DNA from: Clostridia bacterium
GTDB lineage: Bacteria > Bacillota > Clostridia > Oscillospirales > CAG-272
DNA length: 44,015 nt
Assembly: GCA_017938205.1 (NCBI GenBank)
Contig: JAGBCA010000006.1
Location: 1 to 44,015, forward strand
Direction of reading: 5' to 3'
The position numbers and the translations under genes are program-made. Positions 1 through 44,015 of this stretch are shown piece after piece (within the stretch, counting starts at the first letter, position 1; each line of letters opens with the position of its first letter). The notes below the pieces were generated by a model that saw nothing but the letters and a program-made list of their open reading frames with translations, searched no databases and was not told the origin of the DNA.

Positions 1-186
1 GCGCAAACGAAAATGACCGAAATATAATGAAAAAACTCCAAAAACAATAAATGAGCTAAGAAATATGGTATATAAGGTGGAAATTCTACGAATTTCTCCA
101 TTAAAATATAGGTCATTTTCTATTTCCGTTTTCGAGGCTCGACGTACTTTTGTACGTAGCGAAGCGGCCGAGCGGTAGTGAATGGC
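1..186. other. Intergenic region, outer part of a dispersed repeat
   Basis: No gene is supported here. Bases from about 110 onward (cattttctat, ccgttttcg, cgtac...tgtacg) match a stretch at about 21008-21050, so this is the outer part of a repeat family. It contains a short palindrome around 141-157 (acgtac/gtacgt). The first 100 bases are AT-rich and show no convincing promoter. Confidence 0.5.
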
Positions 187-327
187 GTTAATAACGCCAG
201 AGCCGTGAGGGACCGAGCCCGCAGGCGAGACCTCTCGCCTCGAAGAACGAAAATTTTCGCGTGGGATCCCCCTATCCCCTTAGCGCATTTGAGGGTAGCT
301 CAAGTTTTATGAACTTGAGCTACCCTC
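187..327 (+). repeat. 141-base dispersed repeat, left copy
   Basis: This stretch is an almost exact reverse complement of 43875-44015, with the same length and only a handful of mismatches. It contains nested palindromes: GGATCC, cgaaaattttcg, aggcgaga/tctcgcct, and a terminal hairpin with a 14-base perfect stem (291-304 with 314-327). The hairpin lies 27 bases past the stop of the manganese catalase gene, as the right copy lies 31 bases past the stop of the surface-protein gene. Neither hairpin has a good T-run, so they are not classical terminators. It could be a MITE-like element or a conserved 3'-end structure. Confidence 0.8.
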
Positions 328-354
328 TTATTATACCAAAAATCCGTGCTCGTT

Positions 355-1017
355 TTACTGAAATGAAGGCTTGTGCGTTTCACCTGTCGCAAAGGTGTTC
401 GGGCCGGGGTTGGAGAGGGAAAAATACATCTTTGCCGCCTTGGTTGTTCCAAAATCGCGGTTGGAGCCGGTTTCCTGCACCTTGTTGAAGGCATCGCGGA
501 ACATCTGATTATGCGCTTCTTCGCGATTAAGAAGGAAATCGATGGTTTCTCTCACCTTCTTGTCCTCGATCTGTCGGTAAAGATATTCATAAACGACCTT
601 GGCTCTTTGCTCCGATGCGATATTGGAGAGCAGATCGGCGCAAAGATCGCCCGTAACGGTCACGTAATCGCCCGTCCAGGAATAACCCGAGGAATTGATC
701 AGCCCGGGATTCAGCCCAAGCAAAACGTGCGTCTGCACCTCGCCTGCCTGCACTTTCGTGAAATCCACGTCATGACCGTTCAGCAGATTGATGGTCTGCG
801 CCACCATCTCCATGTGGCCAAGCTCCTCCGCCGCAATATCAAGGAAAAGATCCTTGATCTCGGGATCCTTAATGCGAAAGCTCTGCGACATATACTGCAT
901 TGCCGCCTTCAGCTCTCCGTTGCCGCCGCCGAGCTGCTCCTGCAAAAGCACCGCATACTGCGGATTCGCTCTCTCTACCTCCACGGGATGAAATAACTGC
1001 TTTTCGTGCTTAAACAT
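355..1017 (-). CDS. Manganese catalase family protein (CotJC-like)
   Basis: A 220-residue ferritin-like four-helix protein of the manganese catalase family, which includes the spore-coat protein CotJC. In characterised members a di-manganese centre breaks hydrogen peroxide into water and oxygen. The expected ligands line up: E35 (GELKAAM), E65 and H68 (EELGHMEM), E136 (ASEQRAK) and H169 (NREEAHNQMF). The length is close to CotJC and shorter than the larger bacterial Mn catalases. The start is supported by a GGAGG Shine-Dalgarno just upstream. It is the last gene on the minus strand here and seems monocistronic. The C-terminal tail is polar and probably flexible. The family call is firm; a role in spores or in oxygen defence is inference. 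Confidence 0.9.
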   Translation of the reverse strand: MFKHEKQLFHPVEVERANPQYAVLLQEQLGGGNGELKAAMQYMSQSFRIKDPEIKDLFLDIAAEELGHMEMVAQTINLLNGHDVDFTKVQAGEVQTHVLLGLNPGLINSSGYSWTGDYVTVTGDLCADLLSNIASEQRAKVVYEYLYRQIEDKKVRETIDFLLNREEAHNQMFRDAFNKVQETGSNRDFGTTKAAKMYFSLSNPGPNTFATGETHKPSFQ

Positions 1018-1023
1018 ACGTAC

Positions 1024-1064
1024 CTCCGTTTTTTATTTCAAGGACAGTATTTCCAAAAACGGAG
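1024..1064 (-). promoter_or_regulatory. Hairpin covering the ribosome binding site of the Mn catalase gene
   Basis: A perfect 10-base inverted repeat (1024-1033 with 1055-1064) pairs CTCCGTTTTT with AAAAACGGAG in the minus-strand RNA. The second arm contains most of the GGAGG Shine-Dalgarno of the catalase gene. If transcription starts upstream of 1064, the site would be sequestered. I found no clear sigma-A promoter here, so the 5' end of the RNA is unknown. Confidence 0.45.
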
Positions 1065-1080
1065 AGGAATAAACATAGAA

Positions 1081-1120
1081 AAATACCCAAGTTTTTCTAT
1101 AAAGAATCCCTTGGGTATTT
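1081..1120 (-). terminator. Rho-independent terminator of the coiled-coil gene
   Basis: An 11-base near-perfect stem (aaatacccaag with cttgggtattt) just downstream of the stop at 1127, with a T-rich tail on the minus strand. Confidence 0.75.
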
Positions 1121-1126
1121 CCTATA

Positions 1127-2497
1127 TTACTTGATCCAAAACCGCTGGTTGTATCGCAAATCGTTTAACAATGTTTCGCTGGTTACGTTTGATTTTTCAA
1201 GAAGTGCGGCATTCATTTCTTGAAGACTGATTTGGGAATCCAGTCTTTGGTTTTGGAAATCGAGCTTTTTGTTCATTGATTCGCCAACTGATACCATATC
1301 CATAGAAAGCGCTTTTAATCTATCGTCGATCCTTTCAAAGCTGATTGCGAGCGCTTGGCCAAGCCCCGAGATTGCGGTTCGAATATGACTGCCGATCGCT
1401 TCTTCAGCAGATTTTATGGCACCAACGATTTGATCGGTTTGTTTCTGCCTATCTAATTGTTGCAGAGCTTCCTTCAGGGTATCTGCACGGCCTGTCATTA
1501 AAAAGTGTAAAATTATATCCAGGTGAGACCAATCGGTAGGAGACAGCGTGATGCCATATGTATCTTCTAAAGCATTTGCAAGATTCTGGGATTTTTTTGC
1601 TTGTTTTTCGATTTCTTGTTCGATTAATTGTATTTCTGTGCTTAACATGCGAATATTCGAATCAAAATCGCGATTTTGAATAGTGACGCTTTTGAGCATT
1701 TTTTCGCATTTCTCCGATGCTTTTTTGGCAGAATCAAGCTTTTGTTTTAATGCGTTTTTTTGCCCTTGCCTCTTTTTTAATAATGCATTTCTTTCGTTTT
1801 CTACCAAGGTATTATACTGTGCTTTAAAGAGACGTTTCTCTTTCGGCAATTCAAATGTATTATAAAAAAGTACTTTTATTATGTCGATTGTTGGACAAAA
1901 AATATAATTTGCAAAATCTTTAATTATATATAAGAGTCCCCATATAATTGGAAGCAAAATCGCAAACGCGACCGGCGATGCAGTTAATCCCCATATAACA
2001 TAAATTATTATGGGCATAAAACTACTTCCTGCGCCACCAAATAGGAGTATTACAACACCGGCGAAATAAACACTGATTGCAACCTTAATCCACAATAATG
2101 ATTTGTCTAAAAACTCTTTATAGAATCCGCGAAATATCATGGGGTTAAAATTGCAAGAATCGGGATCGAAGGCGAATTTTTTGGGCTGGGGCTTTGTAGC
2201 GTCAACGGTTTGCTTTATGCTCGTCTCGTCATTATCTTTGCTCGAAAGCACTTTGTCATCAAAGCCCTCATATGCATACTTTGTTTCCTCATAGTTTTTC
2301 TTGGCATCTTCTAATTCCTTTTGCAGTGCTGCAATCTTGTTCTGAGCTTCTTCTTTTTCTGCTCGTATTTGATCGATTTTTTCAATAGACTTGCTTCTGT
2401 TTTGTTCTTCCTTTCGTATTTCATCCGTGTACTTTGAAATGAGAGACAATCCGCTTCTTAAACTCACGAGATCTGTTGTTACGGTTTCCTTTTCCAC
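1127..2497 (-). CDS. Unrecognised coiled-coil membrane protein
   Basis: A 456-residue protein with no function I can name. An N-terminal charged coiled coil (about residues 20-75) and a linker are followed by a hydrophobic stretch at about 135-200 that would form two or three membrane segments. Then come two long charged coiled coils (about 225-310 and 380-445). Between these is a short non-coil segment (about 325-365, containing GRADTLKEALQQLDRQ) that looks like the most domain-like part. The start is GTG, chosen because AAAGGAG lies 7 bases upstream. The gene is clearly more AT-rich than its neighbours, suggesting a different origin. It follows a folded candidate RNA and terminator by about 20 bases, so its expression may depend on read-through. 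The shape suggests a scaffold or tether at the membrane, but that is only a guess. Confidence 0.7.
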   Translation of the reverse strand: MEKETVTTDLVSLRSGLSLISKYTDEIRKEEQNRSKSIEKIDQIRAEKEEAQNKIAALQKELEDAKKNYEETKYAYEGFDDKVLSSKDNDETSIKQTVDATKPQPKKFAFDPDSCNFNPMIFRGFYKEFLDKSLLWIKVAISVYFAGVVILLFGGAGSSFMPIIIYVIWGLTASPVAFAILLPIIWGLLYIIKDFANYIFCPTIDIIKVLFYNTFELPKEKRLFKAQYNTLVENERNALLKKRQGQKNALKQKLDSAKKASEKCEKMLKSVTIQNRDFDSNIRMLSTEIQLIEQEIEKQAKKSQNLANALEDTYGITLSPTDWSHLDIILHFLMTGRADTLKEALQQLDRQKQTDQIVGAIKSAEEAIGSHIRTAISGLGQALAISFERIDDRLKALSMDMVSVGESMNKKLDFQNQRLDSQISLQEMNAALLEKSNVTSETLLNDLRYNQRFWIK

Positions 2498-2515
2498 CTT
2501 TTTTCTCCTTTAAAA

Positions 2516-2720
2516 TAAAAAATGCGCCTACCGAAGTAAGCGCACAAAAACGCAAACTCCGATAGTCGCCAAACTAATCTTTGCAAAAAGGTATAAAGCC
2601 CCTATACACAAAAATTGGAATTTGCATTTTATCAAACTCTATTTTGTGTATACCGAAAAAGGGCATACCTCTCCCATAACGGAAATTTATACCTTTTTTG
2701 CAATATTCGATTAGTTTGGC
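2516..2720 (-). ncRNA. Candidate structured RNA of about 200 nucleotides
   Basis: The minus strand from 2720 folds as a long rod. There is a perfect 12-base closing stem (2709-2720 with 2568-2579), a 16-base stem with one bulge (2686-2702 with 2582-2597), and an inner 11-base stem (2642-2652 with 2603-2613). A large one-sided bubble (2653-2685) separates the last two. A sigma-A promoter places the start at or next to 2720, exactly the base of the closing stem. The RNA would end at the UUCG-loop terminator at 2524-2543. It could be a small RNA, a 6S-like RNA, or the leader of the coiled-coil gene. I cannot assign a family. Confidence 0.55.
2524..2543 (-). terminator. UUCG-tetraloop terminator before the coiled-coil gene
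   Basis: On the minus strand an 8-base stem (gcgcttac/gtaggcgc) is capped by a C(UUCG)G loop and followed by ATTTTTTATTTT. The Shine-Dalgarno of the 2497 gene follows at once, so this either ends the upstream RNA or acts as an attenuator. Confidence 0.7.
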
Positions 2721-2726
2721 ATTTAT

Positions 2727-2755
2727 ATTTTATCACCGATAGGGGCAAAAGTCAA
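2727..2755 (-). promoter_or_regulatory. Sigma-A promoter of the candidate RNA
   Basis: On the minus strand TTGACT (2750-2755), a 17-base spacer, then TAAAAT (2727-2732). The predicted start is around 2720-2721, the first base of the 12-base closing stem. Confidence 0.6.
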
Positions 2756-2802
2756 GAAAAATCTGTAAGTTCGCAAAAATACACCGTTTCCATGAAAACA
2801 AT

Positions 2803-2831
2803 TTGACAAACCGCAAAATATTTGCTATACT
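2803..2831 (+). promoter_or_regulatory. Sigma-A promoter of cca
   Basis: TTGACA (2803-2808), a 17-base spacer and TATACT (2826-2831), ending about 33 bases before the chosen cca start. Confidence 0.8.
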
Positions 2832-2863
2832 AAAATATCGAAAAAAGAAGGGAGGACTTGTCT

Positions 2864-4168
2864 GTGAAGCTAACGCTTGGCGAGGACGTTTTATACATTA
2901 TAAAAACGCTGGAAGCGCACGGCCACCGCGCGGACGTCGTAGGCGGTTGCGTTCGGGACTTTCTGATGGGCAAGGAGCCCTTCGATATTGATATCACCAC
3001 CTCGGCAAGCCCGGAGGAAATGAAGGCGGTCTTTGCAGGGGAGCGCACGGTTGAAACCGGCATCAAGCACGGAACGCTCACGCTTCTTTTGCACGGTACG
3101 CCCTATGAGATCACCACCTACCGCGTGGACGGCGAATATGTCGACCATCGGCATCCCGAGGAGGTCATCTTCACGAAAACGCTCTCCGAGGATCTTGCAC
3201 GCAGGGATTTTACCGTCAACGCCATGTGCTATAGCCCCAACGGAGGGCTGACGGATCTGTACGGCGGCAGGGAAGATCTGGAGAAAAAAATCATCCGCGC
3301 CGTTGGCGAGCCGGAGCGCAGATTTACCGAGGATGCCCTTCGCATTTTGCGAGGCCTGCGTTTTTCCGCAACGCTTGGATTTGCAATCGAGGAAAACACC
3401 GCCGCCGCCATGAGAAAATGTGCGCGGCTTTTATCCTTCGTCAGCGCCGAGCGCGTGCTCGTGGAATGGAAAAAACTTCTCGGCGGCAAGGATGCGCGCC
3501 GTATCCTTCTTTCGTTTGCGGACGTTTTGGCCGTTGCCATTCCCGCGCTTTCGGATCTCGCGGTTTCTGATATTCCTTCCCTCGAAGGGCTTTTGGCAGA
3601 GGAAAGAATGCTTCTCCTCTTCGCCCTGATGCCTCCCTCCGCGAAGGAAGATGCACATACGTTCTCCCCCGAACCCTTGCCTCCCTCCGGGAGGGAGGTG
3701 GCTTTTGCGCAGCAAAAGACGGAAGGAGCCCGCGCCACCCCCGAAAATGCAAAGCGTAATGCAAGCCGCTTTGAGAGTGCAGCCCTTGCCTTGCGCACCG
3801 ACCGTGCGTTTCTGCGCCGCGGCGTATCCATTCTCACGCATCTTTTTGATGACGATAAAGGAAACGAAGAAAGCCTTTGCCTGCTTCTTCACCATCTCCA
3901 GACGGAGGGGGCAATCTCTGCCCTTCGCATCCGTGTAGCACTCTCCATGACCGATGAAAAACGCCTAAAGGATCTTTTGGCTCTGATCGAAAAGCACCCC
4001 TGCACAACGCTTGCGGATCTTGCCGTGGGCGGAAAAGAACTTTCTGCTATGGGTTATCGCGGAAATTCGATCGGGGAAGGGCTCACCTATCTTCTTTACG
4101 AGGTGATGGGCGGCCGCGTGGAAAATCGCCCCGAGGCACTTCTTTCGCACTTAAAGGCAAGAAAATAA
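2864..4168 (+). CDS. cca: CCA tRNA nucleotidyltransferase
   Basis: A class II nucleotidyltransferase that adds or repairs the 3' CCA end of tRNAs. It shows the fold signature GGCVRD (residues 27-32), the metal-binding D41-I-D43, the RRDFTVNAM motif, and the neck region with EDALRILRGLRFS. I chose the GTG at 2864 because GGGAGG lies 8 bases upstream; a TTG at 2858 is in frame but only 2 bases from that site. The protein (434 residues) has normal CCA/poly(A) polymerase family length. Its middle contains a low-complexity stretch (about residues 258-303) encoded by a palindromic repeat that seems to have inserted in frame. It is the first gene of a housekeeping run reading through to 7318. Confidence 0.92.
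   Translation: MKLTLGEDVLYIIKTLEAHGHRADVVGGCVRDFLMGKEPFDIDITTSASPEEMKAVFAGERTVETGIKHGTLTLLLHGTPYEITTYRVDGEYVDHRHPEEVIFTKTLSEDLARRDFTVNAMCYSPNGGLTDLYGGREDLEKKIIRAVGEPERRFTEDALRILRGLRFSATLGFAIEENTAAAMRKCARLLSFVSAERVLVEWKKLLGGKDARRILLSFADVLAVAIPALSDLAVSDIPSLEGLLAEERMLLLFALMPPSAKEDAHTFSPEPLPPSGREVAFAQQKTEGARATPENAKRNASRFESAALALRTDRAFLRRGVSILTHLFDDDKGNEESLCLLLHHLQTEGAISALRIRVALSMTDEKRLKDLLALIEKHPCTTLADLAVGGKELSAMGYRGNSIGEGLTYLLYEVMGGRVENRPEALLSHLKARK
3675..3740 (+). repeat. Palindromic element inside cca
   Basis: Two adjacent hairpins, cctccctcc/gagggagg (3680-3698) and cttttgc-gca-gcaaaag (3702-3718), are followed by an acggaaggag end. An unpaired partner, cctccctccgcgaaggaag, lies just upstream at 3632-3650. 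The stretch resembles short palindromic repeats scattered in clostridial genomes. It is kept in frame and encodes Pro/Ser/Ala-rich sequence with no family conservation that I recognise. Confidence 0.6.
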
Positions 4169-4222
4169 ACCGCCCCTCCGTCATATACTGTAGTGAGGCA
4201 AATCGCCTCTTTGGGTGACAGT

Positions 4223-4957
4223 ATGAGATATAAAACACTTTATGACGGACAGGAAAAGCACGCCCTCGCTTCCTTCGATACGAAGGAGCAGGCGCAGGCA
4301 TATATAAAGAATGCGGAAACGGCAGCCACCGCGCTATATCCCACGCTTTCGGCCGACGTTGGTATGTTGACGCACTCTCCCATTTGGGGAAGCGCCCCTA
4401 CACCGCAGGCCCTGCGTGCCGCTTCCTATTACCTCGGTGTATCGGCTGGATGGCCGATGAGAGAGATCGCGATGGAATGCGAAAGCGAGAAAATAATTAC
4501 CTTGCCTCTCTCCCACGATCTAACCGGGAAAATACCTCAAAAACGCAAAATATGCAAACAAATGTTTGAAAATATAAAAGTTTTTAACGCAAATGCAGAG
4601 CATACGGCGGCACTTTTTAGTGCTCCGTTTGCATTCGTTCTGATTGGATCCGAGGCGGTAGAAGCCGTGGATCTTTCTCTTGCGGGCGGCCTGCGCTCGG
4701 CAGATGCCAATATCCTCGGTCTGCCGATCTGCTTTGCCTCGCCGGAAGGTGATGTGCTGAAGCTTCGCGCCTGCCAAAGCGGTCGGGGCACTGTTTTCGC
4801 CGATGATGTGATGCATATGCTTGCGCTCGCCTATCTCTATCGGATCGGGCGTGCCGAGGCAGGACACTCGTATTTTGCCGCAGGCGGCGAATATCGCGTA
4901 GAAGGCGGTTTTTCCGTCTCGCTTCGCTCGCTTTGCGTAGAGGAAGTCCCTATATAG
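4223..4957 (+). CDS. Hypothetical protein, possible remote DapF-like fold
   Basis: A protein of about 244 residues that I do not recognise. I start it at ATG 4223; a GTG at 4193 is in frame but overlaps a small hairpin (gaggcaaatcgcctc). Neither start has a strong Shine-Dalgarno. The C-terminal part (LRACQSGRGTVFADDV, then an alanine/leucine-rich helix and a GGEYRVEGG strand) has the same order of elements as the second half of diaminopimelate epimerase. The catalytic cysteine context of that family is not there. If related, it has probably lost epimerase activity. It lies 55 bases after cca and 19 before rqcH, so it is likely cotranscribed with both. Confidence 0.6.
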   Translation: MRYKTLYDGQEKHALASFDTKEQAQAYIKNAETAATALYPTLSADVGMLTHSPIWGSAPTPQALRAASYYLGVSAGWPMREIAMECESEKIITLPLSHDLTGKIPQKRKICKQMFENIKVFNANAEHTAALFSAPFAFVLIGSEAVEAVDLSLAGGLRSADANILGLPICFASPEGDVLKLRACQSGRGTVFADDVMHMLALAYLYRIGRAEAGHSYFAAGGEYRVEGGFSVSLRSLCVEEVPI

Positions 4958-4976
4958 GAAAAAGAAAGGAAACAAC

Positions 4977-6737
4977 ATGGCATACGATGCTTGTATGATG
5001 CGCGCCGTTCTCTCTGAGATCGATGCGCGGTTTATAGATGCAAAGGTAGAGCGCGTGCTCCAGCCCCAGGCGGACGAGGTGGATCTCGTTCTGCGCTCTA
5101 AGGGCGAAACCAAGCGTCTTGTTTTTAATGTCGGGCCAAACGCGCCGCGTATGCAGCTTTCGGAGCAGAGCAAGGAAAACCCCTTGAAGGCCCCGATGCT
5201 TTGTATGCAGCTACGTAAGCACCTCGGCGGTGCGCGTCTTTTGCGCACGGAGCAGCCGGGCTTTGATCGTATTGCAAGACTCTGCTTTTCTGCCTATGAC
5301 GAGATGGGCTATCAGGTCGAATTGCATCTGATCTGCGAGATCATGGGCAAGTATGCCAACTTGATTTTAACGGACGAGGCGGGAAAGATCATCACGGCGA
5401 TGAAGCTGATCGATTTTGCCGCCTCCACCATCCGCCAGGTGCTTCCGGGTATGCAGTACCGCCTCCCCGAAGGGCAGGGAAAGACCTCGCCTCTTGATGC
5501 AACCGCCGAGATCTTTTCCTCGTGCTGGGATTCTTTTCCCTCGGAGCGCACCGTGGAAAAGTTCATAACCATGAATTTTTCGGGCATCGCCACGCAGATC
5601 GCGCACGAGCTTTGCTTCCGTGCCACGGGCGGTATAGACACGCCGCTTGCCTCGGCTGAAAAGGAGCGCGTGAGCGCCGTGTTCTTTGAATGGCAAGCGC
5701 TTCTGAAGGCACATGCCTATCGCCCCACCATGGTTTATAACGCAGAGGGCAAGCCCTCGGACAATTCCTATATGGATATAACCTACCTCGGCGCAAGCAC
5801 GGAGAAAAAGCACTACGCGGATCTTTGTGAAATGTTTGATGCCTATTTTGCTGAGCGTGACCGTCTGGAAAAGATCCATCAGCGTGCAAGAGATATTGTA
5901 ACCCTTCTTTCGCACGCCATCAGCCGCACGGAAAAGAAGATCGCCCTGCAAAGAGAAGCGCTCCTTGAAAGCGAAAAGGCCGCCGAATATAAAAGAAACG
6001 GCGACCTCATCACAGCCAATATCTATCTTTTGAAGCGCGGCGATACTGCACTTACCTGCGTGGATTATTACGATGAAAGCACCCCCACGGTCACGGTGCC
6101 CTTGGATGCCCGCCTCTCTCCCGCACAAAACGCCCAGCGTATGTATAAGCTTTACACCAAGCAGAAAAACGCCAAGGAAATGCTCACCGCCTTGATCGAA
6201 GAATGGGAAAGAGAGCTTCTCTATCTTGAAAGCGTGCAGGATTTCCTTCTGCGCGCCACCTCGGAGGAGGATCTTCTCCAGATCCGGGACGAGCTATATC
6301 ACAGCGGCTACGCCTCGCGCATGAAGGGCTACCGTCCGCAGAAGGTGTCAAAGCAAAAGCCGATGGAGTTTGTCACCGCATCGGGCTACCGCCTTCTCGT
6401 TGGAAAGAATAACACCCAGAACGACTATCTCACCTTCAAGGTTGCAACCAAGGGGGATCTTTGGTTCCACGCCAAGGATATGCCCGGCTCGCACGCGATC
6501 CTTCTCTGCGATGGGGAAGAGCCCTCGGAGCTTGACTATACGCAGGCCGCATCCGTTGCCGCCTATCATTCCAAGGGTAGGGAGAGCGATCTCGTCGCCG
6601 TAGACTATACGCGTGTGAAAAATATCAAAAAGCCCACGGGCGCAAAGAGCGGCTTCGTCACCTATAAAACGAACTACACCGCCTACGTAAAGCCTGCCGC
6701 CTCTCCCGAGGAAGTGGAGGGCGTGAAAGACGTATGA
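4977..6737 (+). CDS. rqcH: Ribosome quality control protein RqcH (NFACT family)
   Basis: The bacterial Rqc2/NEMF homologue, once called fibronectin-binding protein FbpA. It binds stalled 50S subunits carrying peptidyl-tRNA and recruits tRNA-Ala to add C-terminal alanine tails that mark the peptide for degradation. Residues 1 to about 210 form the NFACT-N domain, and D97-R98, the pair needed for tailing in Bacillus subtilis, are present in the same position. A long helical region follows (about 285-430), then the NFACT-R domain (about 465-570) with LLVGKNNTQNDYLTF and DLWFHAKDMPGSHA. The 586-residue length is typical. The Shine-Dalgarno AAAGAAAGGA precedes the ATG. It overlaps the next gene by 4 bases (ATGA). 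Confidence 0.95.
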   Translation: MAYDACMMRAVLSEIDARFIDAKVERVLQPQADEVDLVLRSKGETKRLVFNVGPNAPRMQLSEQSKENPLKAPMLCMQLRKHLGGARLLRTEQPGFDRIARLCFSAYDEMGYQVELHLICEIMGKYANLILTDEAGKIITAMKLIDFAASTIRQVLPGMQYRLPEGQGKTSPLDATAEIFSSCWDSFPSERTVEKFITMNFSGIATQIAHELCFRATGGIDTPLASAEKERVSAVFFEWQALLKAHAYRPTMVYNAEGKPSDNSYMDITYLGASTEKKHYADLCEMFDAYFAERDRLEKIHQRARDIVTLLSHAISRTEKKIALQREALLESEKAAEYKRNGDLITANIYLLKRGDTALTCVDYYDESTPTVTVPLDARLSPAQNAQRMYKLYTKQKNAKEMLTALIEEWERELLYLESVQDFLLRATSEEDLLQIRDELYHSGYASRMKGYRPQKVSKQKPMEFVTASGYRLLVGKNNTQNDYLTFKVATKGDLWFHAKDMPGSHAILLCDGEEPSELDYTQAASVAAYHSKGRESDLVAVDYTRVKNIKKPTGAKSGFVTYKTNYTAYVKPAASPEEVEGVKDV

Positions 6738-7318
6738 CCGAAGAAAAAGGAAAAAGAAAGCTTATGATCGATCTGAACGAATTGCATCAGTATTTTATTC
6801 TGCAGCATCTCGGTGAAGGGGACGTTGCTGCAGATTTCACGATGGGAAACGGCGGCGATACGCTCTTTCTCTCGAAAACCGTCGGCGCGAGCGGCCGCGT
6901 GTATGCCTTTGACATTCAGGAGGAGGCCTTGATCTCCACGCGCGCGCACCTCGAGGCAAACGGCGCCCCCGAAAACTATACTCTGATCTGCGACTCCCAC
7001 CATAAAATGGCAGACTATATCAAGGAGCCGATCAAGGCGGGAATGTTCAATCTCGGATATCTGCCGAGAAGCGGAAAAAAGCATATCACAACGATGCGCG
7101 AAACCACCCTGCCTGCCGTGCAGGCTGCACTCGAAGCTCTCGCGCCGGACGGCGTTCTTCTGATCGCTATTTATCCCGGTCATGAGGAGGGGGCATTGGA
7201 GGGAGAAATGCTCGAGGAATACCTTTCCACCCTCAGCCGCTTCAAGCTTTGTGCCTCGAAATTCCGCATCATCAATTCTCCCACCGCACCGTACTTCTTC
7301 CTCGTGGAGAAGAAATAA
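6734..7318 (+). CDS. MnmM/YtqB-like SAM-dependent methyltransferase
   Basis: A 194-residue class I methyltransferase of the 'rRNA methylase' family (PF06962). Its studied member YtqB/MnmM of Bacillus subtilis methylates nm5s2U at the tRNA wobble position. The SAM-binding motif appears as DFTMGNGGDTLFLS, followed by the acidic motif VYAFDIQ. The segment NLGYLPRSGKK takes the place of the NPPY-like motif and is typical of this family. Translational coupling to rqcH through the ATGA overlap is likely; a second ATG at 6764 is possible. The family call is strong; the exact substrate is inferred. Confidence 0.85.
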   Translation: MTEEKGKRKLMIDLNELHQYFILQHLGEGDVAADFTMGNGGDTLFLSKTVGASGRVYAFDIQEEALISTRAHLEANGAPENYTLICDSHHKMADYIKEPIKAGMFNLGYLPRSGKKHITTMRETTLPAVQAALEALAPDGVLLIAIYPGHEEGALEGEMLEEYLSTLSRFKLCASKFRIINSPTAPYFFLVEKK

Positions 7319-7330
7319 TATCCTATAAAA

Positions 7331-7364
7331 ATCACCCGCCGTCCGTAAAGGATCGCGGGTGATT
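7331..7364. terminator. Bidirectional terminator
   Basis: A 9-base stem (atcacccgc/gcgggtgat) lies between the converging methyltransferase and GH30 genes. The T-rich tail (ATTTTTATAGG) is better on the minus strand. Confidence 0.7.
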
Positions 7365-7370
7365 ATCTTG

Positions 7371-8723
7371 TTATGGCTCTACGATCAGTGTAGAAACACT
7401 GTCAGATTGCAGCTCTATGTACCAAAGACGGCCGCCGATCTCGATCTGCGCTTGAAATCCGTATGTATTGGGATTGACCAAAACGGCGATCTGTCGCCCA
7501 TCGGAATTTTTGATCAGAACGCCCTCGATCGGGAGCGCCTGCTTCGGATACTGTGCCATGCATGGCCCAAAGCCGCGGGAAACGGTAACGGGGAAGATCT
7601 CGGATTCCTTCGTAAGAAAGGGGGAGATATGTGAAAACGCGCGGTATTGTCCGCTGTATTCCAAAGCTCCGTCCTGCGAATTTCTCGTCACAAGGCCGCC
7701 GCAGATGCCGAGAAACGGCCCGATATTCGGACCTCCCAGCTCGTCAAGCATCAGATTCCAGCCCGTAAAGGACTTATAGCCCATTTGCAAGGCCTTGATC
7801 GCCATCCGTCCCCATTTGCATCGGTCGGTGGTGTAGTTGTCGGTCAGTCGAGGTCCGCCCTCCGTGAAATGCAGGGAAAGGTGCGGAAATTTCTCTGTCA
7901 CCTCGTAGGTCTGCTCGATCGTACCGTCGTAATAATGAAAGGCAACGCCGTCGCAGTCCTCCGAAAGCCCCTTGCAGTTTTCAAGTAACCAGATCACGCG
8001 CCTCGTGTCGATAAAATTATGATCGTGCATCCATATCTTCACGTCAAGCGAGGCCGCCTTCAGTTTTTTGCGAAGCTCCGAAATAAAGGCCGCTTCGATT
8101 TCGGGGTGAAAGATGCAGGCGGGCATACTTCCGTTTTGTTGGGTATTTACCTCGTTTTGCGGCGTGATCGCCGAGATGCGAATGCCGTGCGAAGCGTAGC
8201 TTTCAATAAATTTTACGATATATCTTGCATAACATTCCACGTATTCTGCGCGCATATAGCCGCCGCACATTCTGCCGCCCGTTTTCATCCAATAGGGCGG
8301 ACTCCAGGGGGATGCAAAAAGATAGATGTCGGGATTGATCGCGAGGATCTCCTTGATTATCGGAATGATATAGGCCTCGTCGCGCTCCGTGGAAAAATGC
8401 AGAAGCTCCGTGTCGTTTTCCACGTCGTCGTAGGAATAAAGCTCCGGGGAATAATCGCTGGAGGCAATGCAGATCCGCCCGATCGAAAGCCCAAGCTCGT
8501 CCTTGCCGTAAAGGTGCGTCAGAAGCGCTGTTCTCTCGGTCGTCTCCATCAGGGAAAGCTCGTAGCAGGAGGAGGGGGTCAGCGCCGCGCCGAAGCCGAG
8601 AAAGCCCTTCGCTCCGCTTTCCGATATCTGTAACCGTTCTGCCTTGGGCACAGCGAGCGCGGGGAAAATTTCCCGCCTTGCAAGCGTATGATCCTTATCC
8701 GTAAAAAGAAGGGTAGCCTTCAT
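7371..8723 (-). CDS. Glycoside hydrolase family 30 beta-glycosidase
   Basis: A retaining GH30 enzyme, the family of human acid glucosylceramidase and bacterial beta-glucosidases, beta-xylosidases and xylanases. The acid/base glutamate is E191 in TPQNEVNTQ and the nucleophile is E288 in LHFTEGGP. A (beta/alpha)8 barrel is followed by a small beta domain at the C-terminus. I moved the start to the ATG at 8723, which has AAGGAGA 7 bases upstream. An in-frame ATG at 8753 lies inside a TATAAT box. There is no signal peptide, so the enzyme is cytoplasmic and must act on imported glycosides. It is divergent from the AraC regulator, and a GH116 enzyme is close by, giving two glucosylceramidase-type families together. 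Substrate specificity cannot be read from sequence. Confidence 0.88.
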   Translation of the reverse strand: MKATLLFTDKDHTLARREIFPALAVPKAERLQISESGAKGFLGFGAALTPSSCYELSLMETTERTALLTHLYGKDELGLSIGRICIASSDYSPELYSYDDVENDTELLHFSTERDEAYIIPIIKEILAINPDIYLFASPWSPPYWMKTGGRMCGGYMRAEYVECYARYIVKFIESYASHGIRISAITPQNEVNTQQNGSMPACIFHPEIEAAFISELRKKLKAASLDVKIWMHDHNFIDTRRVIWLLENCKGLSEDCDGVAFHYYDGTIEQTYEVTEKFPHLSLHFTEGGPRLTDNYTTDRCKWGRMAIKALQMGYKSFTGWNLMLDELGGPNIGPFLGICGGLVTRNSQDGALEYSGQYRAFSHISPFLTKESEIFPVTVSRGFGPCMAQYPKQALPIEGVLIKNSDGRQIAVLVNPNTYGFQAQIEIGGRLWYIELQSDSVSTLIVEP

Positions 8724-8773
8724 CCAATATCTCCTTGTTTGTGTTTTTTTCATTATAACACGAAAAATCAGTC

Positions 8774-8807
8774 AATACATTGGATTTTTTGATCATAATA
8801 TTGTATT
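8774..8807. promoter_or_regulatory. Possible operator between GH30 and araC-type genes
   Basis: An imperfect inverted repeat, AATACATTGG (8774-8783) and ATATTGTATT (8798-8807), matches at 8 of 10 positions. It lies between the divergent genes, and its second arm overlaps the -35 box of the regulator promoter. The GH30 -10 box (TATAAT, minus strand, 8752-8757) is 16 bases away. It is a plausible binding site for the AraC regulator, by position only. Confidence 0.35.
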
Positions 8808-8829
8808 TTTCGCTAAAATGTGTTAGTAT
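8801..8829 (+). promoter_or_regulatory. Sigma-A promoter of the AraC-family gene
   Basis: TTGTAT (8801-8806), a 17-base spacer, TAGTAT (8824-8829), 31 bases before the ATG. Confidence 0.6.
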
Positions 8830-8859
8830 ATCCATAAAAAGGAAGGTGGGTGGGTATCC

Positions 8860-9645
8860 ATGGTCGGAAAAATACTTTTGGATTCTTTACATTCCGCTTG
8901 GGATCTGCGGGTCAATAAAGCGATCAAGCAGCTTTGGAAGGAAAAGAAATACAGCTATCTTGATACGCCGCGCCCGGACTTTGGGCTGATGCTTTTGCTT
9001 AGCGGCCGCGTGGATTTCGTCACCGAGGAAAAAACCGTTTCCGCCACGGCGGGAAGCGTGGTTTTTCTTCCGAAAAATTGCTATTACGAGGCAAGGATCA
9101 CGGATCATGCAGAGGATCATCTTTTGTGCTTTGATATACAAGGCACGGTGCCTTGCATCGCTTCGCCTACGATCCTTTTTGAAAAGGCCTCGCTTTCTTG
9201 CAGCGAAGCCTTTCGCTCCTTGGTGGAGGCCGGGTATGCATCCGGTGCGGGGAGCTTCAAAACGAGAGGGCTTTTCTATCTTCTTTTGGATGCGATGCTC
9301 AGCGAAGCGCAGGCGGGCGAAAACGCGCAGGCAAGGCTGGTGAAAAAGGCACGCACACTTTTGGAAGAGGATCCGAGCCTTTCCATGGCCGCTCTGGCAA
9401 AACAATGCGCAGTCAGCCAAAGCGGTCTGCGCAGGTTATTCGGGGAGTATACGGGTGTTTCCCCGATTGAATATCGCACGCGCGTGAAAATCAAGCAAGC
9501 TGCATATCTCTTGGAGTCCACGGATCTCTCGGTGGACGCGATCGCCGCGCGGCTGGATTTCTTCGATGCGGCGTATTTTTGCAAGGTGTTCCGCAAAAAC
9601 GCAGGGCTGACGCCAAGCGCCTACAGAAAAAATAAAAAGCTTTAA
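8860..9645 (+). CDS. AraC family transcriptional regulator
   Basis: A 261-residue regulator with an N-terminal cupin-like ligand domain (about 10-125; the GSVVFLPKN segment is typical of the sugar-binding barrel). The C-terminal double helix-turn-helix (about 162-258) includes LAKQCAVSQSGLRRLFGEYTG and AIAARLDFFDAAYFCKVFRK. Such proteins usually activate adjacent carbohydrate genes. It is divergent from the GH30 gene and upstream of the GH116 gene, so control of one or both is likely. A strong terminator follows directly. Confidence 0.88.
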   Translation: MVGKILLDSLHSAWDLRVNKAIKQLWKEKKYSYLDTPRPDFGLMLLLSGRVDFVTEEKTVSATAGSVVFLPKNCYYEARITDHAEDHLLCFDIQGTVPCIASPTILFEKASLSCSEAFRSLVEAGYASGAGSFKTRGLFYLLLDAMLSEAQAGENAQARLVKKARTLLEEDPSLSMAALAKQCAVSQSGLRRLFGEYTGVSPIEYRTRVKIKQAAYLLESTDLSVDAIAARLDFFDAAYFCKVFRKNAGLTPSAYRKNKKL

Positions 9646-9646
9646 A

Positions 9647-9681
9647 AAAATGCTCCGTGTAAATTGACACGGAGCATTTTT
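9647..9681 (+). terminator. Terminator of the AraC-family gene
   Basis: A 14-base stem (aaaatgctccgtgt with acacggagcatttt), a 6-base loop and a T-run. The 3' arm also contains part of the -35 box of the next promoter. Confidence 0.85.
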
Positions 9682-9692
9682 AATATTATAAT
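9664..9692 (+). promoter_or_regulatory. Consensus sigma-A promoter of the GH116 gene
   Basis: TTGACA (9664-9669), exactly 17 bases, TATAAT (9687-9692). It matches the consensus at every position, and its -35 box sits in the loop and 3' arm of the preceding terminator. Confidence 0.75.
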
Positions 9693-9724
9693 TATAGTAA
9701 AAAAACGGATCGTGAGGATAAAAA

Positions 9725-12247
9725 ATGCTTTATAAAAACGAAAAAACCAAAAATATATCCTTTCCCATCGGCGGTATCGGAACGGGCTCTATCGGCCTTG
9801 CGGGCAACGGCGCGCTGAAGGACTTTGAGATCTTCAACCGTCCGAACAAAAATTCTTATAACGGATATACGCATTTTGCCCTTCGCGTAAAGGATGGGGA
9901 AAAGGCTGTCACCAAGGTTTTGCAGGGCGATACCTGCGAAAATCTTACGGGGTCGGGGGACGATATGTGGAGCGGCTTCGGTTTTGGACCTCGCTCTGCC
10001 ACCATGGCGGGGTATCCGCATTTTCGCTTCGTCACCTTTGAGGGGAATTTTCCGATCGCCACTCTTTCGTTTTCGGATGAGAGTTTTCCCATAGCCGCGC
10101 GCCTCACGGCCTTCAATCCGTTGATCCCTCACGATGATTTCCATTCGAGCCTTCCGGTTGCTTTTTTCGAATGGGAGCTTGAAAATATCGGGGAGGGGGA
10201 GTTAGAATGCGCCCTCGCCTTCAGCGTGCAGAATCCCGCAGAGTCCTCTATGAACGAGGAGCTCACGGAGAACGGATGCCGTGGAATTTTCTTTAAGGAT
10301 GCGGCAAAGGCTTCGGATGCGCTCGGTTATTGTGATCTCTGTGCCCTCACCGATCATCCGGATGCTGCCGTGCAGACCTATTGGTACCGCGGCGGCGGGC
10401 AGGACGGCCCCACCATGTATTGGAAAAACCTTTCCTCCAAAGCACGTATTCCAAAGCGTGAATACGTCGATGCGGGAAAGATGGATCACGGCACTCTGGT
10501 TGCCTATGCGAGGATCGCACCCGGAAAAACGGAAAAAATCCGCTTCGTGCTTGCTTGGAGCATGCCCCTGCAGTATAATTATCTGAAGGAGCATAAGGAC
10601 GAAAACGGAAACCATATCACATGGAAAAATTACTATGCCACGCAGTTTGAAAATTCGAAAAAAAGCGCCGCCTATGCGCTTGAAAAATTTGACGGGCTTT
10701 TGCAGAAAACGCGTCTGTTTTCGAGCACCCTGCAAAACAGCACCCTTCCTGCCACCGCGATCGATGCCATTTCCTCCACACTCTCGGTGCTGAAGTCGCC
10801 AACGGTTTTGCGCCTGGAGGACGGCTCGCTCTGGGGCTGGGAGGGCTGCCACGCCAAGGCAGGCTCCTGCGAGGGAAGCTGTCAGCACGTATGGAACTAT
10901 GCGTATGCACTGCCTTTTCTTTTTCCGAAGCTTGAGCGCTCTTTGCGTGAAAACACCATGCGGTATGCAATGAAGGAAAGCGGAGAAACTGCCTTTCGTT
11001 TCCGTTTGCCGCACGGCAGCGATAGCTTTCATTTCCGCGCCTGCGTGGACGGTCAGATGGGCGAGGTCATCAAGTGTTACCGTGAGTGGAAGATCTCGGG
11101 TGATGACGAATGGATCCGTTCGTGGGCGGATAAGATCTTCAAAATGATCGAATTTGCCTGGTCGGAGGAAAATCCCGATCGCTGGGATGCCGACCGTGAC
11201 GGAATTTTGGAGGGCAGACAGCATCACACGCTGGATATGGAGCTGTTCGGGCCGAGCTCATGGCTTGAGGGCTTTTACCTGTTGGCACTGCGTCTTGGCG
11301 CAGAGATCGCGGATTTCGTCGGCGAAACAGCGCGTGCGGAGGAATACCGCAGGCTCTATGGAAACGGCAAAGCGTTTATGAACGATCGGCTCTTCAACGG
11401 CGAATATTTCTGCCAGCAGGTGGATCTTACGGATAAAACGATTTTGGAAGCCTTTGGTGCGGAGGAATATTGGAACGAGGAAGCAGGGCAGATCAAATAT
11501 CAGGTGGCGGACGGCTGTATCATAGATCAGATGCTTGCGGATTACCATGCCGCCGTCATCGGTGTTGACGGTGTGTTTGATGCCGACAAAAAGAAAAAGG
11601 CTCTTGAAAGCCTGTACCGCTATAATTTCAAGCCCTCCATGCGAGAGGTAACGAATATGTGGCGAAACTTTGCCGTGGAGGACGAGAGCGGAACGGTGAT
11701 CTGTGCCTATCCCGAGACGGTAAGCACCCCCGCTATCCCGATTCCGTATTGTGAGGAATGCATGACGGGCTTTGAATATGCGCTGGCGGCCTTGATGCTT
11801 GCCAACGGATTTAAAGCAGAGAGCGAAACGATGGTAAAGGCCGTGCGCGATCGCTACGACGGAGAAAAGCGCAATCCGTGGAATGAAATTGAATGCGGCA
11901 GCAACTATGCACGTTCCATGGCATCCTTTGCGCTTCTGCCGCTCTATAGCGGATTTTCCTTTGATATGACAAAAAAACATATCGGATTTTCTCCCATCTC
12001 TGCCGATGGAGGCGAATATCTTTTCAGTATCGGAAACACGTGGGGCCGTGCGCATATCACAAACAATAAGCACACGCTTGCCGTATACGGCTCTCCTCTT
12101 ACGCTCGCCTCGTATGGCATCGGAGAGGGAAGAGCCGCGCGCGCCGTTCGTGCAGACGGCAAGGAGATCTCCTTCCGTTTCGAGGGAGGAAAGCTTATCC
12201 TTGATCCGATCAAAATTGAAAAAACGCTGGAGATCGAGCTTGTATGA
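9725..12247 (+). CDS. Glycoside hydrolase family 116 beta-glycosidase
   Basis: An 840-residue enzyme of the family of human non-lysosomal glucosylceramidase GBA2 and bacterial beta-glucosidases/xylosidases. The N-terminal beta domain opens with the typical SFPIGGIGTGSIGLAGNG and the C-terminal (alpha/alpha)6 barrel carries the active site. By alignment from memory with GBA2, the nucleophile is E373 (WGWEGC) and the acid/base is D504 (HHTLDMELFG). Unlike GBA2 it has CHAKAGSCEGSCQHVWNYA after the nucleophile, as in many bacterial members. There is no signal peptide. It is driven by a consensus promoter and overlaps the LacI gene by 4 bases, so enzyme and repressor are coupled. Together with GH30 it suggests import of a beta-glucoside or beta-xyloside, but no transporter is in the window. 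Confidence 0.88.
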   Translation: MLYKNEKTKNISFPIGGIGTGSIGLAGNGALKDFEIFNRPNKNSYNGYTHFALRVKDGEKAVTKVLQGDTCENLTGSGDDMWSGFGFGPRSATMAGYPHFRFVTFEGNFPIATLSFSDESFPIAARLTAFNPLIPHDDFHSSLPVAFFEWELENIGEGELECALAFSVQNPAESSMNEELTENGCRGIFFKDAAKASDALGYCDLCALTDHPDAAVQTYWYRGGGQDGPTMYWKNLSSKARIPKREYVDAGKMDHGTLVAYARIAPGKTEKIRFVLAWSMPLQYNYLKEHKDENGNHITWKNYYATQFENSKKSAAYALEKFDGLLQKTRLFSSTLQNSTLPATAIDAISSTLSVLKSPTVLRLEDGSLWGWEGCHAKAGSCEGSCQHVWNYAYALPFLFPKLERSLRENTMRYAMKESGETAFRFRLPHGSDSFHFRACVDGQMGEVIKCYREWKISGDDEWIRSWADKIFKMIEFAWSEENPDRWDADRDGILEGRQHHTLDMELFGPSSWLEGFYLLALRLGAEIADFVGETARAEEYRRLYGNGKAFMNDRLFNGEYFCQQVDLTDKTILEAFGAEEYWNEEAGQIKYQVADGCIIDQMLADYHAAVIGVDGVFDADKKKKALESLYRYNFKPSMREVTNMWRNFAVEDESGTVICAYPETVSTPAIPIPYCEECMTGFEYALAALMLANGFKAESETMVKAVRDRYDGEKRNPWNEIECGSNYARSMASFALLPLYSGFSFDMTKKHIGFSPISADGGEYLFSIGNTWGRAHITNNKHTLAVYGSPLTLASYGIGEGRAARAVRADGKEISFRFEGGKLILDPIKIEKTLEIELV

Positions 12248-13158
12248 AACGCTTTTCAAGTATCACCACAACACAGCTTGCCCGTATCTGCGGTGTATCG
12301 CAGGGAACGGTGGATCGCGCCCTTCATGACCGTGAGGGAATCGATCCGAAAACCAAGGAAAAGATCCTTTCCGTGGCGCGAGAATACGAATATGTCCCGC
12401 GCACGAATGCATCCGGCGGCCGTTCCATGCTGATCGGCGTCGTGCTTTATGATCTGTATAACGCCTTCTTTTCCAAGCTTGCGATGAGTCTTGTGGAAAA
12501 AGCGAAAGCGGACGGATATTCCGTGATCTTTCTGTTTTCGGGTAAGGATATAAGGGAAGAGAAATCTGCCTTGGATTATTTTAACTATATCGGCGTGGAT
12601 GGAATCGTTCTTTTCCCCTGCGGCAGTGACAGTGAGGAATATAAAAACTATCTGCATTCCATCCGTCGGCCGATCGTAACGGTCGGAAATCGGCTGTTTG
12701 ATCTGCCGTATATCGGAATCGATGATGAGACCGCCATGTACGATCTGACCTGCCGTATGCTCTGTCGTGCGGGAGAGGGAGAGATCTTGTATTTCGCACC
12801 GGTTTTAAAAAAGAAATTGCATAGGGATAATGCGCAGCATCTCCGCCTTTCGGGCTTTGAGCGTGCCATGCAGGAGAATCAGCGTGCGTATCGGATCGTA
12901 TATGCCGAGGATGCTCTCTCGGCGAACGCCGCAGGCATTGTCTGCTCAACCGATCATTACGTCCTTCGCGTACTGCAAGCGCTTGGCTTATCTCTTGCTC
13001 CACGGCTTGCGGGATTTGATAACGCCGTTTCCTTCGGCATCGACGTTGATACCGTGGAATACTCCACAAATTCGATCGCAGCAGAGTGTATGAATTTCTT
13101 TCTTCGCAGGAGATACAATTCTAAAATTTTGTATTCAATTGTAAGAAAATGCAAATAA
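12244..13158 (+). CDS. LacI family transcriptional regulator
   Basis: A 304-residue repressor-type protein. The N-terminal helix-turn-helix (TTTQLARICGVSQGTVDRALHDREGI, residues about 8-33) precedes a periplasmic-binding-protein-like sensor domain starting at LIGVVLYDLYNAFF. It is slightly short for the family: after IAAECMNFF the sequence turns into an AT-rich, basic tail (YSIVRKCK) with the last helix and strand missing or replaced. It starts inside the GH116 stop codon (ATGA), so it is translationally coupled and probably gives feedback on that gene. Confidence 0.85.
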   Translation: MKRFSSITTTQLARICGVSQGTVDRALHDREGIDPKTKEKILSVAREYEYVPRTNASGGRSMLIGVVLYDLYNAFFSKLAMSLVEKAKADGYSVIFLFSGKDIREEKSALDYFNYIGVDGIVLFPCGSDSEEYKNYLHSIRRPIVTVGNRLFDLPYIGIDDETAMYDLTCRMLCRAGEGEILYFAPVLKKKLHRDNAQHLRLSGFERAMQENQRAYRIVYAEDALSANAAGIVCSTDHYVLRVLQALGLSLAPRLAGFDNAVSFGIDVDTVEYSTNSIAAECMNFFLRRRYNSKILYSIVRKCK

Positions 13159-13180
13159 ATGTAGTCAAAACAAATAAAAA

Positions 13181-13211
13181 ACCGCCCGTTTTACGGGCGG
13201 TATCTTTTTTT
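13181..13211. terminator. Bidirectional terminator
   Basis: A perfect 9-base stem (accgcccgt/acgggcggt) with T-runs on both sides, serving the LacI gene from the left and the folate operon from the right. Confidence 0.9.
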
Positions 13212-13216
13212 GTTTA

Positions 13217-13561
13217 TTAAAAATTGTGCCTGTCGTGTCCCCAGTGCTCGATCTCCTCGTACTTGACGTAGGTGCCCTCGGTCGGAACGCCGAGCACGTC
13301 CCTCATTATATCGCAGATGCGCGCGGTCAGTGCTTCATAAGCTGTTTTGGTAGACTTGCCGAGCAGCTTCACCTCAACGAAGGCAAGCGGCAGAGCCGTG
13401 TCACCGTGAAAGGCCATTTTGCAGTCGCCTGCAAATTCGAGCATCAGGTAGGCCTCGCTCTTGCCGGGGAGCAGGGTGATCGCCTCACCGAGTGCGCGGG
13501 TAAGCACCGCCTTCTTTTCCTCGGTGACGGTTTCGGTGGTATGCGTAACGATCATTGGCAT
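13217..13561 (-). CDS. MIF-like tautomerase
   Basis: A 114-residue member of the macrophage migration inhibitory factor branch of the tautomerase superfamily. The catalytic proline follows the initiator (MPMIVTHTT), and K34 matches the active-site lysine of MIF (about residue 32). Family members tautomerise phenylpyruvate-like keto acids in vitro; the role in bacteria is unclear. The CXXC motif of mammalian MIF is absent. It is the last gene of the folT-folC operon, 15 bases after folC, with a good Shine-Dalgarno (AAAAGGAG). A folate link is suggested only by position. Dihydroneopterin chemistry or keto-acid handling are possible alternatives. Confidence 0.88.
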   Translation of the reverse strand: MPMIVTHTTETVTEEKKAVLTRALGEAITLLPGKSEAYLMLEFAGDCKMAFHGDTALPLAFVEVKLLGKSTKTAYEALTARICDIMRDVLGVPTEGTYVKYEEIEHWGHDRHNF

Positions 13562-13576
13562 AATAAAAATCTCCTT

Positions 13577-14851
13577 TTAACTGTTTTCAATGTATTCCAT
13601 CAGGTCCTTATAGGTGTAAAGCGATCCGAGGCAAACCAAGGGGCGATCATTCTCCCTTGCATTTTTGCTTGCCGCTTCGTAGGCATCCTTTAAGGATGCG
13701 CAGGCGGTTGCTCTGAGCCCTGCATCGGTCAGCACCTTCGCGTATTCCTCGGCATCCAGCCTTCTCGGATTCATTGGCGTGAAGGTAAAGGCCTCGGCGC
13801 CCACGGTCGCAAGATCCTTCGCGATCGCAAAATAGTCCTTGTCCTTCAGCACCCCGGTCAGAACGGATAATCTTTGATCACCGAAATAGTGGCGCAGGCT
13901 CTTCACGGCGGCGGCAATGCCTTGGGGATTGTGCGCACCGTCGTAAAGGATCATCGGATCATTCTTCCTCAGCATCTCAAAGCGCCCGGGCCAGTAGGCC
14001 TTTTTCATACCGCACCTCACGGCCGCATCGGGAATGGAAAGACCGATCTTTCTTAATTCCTCAATTGCCGCAAGCACGAGTGCCGCGTTTTCGGGCTGAT
14101 AGAGCCCGAGAAGCGAGATCTCAATATCGGAGAATGCACCGAAGTCCAGCGTAGTACCAAAGAGATCGCATTTTTTCACGCAAAGGTCGCTTTTGTCGAT
14201 CACCCTGCAGGGCGCGTTTTTCTTCTTTGCCTCCTCTGCGATCACGGCAGCGGGACCGCTTTCGGTCACGGCGGTAAGAACGGGGCAACCATCTTTAATA
14301 ATACCTGCCTTTTCGGCGGCGATCTTTTCCACGGTGTCACCAAGGAAGCCCGTGTGATCCAGAGCAATGCCTGTGATCACGGAAAGCAGGGATCTTTCGA
14401 TCACGTTCGTGGAGTCATAGCGGCCGCCCATGCCAACCTCAAGCACCACCACGTCGCAGTTCATTTCCTTGAAATAAAGAAAACCGAGCGCCGAGATCAG
14501 CTCAAATTCGGTGGGCTTGTCCTCCATCGCATCCGCCACGGGGCGCACGCGCTCCACAAGGCGGCAAAGCGCCTCGTCCGAGATCGGCGTATCACCGATG
14601 GCAATGCGCTCGTTGAAAAAGCGAAGATACGGCGAGGTAAAGCGGCCAACGCGCAGTCCCGCCTCGCTGAGAACGGAGGTCAGCATCGAGCAAAAGGAGC
14701 CCTTGCCGTTCGTTCCGGTCACGTGAATGAATTTCAGATCTCTTTCGGGGTGCGAAAGCCCCTCGCAAAGCGCGGAAATACGCGCAAGTCCGGGGTTGCA
14801 AAACATTCCGTTTATGCTGTGAATATAGGTGATAGCCTCTTCGTAGGTCAT
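13577..14851 (-). CDS. folC: Folylpolyglutamate synthase / dihydrofolate synthase
   Basis: A Mur-ligase-type ATP-dependent enzyme that adds glutamate to folates (and in many bacteria to dihydropteroate), trapping them in the cell. It shows the P-loop VTGTNGKGS (44-52), SPYLRFFNERI, LEVGMGGRYDSTN and GIALDHTGFLG, and the C-terminal YDGAHNPQG. The 424-residue length is normal. It follows folT by 18 bases and precedes the MIF-like gene. Control is by the THF riboswitch upstream of folT. Confidence 0.95.
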   Translation of the reverse strand: MTYEEAITYIHSINGMFCNPGLARISALCEGLSHPERDLKFIHVTGTNGKGSFCSMLTSVLSEAGLRVGRFTSPYLRFFNERIAIGDTPISDEALCRLVERVRPVADAMEDKPTEFELISALGFLYFKEMNCDVVVLEVGMGGRYDSTNVIERSLLSVITGIALDHTGFLGDTVEKIAAEKAGIIKDGCPVLTAVTESGPAAVIAEEAKKKNAPCRVIDKSDLCVKKCDLFGTTLDFGAFSDIEISLLGLYQPENAALVLAAIEELRKIGLSIPDAAVRCGMKKAYWPGRFEMLRKNDPMILYDGAHNPQGIAAAVKSLRHYFGDQRLSVLTGVLKDKDYFAIAKDLATVGAEAFTFTPMNPRRLDAEEYAKVLTDAGLRATACASLKDAYEAASKNARENDRPLVCLGSLYTYKDLMEYIENS

Positions 14852-14869
14852 AGTTGTGTCCTTTCCGTA

Positions 14870-15427
14870 TCAGAGAAGGGGAGAGTCCTTGGCAAAGCGC
14901 CGCAGCTGTCCCACGATCGCGCGGTTTTTCGTCAAAAGATACAGCAGAGTGATCTCCAATACCGCAATGATCGTGTAGTTGAGAAGCCGCCAGAGCATCA
15001 GGATCATAAACGGCATACTGTAATATGCCGCAAGCCCGAAGGTTTTCACGATCACCGAGCCGCAGATGTGCGCCGCCGCAACCGAGATCGCAAGGCGCAA
15101 AAGCATCGGAAGTCGCGTGGGAAGCACGCGGGGAAGAAGTCCGCCTACGAGGCCGATCACCGCCGCACCGAGGGTCACCAAGGGGTTGATCGCATAGCCA
15201 ACCATCAGGCAGCCGAGAAGATCTGCGATCACGCCAACGAGAATGCCCGCGATCGGACCGATGTGCAGCCCCGCCAGAAGGATCGGCAGGTTTTCAAAGC
15301 TGAAGCGCAAAACGTCGCCGCCCGGAATGGCAAGATACTTTCCGAAAAGAATGCTCAGCGCCGCAAGAAGCGAGAGAAGCACAAGCACCTTCGGATCCTT
15401 ATAGGGAGAGCTTTTGATTTTTGACAT
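14870..15427 (-). CDS. folT: Folate ECF transporter substrate-binding subunit FolT
   Basis: A 185-residue S component of an energy-coupling-factor transporter: about six membrane helices, with a typical LRFSFENLPILLAGL segment and a GALVGVIADLLG-like helix. It captures folates and works with shared EcfA/A'/T subunits that are not in this window. The Shine-Dalgarno ACGGAGGT is 6 bases before the ATG and can be paired away (15435-15473). It is first in the operon and preceded by a THF riboswitch, as in many Firmicutes folT genes, which supports the substrate assignment. Confidence 0.93.
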   Translation of the reverse strand: MSKIKSSPYKDPKVLVLLSLLAALSILFGKYLAIPGGDVLRFSFENLPILLAGLHIGPIAGILVGVIADLLGCLMVGYAINPLVTLGAAVIGLVGGLLPRVLPTRLPMLLRLAISVAAAHICGSVIVKTFGLAAYYSMPFMILMLWRLLNYTIIAVLEITLLYLLTKNRAIVGQLRRFAKDSPLL

Positions 15428-15434
15428 AAAAATA

Positions 15435-15473
15435 CCTCCGTACTACAGAATTTCACATCTCGATATACGGAGG
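15435..15473 (-). promoter_or_regulatory. Shine-Dalgarno sequestering hairpin of folT
   Basis: A perfect 8-base stem: TACGGAGG (containing the folT Shine-Dalgarno, 15435-15442) pairs with CCTCCGTA (15466-15473). It is the likely expression platform of the THF riboswitch, acting on translation. Confidence 0.75.
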
Positions 15474-15499
15474 CTATATATTAAAAATGCCGGTCTCCG

Positions 15500-15603
15500 A
15501 ACAGTGGGATGCGGATGCCGAACCGCAAGAGCCTTCGCTCTATTCGTCCGCGTGGCAACTCCCCGTCCACCCGGCACTGAAACGCACGGTATCCTACTCT
15601 GTT
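15500..15603 (-). promoter_or_regulatory. Tetrahydrofolate riboswitch aptamer
   Basis: The minus-strand RNA shows the class I THF aptamer elements in order: GAGTAGG, then GCGTTTCAGTGCCGGGTGG, ACGGGGAGTTGCC, GGACGAA, a GAGC-GAAG-GCTC hairpin, and a closing GCATCCCACTGT. The folT-folC genes follow, as expected. The aptamer is followed by the folT sequestering stem, so bound THF should lower folT translation. Confidence 0.88.
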
Positions 15604-15614
15604 GTGATATATTT

Positions 15615-15643
15615 AGTATAACACATCTTTTCGGGGAATGCAA
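15615..15643 (-). promoter_or_regulatory. Sigma-A promoter of the folT operon
   Basis: On the minus strand TTGCAT (15638-15643), 17 bases, TATACT (15615-15620). The start falls at about 15608, just before the riboswitch. Confidence 0.75.
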
Positions 15644-15695
15644 GGCGTTTTGAAAAAAACCTGGCGGAAAATACAGAAAAATCGCGGCTTCGACC

Positions 15696-15724
15696 TTGAC
15701 AAATTTATAGGGATTTGGTATACT
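15696..15724 (+). promoter_or_regulatory. Sigma-A promoter of the DUF3737 gene
   Basis: TTGACA (15696-15701), 17 bases, TATACT (15719-15724), 28 bases before the ATG. Confidence 0.8.
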
Positions 15725-15752
15725 TTTTTCAGTAAAAGAAAAGAGGAAAAAG

Positions 15753-16601
15753 ATGAAGCACATTTTGAATCAAACCTTTGATGCGGAGCGCGCACTCTAT
15801 GGGCTGACGGATGCCGAGGTGGAGCATTGCCGCTTTGAAGGTGCGGCAGACGGAGAGTCTGCATTTAAAGAAGCGCATGAGATCGCCGTCAGGGATTGCG
15901 ATTTTTATCTTCGCTATCCGTTTTGGCACACGGTGCGTGCCGAGCTTTCCGAGGTCCGTATGTATGAGACCTGCCGTGCCGCGCTCTGGTATGCGCAGGA
16001 TATCGCGATCGACCGCTCAAGGCTTTTCGGCATCAAGGCCTTGCGTGAATGCTCCAATATCTCTCTTCGCACGACTGAGGTCAGCAGCGCAGAGTTTGGT
16101 TGGTTCTGCAAGGACGTCACGATCGAGGACAGCTCTCTTTCGGGAGAATATCTTTTCATGCATAGCGAGGGGCTGACCCTGCGTAACGTTTCGCTCAAGG
16201 GGAAATATTCCTTCCAATACTGTAAAAACGTAGAGATCTTCGATTCGTTTCTCGATACCAAGGATGCCTTTTGGGAGAGCGAGAACGTAACCGTATATAA
16301 CAGCACCGTGAAAGGGGAATACCTTGCATGGTACGCAAAGGATCTGCGCCTTGTAAACTGTAAGATCATCGGAACGCAGCCGCTCTGCTATGCAAAGGGT
16401 GTTACGCTTGAAAACTGCACGATGGAGGCCTGCGACCTTGCGTTTGAGTATTCTCTCGTGAGTGCGGACGTGCACAGCCATATCGACAGCGTGAAAAATC
16501 CCCTTGCCGAGAGCCGCATCGTTGCCGATTCGATCGGCGAGATCATTCTGGATGAAAACCGCAGAGACGGCGGCAGAGCCGAGATCCTCGTTCGTACATA
16601 A
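15753..16601 (+). CDS. DUF3737 family beta-helix protein
   Basis: A 282-residue protein matching the DUF3737 pattern: an opening FDAERALYGL, then a series of short strand-turn repeats with DCDF, DSSL, NVSL and NSTV-like turns, ending in a compact C-terminal part. This is a right-handed parallel beta-helix without signal peptide or membrane segment. Its function is unknown; it is widespread in gut Firmicutes. It starts 28 bases after a sigma-A promoter with GAGGAAAAAG as ribosome binding site. The spacing to the next gene (77 bases) allows cotranscription. Confidence 0.82.
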   Translation: MKHILNQTFDAERALYGLTDAEVEHCRFEGAADGESAFKEAHEIAVRDCDFYLRYPFWHTVRAELSEVRMYETCRAALWYAQDIAIDRSRLFGIKALRECSNISLRTTEVSSAEFGWFCKDVTIEDSSLSGEYLFMHSEGLTLRNVSLKGKYSFQYCKNVEIFDSFLDTKDAFWESENVTVYNSTVKGEYLAWYAKDLRLVNCKIIGTQPLCYAKGVTLENCTMEACDLAFEYSLVSADVHSHIDSVKNPLAESRIVADSIGEIILDENRRDGGRAEILVRT

Positions 16602-16678
16602 ATTTTCGTTTTAATGAAAGTTTTTCCGAAAAGCGGAAAGAATATAACCGATGCTATTTGGAAAGTGAGGGGCTTTTT

Positions 16679-17629
16679 ATGCCTTGGGTTGCACTTGCGT
16701 TTTCTCTGGCGCTTTGTCTTGCCTTTGCGGCTACCTATTATCCCTTTCGCCGTACCTTCGGCTGCGGTAAAAGCACGCGCAATCCCGATCCGTTATGCTA
16801 TATGCATGACGAGAAGGGAACGAAGGACTACGAAGGGCATAAGCGCTCCATCGAGACGGTGCTTGCCGCCCCGTTCGAGAGCGTGTTTATCACCTCGAAG
16901 GACGGACTTCGCCTTGCCGCAAAATATTACGAGGGTGATCCGGGCGCGCCGGTCGTGATCTTCTTTCACGGGTATCGCAGCAATGCGATCCATGACGGCT
17001 GCGGGCTCTACTGTATTGCGAGAGAGCTTGGATACCACGTTCTTATGTGCGATCAGCGTTCGCACGGAGAAAGCCTTGGAAGAGCGCTCAGCTTCGGTGT
17101 TCTGGAGAGGGAGGATGCCCGTCTTTGGGCGGAATACGCGGCCAAGCGGTTTGCGGATGCGCCGATCTTTCTCTCGGGCATTTCCATGGGCGCGGCAACG
17201 GTTCTGATGGCCGCATCGCTTCCGCTTCCGAAAACGGTCGTCGGCATTCTTGCCGATTGCCCGTATTCATCCCCACGCGATATTATCACAAAGGTGCTTG
17301 CGGATATGAAGCTGCCCGCAAGGCTTGTGTATCCCCTCGTCCGCCTCGGTGCAAGGCTCTACGGCGGCTTTGATCCCGATGCGGCGGATGCCGTTTCCTC
17401 CGTTGCGCAGAAAACGCCCCCGATCCTGATCGTTCATGGCCTCGCGGATGGCTTCGTTCCCGCCGAAATGTCCATGTGTATCGATGCCGCCGCAAGCGGT
17501 GAGCACCGCCTCGTCCTCGTTGAGGGCGCGGATCACGGAAAAAGTTATACCGTTGCTCCCGAGCTGTATGTTTCCGTATTCAAGGAATTTTGTGCCGCCT
17601 GCCTTGATGCAAGGCAGGAAACAAAATAA
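16679..17629 (+). CDS. Alpha/beta hydrolase with N-terminal membrane anchor
   Basis: A 316-residue serine hydrolase. A hydrophobic N-terminus (WVALAFSLALCLAFAATYY) would anchor it in the membrane. The core shows the oxyanion-hole segment FFHGYRSN, CDQRSHGES, the nucleophile S169 in GISMGAA, the acid in GLADGFVP and H in GADHGKSY, all in the usual order. The ATG at 16679 is preferred over the upstream TTG because GTGAGGGG is 7 bases before it. Members are esterases or peptidase-like hydrolases; the substrate cannot be told. The TAA stop is followed only by a short weak inverted repeat. Confidence 0.85.
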   Translation: MPWVALAFSLALCLAFAATYYPFRRTFGCGKSTRNPDPLCYMHDEKGTKDYEGHKRSIETVLAAPFESVFITSKDGLRLAAKYYEGDPGAPVVIFFHGYRSNAIHDGCGLYCIARELGYHVLMCDQRSHGESLGRALSFGVLEREDARLWAEYAAKRFADAPIFLSGISMGAATVLMAASLPLPKTVVGILADCPYSSPRDIITKVLADMKLPARLVYPLVRLGARLYGGFDPDAADAVSSVAQKTPPILIVHGLADGFVPAEMSMCIDAAASGEHRLVLVEGADHGKSYTVAPELYVSVFKEFCAACLDARQETK

Positions 17630-17686
17630 AAAATCGCTTTTCACTGTGTGAAAGCGGAAATTTAACGGGAAATTTCATATTCAATC

Positions 17687-17715
17687 TTGACAATTCCGTT
17701 GATTTGTGATAGAAT
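17687..17715 (+). promoter_or_regulatory. Sigma-A promoter of tRNA-Gln
   Basis: TTGACA (17687-17692), 17 bases, TAGAAT (17710-17715), 18 bases upstream of the mature tRNA end. Confidence 0.8.
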
Positions 17716-17733
17716 AATTGTCGTCATAAATCA

Positions 17734-17808
17734 AGGGGTATCGCCTAGTGGTCAGGGCAGAGGACTTTGACTCCTCCATCGTTGGTTCGAATCCAGCTAC
17801 CCCTGCCA
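17734..17808 (+). tRNA. tRNA-Gln (UUG)
   Basis: A complete cloverleaf. Acceptor AGGGGTA pairs with TACCCCT, the D stem is GCC/GGC, the anticodon stem is GAGGA/TCCTC with loop CTTTGAC (anticodon TTG), and the T arm is GTTGG-TTCGAAT-CCAGC. The discriminator is G and CCA is encoded. The start GGGGTATCGCC matches bacterial tRNA-Gln. The 3' end is part of a long palindrome with the terminator region. Confidence 0.95.
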
Positions 17809-17855
17809 GCCAAAAGCCGTCCGAAAGGGCGGCTTTTTGGCTGGCAGGGGTAGCA
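17797..17855 (+). terminator. Terminator nested in a palindrome that reaches into tRNA-Gln
   Basis: The tRNA is followed by a terminator (agccgtcc-gaaa-gggcggcttttt, 17815-17838). The next bases, ggctggcaggggtagc (17839-17854), are the reverse complement of the last part of the tRNA (GCTACCCCTGCCA) and the next three bases. The whole forms one stem of about 24 bases per arm. Confidence 0.8.
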
Positions 17856-17866
17856 TTGGATCCGAC

Positions 17867-18028
17867 CAAGCGCCGAATGGCGCTTGGTTCGGTTTTGCCG
17901 CGCAGAGCGTCCGCCCGCTTGCGAGGCGGCGGCAAGCGAGCAAATTTTCGTGCTTTGCGCGAATACCCAGCGATCCTGCAAGATTTTCAGCCGTCCGAAA
18001 GGGCGGCTTTTTGGCTGGCAGGGGTAGC
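17867..18028 (+). repeat. Direct repeat downstream of tRNA-Gln, copy 1
   Basis: About 160 bases nearly identical to 18121-18280. It starts with the palindrome caagcgcc-gaat-ggcgcttg and ends with the terminator hairpin and the inverted tRNA 3' fragment (ggcaggggtagc). No gene is supported inside. Confidence 0.85.
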
Positions 18029-18120
18029 AAAGGGCTCGCCAACCTTGTGCGTAGCGAGCTGCGGTAAGAGCCCTATCAAAATCCTTTGGATTTTTTTGCC
18101 TTTGCTGTGGGCCTTGATGC

Positions 18121-18280
18121 CAAGCGCCGAATGGCGCTTGGTTCGGTTTTGCCGCGCAGAGCGTCCGCCCGCTTGCGAGGCGGCGGCAAGCGAGCAAATT
18201 TTCGTGCTTTGCGCGAATACCCGGCGATCCTGCAAGATTTTCAGCCGTCCGAAAGGGCGGCTTTTTTGCCGGCAGGGGCT
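18121..18280 (+). repeat. Direct repeat downstream of tRNA-Gln, copy 2
   Basis: The second copy, offset by 254 bases from copy 1, has only a few changes (for example cccggcg for cccagcg, and gccggcaggggcttgc at the end). The 90 bases between the copies are unique. From 18281 to 18505 I see no gene, only AT-rich sequence before the pflB promoter. Confidence 0.85.
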
Positions 18281-18505
18281 TGCGGACTTCTCACTCCCAA
18301 GATCTCCGCCTCTTACCATGTGATGAAAAATGGCATAAAAAATAAATTAAATTTGTCTAAAATGCACAACCGCAAAATTGCGTGCGAAAAACAATGAATT
18401 CAAATACAAAAAAACGCCGTGAAACCTCTTTTACTTTTTGTGTAATATCCATAAGATTGAGAAAAATATAACAGTGGTATCGGGTATCCGCCCAATAAAA
18501 AACCA

Positions 18506-18535
18506 TTGACTTTTTCTATTGAAATGTGGTATAAT
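18506..18535 (+). promoter_or_regulatory. Sigma-A promoter of pflB
   Basis: TTGACT (18506-18511), 18 bases, TATAAT (18530-18535). This leaves a leader of about 100 bases before the ATG at 18645. Confidence 0.7.
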
Positions 18536-18644
18536 ATCCTCACAAAAAAACAATATCTTGATCGTTCTGCCGAAAAACACACTAAATATTGATTTTTTCG
18601 CAATGACGAACGGTCAAAGAAGTCCTATGAAAGAAGGTAGATGT

Positions 18645-20873
18645 ATGAGAGAAGAATGGAAAAAATTTCGAAGCGGCGTTTGGCAAACCGAGGTAAACGT
18701 AGACGACTTCATCCAGAAGAATTTCACCCCCTATGACGGAGATGCCTCCTTCCTCGCGGGTGCAACGGAGAATACGAAGGCGCTTTGGGCGCAGGTAATG
18801 GATCTGACCAAGGCCGAGCGTGAAAAGGGCGCAGCCCTTGATATGGACACGGATCTCGTATCCACGATCACCTCGCACGGCGCAGGCTATCTCGATAAGG
18901 ACAAGGAAACCATCGTTGGCTTCCAGACGGACAAGCCCTTCAAGCGTTCGCTCCAGCCCTACGGCGGTATCCGTATGGCAATGAAGGCCTGCAAGGATAA
19001 CGGCTTTGAGGTGGATCCCGAGCTTGTTGAGTTTTTCACCACGCATAGAAAAACGCACAACGAGGGCGTTTTTGATGCCTATACCCCTGAGATGCGCGTA
19101 TGCCGCACCAACCATATCATCACCGGTCTGCCCGATGCTTACGGCCGCGGCCGCATCATCGGTGACTACCGCAGAGTTCCTCTGTACGGCGTGGATTTTC
19201 TGATCGCCGACAAGGAGATGCAGAAGGAGTCCACGGGCTCTATCATGAGCGCCGACATCATTCGTGACCGTGAGGAGCTCTCCGAGCAGATCAAGGCTCT
19301 CAAGGCTCTGAAGGTCATGGGCGCGACCTATGGCTTCGATCTCTCCGTTCCCGCAAAGGATACGAAGGAGGCCATCCAGTTCCTGTATTTCGGCTATCTT
19401 GCCGCAGTCAAGGAGCAGAACGGCGCGGCAATGAGCCTTGGCCGTACCTCTACCTTCCTCGATATCTACGCGCAGCGTGACCTTGCGCTCGGTGTTTATA
19501 CGGAGGAGCAGATCCAGGAGTTTGTGGATCACTTCATCATGAAGCTTCGTCTCGTGAAGTTTGCCCGTACCCCCGAGTATAACAAGATCTTTGCCGGTGA
19601 TCCTACTTGGGTAACCGAGTCGATCGGCGGCGTTGGTATCGACGGCCGTCACCTTGTTACTAAGATGTCCTACCGTTATCTGCACACGCTGGATAACCTT
19701 GGCTCTTCTCCCGAACCGAATATGACGGTTCTTTGGTCGGTTCGCCTGCCCGAAAACTTCAAGAAATACTGCGCGGACATCTCCATTCGCCATTCTGCGA
19801 TCCAGTACGAGAACGACGATCTGATGCGTCCTCTCCACGGCGAGGACTACGGTATCGCCTGCTGCGTATCCTCCATGCGTATCGGCAAGGAGATGCAGTT
19901 CTTCGGTGCGCGCGCCAACCTTGCAAAGTGCTTGCTTTATGCGATCAACGGCGGTGTGGACGAGCTTACCCGTACGCAGGTCGGCCCTGCTTATAAGGCG
20001 GTCGAGGGTGAATACCTTGATTACGATGACGTAATGGCAAAATACCGTGATATGATGAAGTGGCTTGCGGGCGTTTACGTCAATACGCTGAACATCATTC
20101 ATTATATGCATGATAAGTATAGCTATGAAAAGATTCAGATGGCTCTTCATGACCGTCATGTGCGCCGCTGGTTTGCTACCGGTATCGCAGGCATGAGCGT
20201 GGTTGCCGATTCGCTTTCCGCGATCAAGTACGCTAAGGTCAAGGTCGTAAGAGACGAGAGCGGCTTTATCGTGGATTATATCACCGAGGGAGATTTCCCC
20301 AAGTACGGAAATGACGACGATCGCGTAGACGATATTGCAAAAGAGGTTCTTCATACCTTTATCACTTATCTTCGCCAGAATGCGACCTACCGTGAGTCTA
20401 TCGCCACCACCTCGGTGCTGACGATCACCTCCAACGTGGTATACGGCAAGAATACGGGAAGCACCCCGGATGGCCGTAAGGGCGGCGAGCCCTTCGCTCC
20501 CGGTGCAAATCCCATGCACGGCAGAGACACTAACGGTGCGATCGCATCGCTTTCCTCGGTTGCCAAGCTTCGCTTTGAGGATGCGCAGGACGGTATTTCC
20601 AATACCTTCTCCATCACGCCCGGCTCGCTCGGCAAAACCAAGGAGGCCGCGATCAATAACCTCGTAACGCTCCTTGACGGATACGTTGCAAAGAACGGCC
20701 AGCACCTCAACGTCAACGTGTTTGACCGTGAGACGCTCCTCGATGCACAGAAGCATCCAGAGCTGTATCCGCAGCTGACGGTGCGTGTGTCCGGCTACGC
20801 CGTGAACTTCGTGAAGCTCACCAAGGAGCAGCAGGATGAGGTAATTTCTCGTACCTTCCACCAGCGTCTGTGA
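18645..20873 (+). CDS. pflB: Pyruvate formate-lyase
   Basis: A glycyl-radical enzyme that splits pyruvate with CoA into acetyl-CoA and formate in anaerobic metabolism. The adjacent catalytic cysteines are C406-C407 (GIACCVSSM), and the radical glycine is G717 in RVSGYAV near the C-terminus. The start at 18645 gives 742 residues, the usual length; the reading frame is open to 18519 but that part overlaps the promoter and has no family match. AAGGTAG serves as Shine-Dalgarno. The activase pflA follows after a 478-base gap with a terminator, so it is probably transcribed separately or by read-through. Confidence 0.97.
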
Positions 20874-21351
20874 TCCTGCACGGCGTATTTCGGTGAGAAC
20901 GAAAATGATGAATTTTATTATGGATCGGTATCTCGAAGAATGCTTTCTGCGTATTTGAGAAGGCATTAGTGTTGAAAACCTGCGGTTTTCTCCAATCTGT
21001 TTATAATCATTTTCTATCGCCGTTTTCGGGACTCGGCGTACCTATGTACGCCTCTCGCCCCGAAGAACAGCGATTCTCCCGCAAAATCCGCTCGCGCAGG
21101 TTGAGCGGTGCATTTCGGCGAGAACGAAAATTCTCATCCGAAATCCCCTCGCTCAAAAAGTGCAGACGGAGCTTCGGTGCGAACAAAGTCGAAATGTTAG
21201 AGAAACTCTGCAAATTCAAAAAAGCAGGCCCAAACGGAGCTTGTTAAAGAATAAAGGCCGTTTGCCGTGGGGAAGCGCTCTTCACGCGTGAGCGGCTTTT
21301 TGCCCCGAAAAAGACTTGTAAAAACAAGCAAATTCAATCAAGGAGAACCGT
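20874..21351. other. Gene-free gap with degenerate repeats
   Basis: No convincing gene. Bases about 21008-21075 match the 110-265 region with an internal deletion: cattttctat..ccgttttcg..ctcg.cgtac..tgtacg, then cctctcgcc.cgaagaac. The phrase ttcgg.gagaacgaaaat occurs twice (about 20889 and 21115). A terminator lies at 21273-21302. There may be a pflA promoter downstream of it, but I do not see a clear one. Confidence 0.6.
21273..21302 (+). terminator. Terminator between pflB and pflA
   Basis: The stem aagcgctc/gagcggctt, with a single bulge, is followed by TTTTTG. Confidence 0.6.
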
Positions 21352-22068
21352 ATGAAGGGATATATCCATTCCTTTGAAAGCTTTGGCACGGTGGACGGGC
21401 CGGGCGTGCGCTTCGTTGTATTTTTCAGCGGATGCCCGATGCGTTGTCTGTATTGTCATAATCCCGACACCTGGCATATGGGCGGTATGTATATGACTGC
21501 CGAGGAGGTGCTCGAAAAAATGTGTCGTAACATCTCCTTTTACCGCACGGGCGGTATCACAGCCTCGGGAGGAGAGCCAACGATGCAGCTCCCCTTTTTG
21601 ACGGAGCTTTTCCGTCTTGCTAAGGAGGAAGGTATCCACACCTGCCTGGATACGGCGGGTATCCTCTTTCGTGAGGAAGAGCCATATGACGAGCTCTTGA
21701 AGTATACGGATCTCGTGATGTTGGATATCAAGCATATGTTTCCCCGCGAGCACAGAGAATTGACGGGGTATGATAACGAGCGCGTGTTTGCGTTCTTTGA
21801 TTATCTGCAAAGGGCAGGGAAGCCCGTGCGCATCCGCCACGTGGTCGTTCCCGGTATCACCTATAATGAGGAGCAGCTTGCCGCGCTCGGCCGCTTCCTC
21901 AAGGGGAAAAAGAATATAGAGAGCGTGGAGCTTCTTTCGTATCACGCCATGGGCGAGCACAAGTATAAAACCATGGGACTTCCGTATCCTCTCGCCAGAA
22001 CCGAGCCGCTCTCTGAGGAGGCGCTTGCCCGTGCGTATCAGATCGTGAACGAAAACCGAAACTCTTAA
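21352..22068 (+). CDS. pflA: Pyruvate formate-lyase activating enzyme
   Basis: A radical-SAM enzyme that installs the glycyl radical on PflB. The CX3CX2C cluster motif is C28, C32, C35 (SGCPMRCLYCHN), followed by the SAM-binding GGIT.SGGEP segment. The start VDGPGVRFVVF is typical, and the length of 238 residues is normal. AAGGAG precedes the ATG. Its neighbour is pflB upstream; pyrophosphatase follows 23 bases downstream. Confidence 0.96.
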   Translation: MKGYIHSFESFGTVDGPGVRFVVFFSGCPMRCLYCHNPDTWHMGGMYMTAEEVLEKMCRNISFYRTGGITASGGEPTMQLPFLTELFRLAKEEGIHTCLDTAGILFREEEPYDELLKYTDLVMLDIKHMFPREHRELTGYDNERVFAFFDYLQRAGKPVRIRHVVVPGITYNEEQLAALGRFLKGKKNIESVELLSYHAMGEHKYKTMGLPYPLARTEPLSEEALARAYQIVNENRNS

Positions 22069-22091
22069 ATTTGATCGGAGTATAATAATCA

Positions 22092-22634
22092 ATGAATATT
22101 TGGCATGATATAGACAGATCCCGCGTAACGCCCGAACGCTTCACTGCGGTGATCGAGATCTCTAAGGGTGGAAAAAATAAATACGAGCTGGATAAGGAAA
22201 CGGGTATGCTGCGCCTGGATCGCGTTCTGTACACCTCCACGCATTATCCCGCAAATTACGGCTTCATCCCCCGCACCCTTGCAGACGATGACGACCCATT
22301 GGACGTTCTCGTGCTCTGCCAGGAGGCATTGATCCCGATGACGCTCGTGGAATGCAAGCCCATCGGCGTGCTTGAAATGCGGGACGGAAACGCGCTGGAT
22401 CAGAAGATCATTGCCGTTCCCATTCAGGATCCTTCCTATAATTCTTATGAGTCCATCCTTCAGATCCCAAAGCACATCTTTGATGAGCTTTCAAATTTCT
22501 TCGAGGTCTATAAAACGCTTGAGGGCGTGCAAACGGAGGTCAAGGGGATCAGCGGCGTGTACGATTCCTTGCGTATCATTCAGCAAAGCATAGAGAGCTA
22601 TGAAGCCGCATTCGGCTCGGAGGATCACGCCTGA
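22092..22634 (+). CDS. ppa: Inorganic pyrophosphatase (family I)
   Basis: A soluble Mg-dependent enzyme that hydrolyses pyrophosphate. It shows the family I signature DDDDPLDVLVL (metal-binding aspartates D65-D71), the YPANYGFIPRT segment and the KxxKYE-like start (GGKNKYELD). The 180-residue length is typical. It lies just before three AMP-forming acyl-CoA ligases, which release pyrophosphate, so its position is metabolically sensible, though it is outside their T-box units. Close spacing to pflA suggests cotranscription. Confidence 0.95.
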   Translation: MNIWHDIDRSRVTPERFTAVIEISKGGKNKYELDKETGMLRLDRVLYTSTHYPANYGFIPRTLADDDDPLDVLVLCQEALIPMTLVECKPIGVLEMRDGNALDQKIIAVPIQDPSYNSYESILQIPKHIFDELSNFFEVYKTLEGVQTEVKGISGVYDSLRIIQQSIESYEAAFGSEDHA

Positions 22635-22766
22635 CCTCGGCGCAATAAGAGATTTCTACATATTTATTATATAGAATGCATTTGTGCAAAGCAAACAATT
22701 TTGCCGTCGAAACAATGGTTTTTGAATGGTAAAAGTGCTGTTTTTAAAGTTTTTTTCAAACTTTTC

Positions 22767-22795
22767 TTGACAACGAAAAATGTTTGTGCTAAGAT
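22767..22795 (+). promoter_or_regulatory. Sigma-A promoter of the Ile T-box unit
   Basis: TTGACA (22767-22772), 17 bases, TAAGAT (22790-22795). Confidence 0.8.
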
Positions 22796-22801
22796 ATATG
22801 G

Positions 22802-23060
22802 CATAAAGGCGAAGACGAAGACGGTGCCCTCGGCACTGCGGCATAGAGAAACGGCGGTTGGTGTAAGCCGTGCGCAGCGAGATCACTTATCACTTCCGAG
22901 CCGGAGGCTTGAACGAAGTAGGGCTTCACGAGGAGCACAGCGTTAGTGTGCAGGAGTTGTTGGACTCCGCAAAGGGGCGCAAAAAAGCGCAATTTGAGTG
23001 GTACCGCGAGTGATTTTTCACCCGTCTCAAAGGAAGATTTCTTTTGAGTCGGGTTTTTTT
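22802..23060 (+). promoter_or_regulatory. T-box leader, specifier AUC (isoleucine)
   Basis: It has the stem I apical region (AGAGA, then acggcGGTTGGTGTAAGCCgt) and the specifier loop TT-ATC-A before CTTCCGAGC (codon 22889-22891). The T-box sequence TGGTACCGCG is at 22999-23008. A terminator follows at 23021-23060 (cccgtctcaaagg... with ...cttttgagtcggg and seven T's). AUC predicts tRNA-Ile, and the TGGT bulge predicts discriminator A, as in tRNA-Ile. Uncharged tRNA should allow read-through into the ligase at 23102. The codon register was set by aligning this leader with the other two in this window. Confidence 0.88.
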
Positions 23061-23101
23061 ATTTTTTAATTCAAGTTAACAAAAAAACGGAGGTTATTAC
23101 G

Positions 23102-25366
23102 ATGAACGAAACACCCAATACCCAGCTGCTGGAGATCGCGAAAAGAATTGTAGAAATGCGCGAGATCGACGGGATCACGGTGGAAGAGATGGCCGCGAAA
23201 ACGGAGGTTCCCGTTGCGGATTATCTTGCCTACGAGTCCGGTCTGAAGGATTTCCCCTTCTCCTTTATCCATAAATGTGCGCAGGTCTTCGGTATTGGTA
23301 TTACCGACCTCCTGGAGGGCCACAGCGCCAGCCTTTCCTCGTACACGGTAACGAGAAAGGGGCAGGGTGCAACCACCGCAAAGGAAAATGGAATCACCAT
23401 CCAGAGCCTTGCACCCCTCTTCAGAAAGAAGATCGCAGAGCCGTACTGGGTAAAATACGATTTTGACGAGAAGCTCCAGAATGAGCCCATCCATCTTTCC
23501 ACCCACTCCGGCCAGGAGTTTGACCTTGTTATGAGCGGCCGCCTCAAGGTGCAGGTCGGCGATCATATCGAGTATCTTTCCGAGGGCGATAGCATTTATT
23601 ATAACAGCTCCACGCCGCACGGCATGGTAGCGGTGGACGGAAGAGAGTGCCTCTTTGTTGCTGTGGTCCTTCCCGGCGACAATGTGCCCGAGACCTTCAT
23701 TCGCGAAACGCTTTCTCCCTCGCTGAAGAAGAAGCCGCTCGTTTGCTCCAAGTTCATTGAAACCGAGGAGGACGAAAACGGCGGTCTTCTGAAGATCGAT
23801 TTCAAAAATGAGGATACCTTCAACTTCGCCTTCGATATCGTGGACGAGATCGCGAAAAAGAACCCCGAGAAGCTCGCCATGCTCCACGTGGATAAGAACG
23901 GCAAGGAGAGAAAGCTTTCCTTCCGTGATATGAAGCGCGAATCCAACCGCTGCGCAAACTACTTCAAGGCGCTCGGCGTGAAGAAGGGTGACCGCGTGAT
24001 GCTGGTGCTCAAGCGCCATTATCAGTTCTGGTACGCGATCCTCGGTCTTCATAAGCTCGGCGCGATCGCTATTCCCGCAACCAACCTTCTGCAGGCGCAT
24101 GACTTTGAATATCGCTTCCAGTCTGCGGGTGTCAGCACCATCCTCTGCACGGCGGACGGTGACGTAGCGGCGCAGGTCGATCTTGCACAGGCAACCTGCC
24201 CCACCCTTAAGAATAAGATCCTCGTTGGCGGTGCGCGTGAAGGCTGGAATGACTTTGATACCGAGGTCAGCCTGTACAGCACGCATTACAACCGTGCTGC
24301 CGATACCGCTTGCGGTGACGATACGATGCTGATGTTCTTCACTTCGGGCACCACGGGCTATCCCAAGATCGCGGCACACAGCTATAAATATGCACTCGGC
24401 CATTTCATCACCGCCAAGTATTGGCATGGCGTGATGGAGGACGGTCTGCACTTCACGATCTCCGAGACCGGTTGGGGTAAAGCTCTTTGGGGTAAGCTGT
24501 ACGGCCAGTGGCTCTGTGAGGGTGCGGTGTTTACCTATGACTTCGATCGCTTCAATGCAGCGCAGATCCTTCCCATGTTTAAGAAGTACAATATCACCAC
24601 CTTCTGCGCACCGCCCACGATGCTGCGTATGCTGATCAAGGAGGATCTGTCGAAATACGATCTTTCCTCCATCAAGCATATGACCACGGCAGGTGAGGCG
24701 CTGAACCCCGAGGTATACCGTCAATTCGAGAAGATCACGGGTCTCTCCATCATGGAGGGCTTCGGCCAGACCGAGCTGACGCTTACCATCGCCAACCTTA
24801 CGGGCACGACCTGCAAGATCGGCTCTATGGGTAAGGCGGTTCCGCTGTACGACATCTCGCTCATGGATAGCGAGGGCAATCTCGTCCCGGACGGCAAGCC
24901 CGGCGAGATCGTTGTCAAGACCTCGGATAAGGTTCCCTGCGGCCTCTTCAAGGGCTACTACAGAGACGAGGAAAAGACCGCCGAGGTATGGCATGACGGT
25001 TATTATCACACCGGAGACGTAGCATGGCGTGACGAGGATGGATTCTATTGGTATGTCGGCCGTGCGGATGACGTGATCAAGTCCTCGGGCTACCGCATCG
25101 GTCCGTTCGAGATCGAGAGCGTGATCATGGAGCTGCCGTATGTTCTTGAGTGTGGTGTCAGTGCCGCACCGGATGAGGTTCGCGGTCAGGTCGTAAAGGC
25201 CAGCATCGTGCTCGTCAAGGGCAAGGAAGGCACGGAGGAGCTCAAGAAGGAGATCCAGGATTACGTAAAAACACATACTGCGCCCTATAAATATCCGAGA
25301 ATCGTGGAGTTCAAGACCGAGCTTCCGAAGACAATCAGCGGAAAGATCCAGCGCAATAAGCTGTGA
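23102..25366 (+). CDS. XRE-HTH / cupin / acyl-CoA ligase fusion (Ile unit)
   Basis: A 754-residue three-part protein. Residues about 8-70 are an XRE-type helix-turn-helix (ITVEEMAAKTEVPVADYLAYESG) and about 115-200 a cupin barrel (SEGDSIYYNSSTPHGM). From about 235 onward it is an AMP-forming acyl-CoA ligase with the P-loop FFTSGTTGYPK (about 411), SETGWGKALWG, YHTGDVAWRDEDG and the catalytic K748 (TISGKIQR). The ligase part resembles the medium-chain/short branched-chain acyl-CoA synthetase group. It is alone in its unit, between an Ile T-box and a terminator. I infer activation of 2-methylbutyrate for isoleucine; the acid itself is not proven. The HTH-cupin half suggests that it may also bind DNA or sense substrate. 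Confidence 0.88.
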   Translation: MNETPNTQLLEIAKRIVEMREIDGITVEEMAAKTEVPVADYLAYESGLKDFPFSFIHKCAQVFGIGITDLLEGHSASLSSYTVTRKGQGATTAKENGITIQSLAPLFRKKIAEPYWVKYDFDEKLQNEPIHLSTHSGQEFDLVMSGRLKVQVGDHIEYLSEGDSIYYNSSTPHGMVAVDGRECLFVAVVLPGDNVPETFIRETLSPSLKKKPLVCSKFIETEEDENGGLLKIDFKNEDTFNFAFDIVDEIAKKNPEKLAMLHVDKNGKERKLSFRDMKRESNRCANYFKALGVKKGDRVMLVLKRHYQFWYAILGLHKLGAIAIPATNLLQAHDFEYRFQSAGVSTILCTADGDVAAQVDLAQATCPTLKNKILVGGAREGWNDFDTEVSLYSTHYNRAADTACGDDTMLMFFTSGTTGYPKIAAHSYKYALGHFITAKYWHGVMEDGLHFTISETGWGKALWGKLYGQWLCEGAVFTYDFDRFNAAQILPMFKKYNITTFCAPPTMLRMLIKEDLSKYDLSSIKHMTTAGEALNPEVYRQFEKITGLSIMEGFGQTELTLTIANLTGTTCKIGSMGKAVPLYDISLMDSEGNLVPDGKPGEIVVKTSDKVPCGLFKGYYRDEEKTAEVWHDGYYHTGDVAWRDEDGFYWYVGRADDVIKSSGYRIGPFEIESVIMELPYVLECGVSAAPDEVRGQVVKASIVLVKGKEGTEELKKEIQDYVKTHTAPYKYPRIVEFKTELPKTISGKIQRNKL

Positions 25367-25387
25367 TTTTTCTCACTTCACTAAAAG

Positions 25388-25420
25388 AAGGGCGCGCCTA
25401 AGGATCGGCGCGCCCTTTTA
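25388..25420 (+). terminator. Terminator of the Ile unit
   Basis: A perfect 11-base GC-rich stem (aagggcgcgcc/ggcgcgccctt) followed by TTTATAAAAT. Confidence 0.85.
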
Positions 25421-25462
25421 TAAAATACTTTCTCTTTTTGTCGGATTTTTTGCCGAAAGGTC

Positions 25463-25491
25463 TTGACAAAATAACGAAGATATGATACAAT
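25463..25491 (+). promoter_or_regulatory. Sigma-A promoter of the Val T-box unit
   Basis: TTGACA (25463-25468), 17 bases, TACAAT (25486-25491). Confidence 0.8.
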
Positions 25492-25497
25492 GACTAC

Positions 25498-25772
25498 CGT
25501 AAAGCGTTGACGAAGAGGGCAAAGGCAATGTCGCTTATCAGAGACGTGGCGTTCGGTGCGAGCCACGAAGCGGAGCTGTTTGCTTGTAACTTCCGAGCCG
25601 AGAGGAAGAAAAGCATTTATTGCTGAGTAGAACCTTTCCGTGACTGCCGCGTTAGAGCATATGGGCTGTTAGGCCTTGAGAGGCGTGTAATGCGCAATTT
25701 GAGTGGTACCGCGGGTTCGTTTATTACGGCTCGTCTCAAAGTATTTTATCTTTGGGGCGAGCCTGTTTGTTT
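25498..25772 (+). promoter_or_regulatory. T-box leader, specifier GUA (valine)
   Basis: Stem I apical part is ggcgttcGGTGCGAGCCacg. The specifier loop is TT-GTA-A before CTTCCGAGC (codon 25586-25588), in the same register as the Ile leader. The T-box sequence TGGTACCGCG is at 25704-25713. Terminator stem ggctcgtctcaaag/ctttggggcgagcc runs from 25728 to 25763, with a rather weak T tail. GUA predicts tRNA-Val; TGGT fits A73. It controls the longest unit, 25801-32440. Confidence 0.87.
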
Positions 25773-25800
25773 TCAGCCCCCGAAAAAAGGAGACTAAAAA

Positions 25801-28089
25801 ATGGAACAAATCAAAGCGTTGGACGCAAAGATCCGTGAAATGGCCGGCCGTATTCGTGAGCTGCGTGAGATCTGGGGCTTCAGTATTGCGGAGCTGGCGG
25901 AAAAAACGGGTGTTACCGAGGCGGAATACGCCGCCTGCGAAAGCGGTCTTTCCGACCTGAACTTTGCGTTTATTTACCGCTGCGCTCTTGTGTTTAACGT
26001 TGACGTCACGGATATCATCGAGGGTAAGAGCCCTACGCTGAAATCCTACACGCTGACGAGAAACGGAGAGGGACAGCAGATCCAGCGTGCCCACGGCATG
26101 ACCTATTATGCGCTCGCCTCCGCATTTCAGAACCGTATTGCAGAGCCGCTTCTCGTAACCAACCATTACGTACCCGGCGCAGAGAGCGCGGAAATTGACG
26201 TAACTGCACATGATGGCCAGGAGTGTGATATCATTATTGACGGCCATCTGAAGGTGCAGATCGGAGATCATAAGGAGATCCTCGGTCCCGGTGACAGCAT
26301 TTATTATAACAGCTCCACCCCTCACGGCATGATCGCCGTTGGCGGTAAGGACTGTACCTTCTACGCCATCGTTCTGAACGGCGCGGGCATCGAGCCGCAG
26401 CAGGCAAGCTATACGCCTCCCATTCCTTCGAAGGCCACCCTTCGCTCGGATGACGAGGAGCGCGTTTATAAGAAGTTTATCGAGACCGAGGAGAATGAGA
26501 TGGGAACCCCCACCGCCATTCGCTTCCGCGGTATAGAGAAATTTAACTTTGCCTTTGATATTGTAGATGAGATCGCGTCGAAGAGCCCCGATAAGCTTGC
26601 TCTCTTACATATTGACAACGAGAAGAAGGAGACCCGCATCTCCTTCCGCGAAATGAAGCGGATGTCCTGCCGCGCGGCAAACTACTTTACCTCGCTCGGC
26701 ATCAAAAAGGGCGATCGCGTGATGCTTTGCCTTGGCCGTCATTATCAATTCTGGCCCGCAATGCTTGCGCTTCATAAGATCGGTGCGATCGCGATACCCG
26801 CAATGAATCAGCTGCTCGATCACGATTTTGAATATCGCTTCAAGGCCGCAGGCATCAGCGCCATTCTTTGCACCTCCAAGGGTGATGCGGCAAGACAGGT
26901 CGAGCTTGCGGAGAAAAAATCGCCGATGCTGAAGCACCGCATCATCGTAGACGGTGCGCGCGAGGGCTGGCGAAGCTTTGACGATGAGTGCCGCCTCTTC
27001 AGCACCCATTACGAGCGAACCGAGGAGAGTGCAGGCGGAGACGATACGATGCTGATGTTCTTCACCTCGGGCACTACGGGCTATCCCAAGATCGCGGAGC
27101 ACACCTTCAAGTATGCTCTCGGCCACTTCCACACGGCGAAGTATTGGCACAGTGTTGATCCGAACGGGCTGCATTTCACGATCTCGGATACGGGATGGGC
27201 AAAGGCCCTTTGGGGTAAGTTTTACGGTCAATGGATGTGCGAATGCGCAACTTTTGTTTACGATTTCGACCGTTTCCATGCATCGGACATCCTTCCGATG
27301 TTCAAAAAATACAACATCACCACCTTCTGCGCACCGCCCACAATGCTGCGTATGATGATCAAGGAGGATCTGTCGAAATACGATCTTTCCTCCGTTAAGC
27401 ATATGACCACGGCGGGTGAAGCGCTGAATCCCGAGGTATACCGTCAATTCGAGAAGGCGACGGGCCTTCAGATCCACGAGGGCTTCGGCCAGTCCGAGAG
27501 CACCATGCTGATCGGTAACCTTACGGGTGCACCGCACAAGATCGGCTCTATGGGTAAGCCCGCACCGATCTATGACATTGATGTGGTGGATGCAGACGGA
27601 AAGAGTGTTCCCGTCGGTGAAAGCGGCGAGATCGTCGTTCGCGTGGCAGACGGCATTCCGTGCGGCCTCTTCAAGGGCTATTACGGCGATCCCGAAAAGA
27701 CTGCCGAGGTATGGCACGATGGATATTATCATACAGGCGACGTTGCATGGCGCGATGAGGATGGCTTCTATTGGTATGTTGGCCGTGTGGACGACGTGAT
27801 CAAGTCCTCGGGCTACCGCATCGGTCCGTTTGAGATCGAGAGTGTGATCATGGAGCTGCCGTACGTTCTTGAGTGCGGCGTCAGCGCCGTACCGGATGAG
27901 GTTCGTGGCCAGGTCGTAAAGGCCTCTATCGTTCTCGTAAAGGGAACGGAGGGCACCGATACCTTAAAGAAGGAGATCCAGGATTACGTAAAGACGCACA
28001 CCGCGCCCTATAAGTACCCCCGTATCGTAGAATTTAAGGATTCTCTGCCCAAAACGGCCAGCGGTAAGATCCAAAGAAATAAACTGTAA
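25801..28089 (+). CDS. XRE-HTH / cupin / acyl-CoA ligase fusion (Val unit)
   Basis: A 762-residue paralogue of the gene at 23102 with the same order: XRE helix-turn-helix (about 8-70; FSIAELAEKTGVTEAEYAACESG), cupin (about 115-200; GPGDSIYYNSSTPHGM) and AMP-forming acyl-CoA ligase. The ligase has FFTSGTTGYPK, SDTGWAKALWG and catalytic K756 in TASGKIQR. The C-terminal 250 residues are nearly identical to the paralogue, while the N-terminal third has diverged. It opens the Val T-box unit, followed after 11 bases by the ATPase gene. I infer activation of isobutyrate to isobutyryl-CoA for reductive carboxylation to 2-oxoisovalerate. AMP-forming ligases with fused DNA-binding domains are unusual. 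Confidence 0.88.
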   Translation: MEQIKALDAKIREMAGRIRELREIWGFSIAELAEKTGVTEAEYAACESGLSDLNFAFIYRCALVFNVDVTDIIEGKSPTLKSYTLTRNGEGQQIQRAHGMTYYALASAFQNRIAEPLLVTNHYVPGAESAEIDVTAHDGQECDIIIDGHLKVQIGDHKEILGPGDSIYYNSSTPHGMIAVGGKDCTFYAIVLNGAGIEPQQASYTPPIPSKATLRSDDEERVYKKFIETEENEMGTPTAIRFRGIEKFNFAFDIVDEIASKSPDKLALLHIDNEKKETRISFREMKRMSCRAANYFTSLGIKKGDRVMLCLGRHYQFWPAMLALHKIGAIAIPAMNQLLDHDFEYRFKAAGISAILCTSKGDAARQVELAEKKSPMLKHRIIVDGAREGWRSFDDECRLFSTHYERTEESAGGDDTMLMFFTSGTTGYPKIAEHTFKYALGHFHTAKYWHSVDPNGLHFTISDTGWAKALWGKFYGQWMCECATFVYDFDRFHASDILPMFKKYNITTFCAPPTMLRMMIKEDLSKYDLSSVKHMTTAGEALNPEVYRQFEKATGLQIHEGFGQSESTMLIGNLTGAPHKIGSMGKPAPIYDIDVVDADGKSVPVGESGEIVVRVADGIPCGLFKGYYGDPEKTAEVWHDGYYHTGDVAWRDEDGFYWYVGRVDDVIKSSGYRIGPFEIESVIMELPYVLECGVSAVPDEVRGQVVKASIVLVKGTEGTDTLKKEIQDYVKTHTAPYKYPRIVEFKDSLPKTASGKIQRNKL

Positions 28090-28100
28090 GGCAAATACAA

Positions 28101-28760
28101 ATGAACGGAAAAAGAATCACCATTTTTTCCGGGCATTACGGCAGCGGAAAAACGAATATTGCCTTGACCTATGCGCTCGCTGAGCGAGCGAAGGGGAAGC
28201 GTGTAGCCATTGCGGATATCGATATTGTCAATCCCTATTTCCGCACCAAGGACAGCGAGGCAATGCTTGCCGAGCACGGCATCCGCTTGATCTGCTCGGA
28301 ATATGCAAATACAAACATTGATATCCCGGCTCTGCCGCAGGATATCTACGCAATCGTTGACGATCGCTCCCTCACCTGCATTCTGGATGTTGGCGGAGAC
28401 GAGCGCGGCGCATTGGCACTCGGTCGTATCGCACCTGCCATTCGTGAGGAGGACGATTACGATATGATCTTTGTTGCCAACCGATACCGTCCGTTAACGG
28501 CAACGGTGGAAGGGGCAATGGAGGTGCTGCACGAGATCGAGGCGGCCTGCGGGCTTCGTTTTACCGCGATCGTCAATAATTCCAATCTCGGCGCCGAGAC
28601 AACGGCGGAGGATGTTCTCTCCTCGGTTGCTTTCGGGGAGGCGCTATCGAAGGCCTCAGGGCTTCCTTTGGTCGCCACCGCCGTAACAGAGCCGCTTGCA
28701 AGGGCGCTTTCCGGGCGCATGGCAGGGCTCTATCCCATTCGTTTACAAAAGCATCTATAG
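28101..28760 (+). CDS. ParA/MinD-like P-loop ATPase
   Basis: A 219-residue ATPase with a Walker A FSGHYGSGKTN (residues 9-19), a ParA-type switch VAIADIDIVNPYFRT and a Walker B-like ILDVGGDERGA. It lacks membrane segments. Its exact role is not known. It sits between the Val-unit ligase and the ferredoxin subunit of the 2-oxoacid oxidoreductase, with short spacing on both sides, so a part in assembly, iron-sulfur loading or regulation of that complex is possible. This is inference from context only. Confidence 0.75.
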   Translation: MNGKRITIFSGHYGSGKTNIALTYALAERAKGKRVAIADIDIVNPYFRTKDSEAMLAEHGIRLICSEYANTNIDIPALPQDIYAIVDDRSLTCILDVGGDERGALALGRIAPAIREEDDYDMIFVANRYRPLTATVEGAMEVLHEIEAACGLRFTAIVNNSNLGAETTAEDVLSSVAFGEALSKASGLPLVATAVTEPLARALSGRMAGLYPIRLQKHL

Positions 28761-28776
28761 AAAAGGAGAATCTCTA

Positions 28777-28983
28777 ATGGCAAAGCTCACTTTTAAAACC
28801 GACAAATGCAAGGGCTGCGGCCTTTGCGTAGACGCTTGCCCCAAGGGCGTTCTTGCTCTTGCACAGGACAAGATCAATCAAAAGGGACATCACCCCGTGG
28901 AGGCAGTCAACGAGGCGGCCTGCATCGGCTGTGCCTTCTGCGCAACCATGTGTCCCGATTGTATTATTAAGGTAGAAAGGTAA
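28777..28983 (+). CDS. 4Fe-4S ferredoxin subunit of 2-oxoacid oxidoreductase
   Basis: A 68-residue protein with two classical cluster motifs: C11, C14, C17, C21 (CKGCGLCVDACPKG) and C49, C52, C55, C59 (CIGCAFCATMCPDC). It is the delta (electron-transfer) subunit of the four-part complex encoded next to it. AAAGGAG is 8 bases before the ATG. It passes electrons between external ferredoxin and the thiamine diphosphate centre of the beta subunit. Confidence 0.93.
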   Translation: MAKLTFKTDKCKGCGLCVDACPKGVLALAQDKINQKGHHPVEAVNEAACIGCAFCATMCPDCIIKVER

Positions 28984-28993
28984 GGTACTTATC

Positions 28994-30046
28994 ATGGCAG
29001 AGAAAGTTTTGATGAAGGGCAACGAGGCCATCGCAGAGGCTGCGATCCTGGCCGGCTGCCGTCACTATTTCGGATATCCCATCACCCCTCAGACGGAGGT
29101 TGCCGCATATATGGCAAAGAGAATGCCCAAGATCGGCGGTACCTTCCTGCAGGCTGAGAGCGAGATCGCCGCGATCAACATGGTATACGGCGTATCCGCA
29201 ACGGGTAAGCGCGTGATGACCTCCTCCTCCTCTCCCGGAATTTCCCTGAAGGGCGAGGGTCTTTCCTATCTTGCAGGTGCGGATCTTCCCGCGCTCGTTG
29301 TTAACGTGCAGAGAGGCGGCCCCGGTCTCGGCGGCATTCAGCCCTCTCAGTCGGATTACTTCCAGGCAACCAAGGGCGGCGCTCACGGTGACTTCCATAT
29401 GATCGTTCTTGCTCCCGCCTCCGTGCAGGAGATGGCAGAGCTGACGGTGAAGGGCTTTGATCTTGCCGATAAATACCGCATGACTGCGATGATCCTTGCG
29501 GACGGAACCATGGGTCAGATGATGGAGCCGGTCTCTCTTGATTTCGCAGAGGGCGAGAAGGTAGAGAAGCCCTGGGCAACCAACGGAACGAAGATGGCAC
29601 GTCCCCACAATGTAGTAAACTCGCTGTTCCTTAAGCCCGAGCAGCTGGAAAAAACGAACTTCGAGCGCTTTGAGCGCTACGAGACCATCAAGCAAAACGA
29701 GGTTATGTACGAGGAGTACATGATGGAGGATGCAGAGATCTGTGTCGTTGCCTTCGGTATTGCATCCCGCGTTTCCAAGAATGCGATCAATGAGGCAAGA
29801 GCCAAGGGCATCAAGGTCGGTCTGATCCGCCCCATCACCCTCTGGCCGTTCCCCGAGAAGGCCATTGCCGCTGCGGCAGAGAAGGTGAAGAAGTTCATCT
29901 CCGTGGAGCTTTCCATGGGTCAGATGATCGAGGACGTTCGCCTTGCCGTAAACGGTAAAGCACCCGTAACCCTTTGCAACCGTACCGGCGGTATGATCCC
30001 CGAGCCCGAGCAGGTGCTTGCCGCTATTACGGAAGCTGCGAAATAA
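28994..30046 (+). CDS. vorB: 2-oxoisovalerate:ferredoxin oxidoreductase alpha subunit (VorB type)
   Basis: The 350-residue alpha subunit (pyrimidine-binding domain) of a 2-ketoacid:ferredoxin oxidoreductase. Hallmarks are LMKGNEAIAEAAILAGCRHYFGYPITPQTE, QAESEIAAINMVYG, SSSSPGISLKGEGLSYL and RGGPGLGGIQPSQSDY, which match the VorB group. The enzyme reversibly converts 2-oxoacid plus CoA to acyl-CoA, CO2 and reduced ferredoxin. Under the Val T-box, and with a ligase making acyl-CoA, the carboxylating direction is favoured by context. Specificity for branched-chain oxoacids is inferred from subgroup and neighbours. Confidence 0.92.
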   Translation: MAEKVLMKGNEAIAEAAILAGCRHYFGYPITPQTEVAAYMAKRMPKIGGTFLQAESEIAAINMVYGVSATGKRVMTSSSSPGISLKGEGLSYLAGADLPALVVNVQRGGPGLGGIQPSQSDYFQATKGGAHGDFHMIVLAPASVQEMAELTVKGFDLADKYRMTAMILADGTMGQMMEPVSLDFAEGEKVEKPWATNGTKMARPHNVVNSLFLKPEQLEKTNFERFERYETIKQNEVMYEEYMMEDAEICVVAFGIASRVSKNAINEARAKGIKVGLIRPITLWPFPEKAIAAAAEKVKKFISVELSMGQMIEDVRLAVNGKAPVTLCNRTGGMIPEPEQVLAAITEAAK

Positions 30047-30060
30047 GGAGGTAGAGAAAA

Positions 30061-30807
30061 ATGGCAGTAGTATTTGATAAGCCCCATGCATTGGCCGATG
30101 TGCCGCTGCATTACTGCCCCGGCTGCACGCACGGTATCGTTCACCGTCTGGTTGCCGAGGTAATTGACGAGCTTGGCATCGAGGGCAGAACCATTGGTGT
30201 CGCTCCCGTAGGCTGTTCCGTTATGGCCTATGACTATTTCAACTGTGATATGATCGAGGCCGCACACGGCCGTGCGCCCGCCGTTGCAACCGGTGTAAAG
30301 CGCTCTGATCCCGAGAATATCGTGTTCACCTATCAGGGAGACGGTGACCTTGCCTCCATCGGTATGGCAGAAACCGTGCATTCCGCGGCAAGAAACGAGA
30401 ATATCACGATCATCTTCATCAACAACGCGATCTACGGTATGACCGGCGGTCAGATGGCACCCACCTCCTTGCCCGGTCAGGTAACGCAGACCTCTCCCTA
30501 CGGCAGAGATACAAGTCTATGCGGCTTCCCGATCAAGGTTTGCGAGATGCTCTCTCAGCTGGACGGTCCGGAGTATCTTGAGCGCGTTGCGGTCAACAAC
30601 GTCAAGAACGTCAAGAACGCAAAGAAGGCGATCAAAAAAGCCTTTGAGAACCAGGTAAACGGCAAGGGCTTCTCCCTTGTTGAGGTCATCTCCAGCTGCC
30701 CCACGAACTGGGGTATGACGCCTAAGAAGGCTCTGGAGTGGATCGATGAAAAAATGATTCCTTATTACCCCCTCGGCGTATATAAGGACAGATCGGCAGA
30801 GAAGTGA
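30061..30807 (+). CDS. vorA: 2-oxoacid:ferredoxin oxidoreductase beta subunit (TPP-binding)
   Basis: The 248-residue thiamine-diphosphate-binding subunit. It shows C19-PGC22 (YCPGCTHG), the GDG motif at 93-95 (YQGDGDLASIGMAE) with N121-N122 closing it (INNAIYGMTGGQMAPT), and TSPYGRD. A very good Shine-Dalgarno (AAGGAGG) precedes it. It forms the catalytic core with the alpha subunit at 28994. Confidence 0.93.
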   Translation: MAVVFDKPHALADVPLHYCPGCTHGIVHRLVAEVIDELGIEGRTIGVAPVGCSVMAYDYFNCDMIEAAHGRAPAVATGVKRSDPENIVFTYQGDGDLASIGMAETVHSAARNENITIIFINNAIYGMTGGQMAPTSLPGQVTQTSPYGRDTSLCGFPIKVCEMLSQLDGPEYLERVAVNNVKNVKNAKKAIKKAFENQVNGKGFSLVEVISSCPTNWGMTPKKALEWIDEKMIPYYPLGVYKDRSAEK

Positions 30808-30818
30808 GGTAAGGTAGA

Positions 30819-31361
30819 ATGAGCACCACACAGTATTTGTTTGCAGGCTTCGGCGGCCAGGGCATCCTGTTCTCCGGTAAGTTTTTGGCATATAAGGGTC
30901 TGATGGACGGCGCAAACGTCAGCTGGCTTCCTTCCTACGGTCCCGAAATGCGCGGCGGTACGGCATCCTGCAGCGTTATCGTCAGCGATACGCCCGTTGG
31001 CTCTCCCATCGTTTCCCGCCCGGATGTTTTGATCGCAATGAATCTTCCTTCTCTTGATAAGTATGAGGATGCGGTCGTCAGCGGTGGCACGATCTACGTG
31101 GATTCCACTCTCATTGAGAGAAAGGTAAAGCGTACCGATGTAAAGGCTATATACATTCCCGCAACCAAGCTTGCCTCCGATAACGGAACCCCCACCCTTG
31201 CCAATATGATCATTATGGGCAAGGTGCTTTCCGAGGAAGGTCAGTTTGAAAACGAAGAGGGAATCATGGCCGCCCTTAAGAAGGTAATTTCCGCAAAGCG
31301 CGCCGATATGCTCGACGTGAATATGAACGTAATGCGCCTCGGCCACGAGTACGCAGAGTAA
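30819..31361 (+). CDS. 2-oxoacid:ferredoxin oxidoreductase gamma subunit
   Basis: A 180-residue gamma subunit with the characteristic start [14 protein letters not shown] and [19 protein letters not shown]. It completes the delta-alpha-beta-gamma set, in the same order as known Vor/Kor clusters. It is 11 bases after the beta subunit and 14 before ilvE, in one operon. Confidence 0.93.
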
Positions 31362-31375
31362 AAAGGAGAAGTGCA

Positions 31376-32440
31376 ATGGAAATCAAGATCATCAGAAATG
31401 AAAACCCCAAGGTAAAGCCCGCCGCTGAAACGCTCGGCTTCGGAAAGTTCTTTACCGATCATATGTTTATCATGGATTATACCTCGGGTGAGGGCTGGCA
31501 CGATGCCAGAATCGTTCCCTTCGGCAAGTTTGAGATCCATCCCGCCTGCACCGCACTGCACTACGGCTCCGAGATCTTCGAGGGCCTGAAGGCATACCGC
31601 AAGGCAGACGGATCGATCCAGCTCTTCCGTCCGATCGAGAATATCCGCAGAATGAATCGCTCCGCAGAGCGCCTTTGCCTGCCCGAGATCCCTGAGGATA
31701 TGGCTCTCGAGATCCTCGAGAAGTTTATCTCCTTTGAGCAGGAGTGGACGCCCTCCGCGCCCGGCACCTCTCTCTATATCCGTCCCTTTATGTTCGGAAA
31801 CGATGAGACCCTCGGCGTGCACGCCGTTCACAACGCAACCTTTATGATCATTCTCTCTCCCGTAGGCTCGTATTACAAGGAGGGCATCAATCCCGTTAAG
31901 ATCATGATCGAGGATACGGACGTTCGTGCCGTTCGCGGCGGAACGGGCGAGGCAAAGTGTGGCGGAAACTACGCTGCATCCAACCGCGCAGGCGAAAAGG
32001 CCGAAAAGCAGGGCTACTCTCAGGTTCTGTGGCTTGACGGTGTTGAGCGCAAGTATATCGAAGAGGTCGGCGCAATGAACGTTATGTTCAAGATCGCAGG
32101 CGAGATCGTAACACCCGCACTCGTTGGCTCGATCCTTCCTGGTATCACGAGAAAGTCCTGCCTTGAGCTGCTCCGCAAGGAGGGGTATAAGGTAAGCGAG
32201 CGTCTCCTCTCCATTGATGAGCTTGAGGCTGCAATGGAAAACGGAACGCTTGAGGAGGCTTGGGGCTGCGGCACTGCCGCCGTTATCTCTCCCATCGGTG
32301 AGCTTGCTTATAAGGGCAAGAAGTACACCGTTTCGGGCGGCAAGATCGGCGAGGTGACCCAGCATCTGTACGACACCATGACCGGTATTCAGTGGGGCAA
32401 GATCGAGGATACCTTCGGTTGGACGCATCCCATTAAGTAA
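31376..32440 (+). CDS. ilvE: Branched-chain amino acid aminotransferase
   Basis: A 354-residue class IV pyridoxal-phosphate enzyme that exchanges amino groups between glutamate and the 2-oxoacids of Ile, Val and Leu. The PLP lysine is K194 in GGTGEAKCGGNYA. It also shows LHYGSEIFEGLKAYR and GTAAVISPIGEL, matching the long BCAT form. It is the last gene of the Val unit, just after the oxidoreductase, so the 2-oxoacid made by the latter can be aminated at once. A terminator follows. Confidence 0.95.
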   Translation: MEIKIIRNENPKVKPAAETLGFGKFFTDHMFIMDYTSGEGWHDARIVPFGKFEIHPACTALHYGSEIFEGLKAYRKADGSIQLFRPIENIRRMNRSAERLCLPEIPEDMALEILEKFISFEQEWTPSAPGTSLYIRPFMFGNDETLGVHAVHNATFMIILSPVGSYYKEGINPVKIMIEDTDVRAVRGGTGEAKCGGNYAASNRAGEKAEKQGYSQVLWLDGVERKYIEEVGAMNVMFKIAGEIVTPALVGSILPGITRKSCLELLRKEGYKVSERLLSIDELEAAMENGTLEEAWGCGTAAVISPIGELAYKGKKYTVSGGKIGEVTQHLYDTMTGIQWGKIEDTFGWTHPIK

Positions 32441-32466
32441 GAAATGCCCTTCGGCATAGCGAATAG

Positions 32467-32502
32467 AAGCGAGGTTGCCGTAAATCACGGTAGCCTCGCT
32501 TT
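32467..32502 (+). terminator. Terminator of the Val unit
   Basis: A long stem, aagcgagg-t-tgccgt with acggta-gcctcgctt, followed by a short T tail. Confidence 0.8.
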
Positions 32503-32549
32503 GTATATGTTTTTTATGCGAATTTTTTTGATTTTTTTCAAAAAAGGTG

Positions 32550-32578
32550 TTGACAAAAGCAGAGAATTGTGTTAGTAT
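32550..32578 (+). promoter_or_regulatory. Sigma-A promoter of the Leu T-box unit
   Basis: TTGACA (32550-32555), 17 bases, TAGTAT (32573-32578). Confidence 0.8.
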
Positions 32579-32584
32579 ATATAC

Positions 32585-32850
32585 ATATTTTCAGAAATGC
32601 AATGAAGGAATTAATTTCTTTCCGAAATGCCTTTCAGAGAGTCGGCGGTTGGTGCGAGCCGATAGGAGAGGGAAGAGAGTCTCGTTCCGGAGCAGGATCT
32701 CGGAATTTTAGTATGAGATCCCGGTGGCCCCGTTACCATGGCATAGGGCTTGATGGAGTCCGATAGAGTGGCTGTCCTTTTTGGATGGCAATCAGGGTGG
32801 TACCGCGATATTTGTCGCCCCTGAAGCAATTTGCTTCAGGGGCTTTTTTT
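32585..32850 (+). promoter_or_regulatory. T-box leader, specifier CUC (leucine)
   Basis: Stem I apical part: AGAGAG, then tcggcGGTTGGTGCGAGCCga. The upper stem pairs TCTTTCC with GGGAAGA. The specifier loop is GAGT-CTC-G before TTCCGGAGC (codon 32681-32683), the same layout as the known glyQS loop. The T-box sequence TGGTACCGCG is at 32798-32807. A strong terminator follows at 32817-32850 (gcccctgaagcaa/ttgcttcaggggc and seven T's). CUC predicts tRNA-Leu; TGGT fits A73. Confidence 0.87.
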
Positions 32851-32882
32851 ATGTAAATAATATCTCAAGAGGAGAGAAAAAT

Positions 32883-34277
32883 ATGAAAAAAATCATTTGC
32901 TCGGATATGACATTGGTGCAGAAGGCAAAGGGACTTTCTTTTAAGGAGAAGATCGAGATCGCAAGACATCTCGATAACCTTTGCGTAGACGTGATCCATA
33001 TGCCCGCGATCGAAAATGTAAAAACGGATTCCTTGATGATCCGTACGATCTGTGCGTTTATCAAGAACAGTACCGTGTGCGTAGAGACCGGTGCAGCTGC
33101 GGAGTCGGTTACCGTTGCGGCCGCCGCCGTGCAGAAGGCAAGACGTGCGCGCTTGATGGTTCGTCTACCCGTTTCCGCCGTGCAGATGGAATATACCTAT
33201 CATAAGAAGGCGCCGAAGATGCTGGAGCTTGCAAAAACGCTCTTTGCCGCCGCAACCTCCGCTTGTGACGACGTTGAGTTCTTTGCGGAGGATGCAACGC
33301 GTGCCGATTCCGCTTTTCTTGGAGATATGATCAATGCCGCATCGGATGCAGGCATCAAGACCGTCACTCTCTGTGATGACGAGGGCGTGATGCTTCCCGA
33401 TGAGTTTTCCGCATTCCTTGCAAATATTAAGACAACTATCCCCGCGCTTAGCAGCATGAATATCGGTATTCTGTGTCGCGATACGCACGGTATGGCAACG
33501 GCCTCTGCCGTTATGGCCATCAAGGCAGGCGCCTCCGAGATCAAGTGCGCCGTTGGTAACGCCGATATTCCCGATCTTGATACCTTCGGCGGCATCGTGA
33601 ACTATTGCGGCGACCGTCAGGGTATCTATTCGGATATGAACTATAACGAGCTGCATCGCATCGAAAAGCAGATCCGTTGGATCCTTGGTGCAACCGATAC
33701 GGCCGCTCCCGCAGAAACAAAGGCCGAGATCGCAGAGGATACAACCTATAGCAAGGCGGATTCTAAGGAAACCATCGCCGCTGCGATCGCAAAGCTTGGC
33801 TATGACCTTGCAGAGGCGGACGTTGACCGCGTATACGAAGAGTTCTGCCACGTAGCAGAGAAGAAGAGCATCACTGCAAAGGATCTTGATGCCGTTGTGG
33901 CAAACGTTGCTTTGCAGGTTCCTCCCACCTATACGCTGGAGAGCTATGTGATCAATAATGGTAACGTGATCGGTGCATCCGCGCAGATCAAGCTTATGAA
34001 AAACGGCGAGCCTCTTTCCGGCATCGCTATGGGTGACGGTCCGGTAGACGCCTCCTTCCGTACCTTAGAGCAGATCATCGGCCGCCACTTTGAGCTGGAT
34101 GAGTTCCGCATCGAGGCGGTAACCGAGGGGCGCGAGGCGCTTGGTAAGGCGCTTGTCAAGCTGAGAAACAACGGCAAGCTCTATTCGGGCAACGGTCTTT
34201 CGTCCGACGTCATCGGTGCCTCCATCCGCGCATACGTGAACGCCGTCAACAAAATCGTTTATGAGGAGAACGTATAA
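32883..34277 (+). CDS. Degenerate 2-isopropylmalate synthase-like protein with intact regulatory domain
   Basis: A 464-residue protein shaped like LeuA. An N-terminal HMGL-type TIM barrel (about 1-285) and linker are followed by a C-terminal LeuA regulatory domain (about 347-464; YTLESYVINNGNV, MGDGPVDASFRTLEQIIG, LSSDVIGASIRAYVNAVNK). The catalytic motifs are gone: the family DTTLRDGEQ reads D8-MTLVQKAK, so the arginine, acidic and glutamine residues are lost. The metal-binding HxH (HCHDTYG) reads L197-CRDTH-G, and the GxGERAGN segment reads AVGNADIPDLD. Normal synthase activity is therefore unlikely. The regulatory domain, which binds leucine in IPMS, looks preserved. It leads the Leu T-box unit. 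I infer a leucine-sensing or scaffolding pseudoenzyme, or a new activity. Confidence 0.85.
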   Translation: MKKIICSDMTLVQKAKGLSFKEKIEIARHLDNLCVDVIHMPAIENVKTDSLMIRTICAFIKNSTVCVETGAAAESVTVAAAAVQKARRARLMVRLPVSAVQMEYTYHKKAPKMLELAKTLFAAATSACDDVEFFAEDATRADSAFLGDMINAASDAGIKTVTLCDDEGVMLPDEFSAFLANIKTTIPALSSMNIGILCRDTHGMATASAVMAIKAGASEIKCAVGNADIPDLDTFGGIVNYCGDRQGIYSDMNYNELHRIEKQIRWILGATDTAAPAETKAEIAEDTTYSKADSKETIAAAIAKLGYDLAEADVDRVYEEFCHVAEKKSITAKDLDAVVANVALQVPPTYTLESYVINNGNVIGASAQIKLMKNGEPLSGIAMGDGPVDASFRTLEQIIGRHFELDEFRIEAVTEGREALGKALVKLRNNGKLYSGNGLSSDVIGASIRAYVNAVNKIVYEENV

Positions 34278-36796
34278 TGAAACTTTCCTTTTCCACCAAG
34301 GGCTGGCACGGTAAGGACTTTGGCACGTTTCTTGAATTGGCCAAGGATCTTCGCTTTTCCGGTGTCGAGCTTCATAATATCAAAAATCCGCTTTTCACGG
34401 CGAGCGATTCGCCCTTTGCTCCCCATGCAACCGCCGCAACGTTAAGAAAACTTTACGAAATGCAGCTTTCCATCCCTTGTCTTGACTGTCTTTGCGACCC
34501 TGCAGACCCCGAGGGAGAGAATGCATCCAAGGAGGAAGTGAGTGCCGCTATTACACATGCGGGCAATCTTCGCATCCCCTATCTCCGTATCCATGCTGCT
34601 GTGCATAATGATGGGGATCCTGCCCGCGTTGAGGCTTTTCTCGAGTGGGCGTTGCCGCTTGCCGAGCGCGAGGGTGTGACTCTCCTTCTGGAAACCAGCG
34701 GTCTGTTCAGCGATACCGCCGCCCTTCGTCAGACGCTCGATTCCTTTGCAAGCGATTCGCTTGCAGCTCTTTGGGATATGTATTCCACCTTCTTCCTTGG
34801 CGGGGAAGAGCCGGAAACCACGATCGAGCATCTCGGTGCATACGTCAAGCACATCCATATCAAGGATGCGGAGGAGTCTGAGAATGGCTTCGCCTACTGC
34901 CTGATGGGCGAGGGCGCATTGCCCGTAGATCGCCTGATCGGTGCACTTCGCTCCGTAAACTACAACGGCTTCCTGTCTCTTGAGTGGGATCCCAAGTGGT
35001 GCGAGGAGATCGATGATATGGAGATCATCCTTTCGCAGTTTGAAAACTATATGAGCCAGTTTGCGGATACCGCAAGAGCCGATAATTCCTTGTATTATAA
35101 TAAGACGCACACCGGCCGCTATGTCTGGAAGAAGGATCTTCTGATCGACCTCACCTTCCCGAAGGTACTGGACCGCATGGTGGAGGAATTCCCGGATCGT
35201 CTTGCCTTCAAGTACACCACCCTGAACTATACGCGTACCTATTACGAGTTCCGCAAGGACGTAGATGAGTTTGCCGCCGCCCTGATCTCTCTCGGCGTAA
35301 AGCCCGGAGATCACGTTGCCGTGTGGGCGACCAACGTGCCGCAGTGGTACATTTCCTTCTGGGCAACCACGAAGATCGGCGCCGTTCTCGTAACGATGAA
35401 TACGGCTTACAAGATCCACGAGGCCGAGTATCTTCTGAAGCAGTCGGATGCGCACACCGTTATTCTGGTAGACGGCTTCCGTGACTCCAACTATGCCGCA
35501 ACGATCGCAGAACTTTGCCCCGAGCTTGCCACCACCGCACCGGGCGCACCCCTGCACGCAAAGCGCCTGCCCTTCCTTCGCAACGTAATCACCGTGGGCT
35601 TCTCCATGAAGGGGGCTCTCACCTGGGAGCAGGCACTTGACCGTGCCGTGATGGTACCGAAGGAGGAGGTTTACCGCCGCGCCGCCGCCGTGGATAAGGA
35701 CGACGTATGCAATATGCAGTACACCTCCGGTACCACCGGCTTCCCCAAGGGCGTCATGCTTACGCACTATAACGTAGTCAATAACGGTAAATGCATCGGT
35801 GACCGCATGGATCTCTCCACGGCCGACCGCATGATGATCCAGGTTCCCATGTTCCATTGCTTCGGCATGGTGCTTTCCATGACCGCCGCTATGACGCACG
35901 GCGTAACCATTCTTCCTTTGCCGTATTACGCACCGAAGCCCGCCCTTGCTTGTATCAATTCCGAGCGCATCACCTGCTTCCACGGCGTACCCACGATGTT
36001 TATCGCGCTCCTGGAGCACGAGGACTTCACAAAAACCGACTTCTCCTATATGCGTACGGGCATTATGGCAGGCAGCCCCTGCCCGATCTCGGTAATGAAG
36101 GACGTGGTGGAGAAGATGCATATGTCCGAGATCACCATCGTGTACGGACAGACCGAGGCCTCTCCCGGCTGTACCATGAGCTCCACGGACGACCCGATCG
36201 AGGTGCGCGTGGGAACGGTCGGCCGCGCCCTGCCCGAGATCGAGTGTAAGATCGTTGATCCCGAGACAGGCGAGGATTGCCCCGATGAGGTAACGGGCGA
36301 GTTCGTTGCCCGCGGCTATAACATTATGAAGGGCTATTACAAGATGCCGAAGGCCACCGCCGCTGCCATCGATCAGGATGGCTGGCTTCATACAGGCGAC
36401 CTTGCCTGCCGCACCCCCGAGGGTAATTACCGTATCACCGGGCGCCTTAAGGACATGATCATCCGCGGCGGCGAGAATATCTACCCGAAGGAGATCGAGG
36501 AATTTATCTATACCCATCCGAAGGTTAAGGACGTTCAGGTCATCGGCGTGCCCGATCAGCAATACGGTGAGGAGATCATGGCCTGCATCATTCTGAAGGA
36601 TGACGAGGAGATGACAGTCGAGGAAATGAAGTCCTATATCAACGCGCACATGGCGCGCCATAAGGTTCCGAAATACATCGATTTCGTTTCTGAATTTCCG
36701 ATGAACGCCGCAGGAAAAATCCTCAAATATAAGATGCGTGAGAACGCAATTGAAAAGTTAGGTTTACAAAAAGCCGCAAAAGTGGTTACTGCATAA
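34277..36796 (+). CDS. TIM-barrel / acyl-CoA ligase fusion (Leu unit)
   Basis: An 839-residue two-part protein. Residues 1 to about 265 match the sugar phosphate isomerase/epimerase (xylose-isomerase-like) TIM barrel, with metal-site-like residues in LLLETSGLF, ALWDMYSTF, VKHIHIKDAE and LSLEWDPKW. From about 285 on it is an AMP-forming acyl-CoA ligase of the FadD-like type, with P-loop YTSGTTGFPKG (about 481), YGQTEASPG, LHTGDLA and catalytic K814 (AAGKILKYK). It overlaps the upstream stop (TAATG) and is followed by an overlapping amidohydrolase. By analogy with the Ile and Val units I infer isovalerate activation for leucine, but the substrate is unproven. The TIM barrel's role is unknown. 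Confidence 0.88.
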   Translation: MKLSFSTKGWHGKDFGTFLELAKDLRFSGVELHNIKNPLFTASDSPFAPHATAATLRKLYEMQLSIPCLDCLCDPADPEGENASKEEVSAAITHAGNLRIPYLRIHAAVHNDGDPARVEAFLEWALPLAEREGVTLLLETSGLFSDTAALRQTLDSFASDSLAALWDMYSTFFLGGEEPETTIEHLGAYVKHIHIKDAEESENGFAYCLMGEGALPVDRLIGALRSVNYNGFLSLEWDPKWCEEIDDMEIILSQFENYMSQFADTARADNSLYYNKTHTGRYVWKKDLLIDLTFPKVLDRMVEEFPDRLAFKYTTLNYTRTYYEFRKDVDEFAAALISLGVKPGDHVAVWATNVPQWYISFWATTKIGAVLVTMNTAYKIHEAEYLLKQSDAHTVILVDGFRDSNYAATIAELCPELATTAPGAPLHAKRLPFLRNVITVGFSMKGALTWEQALDRAVMVPKEEVYRRAAAVDKDDVCNMQYTSGTTGFPKGVMLTHYNVVNNGKCIGDRMDLSTADRMMIQVPMFHCFGMVLSMTAAMTHGVTILPLPYYAPKPALACINSERITCFHGVPTMFIALLEHEDFTKTDFSYMRTGIMAGSPCPISVMKDVVEKMHMSEITIVYGQTEASPGCTMSSTDDPIEVRVGTVGRALPEIECKIVDPETGEDCPDEVTGEFVARGYNIMKGYYKMPKATAAAIDQDGWLHTGDLACRTPEGNYRITGRLKDMIIRGGENIYPKEIEEFIYTHPKVKDVQVIGVPDQQYGEEIMACIILKDDEEMTVEEMKSYINAHMARHKVPKYIDFVSEFPMNAAGKILKYKMRENAIEKLGLQKAAKVVTA

Positions 36797-37602
36797 TGAT
36801 TAACAACAAATTTTTCGCTATTGATTGTCACTGTCATATTTATCCGGAAAAGATCGCAAGTAAGGCCGTGGCGGGCACCGACCATTTTTACGGAACGGTT
36901 GCCGTCGGCACGGGGCTTGTGGACGATATGCTTGAAAGGGCAGATAAAACGGGCGTGGATAAGGCACTCGTCCAGTCGGTTGCGACAACGCCGCATCAGG
37001 TGGGGAGCATCAATCGATTCATTGCCGCCGAGGTGGCAAGGTATCCGGAGCGTCTGATCGGCTTCGGAACTCTTCATCCTGCATCTGAGGATATTGCGGG
37101 GGATCTTGACGAGCTGCAGGCCCTCGGACTTCGGGGCGTGAAGCTCCATCCCGATATTCAGGATTTCAAAATTGACGATTACCGCGCTCTCAAAATCTAT
37201 GAGCTTTGCGAGGCGCGCGGGCTGCCGATCCTGTTCCATGCAGGCGACAGCCGCTACGATCGTTCTAATCCCAATCGTCTACTGCCCATTCTTCGCATCT
37301 ACAATCGTCTCACGGTGATCGCCGCGCATTTTGGCGGCTATTCAATGTGGGATGAGGCAACCGAGGTGCTCGCGGGGCTGCCGAATCTTTACGTGGATTG
37401 CTCCTCTTCGATGCCTTATCTTTCGGATGAGAAGATCTGCGAATACATTCGTCGCTACGGCGAGGATCGCGTTTTGTTTGGCTCGGATTATCCTATGTGG
37501 ACGGTAGAAAGGGAAGTGCCGCGCTTCCTTTCGCTCGGCCTTTCTGACGAAGCATATTCGAAAATTTTCTCAGAGAACATCATCTCTTTGCTTAGACTTT
37601 AA
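36796..37602 (+). CDS. Amidohydrolase family protein
   Basis: A 268-residue metal-dependent hydrolase of the amidohydrolase-2 group. It shows H12-x-H14 (IDCHCHIYPEK), LKLHPDIQDF-type strand, ILFHAGD, VIAAHFGG and the acidic RVLFGSDYPMW near the C-terminus. Members include hydrolases and non-oxidative decarboxylases. It overlaps the ligase stop by one base, so it belongs to the Leu unit. It might release or trim a carboxylic acid for the ligase, but its substrate is unknown. Confidence 0.87.
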   Translation: MINNKFFAIDCHCHIYPEKIASKAVAGTDHFYGTVAVGTGLVDDMLERADKTGVDKALVQSVATTPHQVGSINRFIAAEVARYPERLIGFGTLHPASEDIAGDLDELQALGLRGVKLHPDIQDFKIDDYRALKIYELCEARGLPILFHAGDSRYDRSNPNRLLPILRIYNRLTVIAAHFGGYSMWDEATEVLAGLPNLYVDCSSSMPYLSDEKICEYIRRYGEDRVLFGSDYPMWTVEREVPRFLSLGLSDEAYSKIFSENIISLLRL

Positions 37603-37640
37603 TATTCTTTTGCTATTTTAGAAAATCTTATTTTTATCTA

Positions 37641-37669
37641 TTGATTTTTTAAAAAAAGTGTGCTATAAT
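37641..37669 (+). promoter_or_regulatory. Sigma-A promoter of gdhA
   Basis: TTGATT (37641-37646), 17 bases, TATAAT (37664-37669). The leader to the ATG at 37725 is about 50 bases with no T-box. Confidence 0.75.
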
Positions 37670-37724
37670 TTATAGCATCTTTCAAATCTGCCGTAAGGCA
37701 ATTCAAAAAAGGAAGGTATATACC

Positions 37725-39074
37725 ATGTTTAAGAATGAGTATCTTAATGCGCTCATGGCTCGTGTTGAGAAGAGAAATCCGAACGAGCCCGAGTTCCATC
37801 AGACCGTCAAGGAGGTTCTCGAGTCTATCGAGCCCGTAATTGAAGCACATCCCGAGTATATCAAGCTTGGTGTTCTTGAAAGAATCGTTGAGCCCGAGAG
37901 AATCATCAAGTTCCGCGTTCCGTGGGTAGATGATAACGGTTGCGTTCAGGTAAACCGCGGCTTCAGAATCCAGTTCAACAGCGCGATCGGTCCGTACAAG
38001 GGCGGTCTCCGCTTCCATCCCTCCGTTAACGAGTCTATCATCAAGTTCCTCGGCTTCGAGCAGACCTTTAAGAACTCCCTGACCTCTCTGCCCATGGGCG
38101 GCGGTAAGGGTGGCGCTGACTTTGATCCTCAGGGCAAGTCCGATATGGAGGTTATGCGCTTCTGCCAGAGCTTCATGACCGAGCTTCAGAAGTACATCGG
38201 CGCGGATACGGACGTTCCCGCAGGCGACATCGGTGTTGGCGCAAGAGAGATCGGTTATCTCTTCGGCCAGTACAAGCGCCTTCGCGATGAGTTCACCGGC
38301 GTTCTGACCGGTAAGGGCATTCCTTACGGCGGCTCTCTCATCCGTCCCGAGGCAACCGGCTTCGGTGCCGTTTATTACACCACCGAGCTTCTCACGCACT
38401 TTGGTGACAGCATCAAGGGCAAGACCTTTGCGATCTCCGGCTTCGGTAACGTTGCTTGGGGTACCGTTCAGAAGGTGACCGAGCTTGGCGGCAAGGTCGT
38501 AACGATCTCCGGTCCCGACGGATACGTTTATGATCCCGACGGTATCTCCACGCCCGAAAAGATCAACTTTATGGTTGAAATGCGTGCATCCTGCAGAAAC
38601 CGCGTTGAGGACTATGCAGATAAGTTCGGCGTTCAGTTCTTCAAGGGTCAGAAGCCTTGGGGCGTAAAGGCAGACATCCTTATGCCTTGCGCAACGCAGA
38701 ACGAGGTTGGCATGAAGGAAGCAGAGCAGATCGTTGCAAACGGCGTGAAGTACTACGTTGAGGTTTCCAATATGCCCACTACCAACGAGGCAGTTGCATA
38801 CCTGAAGGCAAACGGCGTGATCGTTGCTCCCTCCAAGGCGGTTAACGCGGGCGGCGTTGCCGTATCCGGTCTTGAAATGTCTCAGAACTCCATGCGTTAC
38901 TCCTGGAGCGCAGAAGAAGTGGATGCAAAGCTCAAGGGCATCATGAAGAACATCTTCGATGCATCCATCAAGGCTGCAAACGAGTACGGTCTTGGTGACG
39001 ACCTTGTAGCAGGTGCGAATATCGCAGGCTTCATCAAGGTTGCCGAGGCAATGAAGGCGCAGGGCGTTGTTTAA
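37725..39074 (+). CDS. gdhA: Glutamate dehydrogenase (probably NADP-specific)
   Basis: A 449-residue hexameric-type glutamate dehydrogenase that makes glutamate from 2-oxoglutarate and ammonia. It shows QFNSAIGPYKGGLRFHP, the catalytic lysine region PMGGGKGGADFDPQGKSD (K128), GDIGVGAREIGYLFGQY, RPEATGFGAVY and the Rossmann ISGFGNVAWG. The small family S50-I type usual in bacteria fits the length. It has its own promoter and terminator. It provides the amino donor for IlvE, and its position next to the three T-box units suggests a functional link, though it is not under a T-box itself. Confidence 0.96.
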   Translation: MFKNEYLNALMARVEKRNPNEPEFHQTVKEVLESIEPVIEAHPEYIKLGVLERIVEPERIIKFRVPWVDDNGCVQVNRGFRIQFNSAIGPYKGGLRFHPSVNESIIKFLGFEQTFKNSLTSLPMGGGKGGADFDPQGKSDMEVMRFCQSFMTELQKYIGADTDVPAGDIGVGAREIGYLFGQYKRLRDEFTGVLTGKGIPYGGSLIRPEATGFGAVYYTTELLTHFGDSIKGKTFAISGFGNVAWGTVQKVTELGGKVVTISGPDGYVYDPDGISTPEKINFMVEMRASCRNRVEDYADKFGVQFFKGQKPWGVKADILMPCATQNEVGMKEAEQIVANGVKYYVEVSNMPTTNEAVAYLKANGVIVAPSKAVNAGGVAVSGLEMSQNSMRYSWSAEEVDAKLKGIMKNIFDASIKAANEYGLGDDLVAGANIAGFIKVAEAMKAQGVV

Positions 39075-39103
39075 TTGCATATAGAAAACGCTTTAAATAC
39101 AGA

Positions 39104-39138
39104 AAAGAGAGCTTGGCATCAGCCCGGCTCTCTTTTTT
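39104..39138 (+). terminator. Terminator of gdhA
   Basis: The stem aaagagagc/gctctcttt with a 14-base loop region, followed by a run of T. Confidence 0.85.
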
Positions 39139-39247
39139 TATCCAAAGGTGCAACCCCGTGTTGCAACATTTGCACTACTTTCACTTTAAAATTTGTTCAA
39201 AACGCCAAAGCGAAAACGGATTTTTGCGAAAATAAATAAAATCTCGC

Positions 39248-39276
39248 TTGCATTTATTTATATTATATGGTAAACT
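39248..39276 (+). promoter_or_regulatory. Possible promoter of the surface-protein gene
   Basis: TTGCAT (39248-39253), 17 bases, TAAACT (39271-39276). Confidence 0.5.
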
Positions 39277-39331
39277 GATTGTAATTCTAAAACATTACAG
39301 TGTCCCGAAAAAAAGAAAAGGAGATGTTTCT

Positions 39332-42300
39332 ATGAATGCTGTAAAAAAACTCTTTCTTCTCCTCCTCTCCCTCACCCTTGCGGTCGGTGCATTTTCCGTG
39401 ATCGCCTCCGCAGAGGATGGCACACCGGAGAATGAGGGGGCAGAGTCCAACCTGGCCTTTACCTATCAGGTGGGTGATGGCGAGGTGCAAAGCGTCGAGT
39501 CCCTTGGAACTCCCGAGGCAGACGGCGCAAAGTTCTACGAGCTCTTGAATGACAAGAGCAACGTTACGATCAAAATGTATTCCGATATCACCCTTACAAA
39601 TGGCGTGCTCTTCGGAACGTACAAGGCAAATCCCGATGATAAAACCGCAGATGGTTCAAAGCCGATGCTTGACGTCTCGGGCTTCGTGGATTGGGACCTG
39701 AACGGCCACACCGTGACCGTTACGGCCGATGCCACCCCCATCCCGCTGGTTTTGCATAGTGACGGCGGCGATCCTCGCAAAGACGTTCTGCATTTCATCG
39801 GACAGTATACCTTTAAGCTGTATTCCTCCGTGCAGGGCGGAAAGTATATCAACAATTCGTCGTATCCGATCTTCGGCACGCATAAAAGCGGCGGATACAG
39901 AGCCACCTACGTTCTTGGTACGAACGATCCCGCGGTGGACGGCGGAGAGAATCTTACCGTGATCTCCAAGGGCAGCATCAGCGCTGCATACGAAACGGGT
40001 GGAGACACGCCTCTGAAGATCAACGGCGGTACGTATATCTATACCGGAAGCGGCTCCGCCTTTGCAACCGCCGCAACTTGCACGGTGAACAACGCCACCG
40101 TTATTACTACCGGCGTAGCAAAGACCATTTTTCTGAACCATTATTGGGTGGCAGCCAACTTTACCGCGAAAAATCTGACAGTGGTTACAAGCGATGCCGC
40201 AACGAAGCTTATCTGCTCCGGTGGAACAGCCCCCTCTGCAAACAGTTTGAACGCCGCGCATAAGGTAACGCTTGAGGATCTGGTTCTCGTTGGCGAAGGC
40301 TTGATTCCTCAGTATAACGTCAATACCGCAGGAAAACTCACTTTTAGCGTGAGCGGCAACGTGTTGGCGAGCGAAAAGGCTACTTTGGACGTTGCATATC
40401 CCACAGCACCCGATGACAAGACGCTTGCTTATGCGGGCATCACGGTGAATGGCGAGGACGTGGTCGTTCAGGGCTACGTTGCCGAAAGCGAAGCCGTGAC
40501 CGTTACGAACCAAACGACGGGCGATGTCGAGAATTGGATCGCAAAGGACGGTTATTTCTACGTTTTGCGCAATGCATCCACCTCCGACGTTGCGTTGAAG
40601 AAAAACGGCGTATGGTATTGCTACACGAATCCCACGTGGGTTGCTACGCTGGATGGCAACGCCATCGAAATGAATACGATCTGCGACGCCTCGAACGCAG
40701 GCAAGGATGTTGCTCTTGAAATAACGAGTGATAACATTTATCCCATTGCCTTCTCCTATCAGGTGGACGGCGGTGAGGTTCAGTTCGTTGAATCCAAGGG
40801 TACCCCCGAGGAGGACGGCGCAAACTTCGTAACTCTTCTCGATAAAGTATGTAACGTAAAGATCGTTATGTATACCGATATCGTTCTTTCCACCGGCGTT
40901 CGTTTTGGAACGATGGTGGATGTGGAAGTAACTTATACTTCGAACAATAAAACGACGACTGTGACCACCCAAAGACCTTACTACACCGGTCCCAGTAAGG
41001 ATCCTAAATCAAGCGAATACGGCACCGTGGATTGGGATCTCAACGGTAATACCGTGACCGTTGCGGCCGATGCTACCCCCATTTCCATGATCGCATGGAC
41101 GGAAGGTCAGGGACCGCAGAGCAATAACGTTCTGCACTATCCCGGATACGTTAACTTCAGACTTTATTCCTCCGTGGCGGGCGGTGAGTATATCAACCTT
41201 TCCTCGTACACGATCTTCGGTATCAATAAATATTCGAACGCCTCTTATAGCCTTGGAGCGGGGGATGATAACCTCACGATCGTTTCCAAGGGGCAGATCA
41301 CCGGTGCCTACGAAACGACCGAAAATGGTCCTGCGGGATATACCCTTACCGTGAATGGTGGTACGTACGTATCCTCTACGAACGGTGCGGTATTCTCCGT
41401 TGGCCGAACTGTAAAGATCAACAATGCGAAGATCCTTGCCACCGGCGGTGCGTTTGCTATATTCTCCAATCATTTCTGGTCCGATGGTACCAGTCTGACG
41501 CTGGATAACGTTACGATGATCGCAAGCGCGAGCACAACGCAGATGGTTACCTCAGGTGCTTTTTCGGTTGCCAACGGCAACGGTAAAACGCATTACATCT
41601 ATCTCAATAATACGATAGCCTTTTCAGGCGGAACATTGAGCCTTGCTTATACCAAGGCAACCTTCACCGTGAACGGAACGATTATGACGGATACGGCAGA
41701 AAATCTTGCTGTCGCATATCCCACGGCACCCGAGGGACAAACGCTGGCTTACACCGGCATCTCCGTATACGGCGAAAGCCGTGCCGTTGGCGGATATTAC
41801 TCCGCTCCTGAGACGGTAACGATCGTGAATGCGACCCAGAACGAAACGAAGCTTTGGCTCGTTGGCGAGGAGCGCTTCTTCGTTGGCGGCGATTCCTCCT
41901 CCTCTTTCGTGATGAAGGTGGACGGCGTTTGGTATTATTACACCGCGCCCGTTTGGGAGGCAACGCTGGGCGGCAACGTTGTTGCAATTGAATCGGTCTG
42001 CGCGGCCGAAAATGCAGGCAAGACCGTAACCGTTGCTCTCGGCGGTGAAAAAGAAAAGCTGTATTATTCCCATGCTACGCCAAGCGGCATCACCTATTAC
42101 TACGGCGACACTGCCGCTGCTACGCTGAGCACTCTTCTTTCTCCCATGGACTCTCAGAAGCATGAATTCCGCTTCTATTCGGATATCGAGGTTTCGTCCG
42201 GTGCGGCTTCTTATCAGCTTGGCCGTAAGAACTACGATGCAACGATCCTCGTTGACCTGAATGGTTATAAATGGACCGTGAACAGCTCTAACGGTTATGC

Positions 42301-43843
42301 ATTCATCGTTACAGGTGCGACCACCTTTGTTTATTCTTCCGTTTCCGGCGGTATTCTGGACGTATCGACGGCGGCCGGTATTGCTTGTACGGATGGTAGT
42401 GCCGATGCATATTTCGGCGAAGCAACCAAGACCGGAACCGAATACGGACAGAACCTTACCGTTTATTGTAAGTCCGTACACAGCGGACGTTGGTGGTCCA
42501 ACAACGGTTATATCGTTGGCGGTACCTACGTTCAGCCCGAGGGTGTAACGGCAGAGTTCTTCTTCGGTATTGATGACGGTCCCGTTACCGTTGTTCGCAA
42601 CTCCGCCTTCATTGTGAATTCTCTTTCCGGCGGTTTCGTTCGTGGCGTGAAAGGTAGCTTCACGAACTGCGTATTCATTGCAAAGGAAGCCTCCAACATC
42701 GTAATGAGCGGAAAGAGCAACACCGGCGCAACCTTCACCGGATGCTATTTCTATAACGTAATTCCCAACATTCCCGAAGGAACTGCCGTGACCTACACCG
42801 ATTGTAACTTCAACCTTGCACCCCCGGATGAACAGGTAGGCGGTTATATCGCATACACGGGTGAAAACGTGGTTAAGACCATTGCCGGCAAGGATTACAC
42901 CTTCACGGCAAAGCTCCTTGCGGAAGATGCGATCGCCCTCGTGGATTGGGGCTTCGGTATCAAGGAATATTGGAAGTTCGGCGCAACCGCAACGCATGCA
43001 GATGCCACGGTTGACGGTATTTTCGTCTACGGATTTGCACCTGTTGCGGTAACGAGTGGGGGCGCGGTAGCCTCTTCAACGCTGAAGAGCGTTGCTTCGG
43101 GCACTATCCTTACGGCGCTTTCGGTTGAAAACGATATTACCTTCCGCCTTCTTGTTCCCATGGATGCAGGCTTTGTCAAGGTCGTCTTTGATGGCACAGA
43201 ATGGATCCTTGCCGATCTCACGCCCGATGCGGATGGCTACTACGTGATCCATGCGGCCTACTCTCCTTCCAAGGCTGCGGAAGCGATCTCCATTGAGGTC
43301 ACCGGCGCATATGCGCATACCTTTGCTCTTACCCTTGAGGCATACGCTTCCGCCGTCCTGGCTGACGAGACGCTTGCCGATGCGCATAACGTTACCTACG
43401 CAATGGTGAAGTACGTTGAGCTTATGTCCGGCAAGACTGTTGCGGTAGATGCTCCCGCAGGCTACGAGGCGCAGACGCTTGTTGCCGCTCCCTCTGCAAA
43501 TACGGTAGGTCTTCTGACGAATATCTCCATCTGCCACGATGAAGCCATCACGGTTGGTGTAACCGGAACGGTGGGCACGGCGGTGAAGATCACCTATACA
43601 AACGGCGCGGTTGTCGAGGGTGTCGTTGGAGAAAACAAGATGGTAGCGATTTCCTGTCCTGCGCTTCATGCTCTTGCAGGTGACCTCACGATCACGGCAG
43701 GTGAGGAAAGCTACACCTACAATCTTGCAAATTACCTCTATCATCAGACCGATGATGAAGTGATCGCGCAGCTGCAGGCACTCTATAATTATGCGTGCTA
43801 TGCAAGTCAGTATGTTGCAGTAACGGCACAAGTGGCTGAATAA
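39332..43843 (+). CDS. Large secreted repeat protein
   Basis: A protein of about 1503 residues with a signal peptide (K-K then LFLLLLSLTLAVGAFSVIA, likely cleaved after ASA at about 27). The start at 39332 has AAGGAG 8 bases upstream; an in-frame start at 39248 lies in the promoter. Three tandem modules of about 435 residues begin near residues 41, 472 and 909. The first two share FxYQV.xGEVQ.VES.GTPE.DGA, VDWDLNG.TVTV.ADATPI, and LTV.NGGTY; the third is a more divergent version (LVDLNGYKWTV). They look like beta-helix or beta-rich modules. A different C-terminal part of about 300 residues follows. No LPXTG or SLH motif is visible. The function is unknown; it is likely exported and cell-surface or free. 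Confidence 0.8.
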   Translation: MNAVKKLFLLLLSLTLAVGAFSVIASAEDGTPENEGAESNLAFTYQVGDGEVQSVESLGTPEADGAKFYELLNDKSNVTIKMYSDITLTNGVLFGTYKANPDDKTADGSKPMLDVSGFVDWDLNGHTVTVTADATPIPLVLHSDGGDPRKDVLHFIGQYTFKLYSSVQGGKYINNSSYPIFGTHKSGGYRATYVLGTNDPAVDGGENLTVISKGSISAAYETGGDTPLKINGGTYIYTGSGSAFATAATCTVNNATVITTGVAKTIFLNHYWVAANFTAKNLTVVTSDAATKLICSGGTAPSANSLNAAHKVTLEDLVLVGEGLIPQYNVNTAGKLTFSVSGNVLASEKATLDVAYPTAPDDKTLAYAGITVNGEDVVVQGYVAESEAVTVTNQTTGDVENWIAKDGYFYVLRNASTSDVALKKNGVWYCYTNPTWVATLDGNAIEMNTICDASNAGKDVALEITSDNIYPIAFSYQVDGGEVQFVESKGTPEEDGANFVTLLDKVCNVKIVMYTDIVLSTGVRFGTMVDVEVTYTSNNKTTTVTTQRPYYTGPSKDPKSSEYGTVDWDLNGNTVTVAADATPISMIAWTEGQGPQSNNVLHYPGYVNFRLYSSVAGGEYINLSSYTIFGINKYSNASYSLGAGDDNLTIVSKGQITGAYETTENGPAGYTLTVNGGTYVSSTNGAVFSVGRTVKINNAKILATGGAFAIFSNHFWSDGTSLTLDNVTMIASASTTQMVTSGAFSVANGNGKTHYIYLNNTIAFSGGTLSLAYTKATFTVNGTIMTDTAENLAVAYPTAPEGQTLAYTGISVYGESRAVGGYYSAPETVTIVNATQNETKLWLVGEERFFVGGDSSSSFVMKVDGVWYYYTAPVWEATLGGNVVAIESVCAAENAGKTVTVALGGEKEKLYYSHATPSGITYYYGDTAAATLSTLLSPMDSQKHEFRFYSDIEVSSGAASYQLGRKNYDATILVDLNGYKWTVNSSNGYAFIVTGATTFVYSSVSGGILDVSTAAGIACTDGSADAYFGEATKTGTEYGQNLTVYCKSVHSGRWWSNNGYIVGGTYVQPEGVTAEFFFGIDDGPVTVVRNSAFIVNSLSGGFVRGVKGSFTNCVFIAKEASNIVMSGKSNTGATFTGCYFYNVIPNIPEGTAVTYTDCNFNLAPPDEQVGGYIAYTGENVVKTIAGKDYTFTAKLLAEDAIALVDWGFGIKEYWKFGATATHADATVDGIFVYGFAPVAVTSGGAVASSTLKSVASGTILTALSVENDITFRLLVPMDAGFVKVVFDGTEWILADLTPDADGYYVIHAAYSPSKAAEAISIEVTGAYAHTFALTLEAYASAVLADETLADAHNVTYAMVKYVELMSGKTVAVDAPAGYEAQTLVAAPSANTVGLLTNISICHDEAITVGVTGTVGTAVKITYTNGAVVEGVVGENKMVAISCPALHALAGDLTITAGEESYTYNLANYLYHQTDDEVIAQLQALYNYACYASQYVAVTAQVAE

Positions 43844-43874
43844 GCAAAAATATTAAATCTCTGAATAAAGTCAA

Positions 43875-44015
43875 GAGGGTAGCTCAAGCTTTAAAAACTT
43901 GAGCTACCCTCGAATGCGTTAAGGGGATAGGGGGATCCCACGCGAAAATTTTCGTTCTTCGAGGCGTGAGGTCTCGCCTGCGGGCTCGGTCCCTCACGGC
44001 TCTGGCGTTATTAAC
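43875..44015 (-). repeat. 141-base dispersed repeat, right copy (runs to the window end)
   Basis: The inverted partner of 187-327. It begins with the 14-base-stem hairpin (43875-43888 with 43898-43911), 31 bases after the stop of the surface-protein gene, and continues through the same GGATCC, cgaaaattttcg and aggcg..cgcct palindromes to the last base, so it may extend past the window. Confidence 0.85.

Follow-up and report, generated by a model that had tools for sequence, protein, structure and literature searches.

In a window of 44,015 nucleotides, which is one contig (G000:C18) of the 2.36-Mb, 84% complete genome of a Clostridia bacterium, we uncovered a gene cluster that very probably encodes a pathway replacing the normal synthesis of isoleucine, valine and leucine, which starts from environmental branched-chain fatty acids and has its ligase units switched by T-boxes, with a further layer of protein feedback that we infer to lie on top. 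The usual route to these amino acids seems to have been dropped in this host, and each of them appears to be built from its own branched fatty acid. The genes, the T-boxes with their specifiers, the conservation, the lack of the normal genes in the assembly and the loss of the catalytic motifs of a LeuA homolog are observed directly in the sequence. As to the mechanism, LigA would activate 2-methylbutyrate, LigB isobutyrate, and a TIM-barrel-fused ligase (TIM-ligase) isovalerate, in each case to the acyl-CoA by an AMP-forming reaction; a ferredoxin-dependent oxidoreductase (Vor) common to all three acyl-CoAs would carboxylate them to 2-oxoacids, which IlvE would aminate to Ile, Val and Leu. 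Each ligase unit would be read through solely in the presence of its own tRNA, for Ile, Val or Leu, in the uncharged state. Control at another level may come from proteins, namely HTH-cupin parts added to the Ile and Val ligases and, beside the Leu ligase, a dead LeuA that retains its leucine-binding domain. The substrates of the ligases, the direction of the flux and this feedback are predictions.

Table 1. Features of the three T-box-led units and their neighbors (window coordinates)
Feature	Coordinates	Strand	Evidence
Inorganic pyrophosphatase, neighbor	22092..22634	+	present; not conserved
Promoter of unit 1, TTGACA-17-TAAGAT	22767..22795	+	promoter scan
T-box leader 1, specifier AUC (Ile) at 22889-22891	22803..23032	+	RF00230 73.6 bits, E 1.3e-14; terminator stem 23026-23048
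LigA: HTH + cupin + AMP-forming acyl-CoA ligase, predicted 2-methylbutyryl-CoA synthetase; sole gene of unit 1	23102..25366	+	Pfam: HTH under cut-off, cupin and ligase over
Promoter of unit 2, TTGACA-17-TACAAT	25463..25491	+	promoter scan
T-box leader 2, specifier GUA (Val) at 25586-25588	25498..25741	+	RF00230 80.1 bits, E 2.7e-16; terminator stem 25728-25763
LigB: HTH + cupin + AMP-forming acyl-CoA ligase, predicted isobutyryl-CoA synthetase; unit 2	25801..28089	+	Pfam: HTH_3, cupin and ligase over cut-offs
P-loop NTPase-like protein, unit 2, between LigB and ferredoxin	28101..28760	+	CbiA match just under Pfam cut-off; in 73/74 VorA loci
Ferredoxin with two 4Fe-4S sites, delta subunit	28777..28983	+	Fer4 over Pfam cut-off
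2-oxoisovalerate:ferredoxin oxidoreductase alpha subunit (VorB; PRK07119, NF005507)	28994..30046	+	NCBIfam 549 bits, cut-off 399
Oxidoreductase beta subunit, TPP-binding	30061..30807	+	TPP_enzyme_C over Pfam cut-off
Oxidoreductase gamma subunit	30819..31361	+	POR over Pfam cut-off
Branched-chain aminotransferase IlvE (type II)	31376..32440	+	NCBIfam 484 bits, cut-off 307
Promoter of unit 3, TTGACA-17-TAGTAT	32550..32578	+	promoter scan
T-box leader 3, specifier CUC (Leu) at 32681-32683	32593..32825	+	RF00230 140.8 bits; terminator stem 32817-32843
LeuA-derived pseudoenzyme, first gene of unit 3	32883..34277	+	Pfam HMGL and LeuA_dimer; RDG and HxH lost
TIM barrel (AP_endonuc_2) fused to AMP-forming ligase, predicted isovaleryl-CoA synthetase; unit 3	34277..36796	+	Pfam, NCBIfam
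Amidohydro_2 protein, unit 3	36796..37602	+	relative somewhere in 25/56 loci with LeuA pseudoenzyme
Glutamate dehydrogenase family protein, neighbor	37725..39074	+	present; rarely conserved

The three transcription units lie on the forward strand between 22767 and 37602, and each starts with a promoter and a T-box leader with a terminator (Table 1). A preliminary description of this DNA had proposed three adjacent units, each with a promoter, a T-box and an AMP-forming ligase, and the RF00230 matches, promoters and ligase matches bear this out. The promoters, of the form TTGACA-17-TAnnAT, show 10-11 of 12 matches and a TG ahead of the -10 element; since a scan of the window returned nine promoter-like sites against 7.3 expected, only their place and quality argue for them. 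All three leaders display the T-box sequence (GUGGUACCGCG) and an intrinsic terminator ahead of the gene; leaders 1 and 2 score below the RF00230 gathering score of 93, yet they match the whole model and have the terminator. The stem I specifier loop of each leader presents a codon of the amino acid of its pathway: AUC, GUA and CUC were obtained both from the Rfam alignment (model positions 91-93 by our reading) and from a separate MAFFT alignment, in agreement with the Ile, Val and Leu specifiers claimed earlier. T-boxes turn genes on under amino acid shortage, and read-through of the three leaders by uncharged tRNA is predicted here. Elsewhere in the window, a THF riboswitch (15603-15500, reverse strand) precedes a gene for the S component of an ECF transporter (14870-15427) and one for a protein resembling Mur ligases, perhaps FolC-like (13577-14851).

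This wiring recurs; the preliminary description had suggested searching genomes for clusters of T-box, acyl-CoA ligase and vor. We examined 121 loci, namely the window, 40 regions of relatives and the best 80 of at least 581 confirmed relatives (one locus, L100, repeats L036); these 80 come from metagenome-assembled genomes labelled Clostridia, Oscillospiraceae, Ruminococcaceae and similar, and their sources, where titled, are mostly the rumen, omasum, caecum, colon, rectum or faeces of herbivores. From 25 leaders we constructed a stem I covariance model, which recovered 60 leaders in the window and L031-L070 and 135 in L071-L150, the latter loci having had no part in building the model; dropping two repeats from these 195 leaves 193 distinct leaders. 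Leaders before a LigA-type ligase specify Ile in 87 of 88 distinct cases (88/89 with repeats), the single Val leader preceding a ligase stretch at the second-ligase position in L114. Before a LigB-type ligase, the specifier is Val in 49 of 57 distinct leaders (50/58 with repeats) and Ile in the other eight, which stand before a lone ligase in the stretch (L047, L049, L050, L052, L056, L057) or comprise one Ile T-box heading the Vor operon (L051, L054). All 47 leaders before a LeuA-like or TIM-ligase gene specify Leu, and one remaining Val leader has no assigned gene. In L071-L150 alone, the corresponding counts are Ile in 70/71 for the LigA type, Val in 38/38 for the LigB type and Leu in 25/25 for the Leu unit. 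In three loci (L041, L044, L046) one Ile T-box stands ahead of both ligases. With the codon keyed to the type of ligase across the 193 distinct leaders, we reject the notion that the specifiers arose by chance.

LigA and LigB are AMP-forming ligases, as had been recognized, while the HTH and cupin parts ahead of their ligase domains had been overlooked and were found with Pfam. The solved structure nearest to LigA in a PDB search is MacsMa of Methanosarcina acetivorans (3etc, E 1.6e-192), whose preferred acid is reported in PMC10455477 to be 2-methylbutyrate. The best NCBIfam family for both proteins is MbcS (NF047394), at 444 bits for LigA and 440 bits for LigB against a cut-off of 850; although they score outside that family, we read them as probably working like MbcS. 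According to PMC10026030, MbcS accepts 2-methylbutyrate and isobutyrate but takes isovalerate poorly, which also fits the use of a ligase from another lineage in the Leu unit. A phylogenetic tree points the same way: of 167 ligases with a match spanning 700 residues without a stop, 165 are unique, and on the tree of these the Ile/Val label (assigned to 137) changes only twice and follows the ligase clade. The earlier assignment of 2-methylbutyrate and isobutyrate to their respective ligases thus gains support from the closest solved relative, from the best family (under its cut-off) and from the tracking of the label with the clade, and stands as a prediction; for the third ligase, isovalerate is predicted as substrate solely from its Leu specifier and its gene neighborhood.

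The columns that separate Ile ligases from Val ligases number 5 of 534 in the ligase part and 36 of 220 ahead of it. Within the former, column 459 is G in 93 of 96 Ile ligases and A in 43 of 43 Val ligases and lies four positions before W463, whereas column 462 (L versus M in Ile versus Val ligases) adjoins this residue. Based on the offset of the motif YHTGD, our own mapping makes W463 the likely counterpart of MacsMa Trp259, a residue reported to be critical for binding the substrate; the larger side chain found in Val ligases would fit their smaller acid. Both W463 and G555 are kept in all 167 ligases, as are the cupin residues H135, E139 and H173. Of the 57 columns in the stretch 76-132, 15 are discriminating, whereas the Pfam cupin core has 2 such columns in 58. 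We read the HTH-cupin parts as putative sensors of the product that would act on the ligases, although the HTH may also bind DNA; a PDB search with this part returned zero matches. Strict patterns recovered all motifs in 28 of 48 TIM-ligases and 106 of 167 HTH-ligases, but column by column the key residues are kept in 48/48 of the former and, for most, in 158-167 of 167 of the latter, with some conservative changes, so that the strict patterns are too narrow. Very long antisense open frames cover several genes of the window on both strands (e.g., 23066-25276 on the reverse strand) and are a trap for frame choice.

Unit 2 continues with the shared downstream enzymes. The ligase, oxidoreductase and aminotransferase previously described there are all present, and a P-loop protein between the first two had been missed. 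The claim of a complete ferredoxin-dependent oxidoreductase and a branched-chain aminotransferase is upheld by Pfam and NCBIfam matches across 28777-32440, where genes for the beta, gamma and delta subunits stand beside that for alpha, yielding a four-subunit 2-oxoacid:ferredoxin oxidoreductase. For beta, gamma and delta the NCBIfam models that name a substrate all fall under their cut-offs and hence say nothing firm on the substrate. VorB exceeds its cut-off in 31 of 32 genomes with the ligase, and the other one, G027, has pieces of Vor on a cut contig. Of the 18 VorC loci that lack IlvE, 8 have an ELFV-type amino-acid dehydrogenase (the other 10 have neither in the stretch), as in L041, where it (L041:5272-6303) directly follows VorC and replaces IlvE at the end of the Vor operon; taken together, IlvE or the dehydrogenase is present in 58 of 68 VorC loci.

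The flanking glutamate dehydrogenase and pyrophosphatase genes that had been counted with the cluster are indeed present in the window, but we reject them as conserved parts, as they do not recur across the 121 loci: none of the others has the pyrophosphatase and L033 alone among them has the glutamate dehydrogenase, the match at 24% in L146 being to a dehydrogenase of another kind, with many loci too short to exclude either gene. Upstream of the pyrophosphatase gene lie genes for a pyruvate formate-lyase-like protein (18519-20873) and a radical SAM protein (21352-22068) that is probably its activase, and at 39248-43843 there is an open frame of 1531 residues with zero Pfam matches even at E 1.

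In unit 3, a ligase had been noted correctly, but the LeuA-like first gene, the TIM barrel fused to the ligase and the amidohydrolase had escaped notice. The LeuA-like protein has lost RDG and HxH, which we take to be the catalytic and metal-binding motifs, respectively, of LeuA. Among the 56 loci with a match, 52 yield rows without a stop that match from residue 20 or earlier to residue 455 or later; HxH, placed by an alignment to 3eeg and 3rmj, is missing from all 52, a single His being left in one row, and canonical RDG is found by pattern in 0 of 52, with Arg in 7 rows at a column that was placed by eye. The LeuA_dimer domain is present (PF08502, E 1.3e-30) and is better conserved over the 52 rows than the HMGL part (0.74 versus 0.57, with 34 versus 17 columns at 95% or more). 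All 56 loci that carry this pseudoenzyme have the TIM-ligase beside it, whereas 7 of the 63 loci with a TIM-ligase match have no pseudoenzyme in the stretch. Thus, it shares with 2-isopropylmalate synthase LeuA the HMGL fold and the LeuA_dimer regulatory domain, but differs from it in the loss of both motifs, in its constant place beside the Leu-unit ligase and in the lack of leuB over the cut-off in its carriers among 59 genomes; we read it as a putative leucine sensor acting on the Leu ligase. Searched by itself against the PDB, the leucine-binding part yielded nothing better than a hit at chance level. The third ligase belongs to another lineage than LigA and LigB, and in its TIM barrel the presumed metal ligands of the family are partly lost, with E139 kept in 26, D167 in 36, H194 in 37 and E236 in 36 of the 48 rows (at least 800 residues without a stop).

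The genome of the window (G000) shows no match to ilvB, ilvC or ilvD, while its best leuB match reaches just 33 bits (cut-off 353) and its only leuC-like match is a 644-residue frame at 301 bits (cut-off 611) that is probably an aconitase; at 84% completeness, single absences could be gaps. We compared 59 genomes including this one: the HTH-ligase is present in 32, ilvC and ilvD in the same 18, both pathways in two (G036, G049), and 11 have neither, which gives a p of 1e-5 in a one-sided Fisher test. For the 36 genomes of the genus the counts are 19, 8, 0 and 9 (p 8e-4). Likewise, the LeuA pseudoenzyme occurs in 25 of the 59 and leuB over its cut-off in 17, with no overlap (p 8e-6); within the genus they occur in 20 and 5 (p 0.012). 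Four pseudoenzyme carriers (G011, G027, G046, G051) have leuB-like matches of 259-279 bits, under the cut-off of 353, which might be true LeuB. In these counts the HTH-ligase was called by hand from a match over both parts at more than about 630 bits, which includes genes with one internal stop (G036, G050, G055; perhaps two neighboring genes in one frame) and one with four stops and a cut start (G040); ligases without the HTH-cupin part (G041, G043, G044, G053, all with ilvD) were counted as absent; and ilvC was counted only at 247 bits or more (18 genomes), as 39 of the 59 pass Pfam's low cut-off of 20.6 via short matches that score 34 bits at most.

An rpoB tree was drawn for 50 of the 59 genomes, the reading frames being selected for their similarity to a single reference (left out were G003, G018, G025, G029, G032, G033, G035, G058 and G049, the last being one of the two with both pathways). 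On it, the ligase label is unclustered, changing 15 times against 16.7 for shuffled labels, and the exclusion is therefore not simply one old split. Independent pairs on this tree differ in opposite directions for ligase versus ilv in 5.3 of 7 and never in the same way (median p 0.0625), and for the LeuA pseudoenzyme versus leuB in 2.9 of 7 and again never in the same way (median p 0.25), both by a weak sign test. One genome, G009, combines the Leu unit with ilvC/ilvD and has neither leuB nor VorB over the cut-off; a PFOR gene (L070:6437-9973) overlaps the end of its TIM-ligase gene by 4 bases, scores as an ordinary PFOR and may or may not replace Vor.

A straightforward objection is that the cluster runs in reverse and ferments Ile, Val and Leu down to branched acids, as IlvE and Vor are reversible and are used for peptide fermentation in some anaerobes. 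We reject this as extremely unlikely: T-boxes respond to shortage, the cluster occurs where ilvC, ilvD and leuB are mostly absent, and AMP-forming ligases, which cost two ATP equivalents, would be a poor exit for a fermentation. Hence, the direction of synthesis that was initially proposed is favored by the T-box control, the lack of ilvB/C/D matches and of leuB over the cut-off, and the near-exclusion of the two pathways in relatives. Equally, the ligases might mainly supply branched acyl-CoA to membrane lipids in the manner of MbcS of Staphylococcus aureus, the T-boxes merely sensing that the usual precursors are lacking. Among NCBIfam families MbcS matches best, albeit under the cut-off, and it feeds FabH according to PMC10026030; but the ligase accompanies VorA in 74 of 74 loci (a biased count, as the loci were mostly fetched via the ligase and L100 repeats L036), the association with IlvE or the dehydrogenase described above points to amino acids, and lipid supply leaves the missing ilv/leu genes unexplained. 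A role in lipids only is thus very unlikely and is rejected, while dual use of the ligases for lipids and amino acids is possible.

A narrower alternative accepts the Ile and Val units as described and assigns the Leu unit to something else, for example, leucine-controlled salvage of another acid by the TIM-ligase. The separate lineage of this ligase, its TIM barrel, the amidohydrolase often found in the locus and the occurrence in G009 of a Leu unit without VorB speak for it; yet the Leu specifier is invariant (47/47), the pseudoenzyme never coexists with leuB over the cut-off in the 59 genomes, and another lineage is just what the poor use of isovalerate by MbcS would lead one to expect. We regard this alternative as unlikely and retain isovalerate-derived leucine synthesis as the predicted function of the unit.

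That branched acids are carboxylated in the rumen had been cited as known, and this matches the physiology in PMC7356843 and its reference list, where the conversion of isovalerate to Leu, isobutyrate to Val and 2-methylbutyrate to Ile is old knowledge; methanogens are also reported to use 2-methylbutyrate and isovalerate (PMC10658910). The chemistry and habitat are thus alike, but that work concerns physiology only, whereas here we propose a gene set, three ligases and RNA control per amino acid in uncultured relatives. Similarly, T-boxes on the ilv/leu operons of Bacillota are known (PMC12452182) and share the RNA class and the link to branched-chain amino acid synthesis, but they switch the ordinary pyruvate-derived pathway, unlike the separate T-boxes on separate acid ligases seen here. 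MacsMa (PDB 3etc) and MbcS are the closest ligases by sequence and act on branched short-chain acids; the matched chain and model have no HTH-cupin, their matches starting at LigA residue 237-243, and MbcS supplies lipid synthesis, unlike the role proposed here, with the term "t-box" absent from the main text of PMC10026030. The preliminary description knew of no system in which a ligase is switched by the tRNA of its own product, and in the open-access literature (most subscription papers being outside this scope) we too came across no account of such acyl-CoA ligases under T-box control. What appears to be new is hence the placing of each ligase under the T-box of its own product, the branched-acid chemistry and the ilv/leu T-boxes being already known.

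Branched-chain fatty acids are long-known rumen growth factors, fed as "isoacids", and precursors of Ile, Val and Leu. The gene set with its amino-acid-specific switches provides testable candidates for the three ligases and a genomic marker of dependence on branched acids; moreover, as one leader reports one amino acid, it offers a design for bioassays, and the dead LeuA illustrates how the feedback sensor of a pathway may outlive its enzyme. We consider the chances about even that the cluster represents a widespread, undescribed ilv/leu replacement in rumen and hindgut Clostridia, in which each acid-activating enzyme is doubly controlled by its own product via a T-box and a recruited protein sensor, an HTH-cupin having become the Ile/Val sensor and LeuA a catalytically dead leucine sensor. 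If so, these bacteria would be dependent on branched acids freed by their neighbors.
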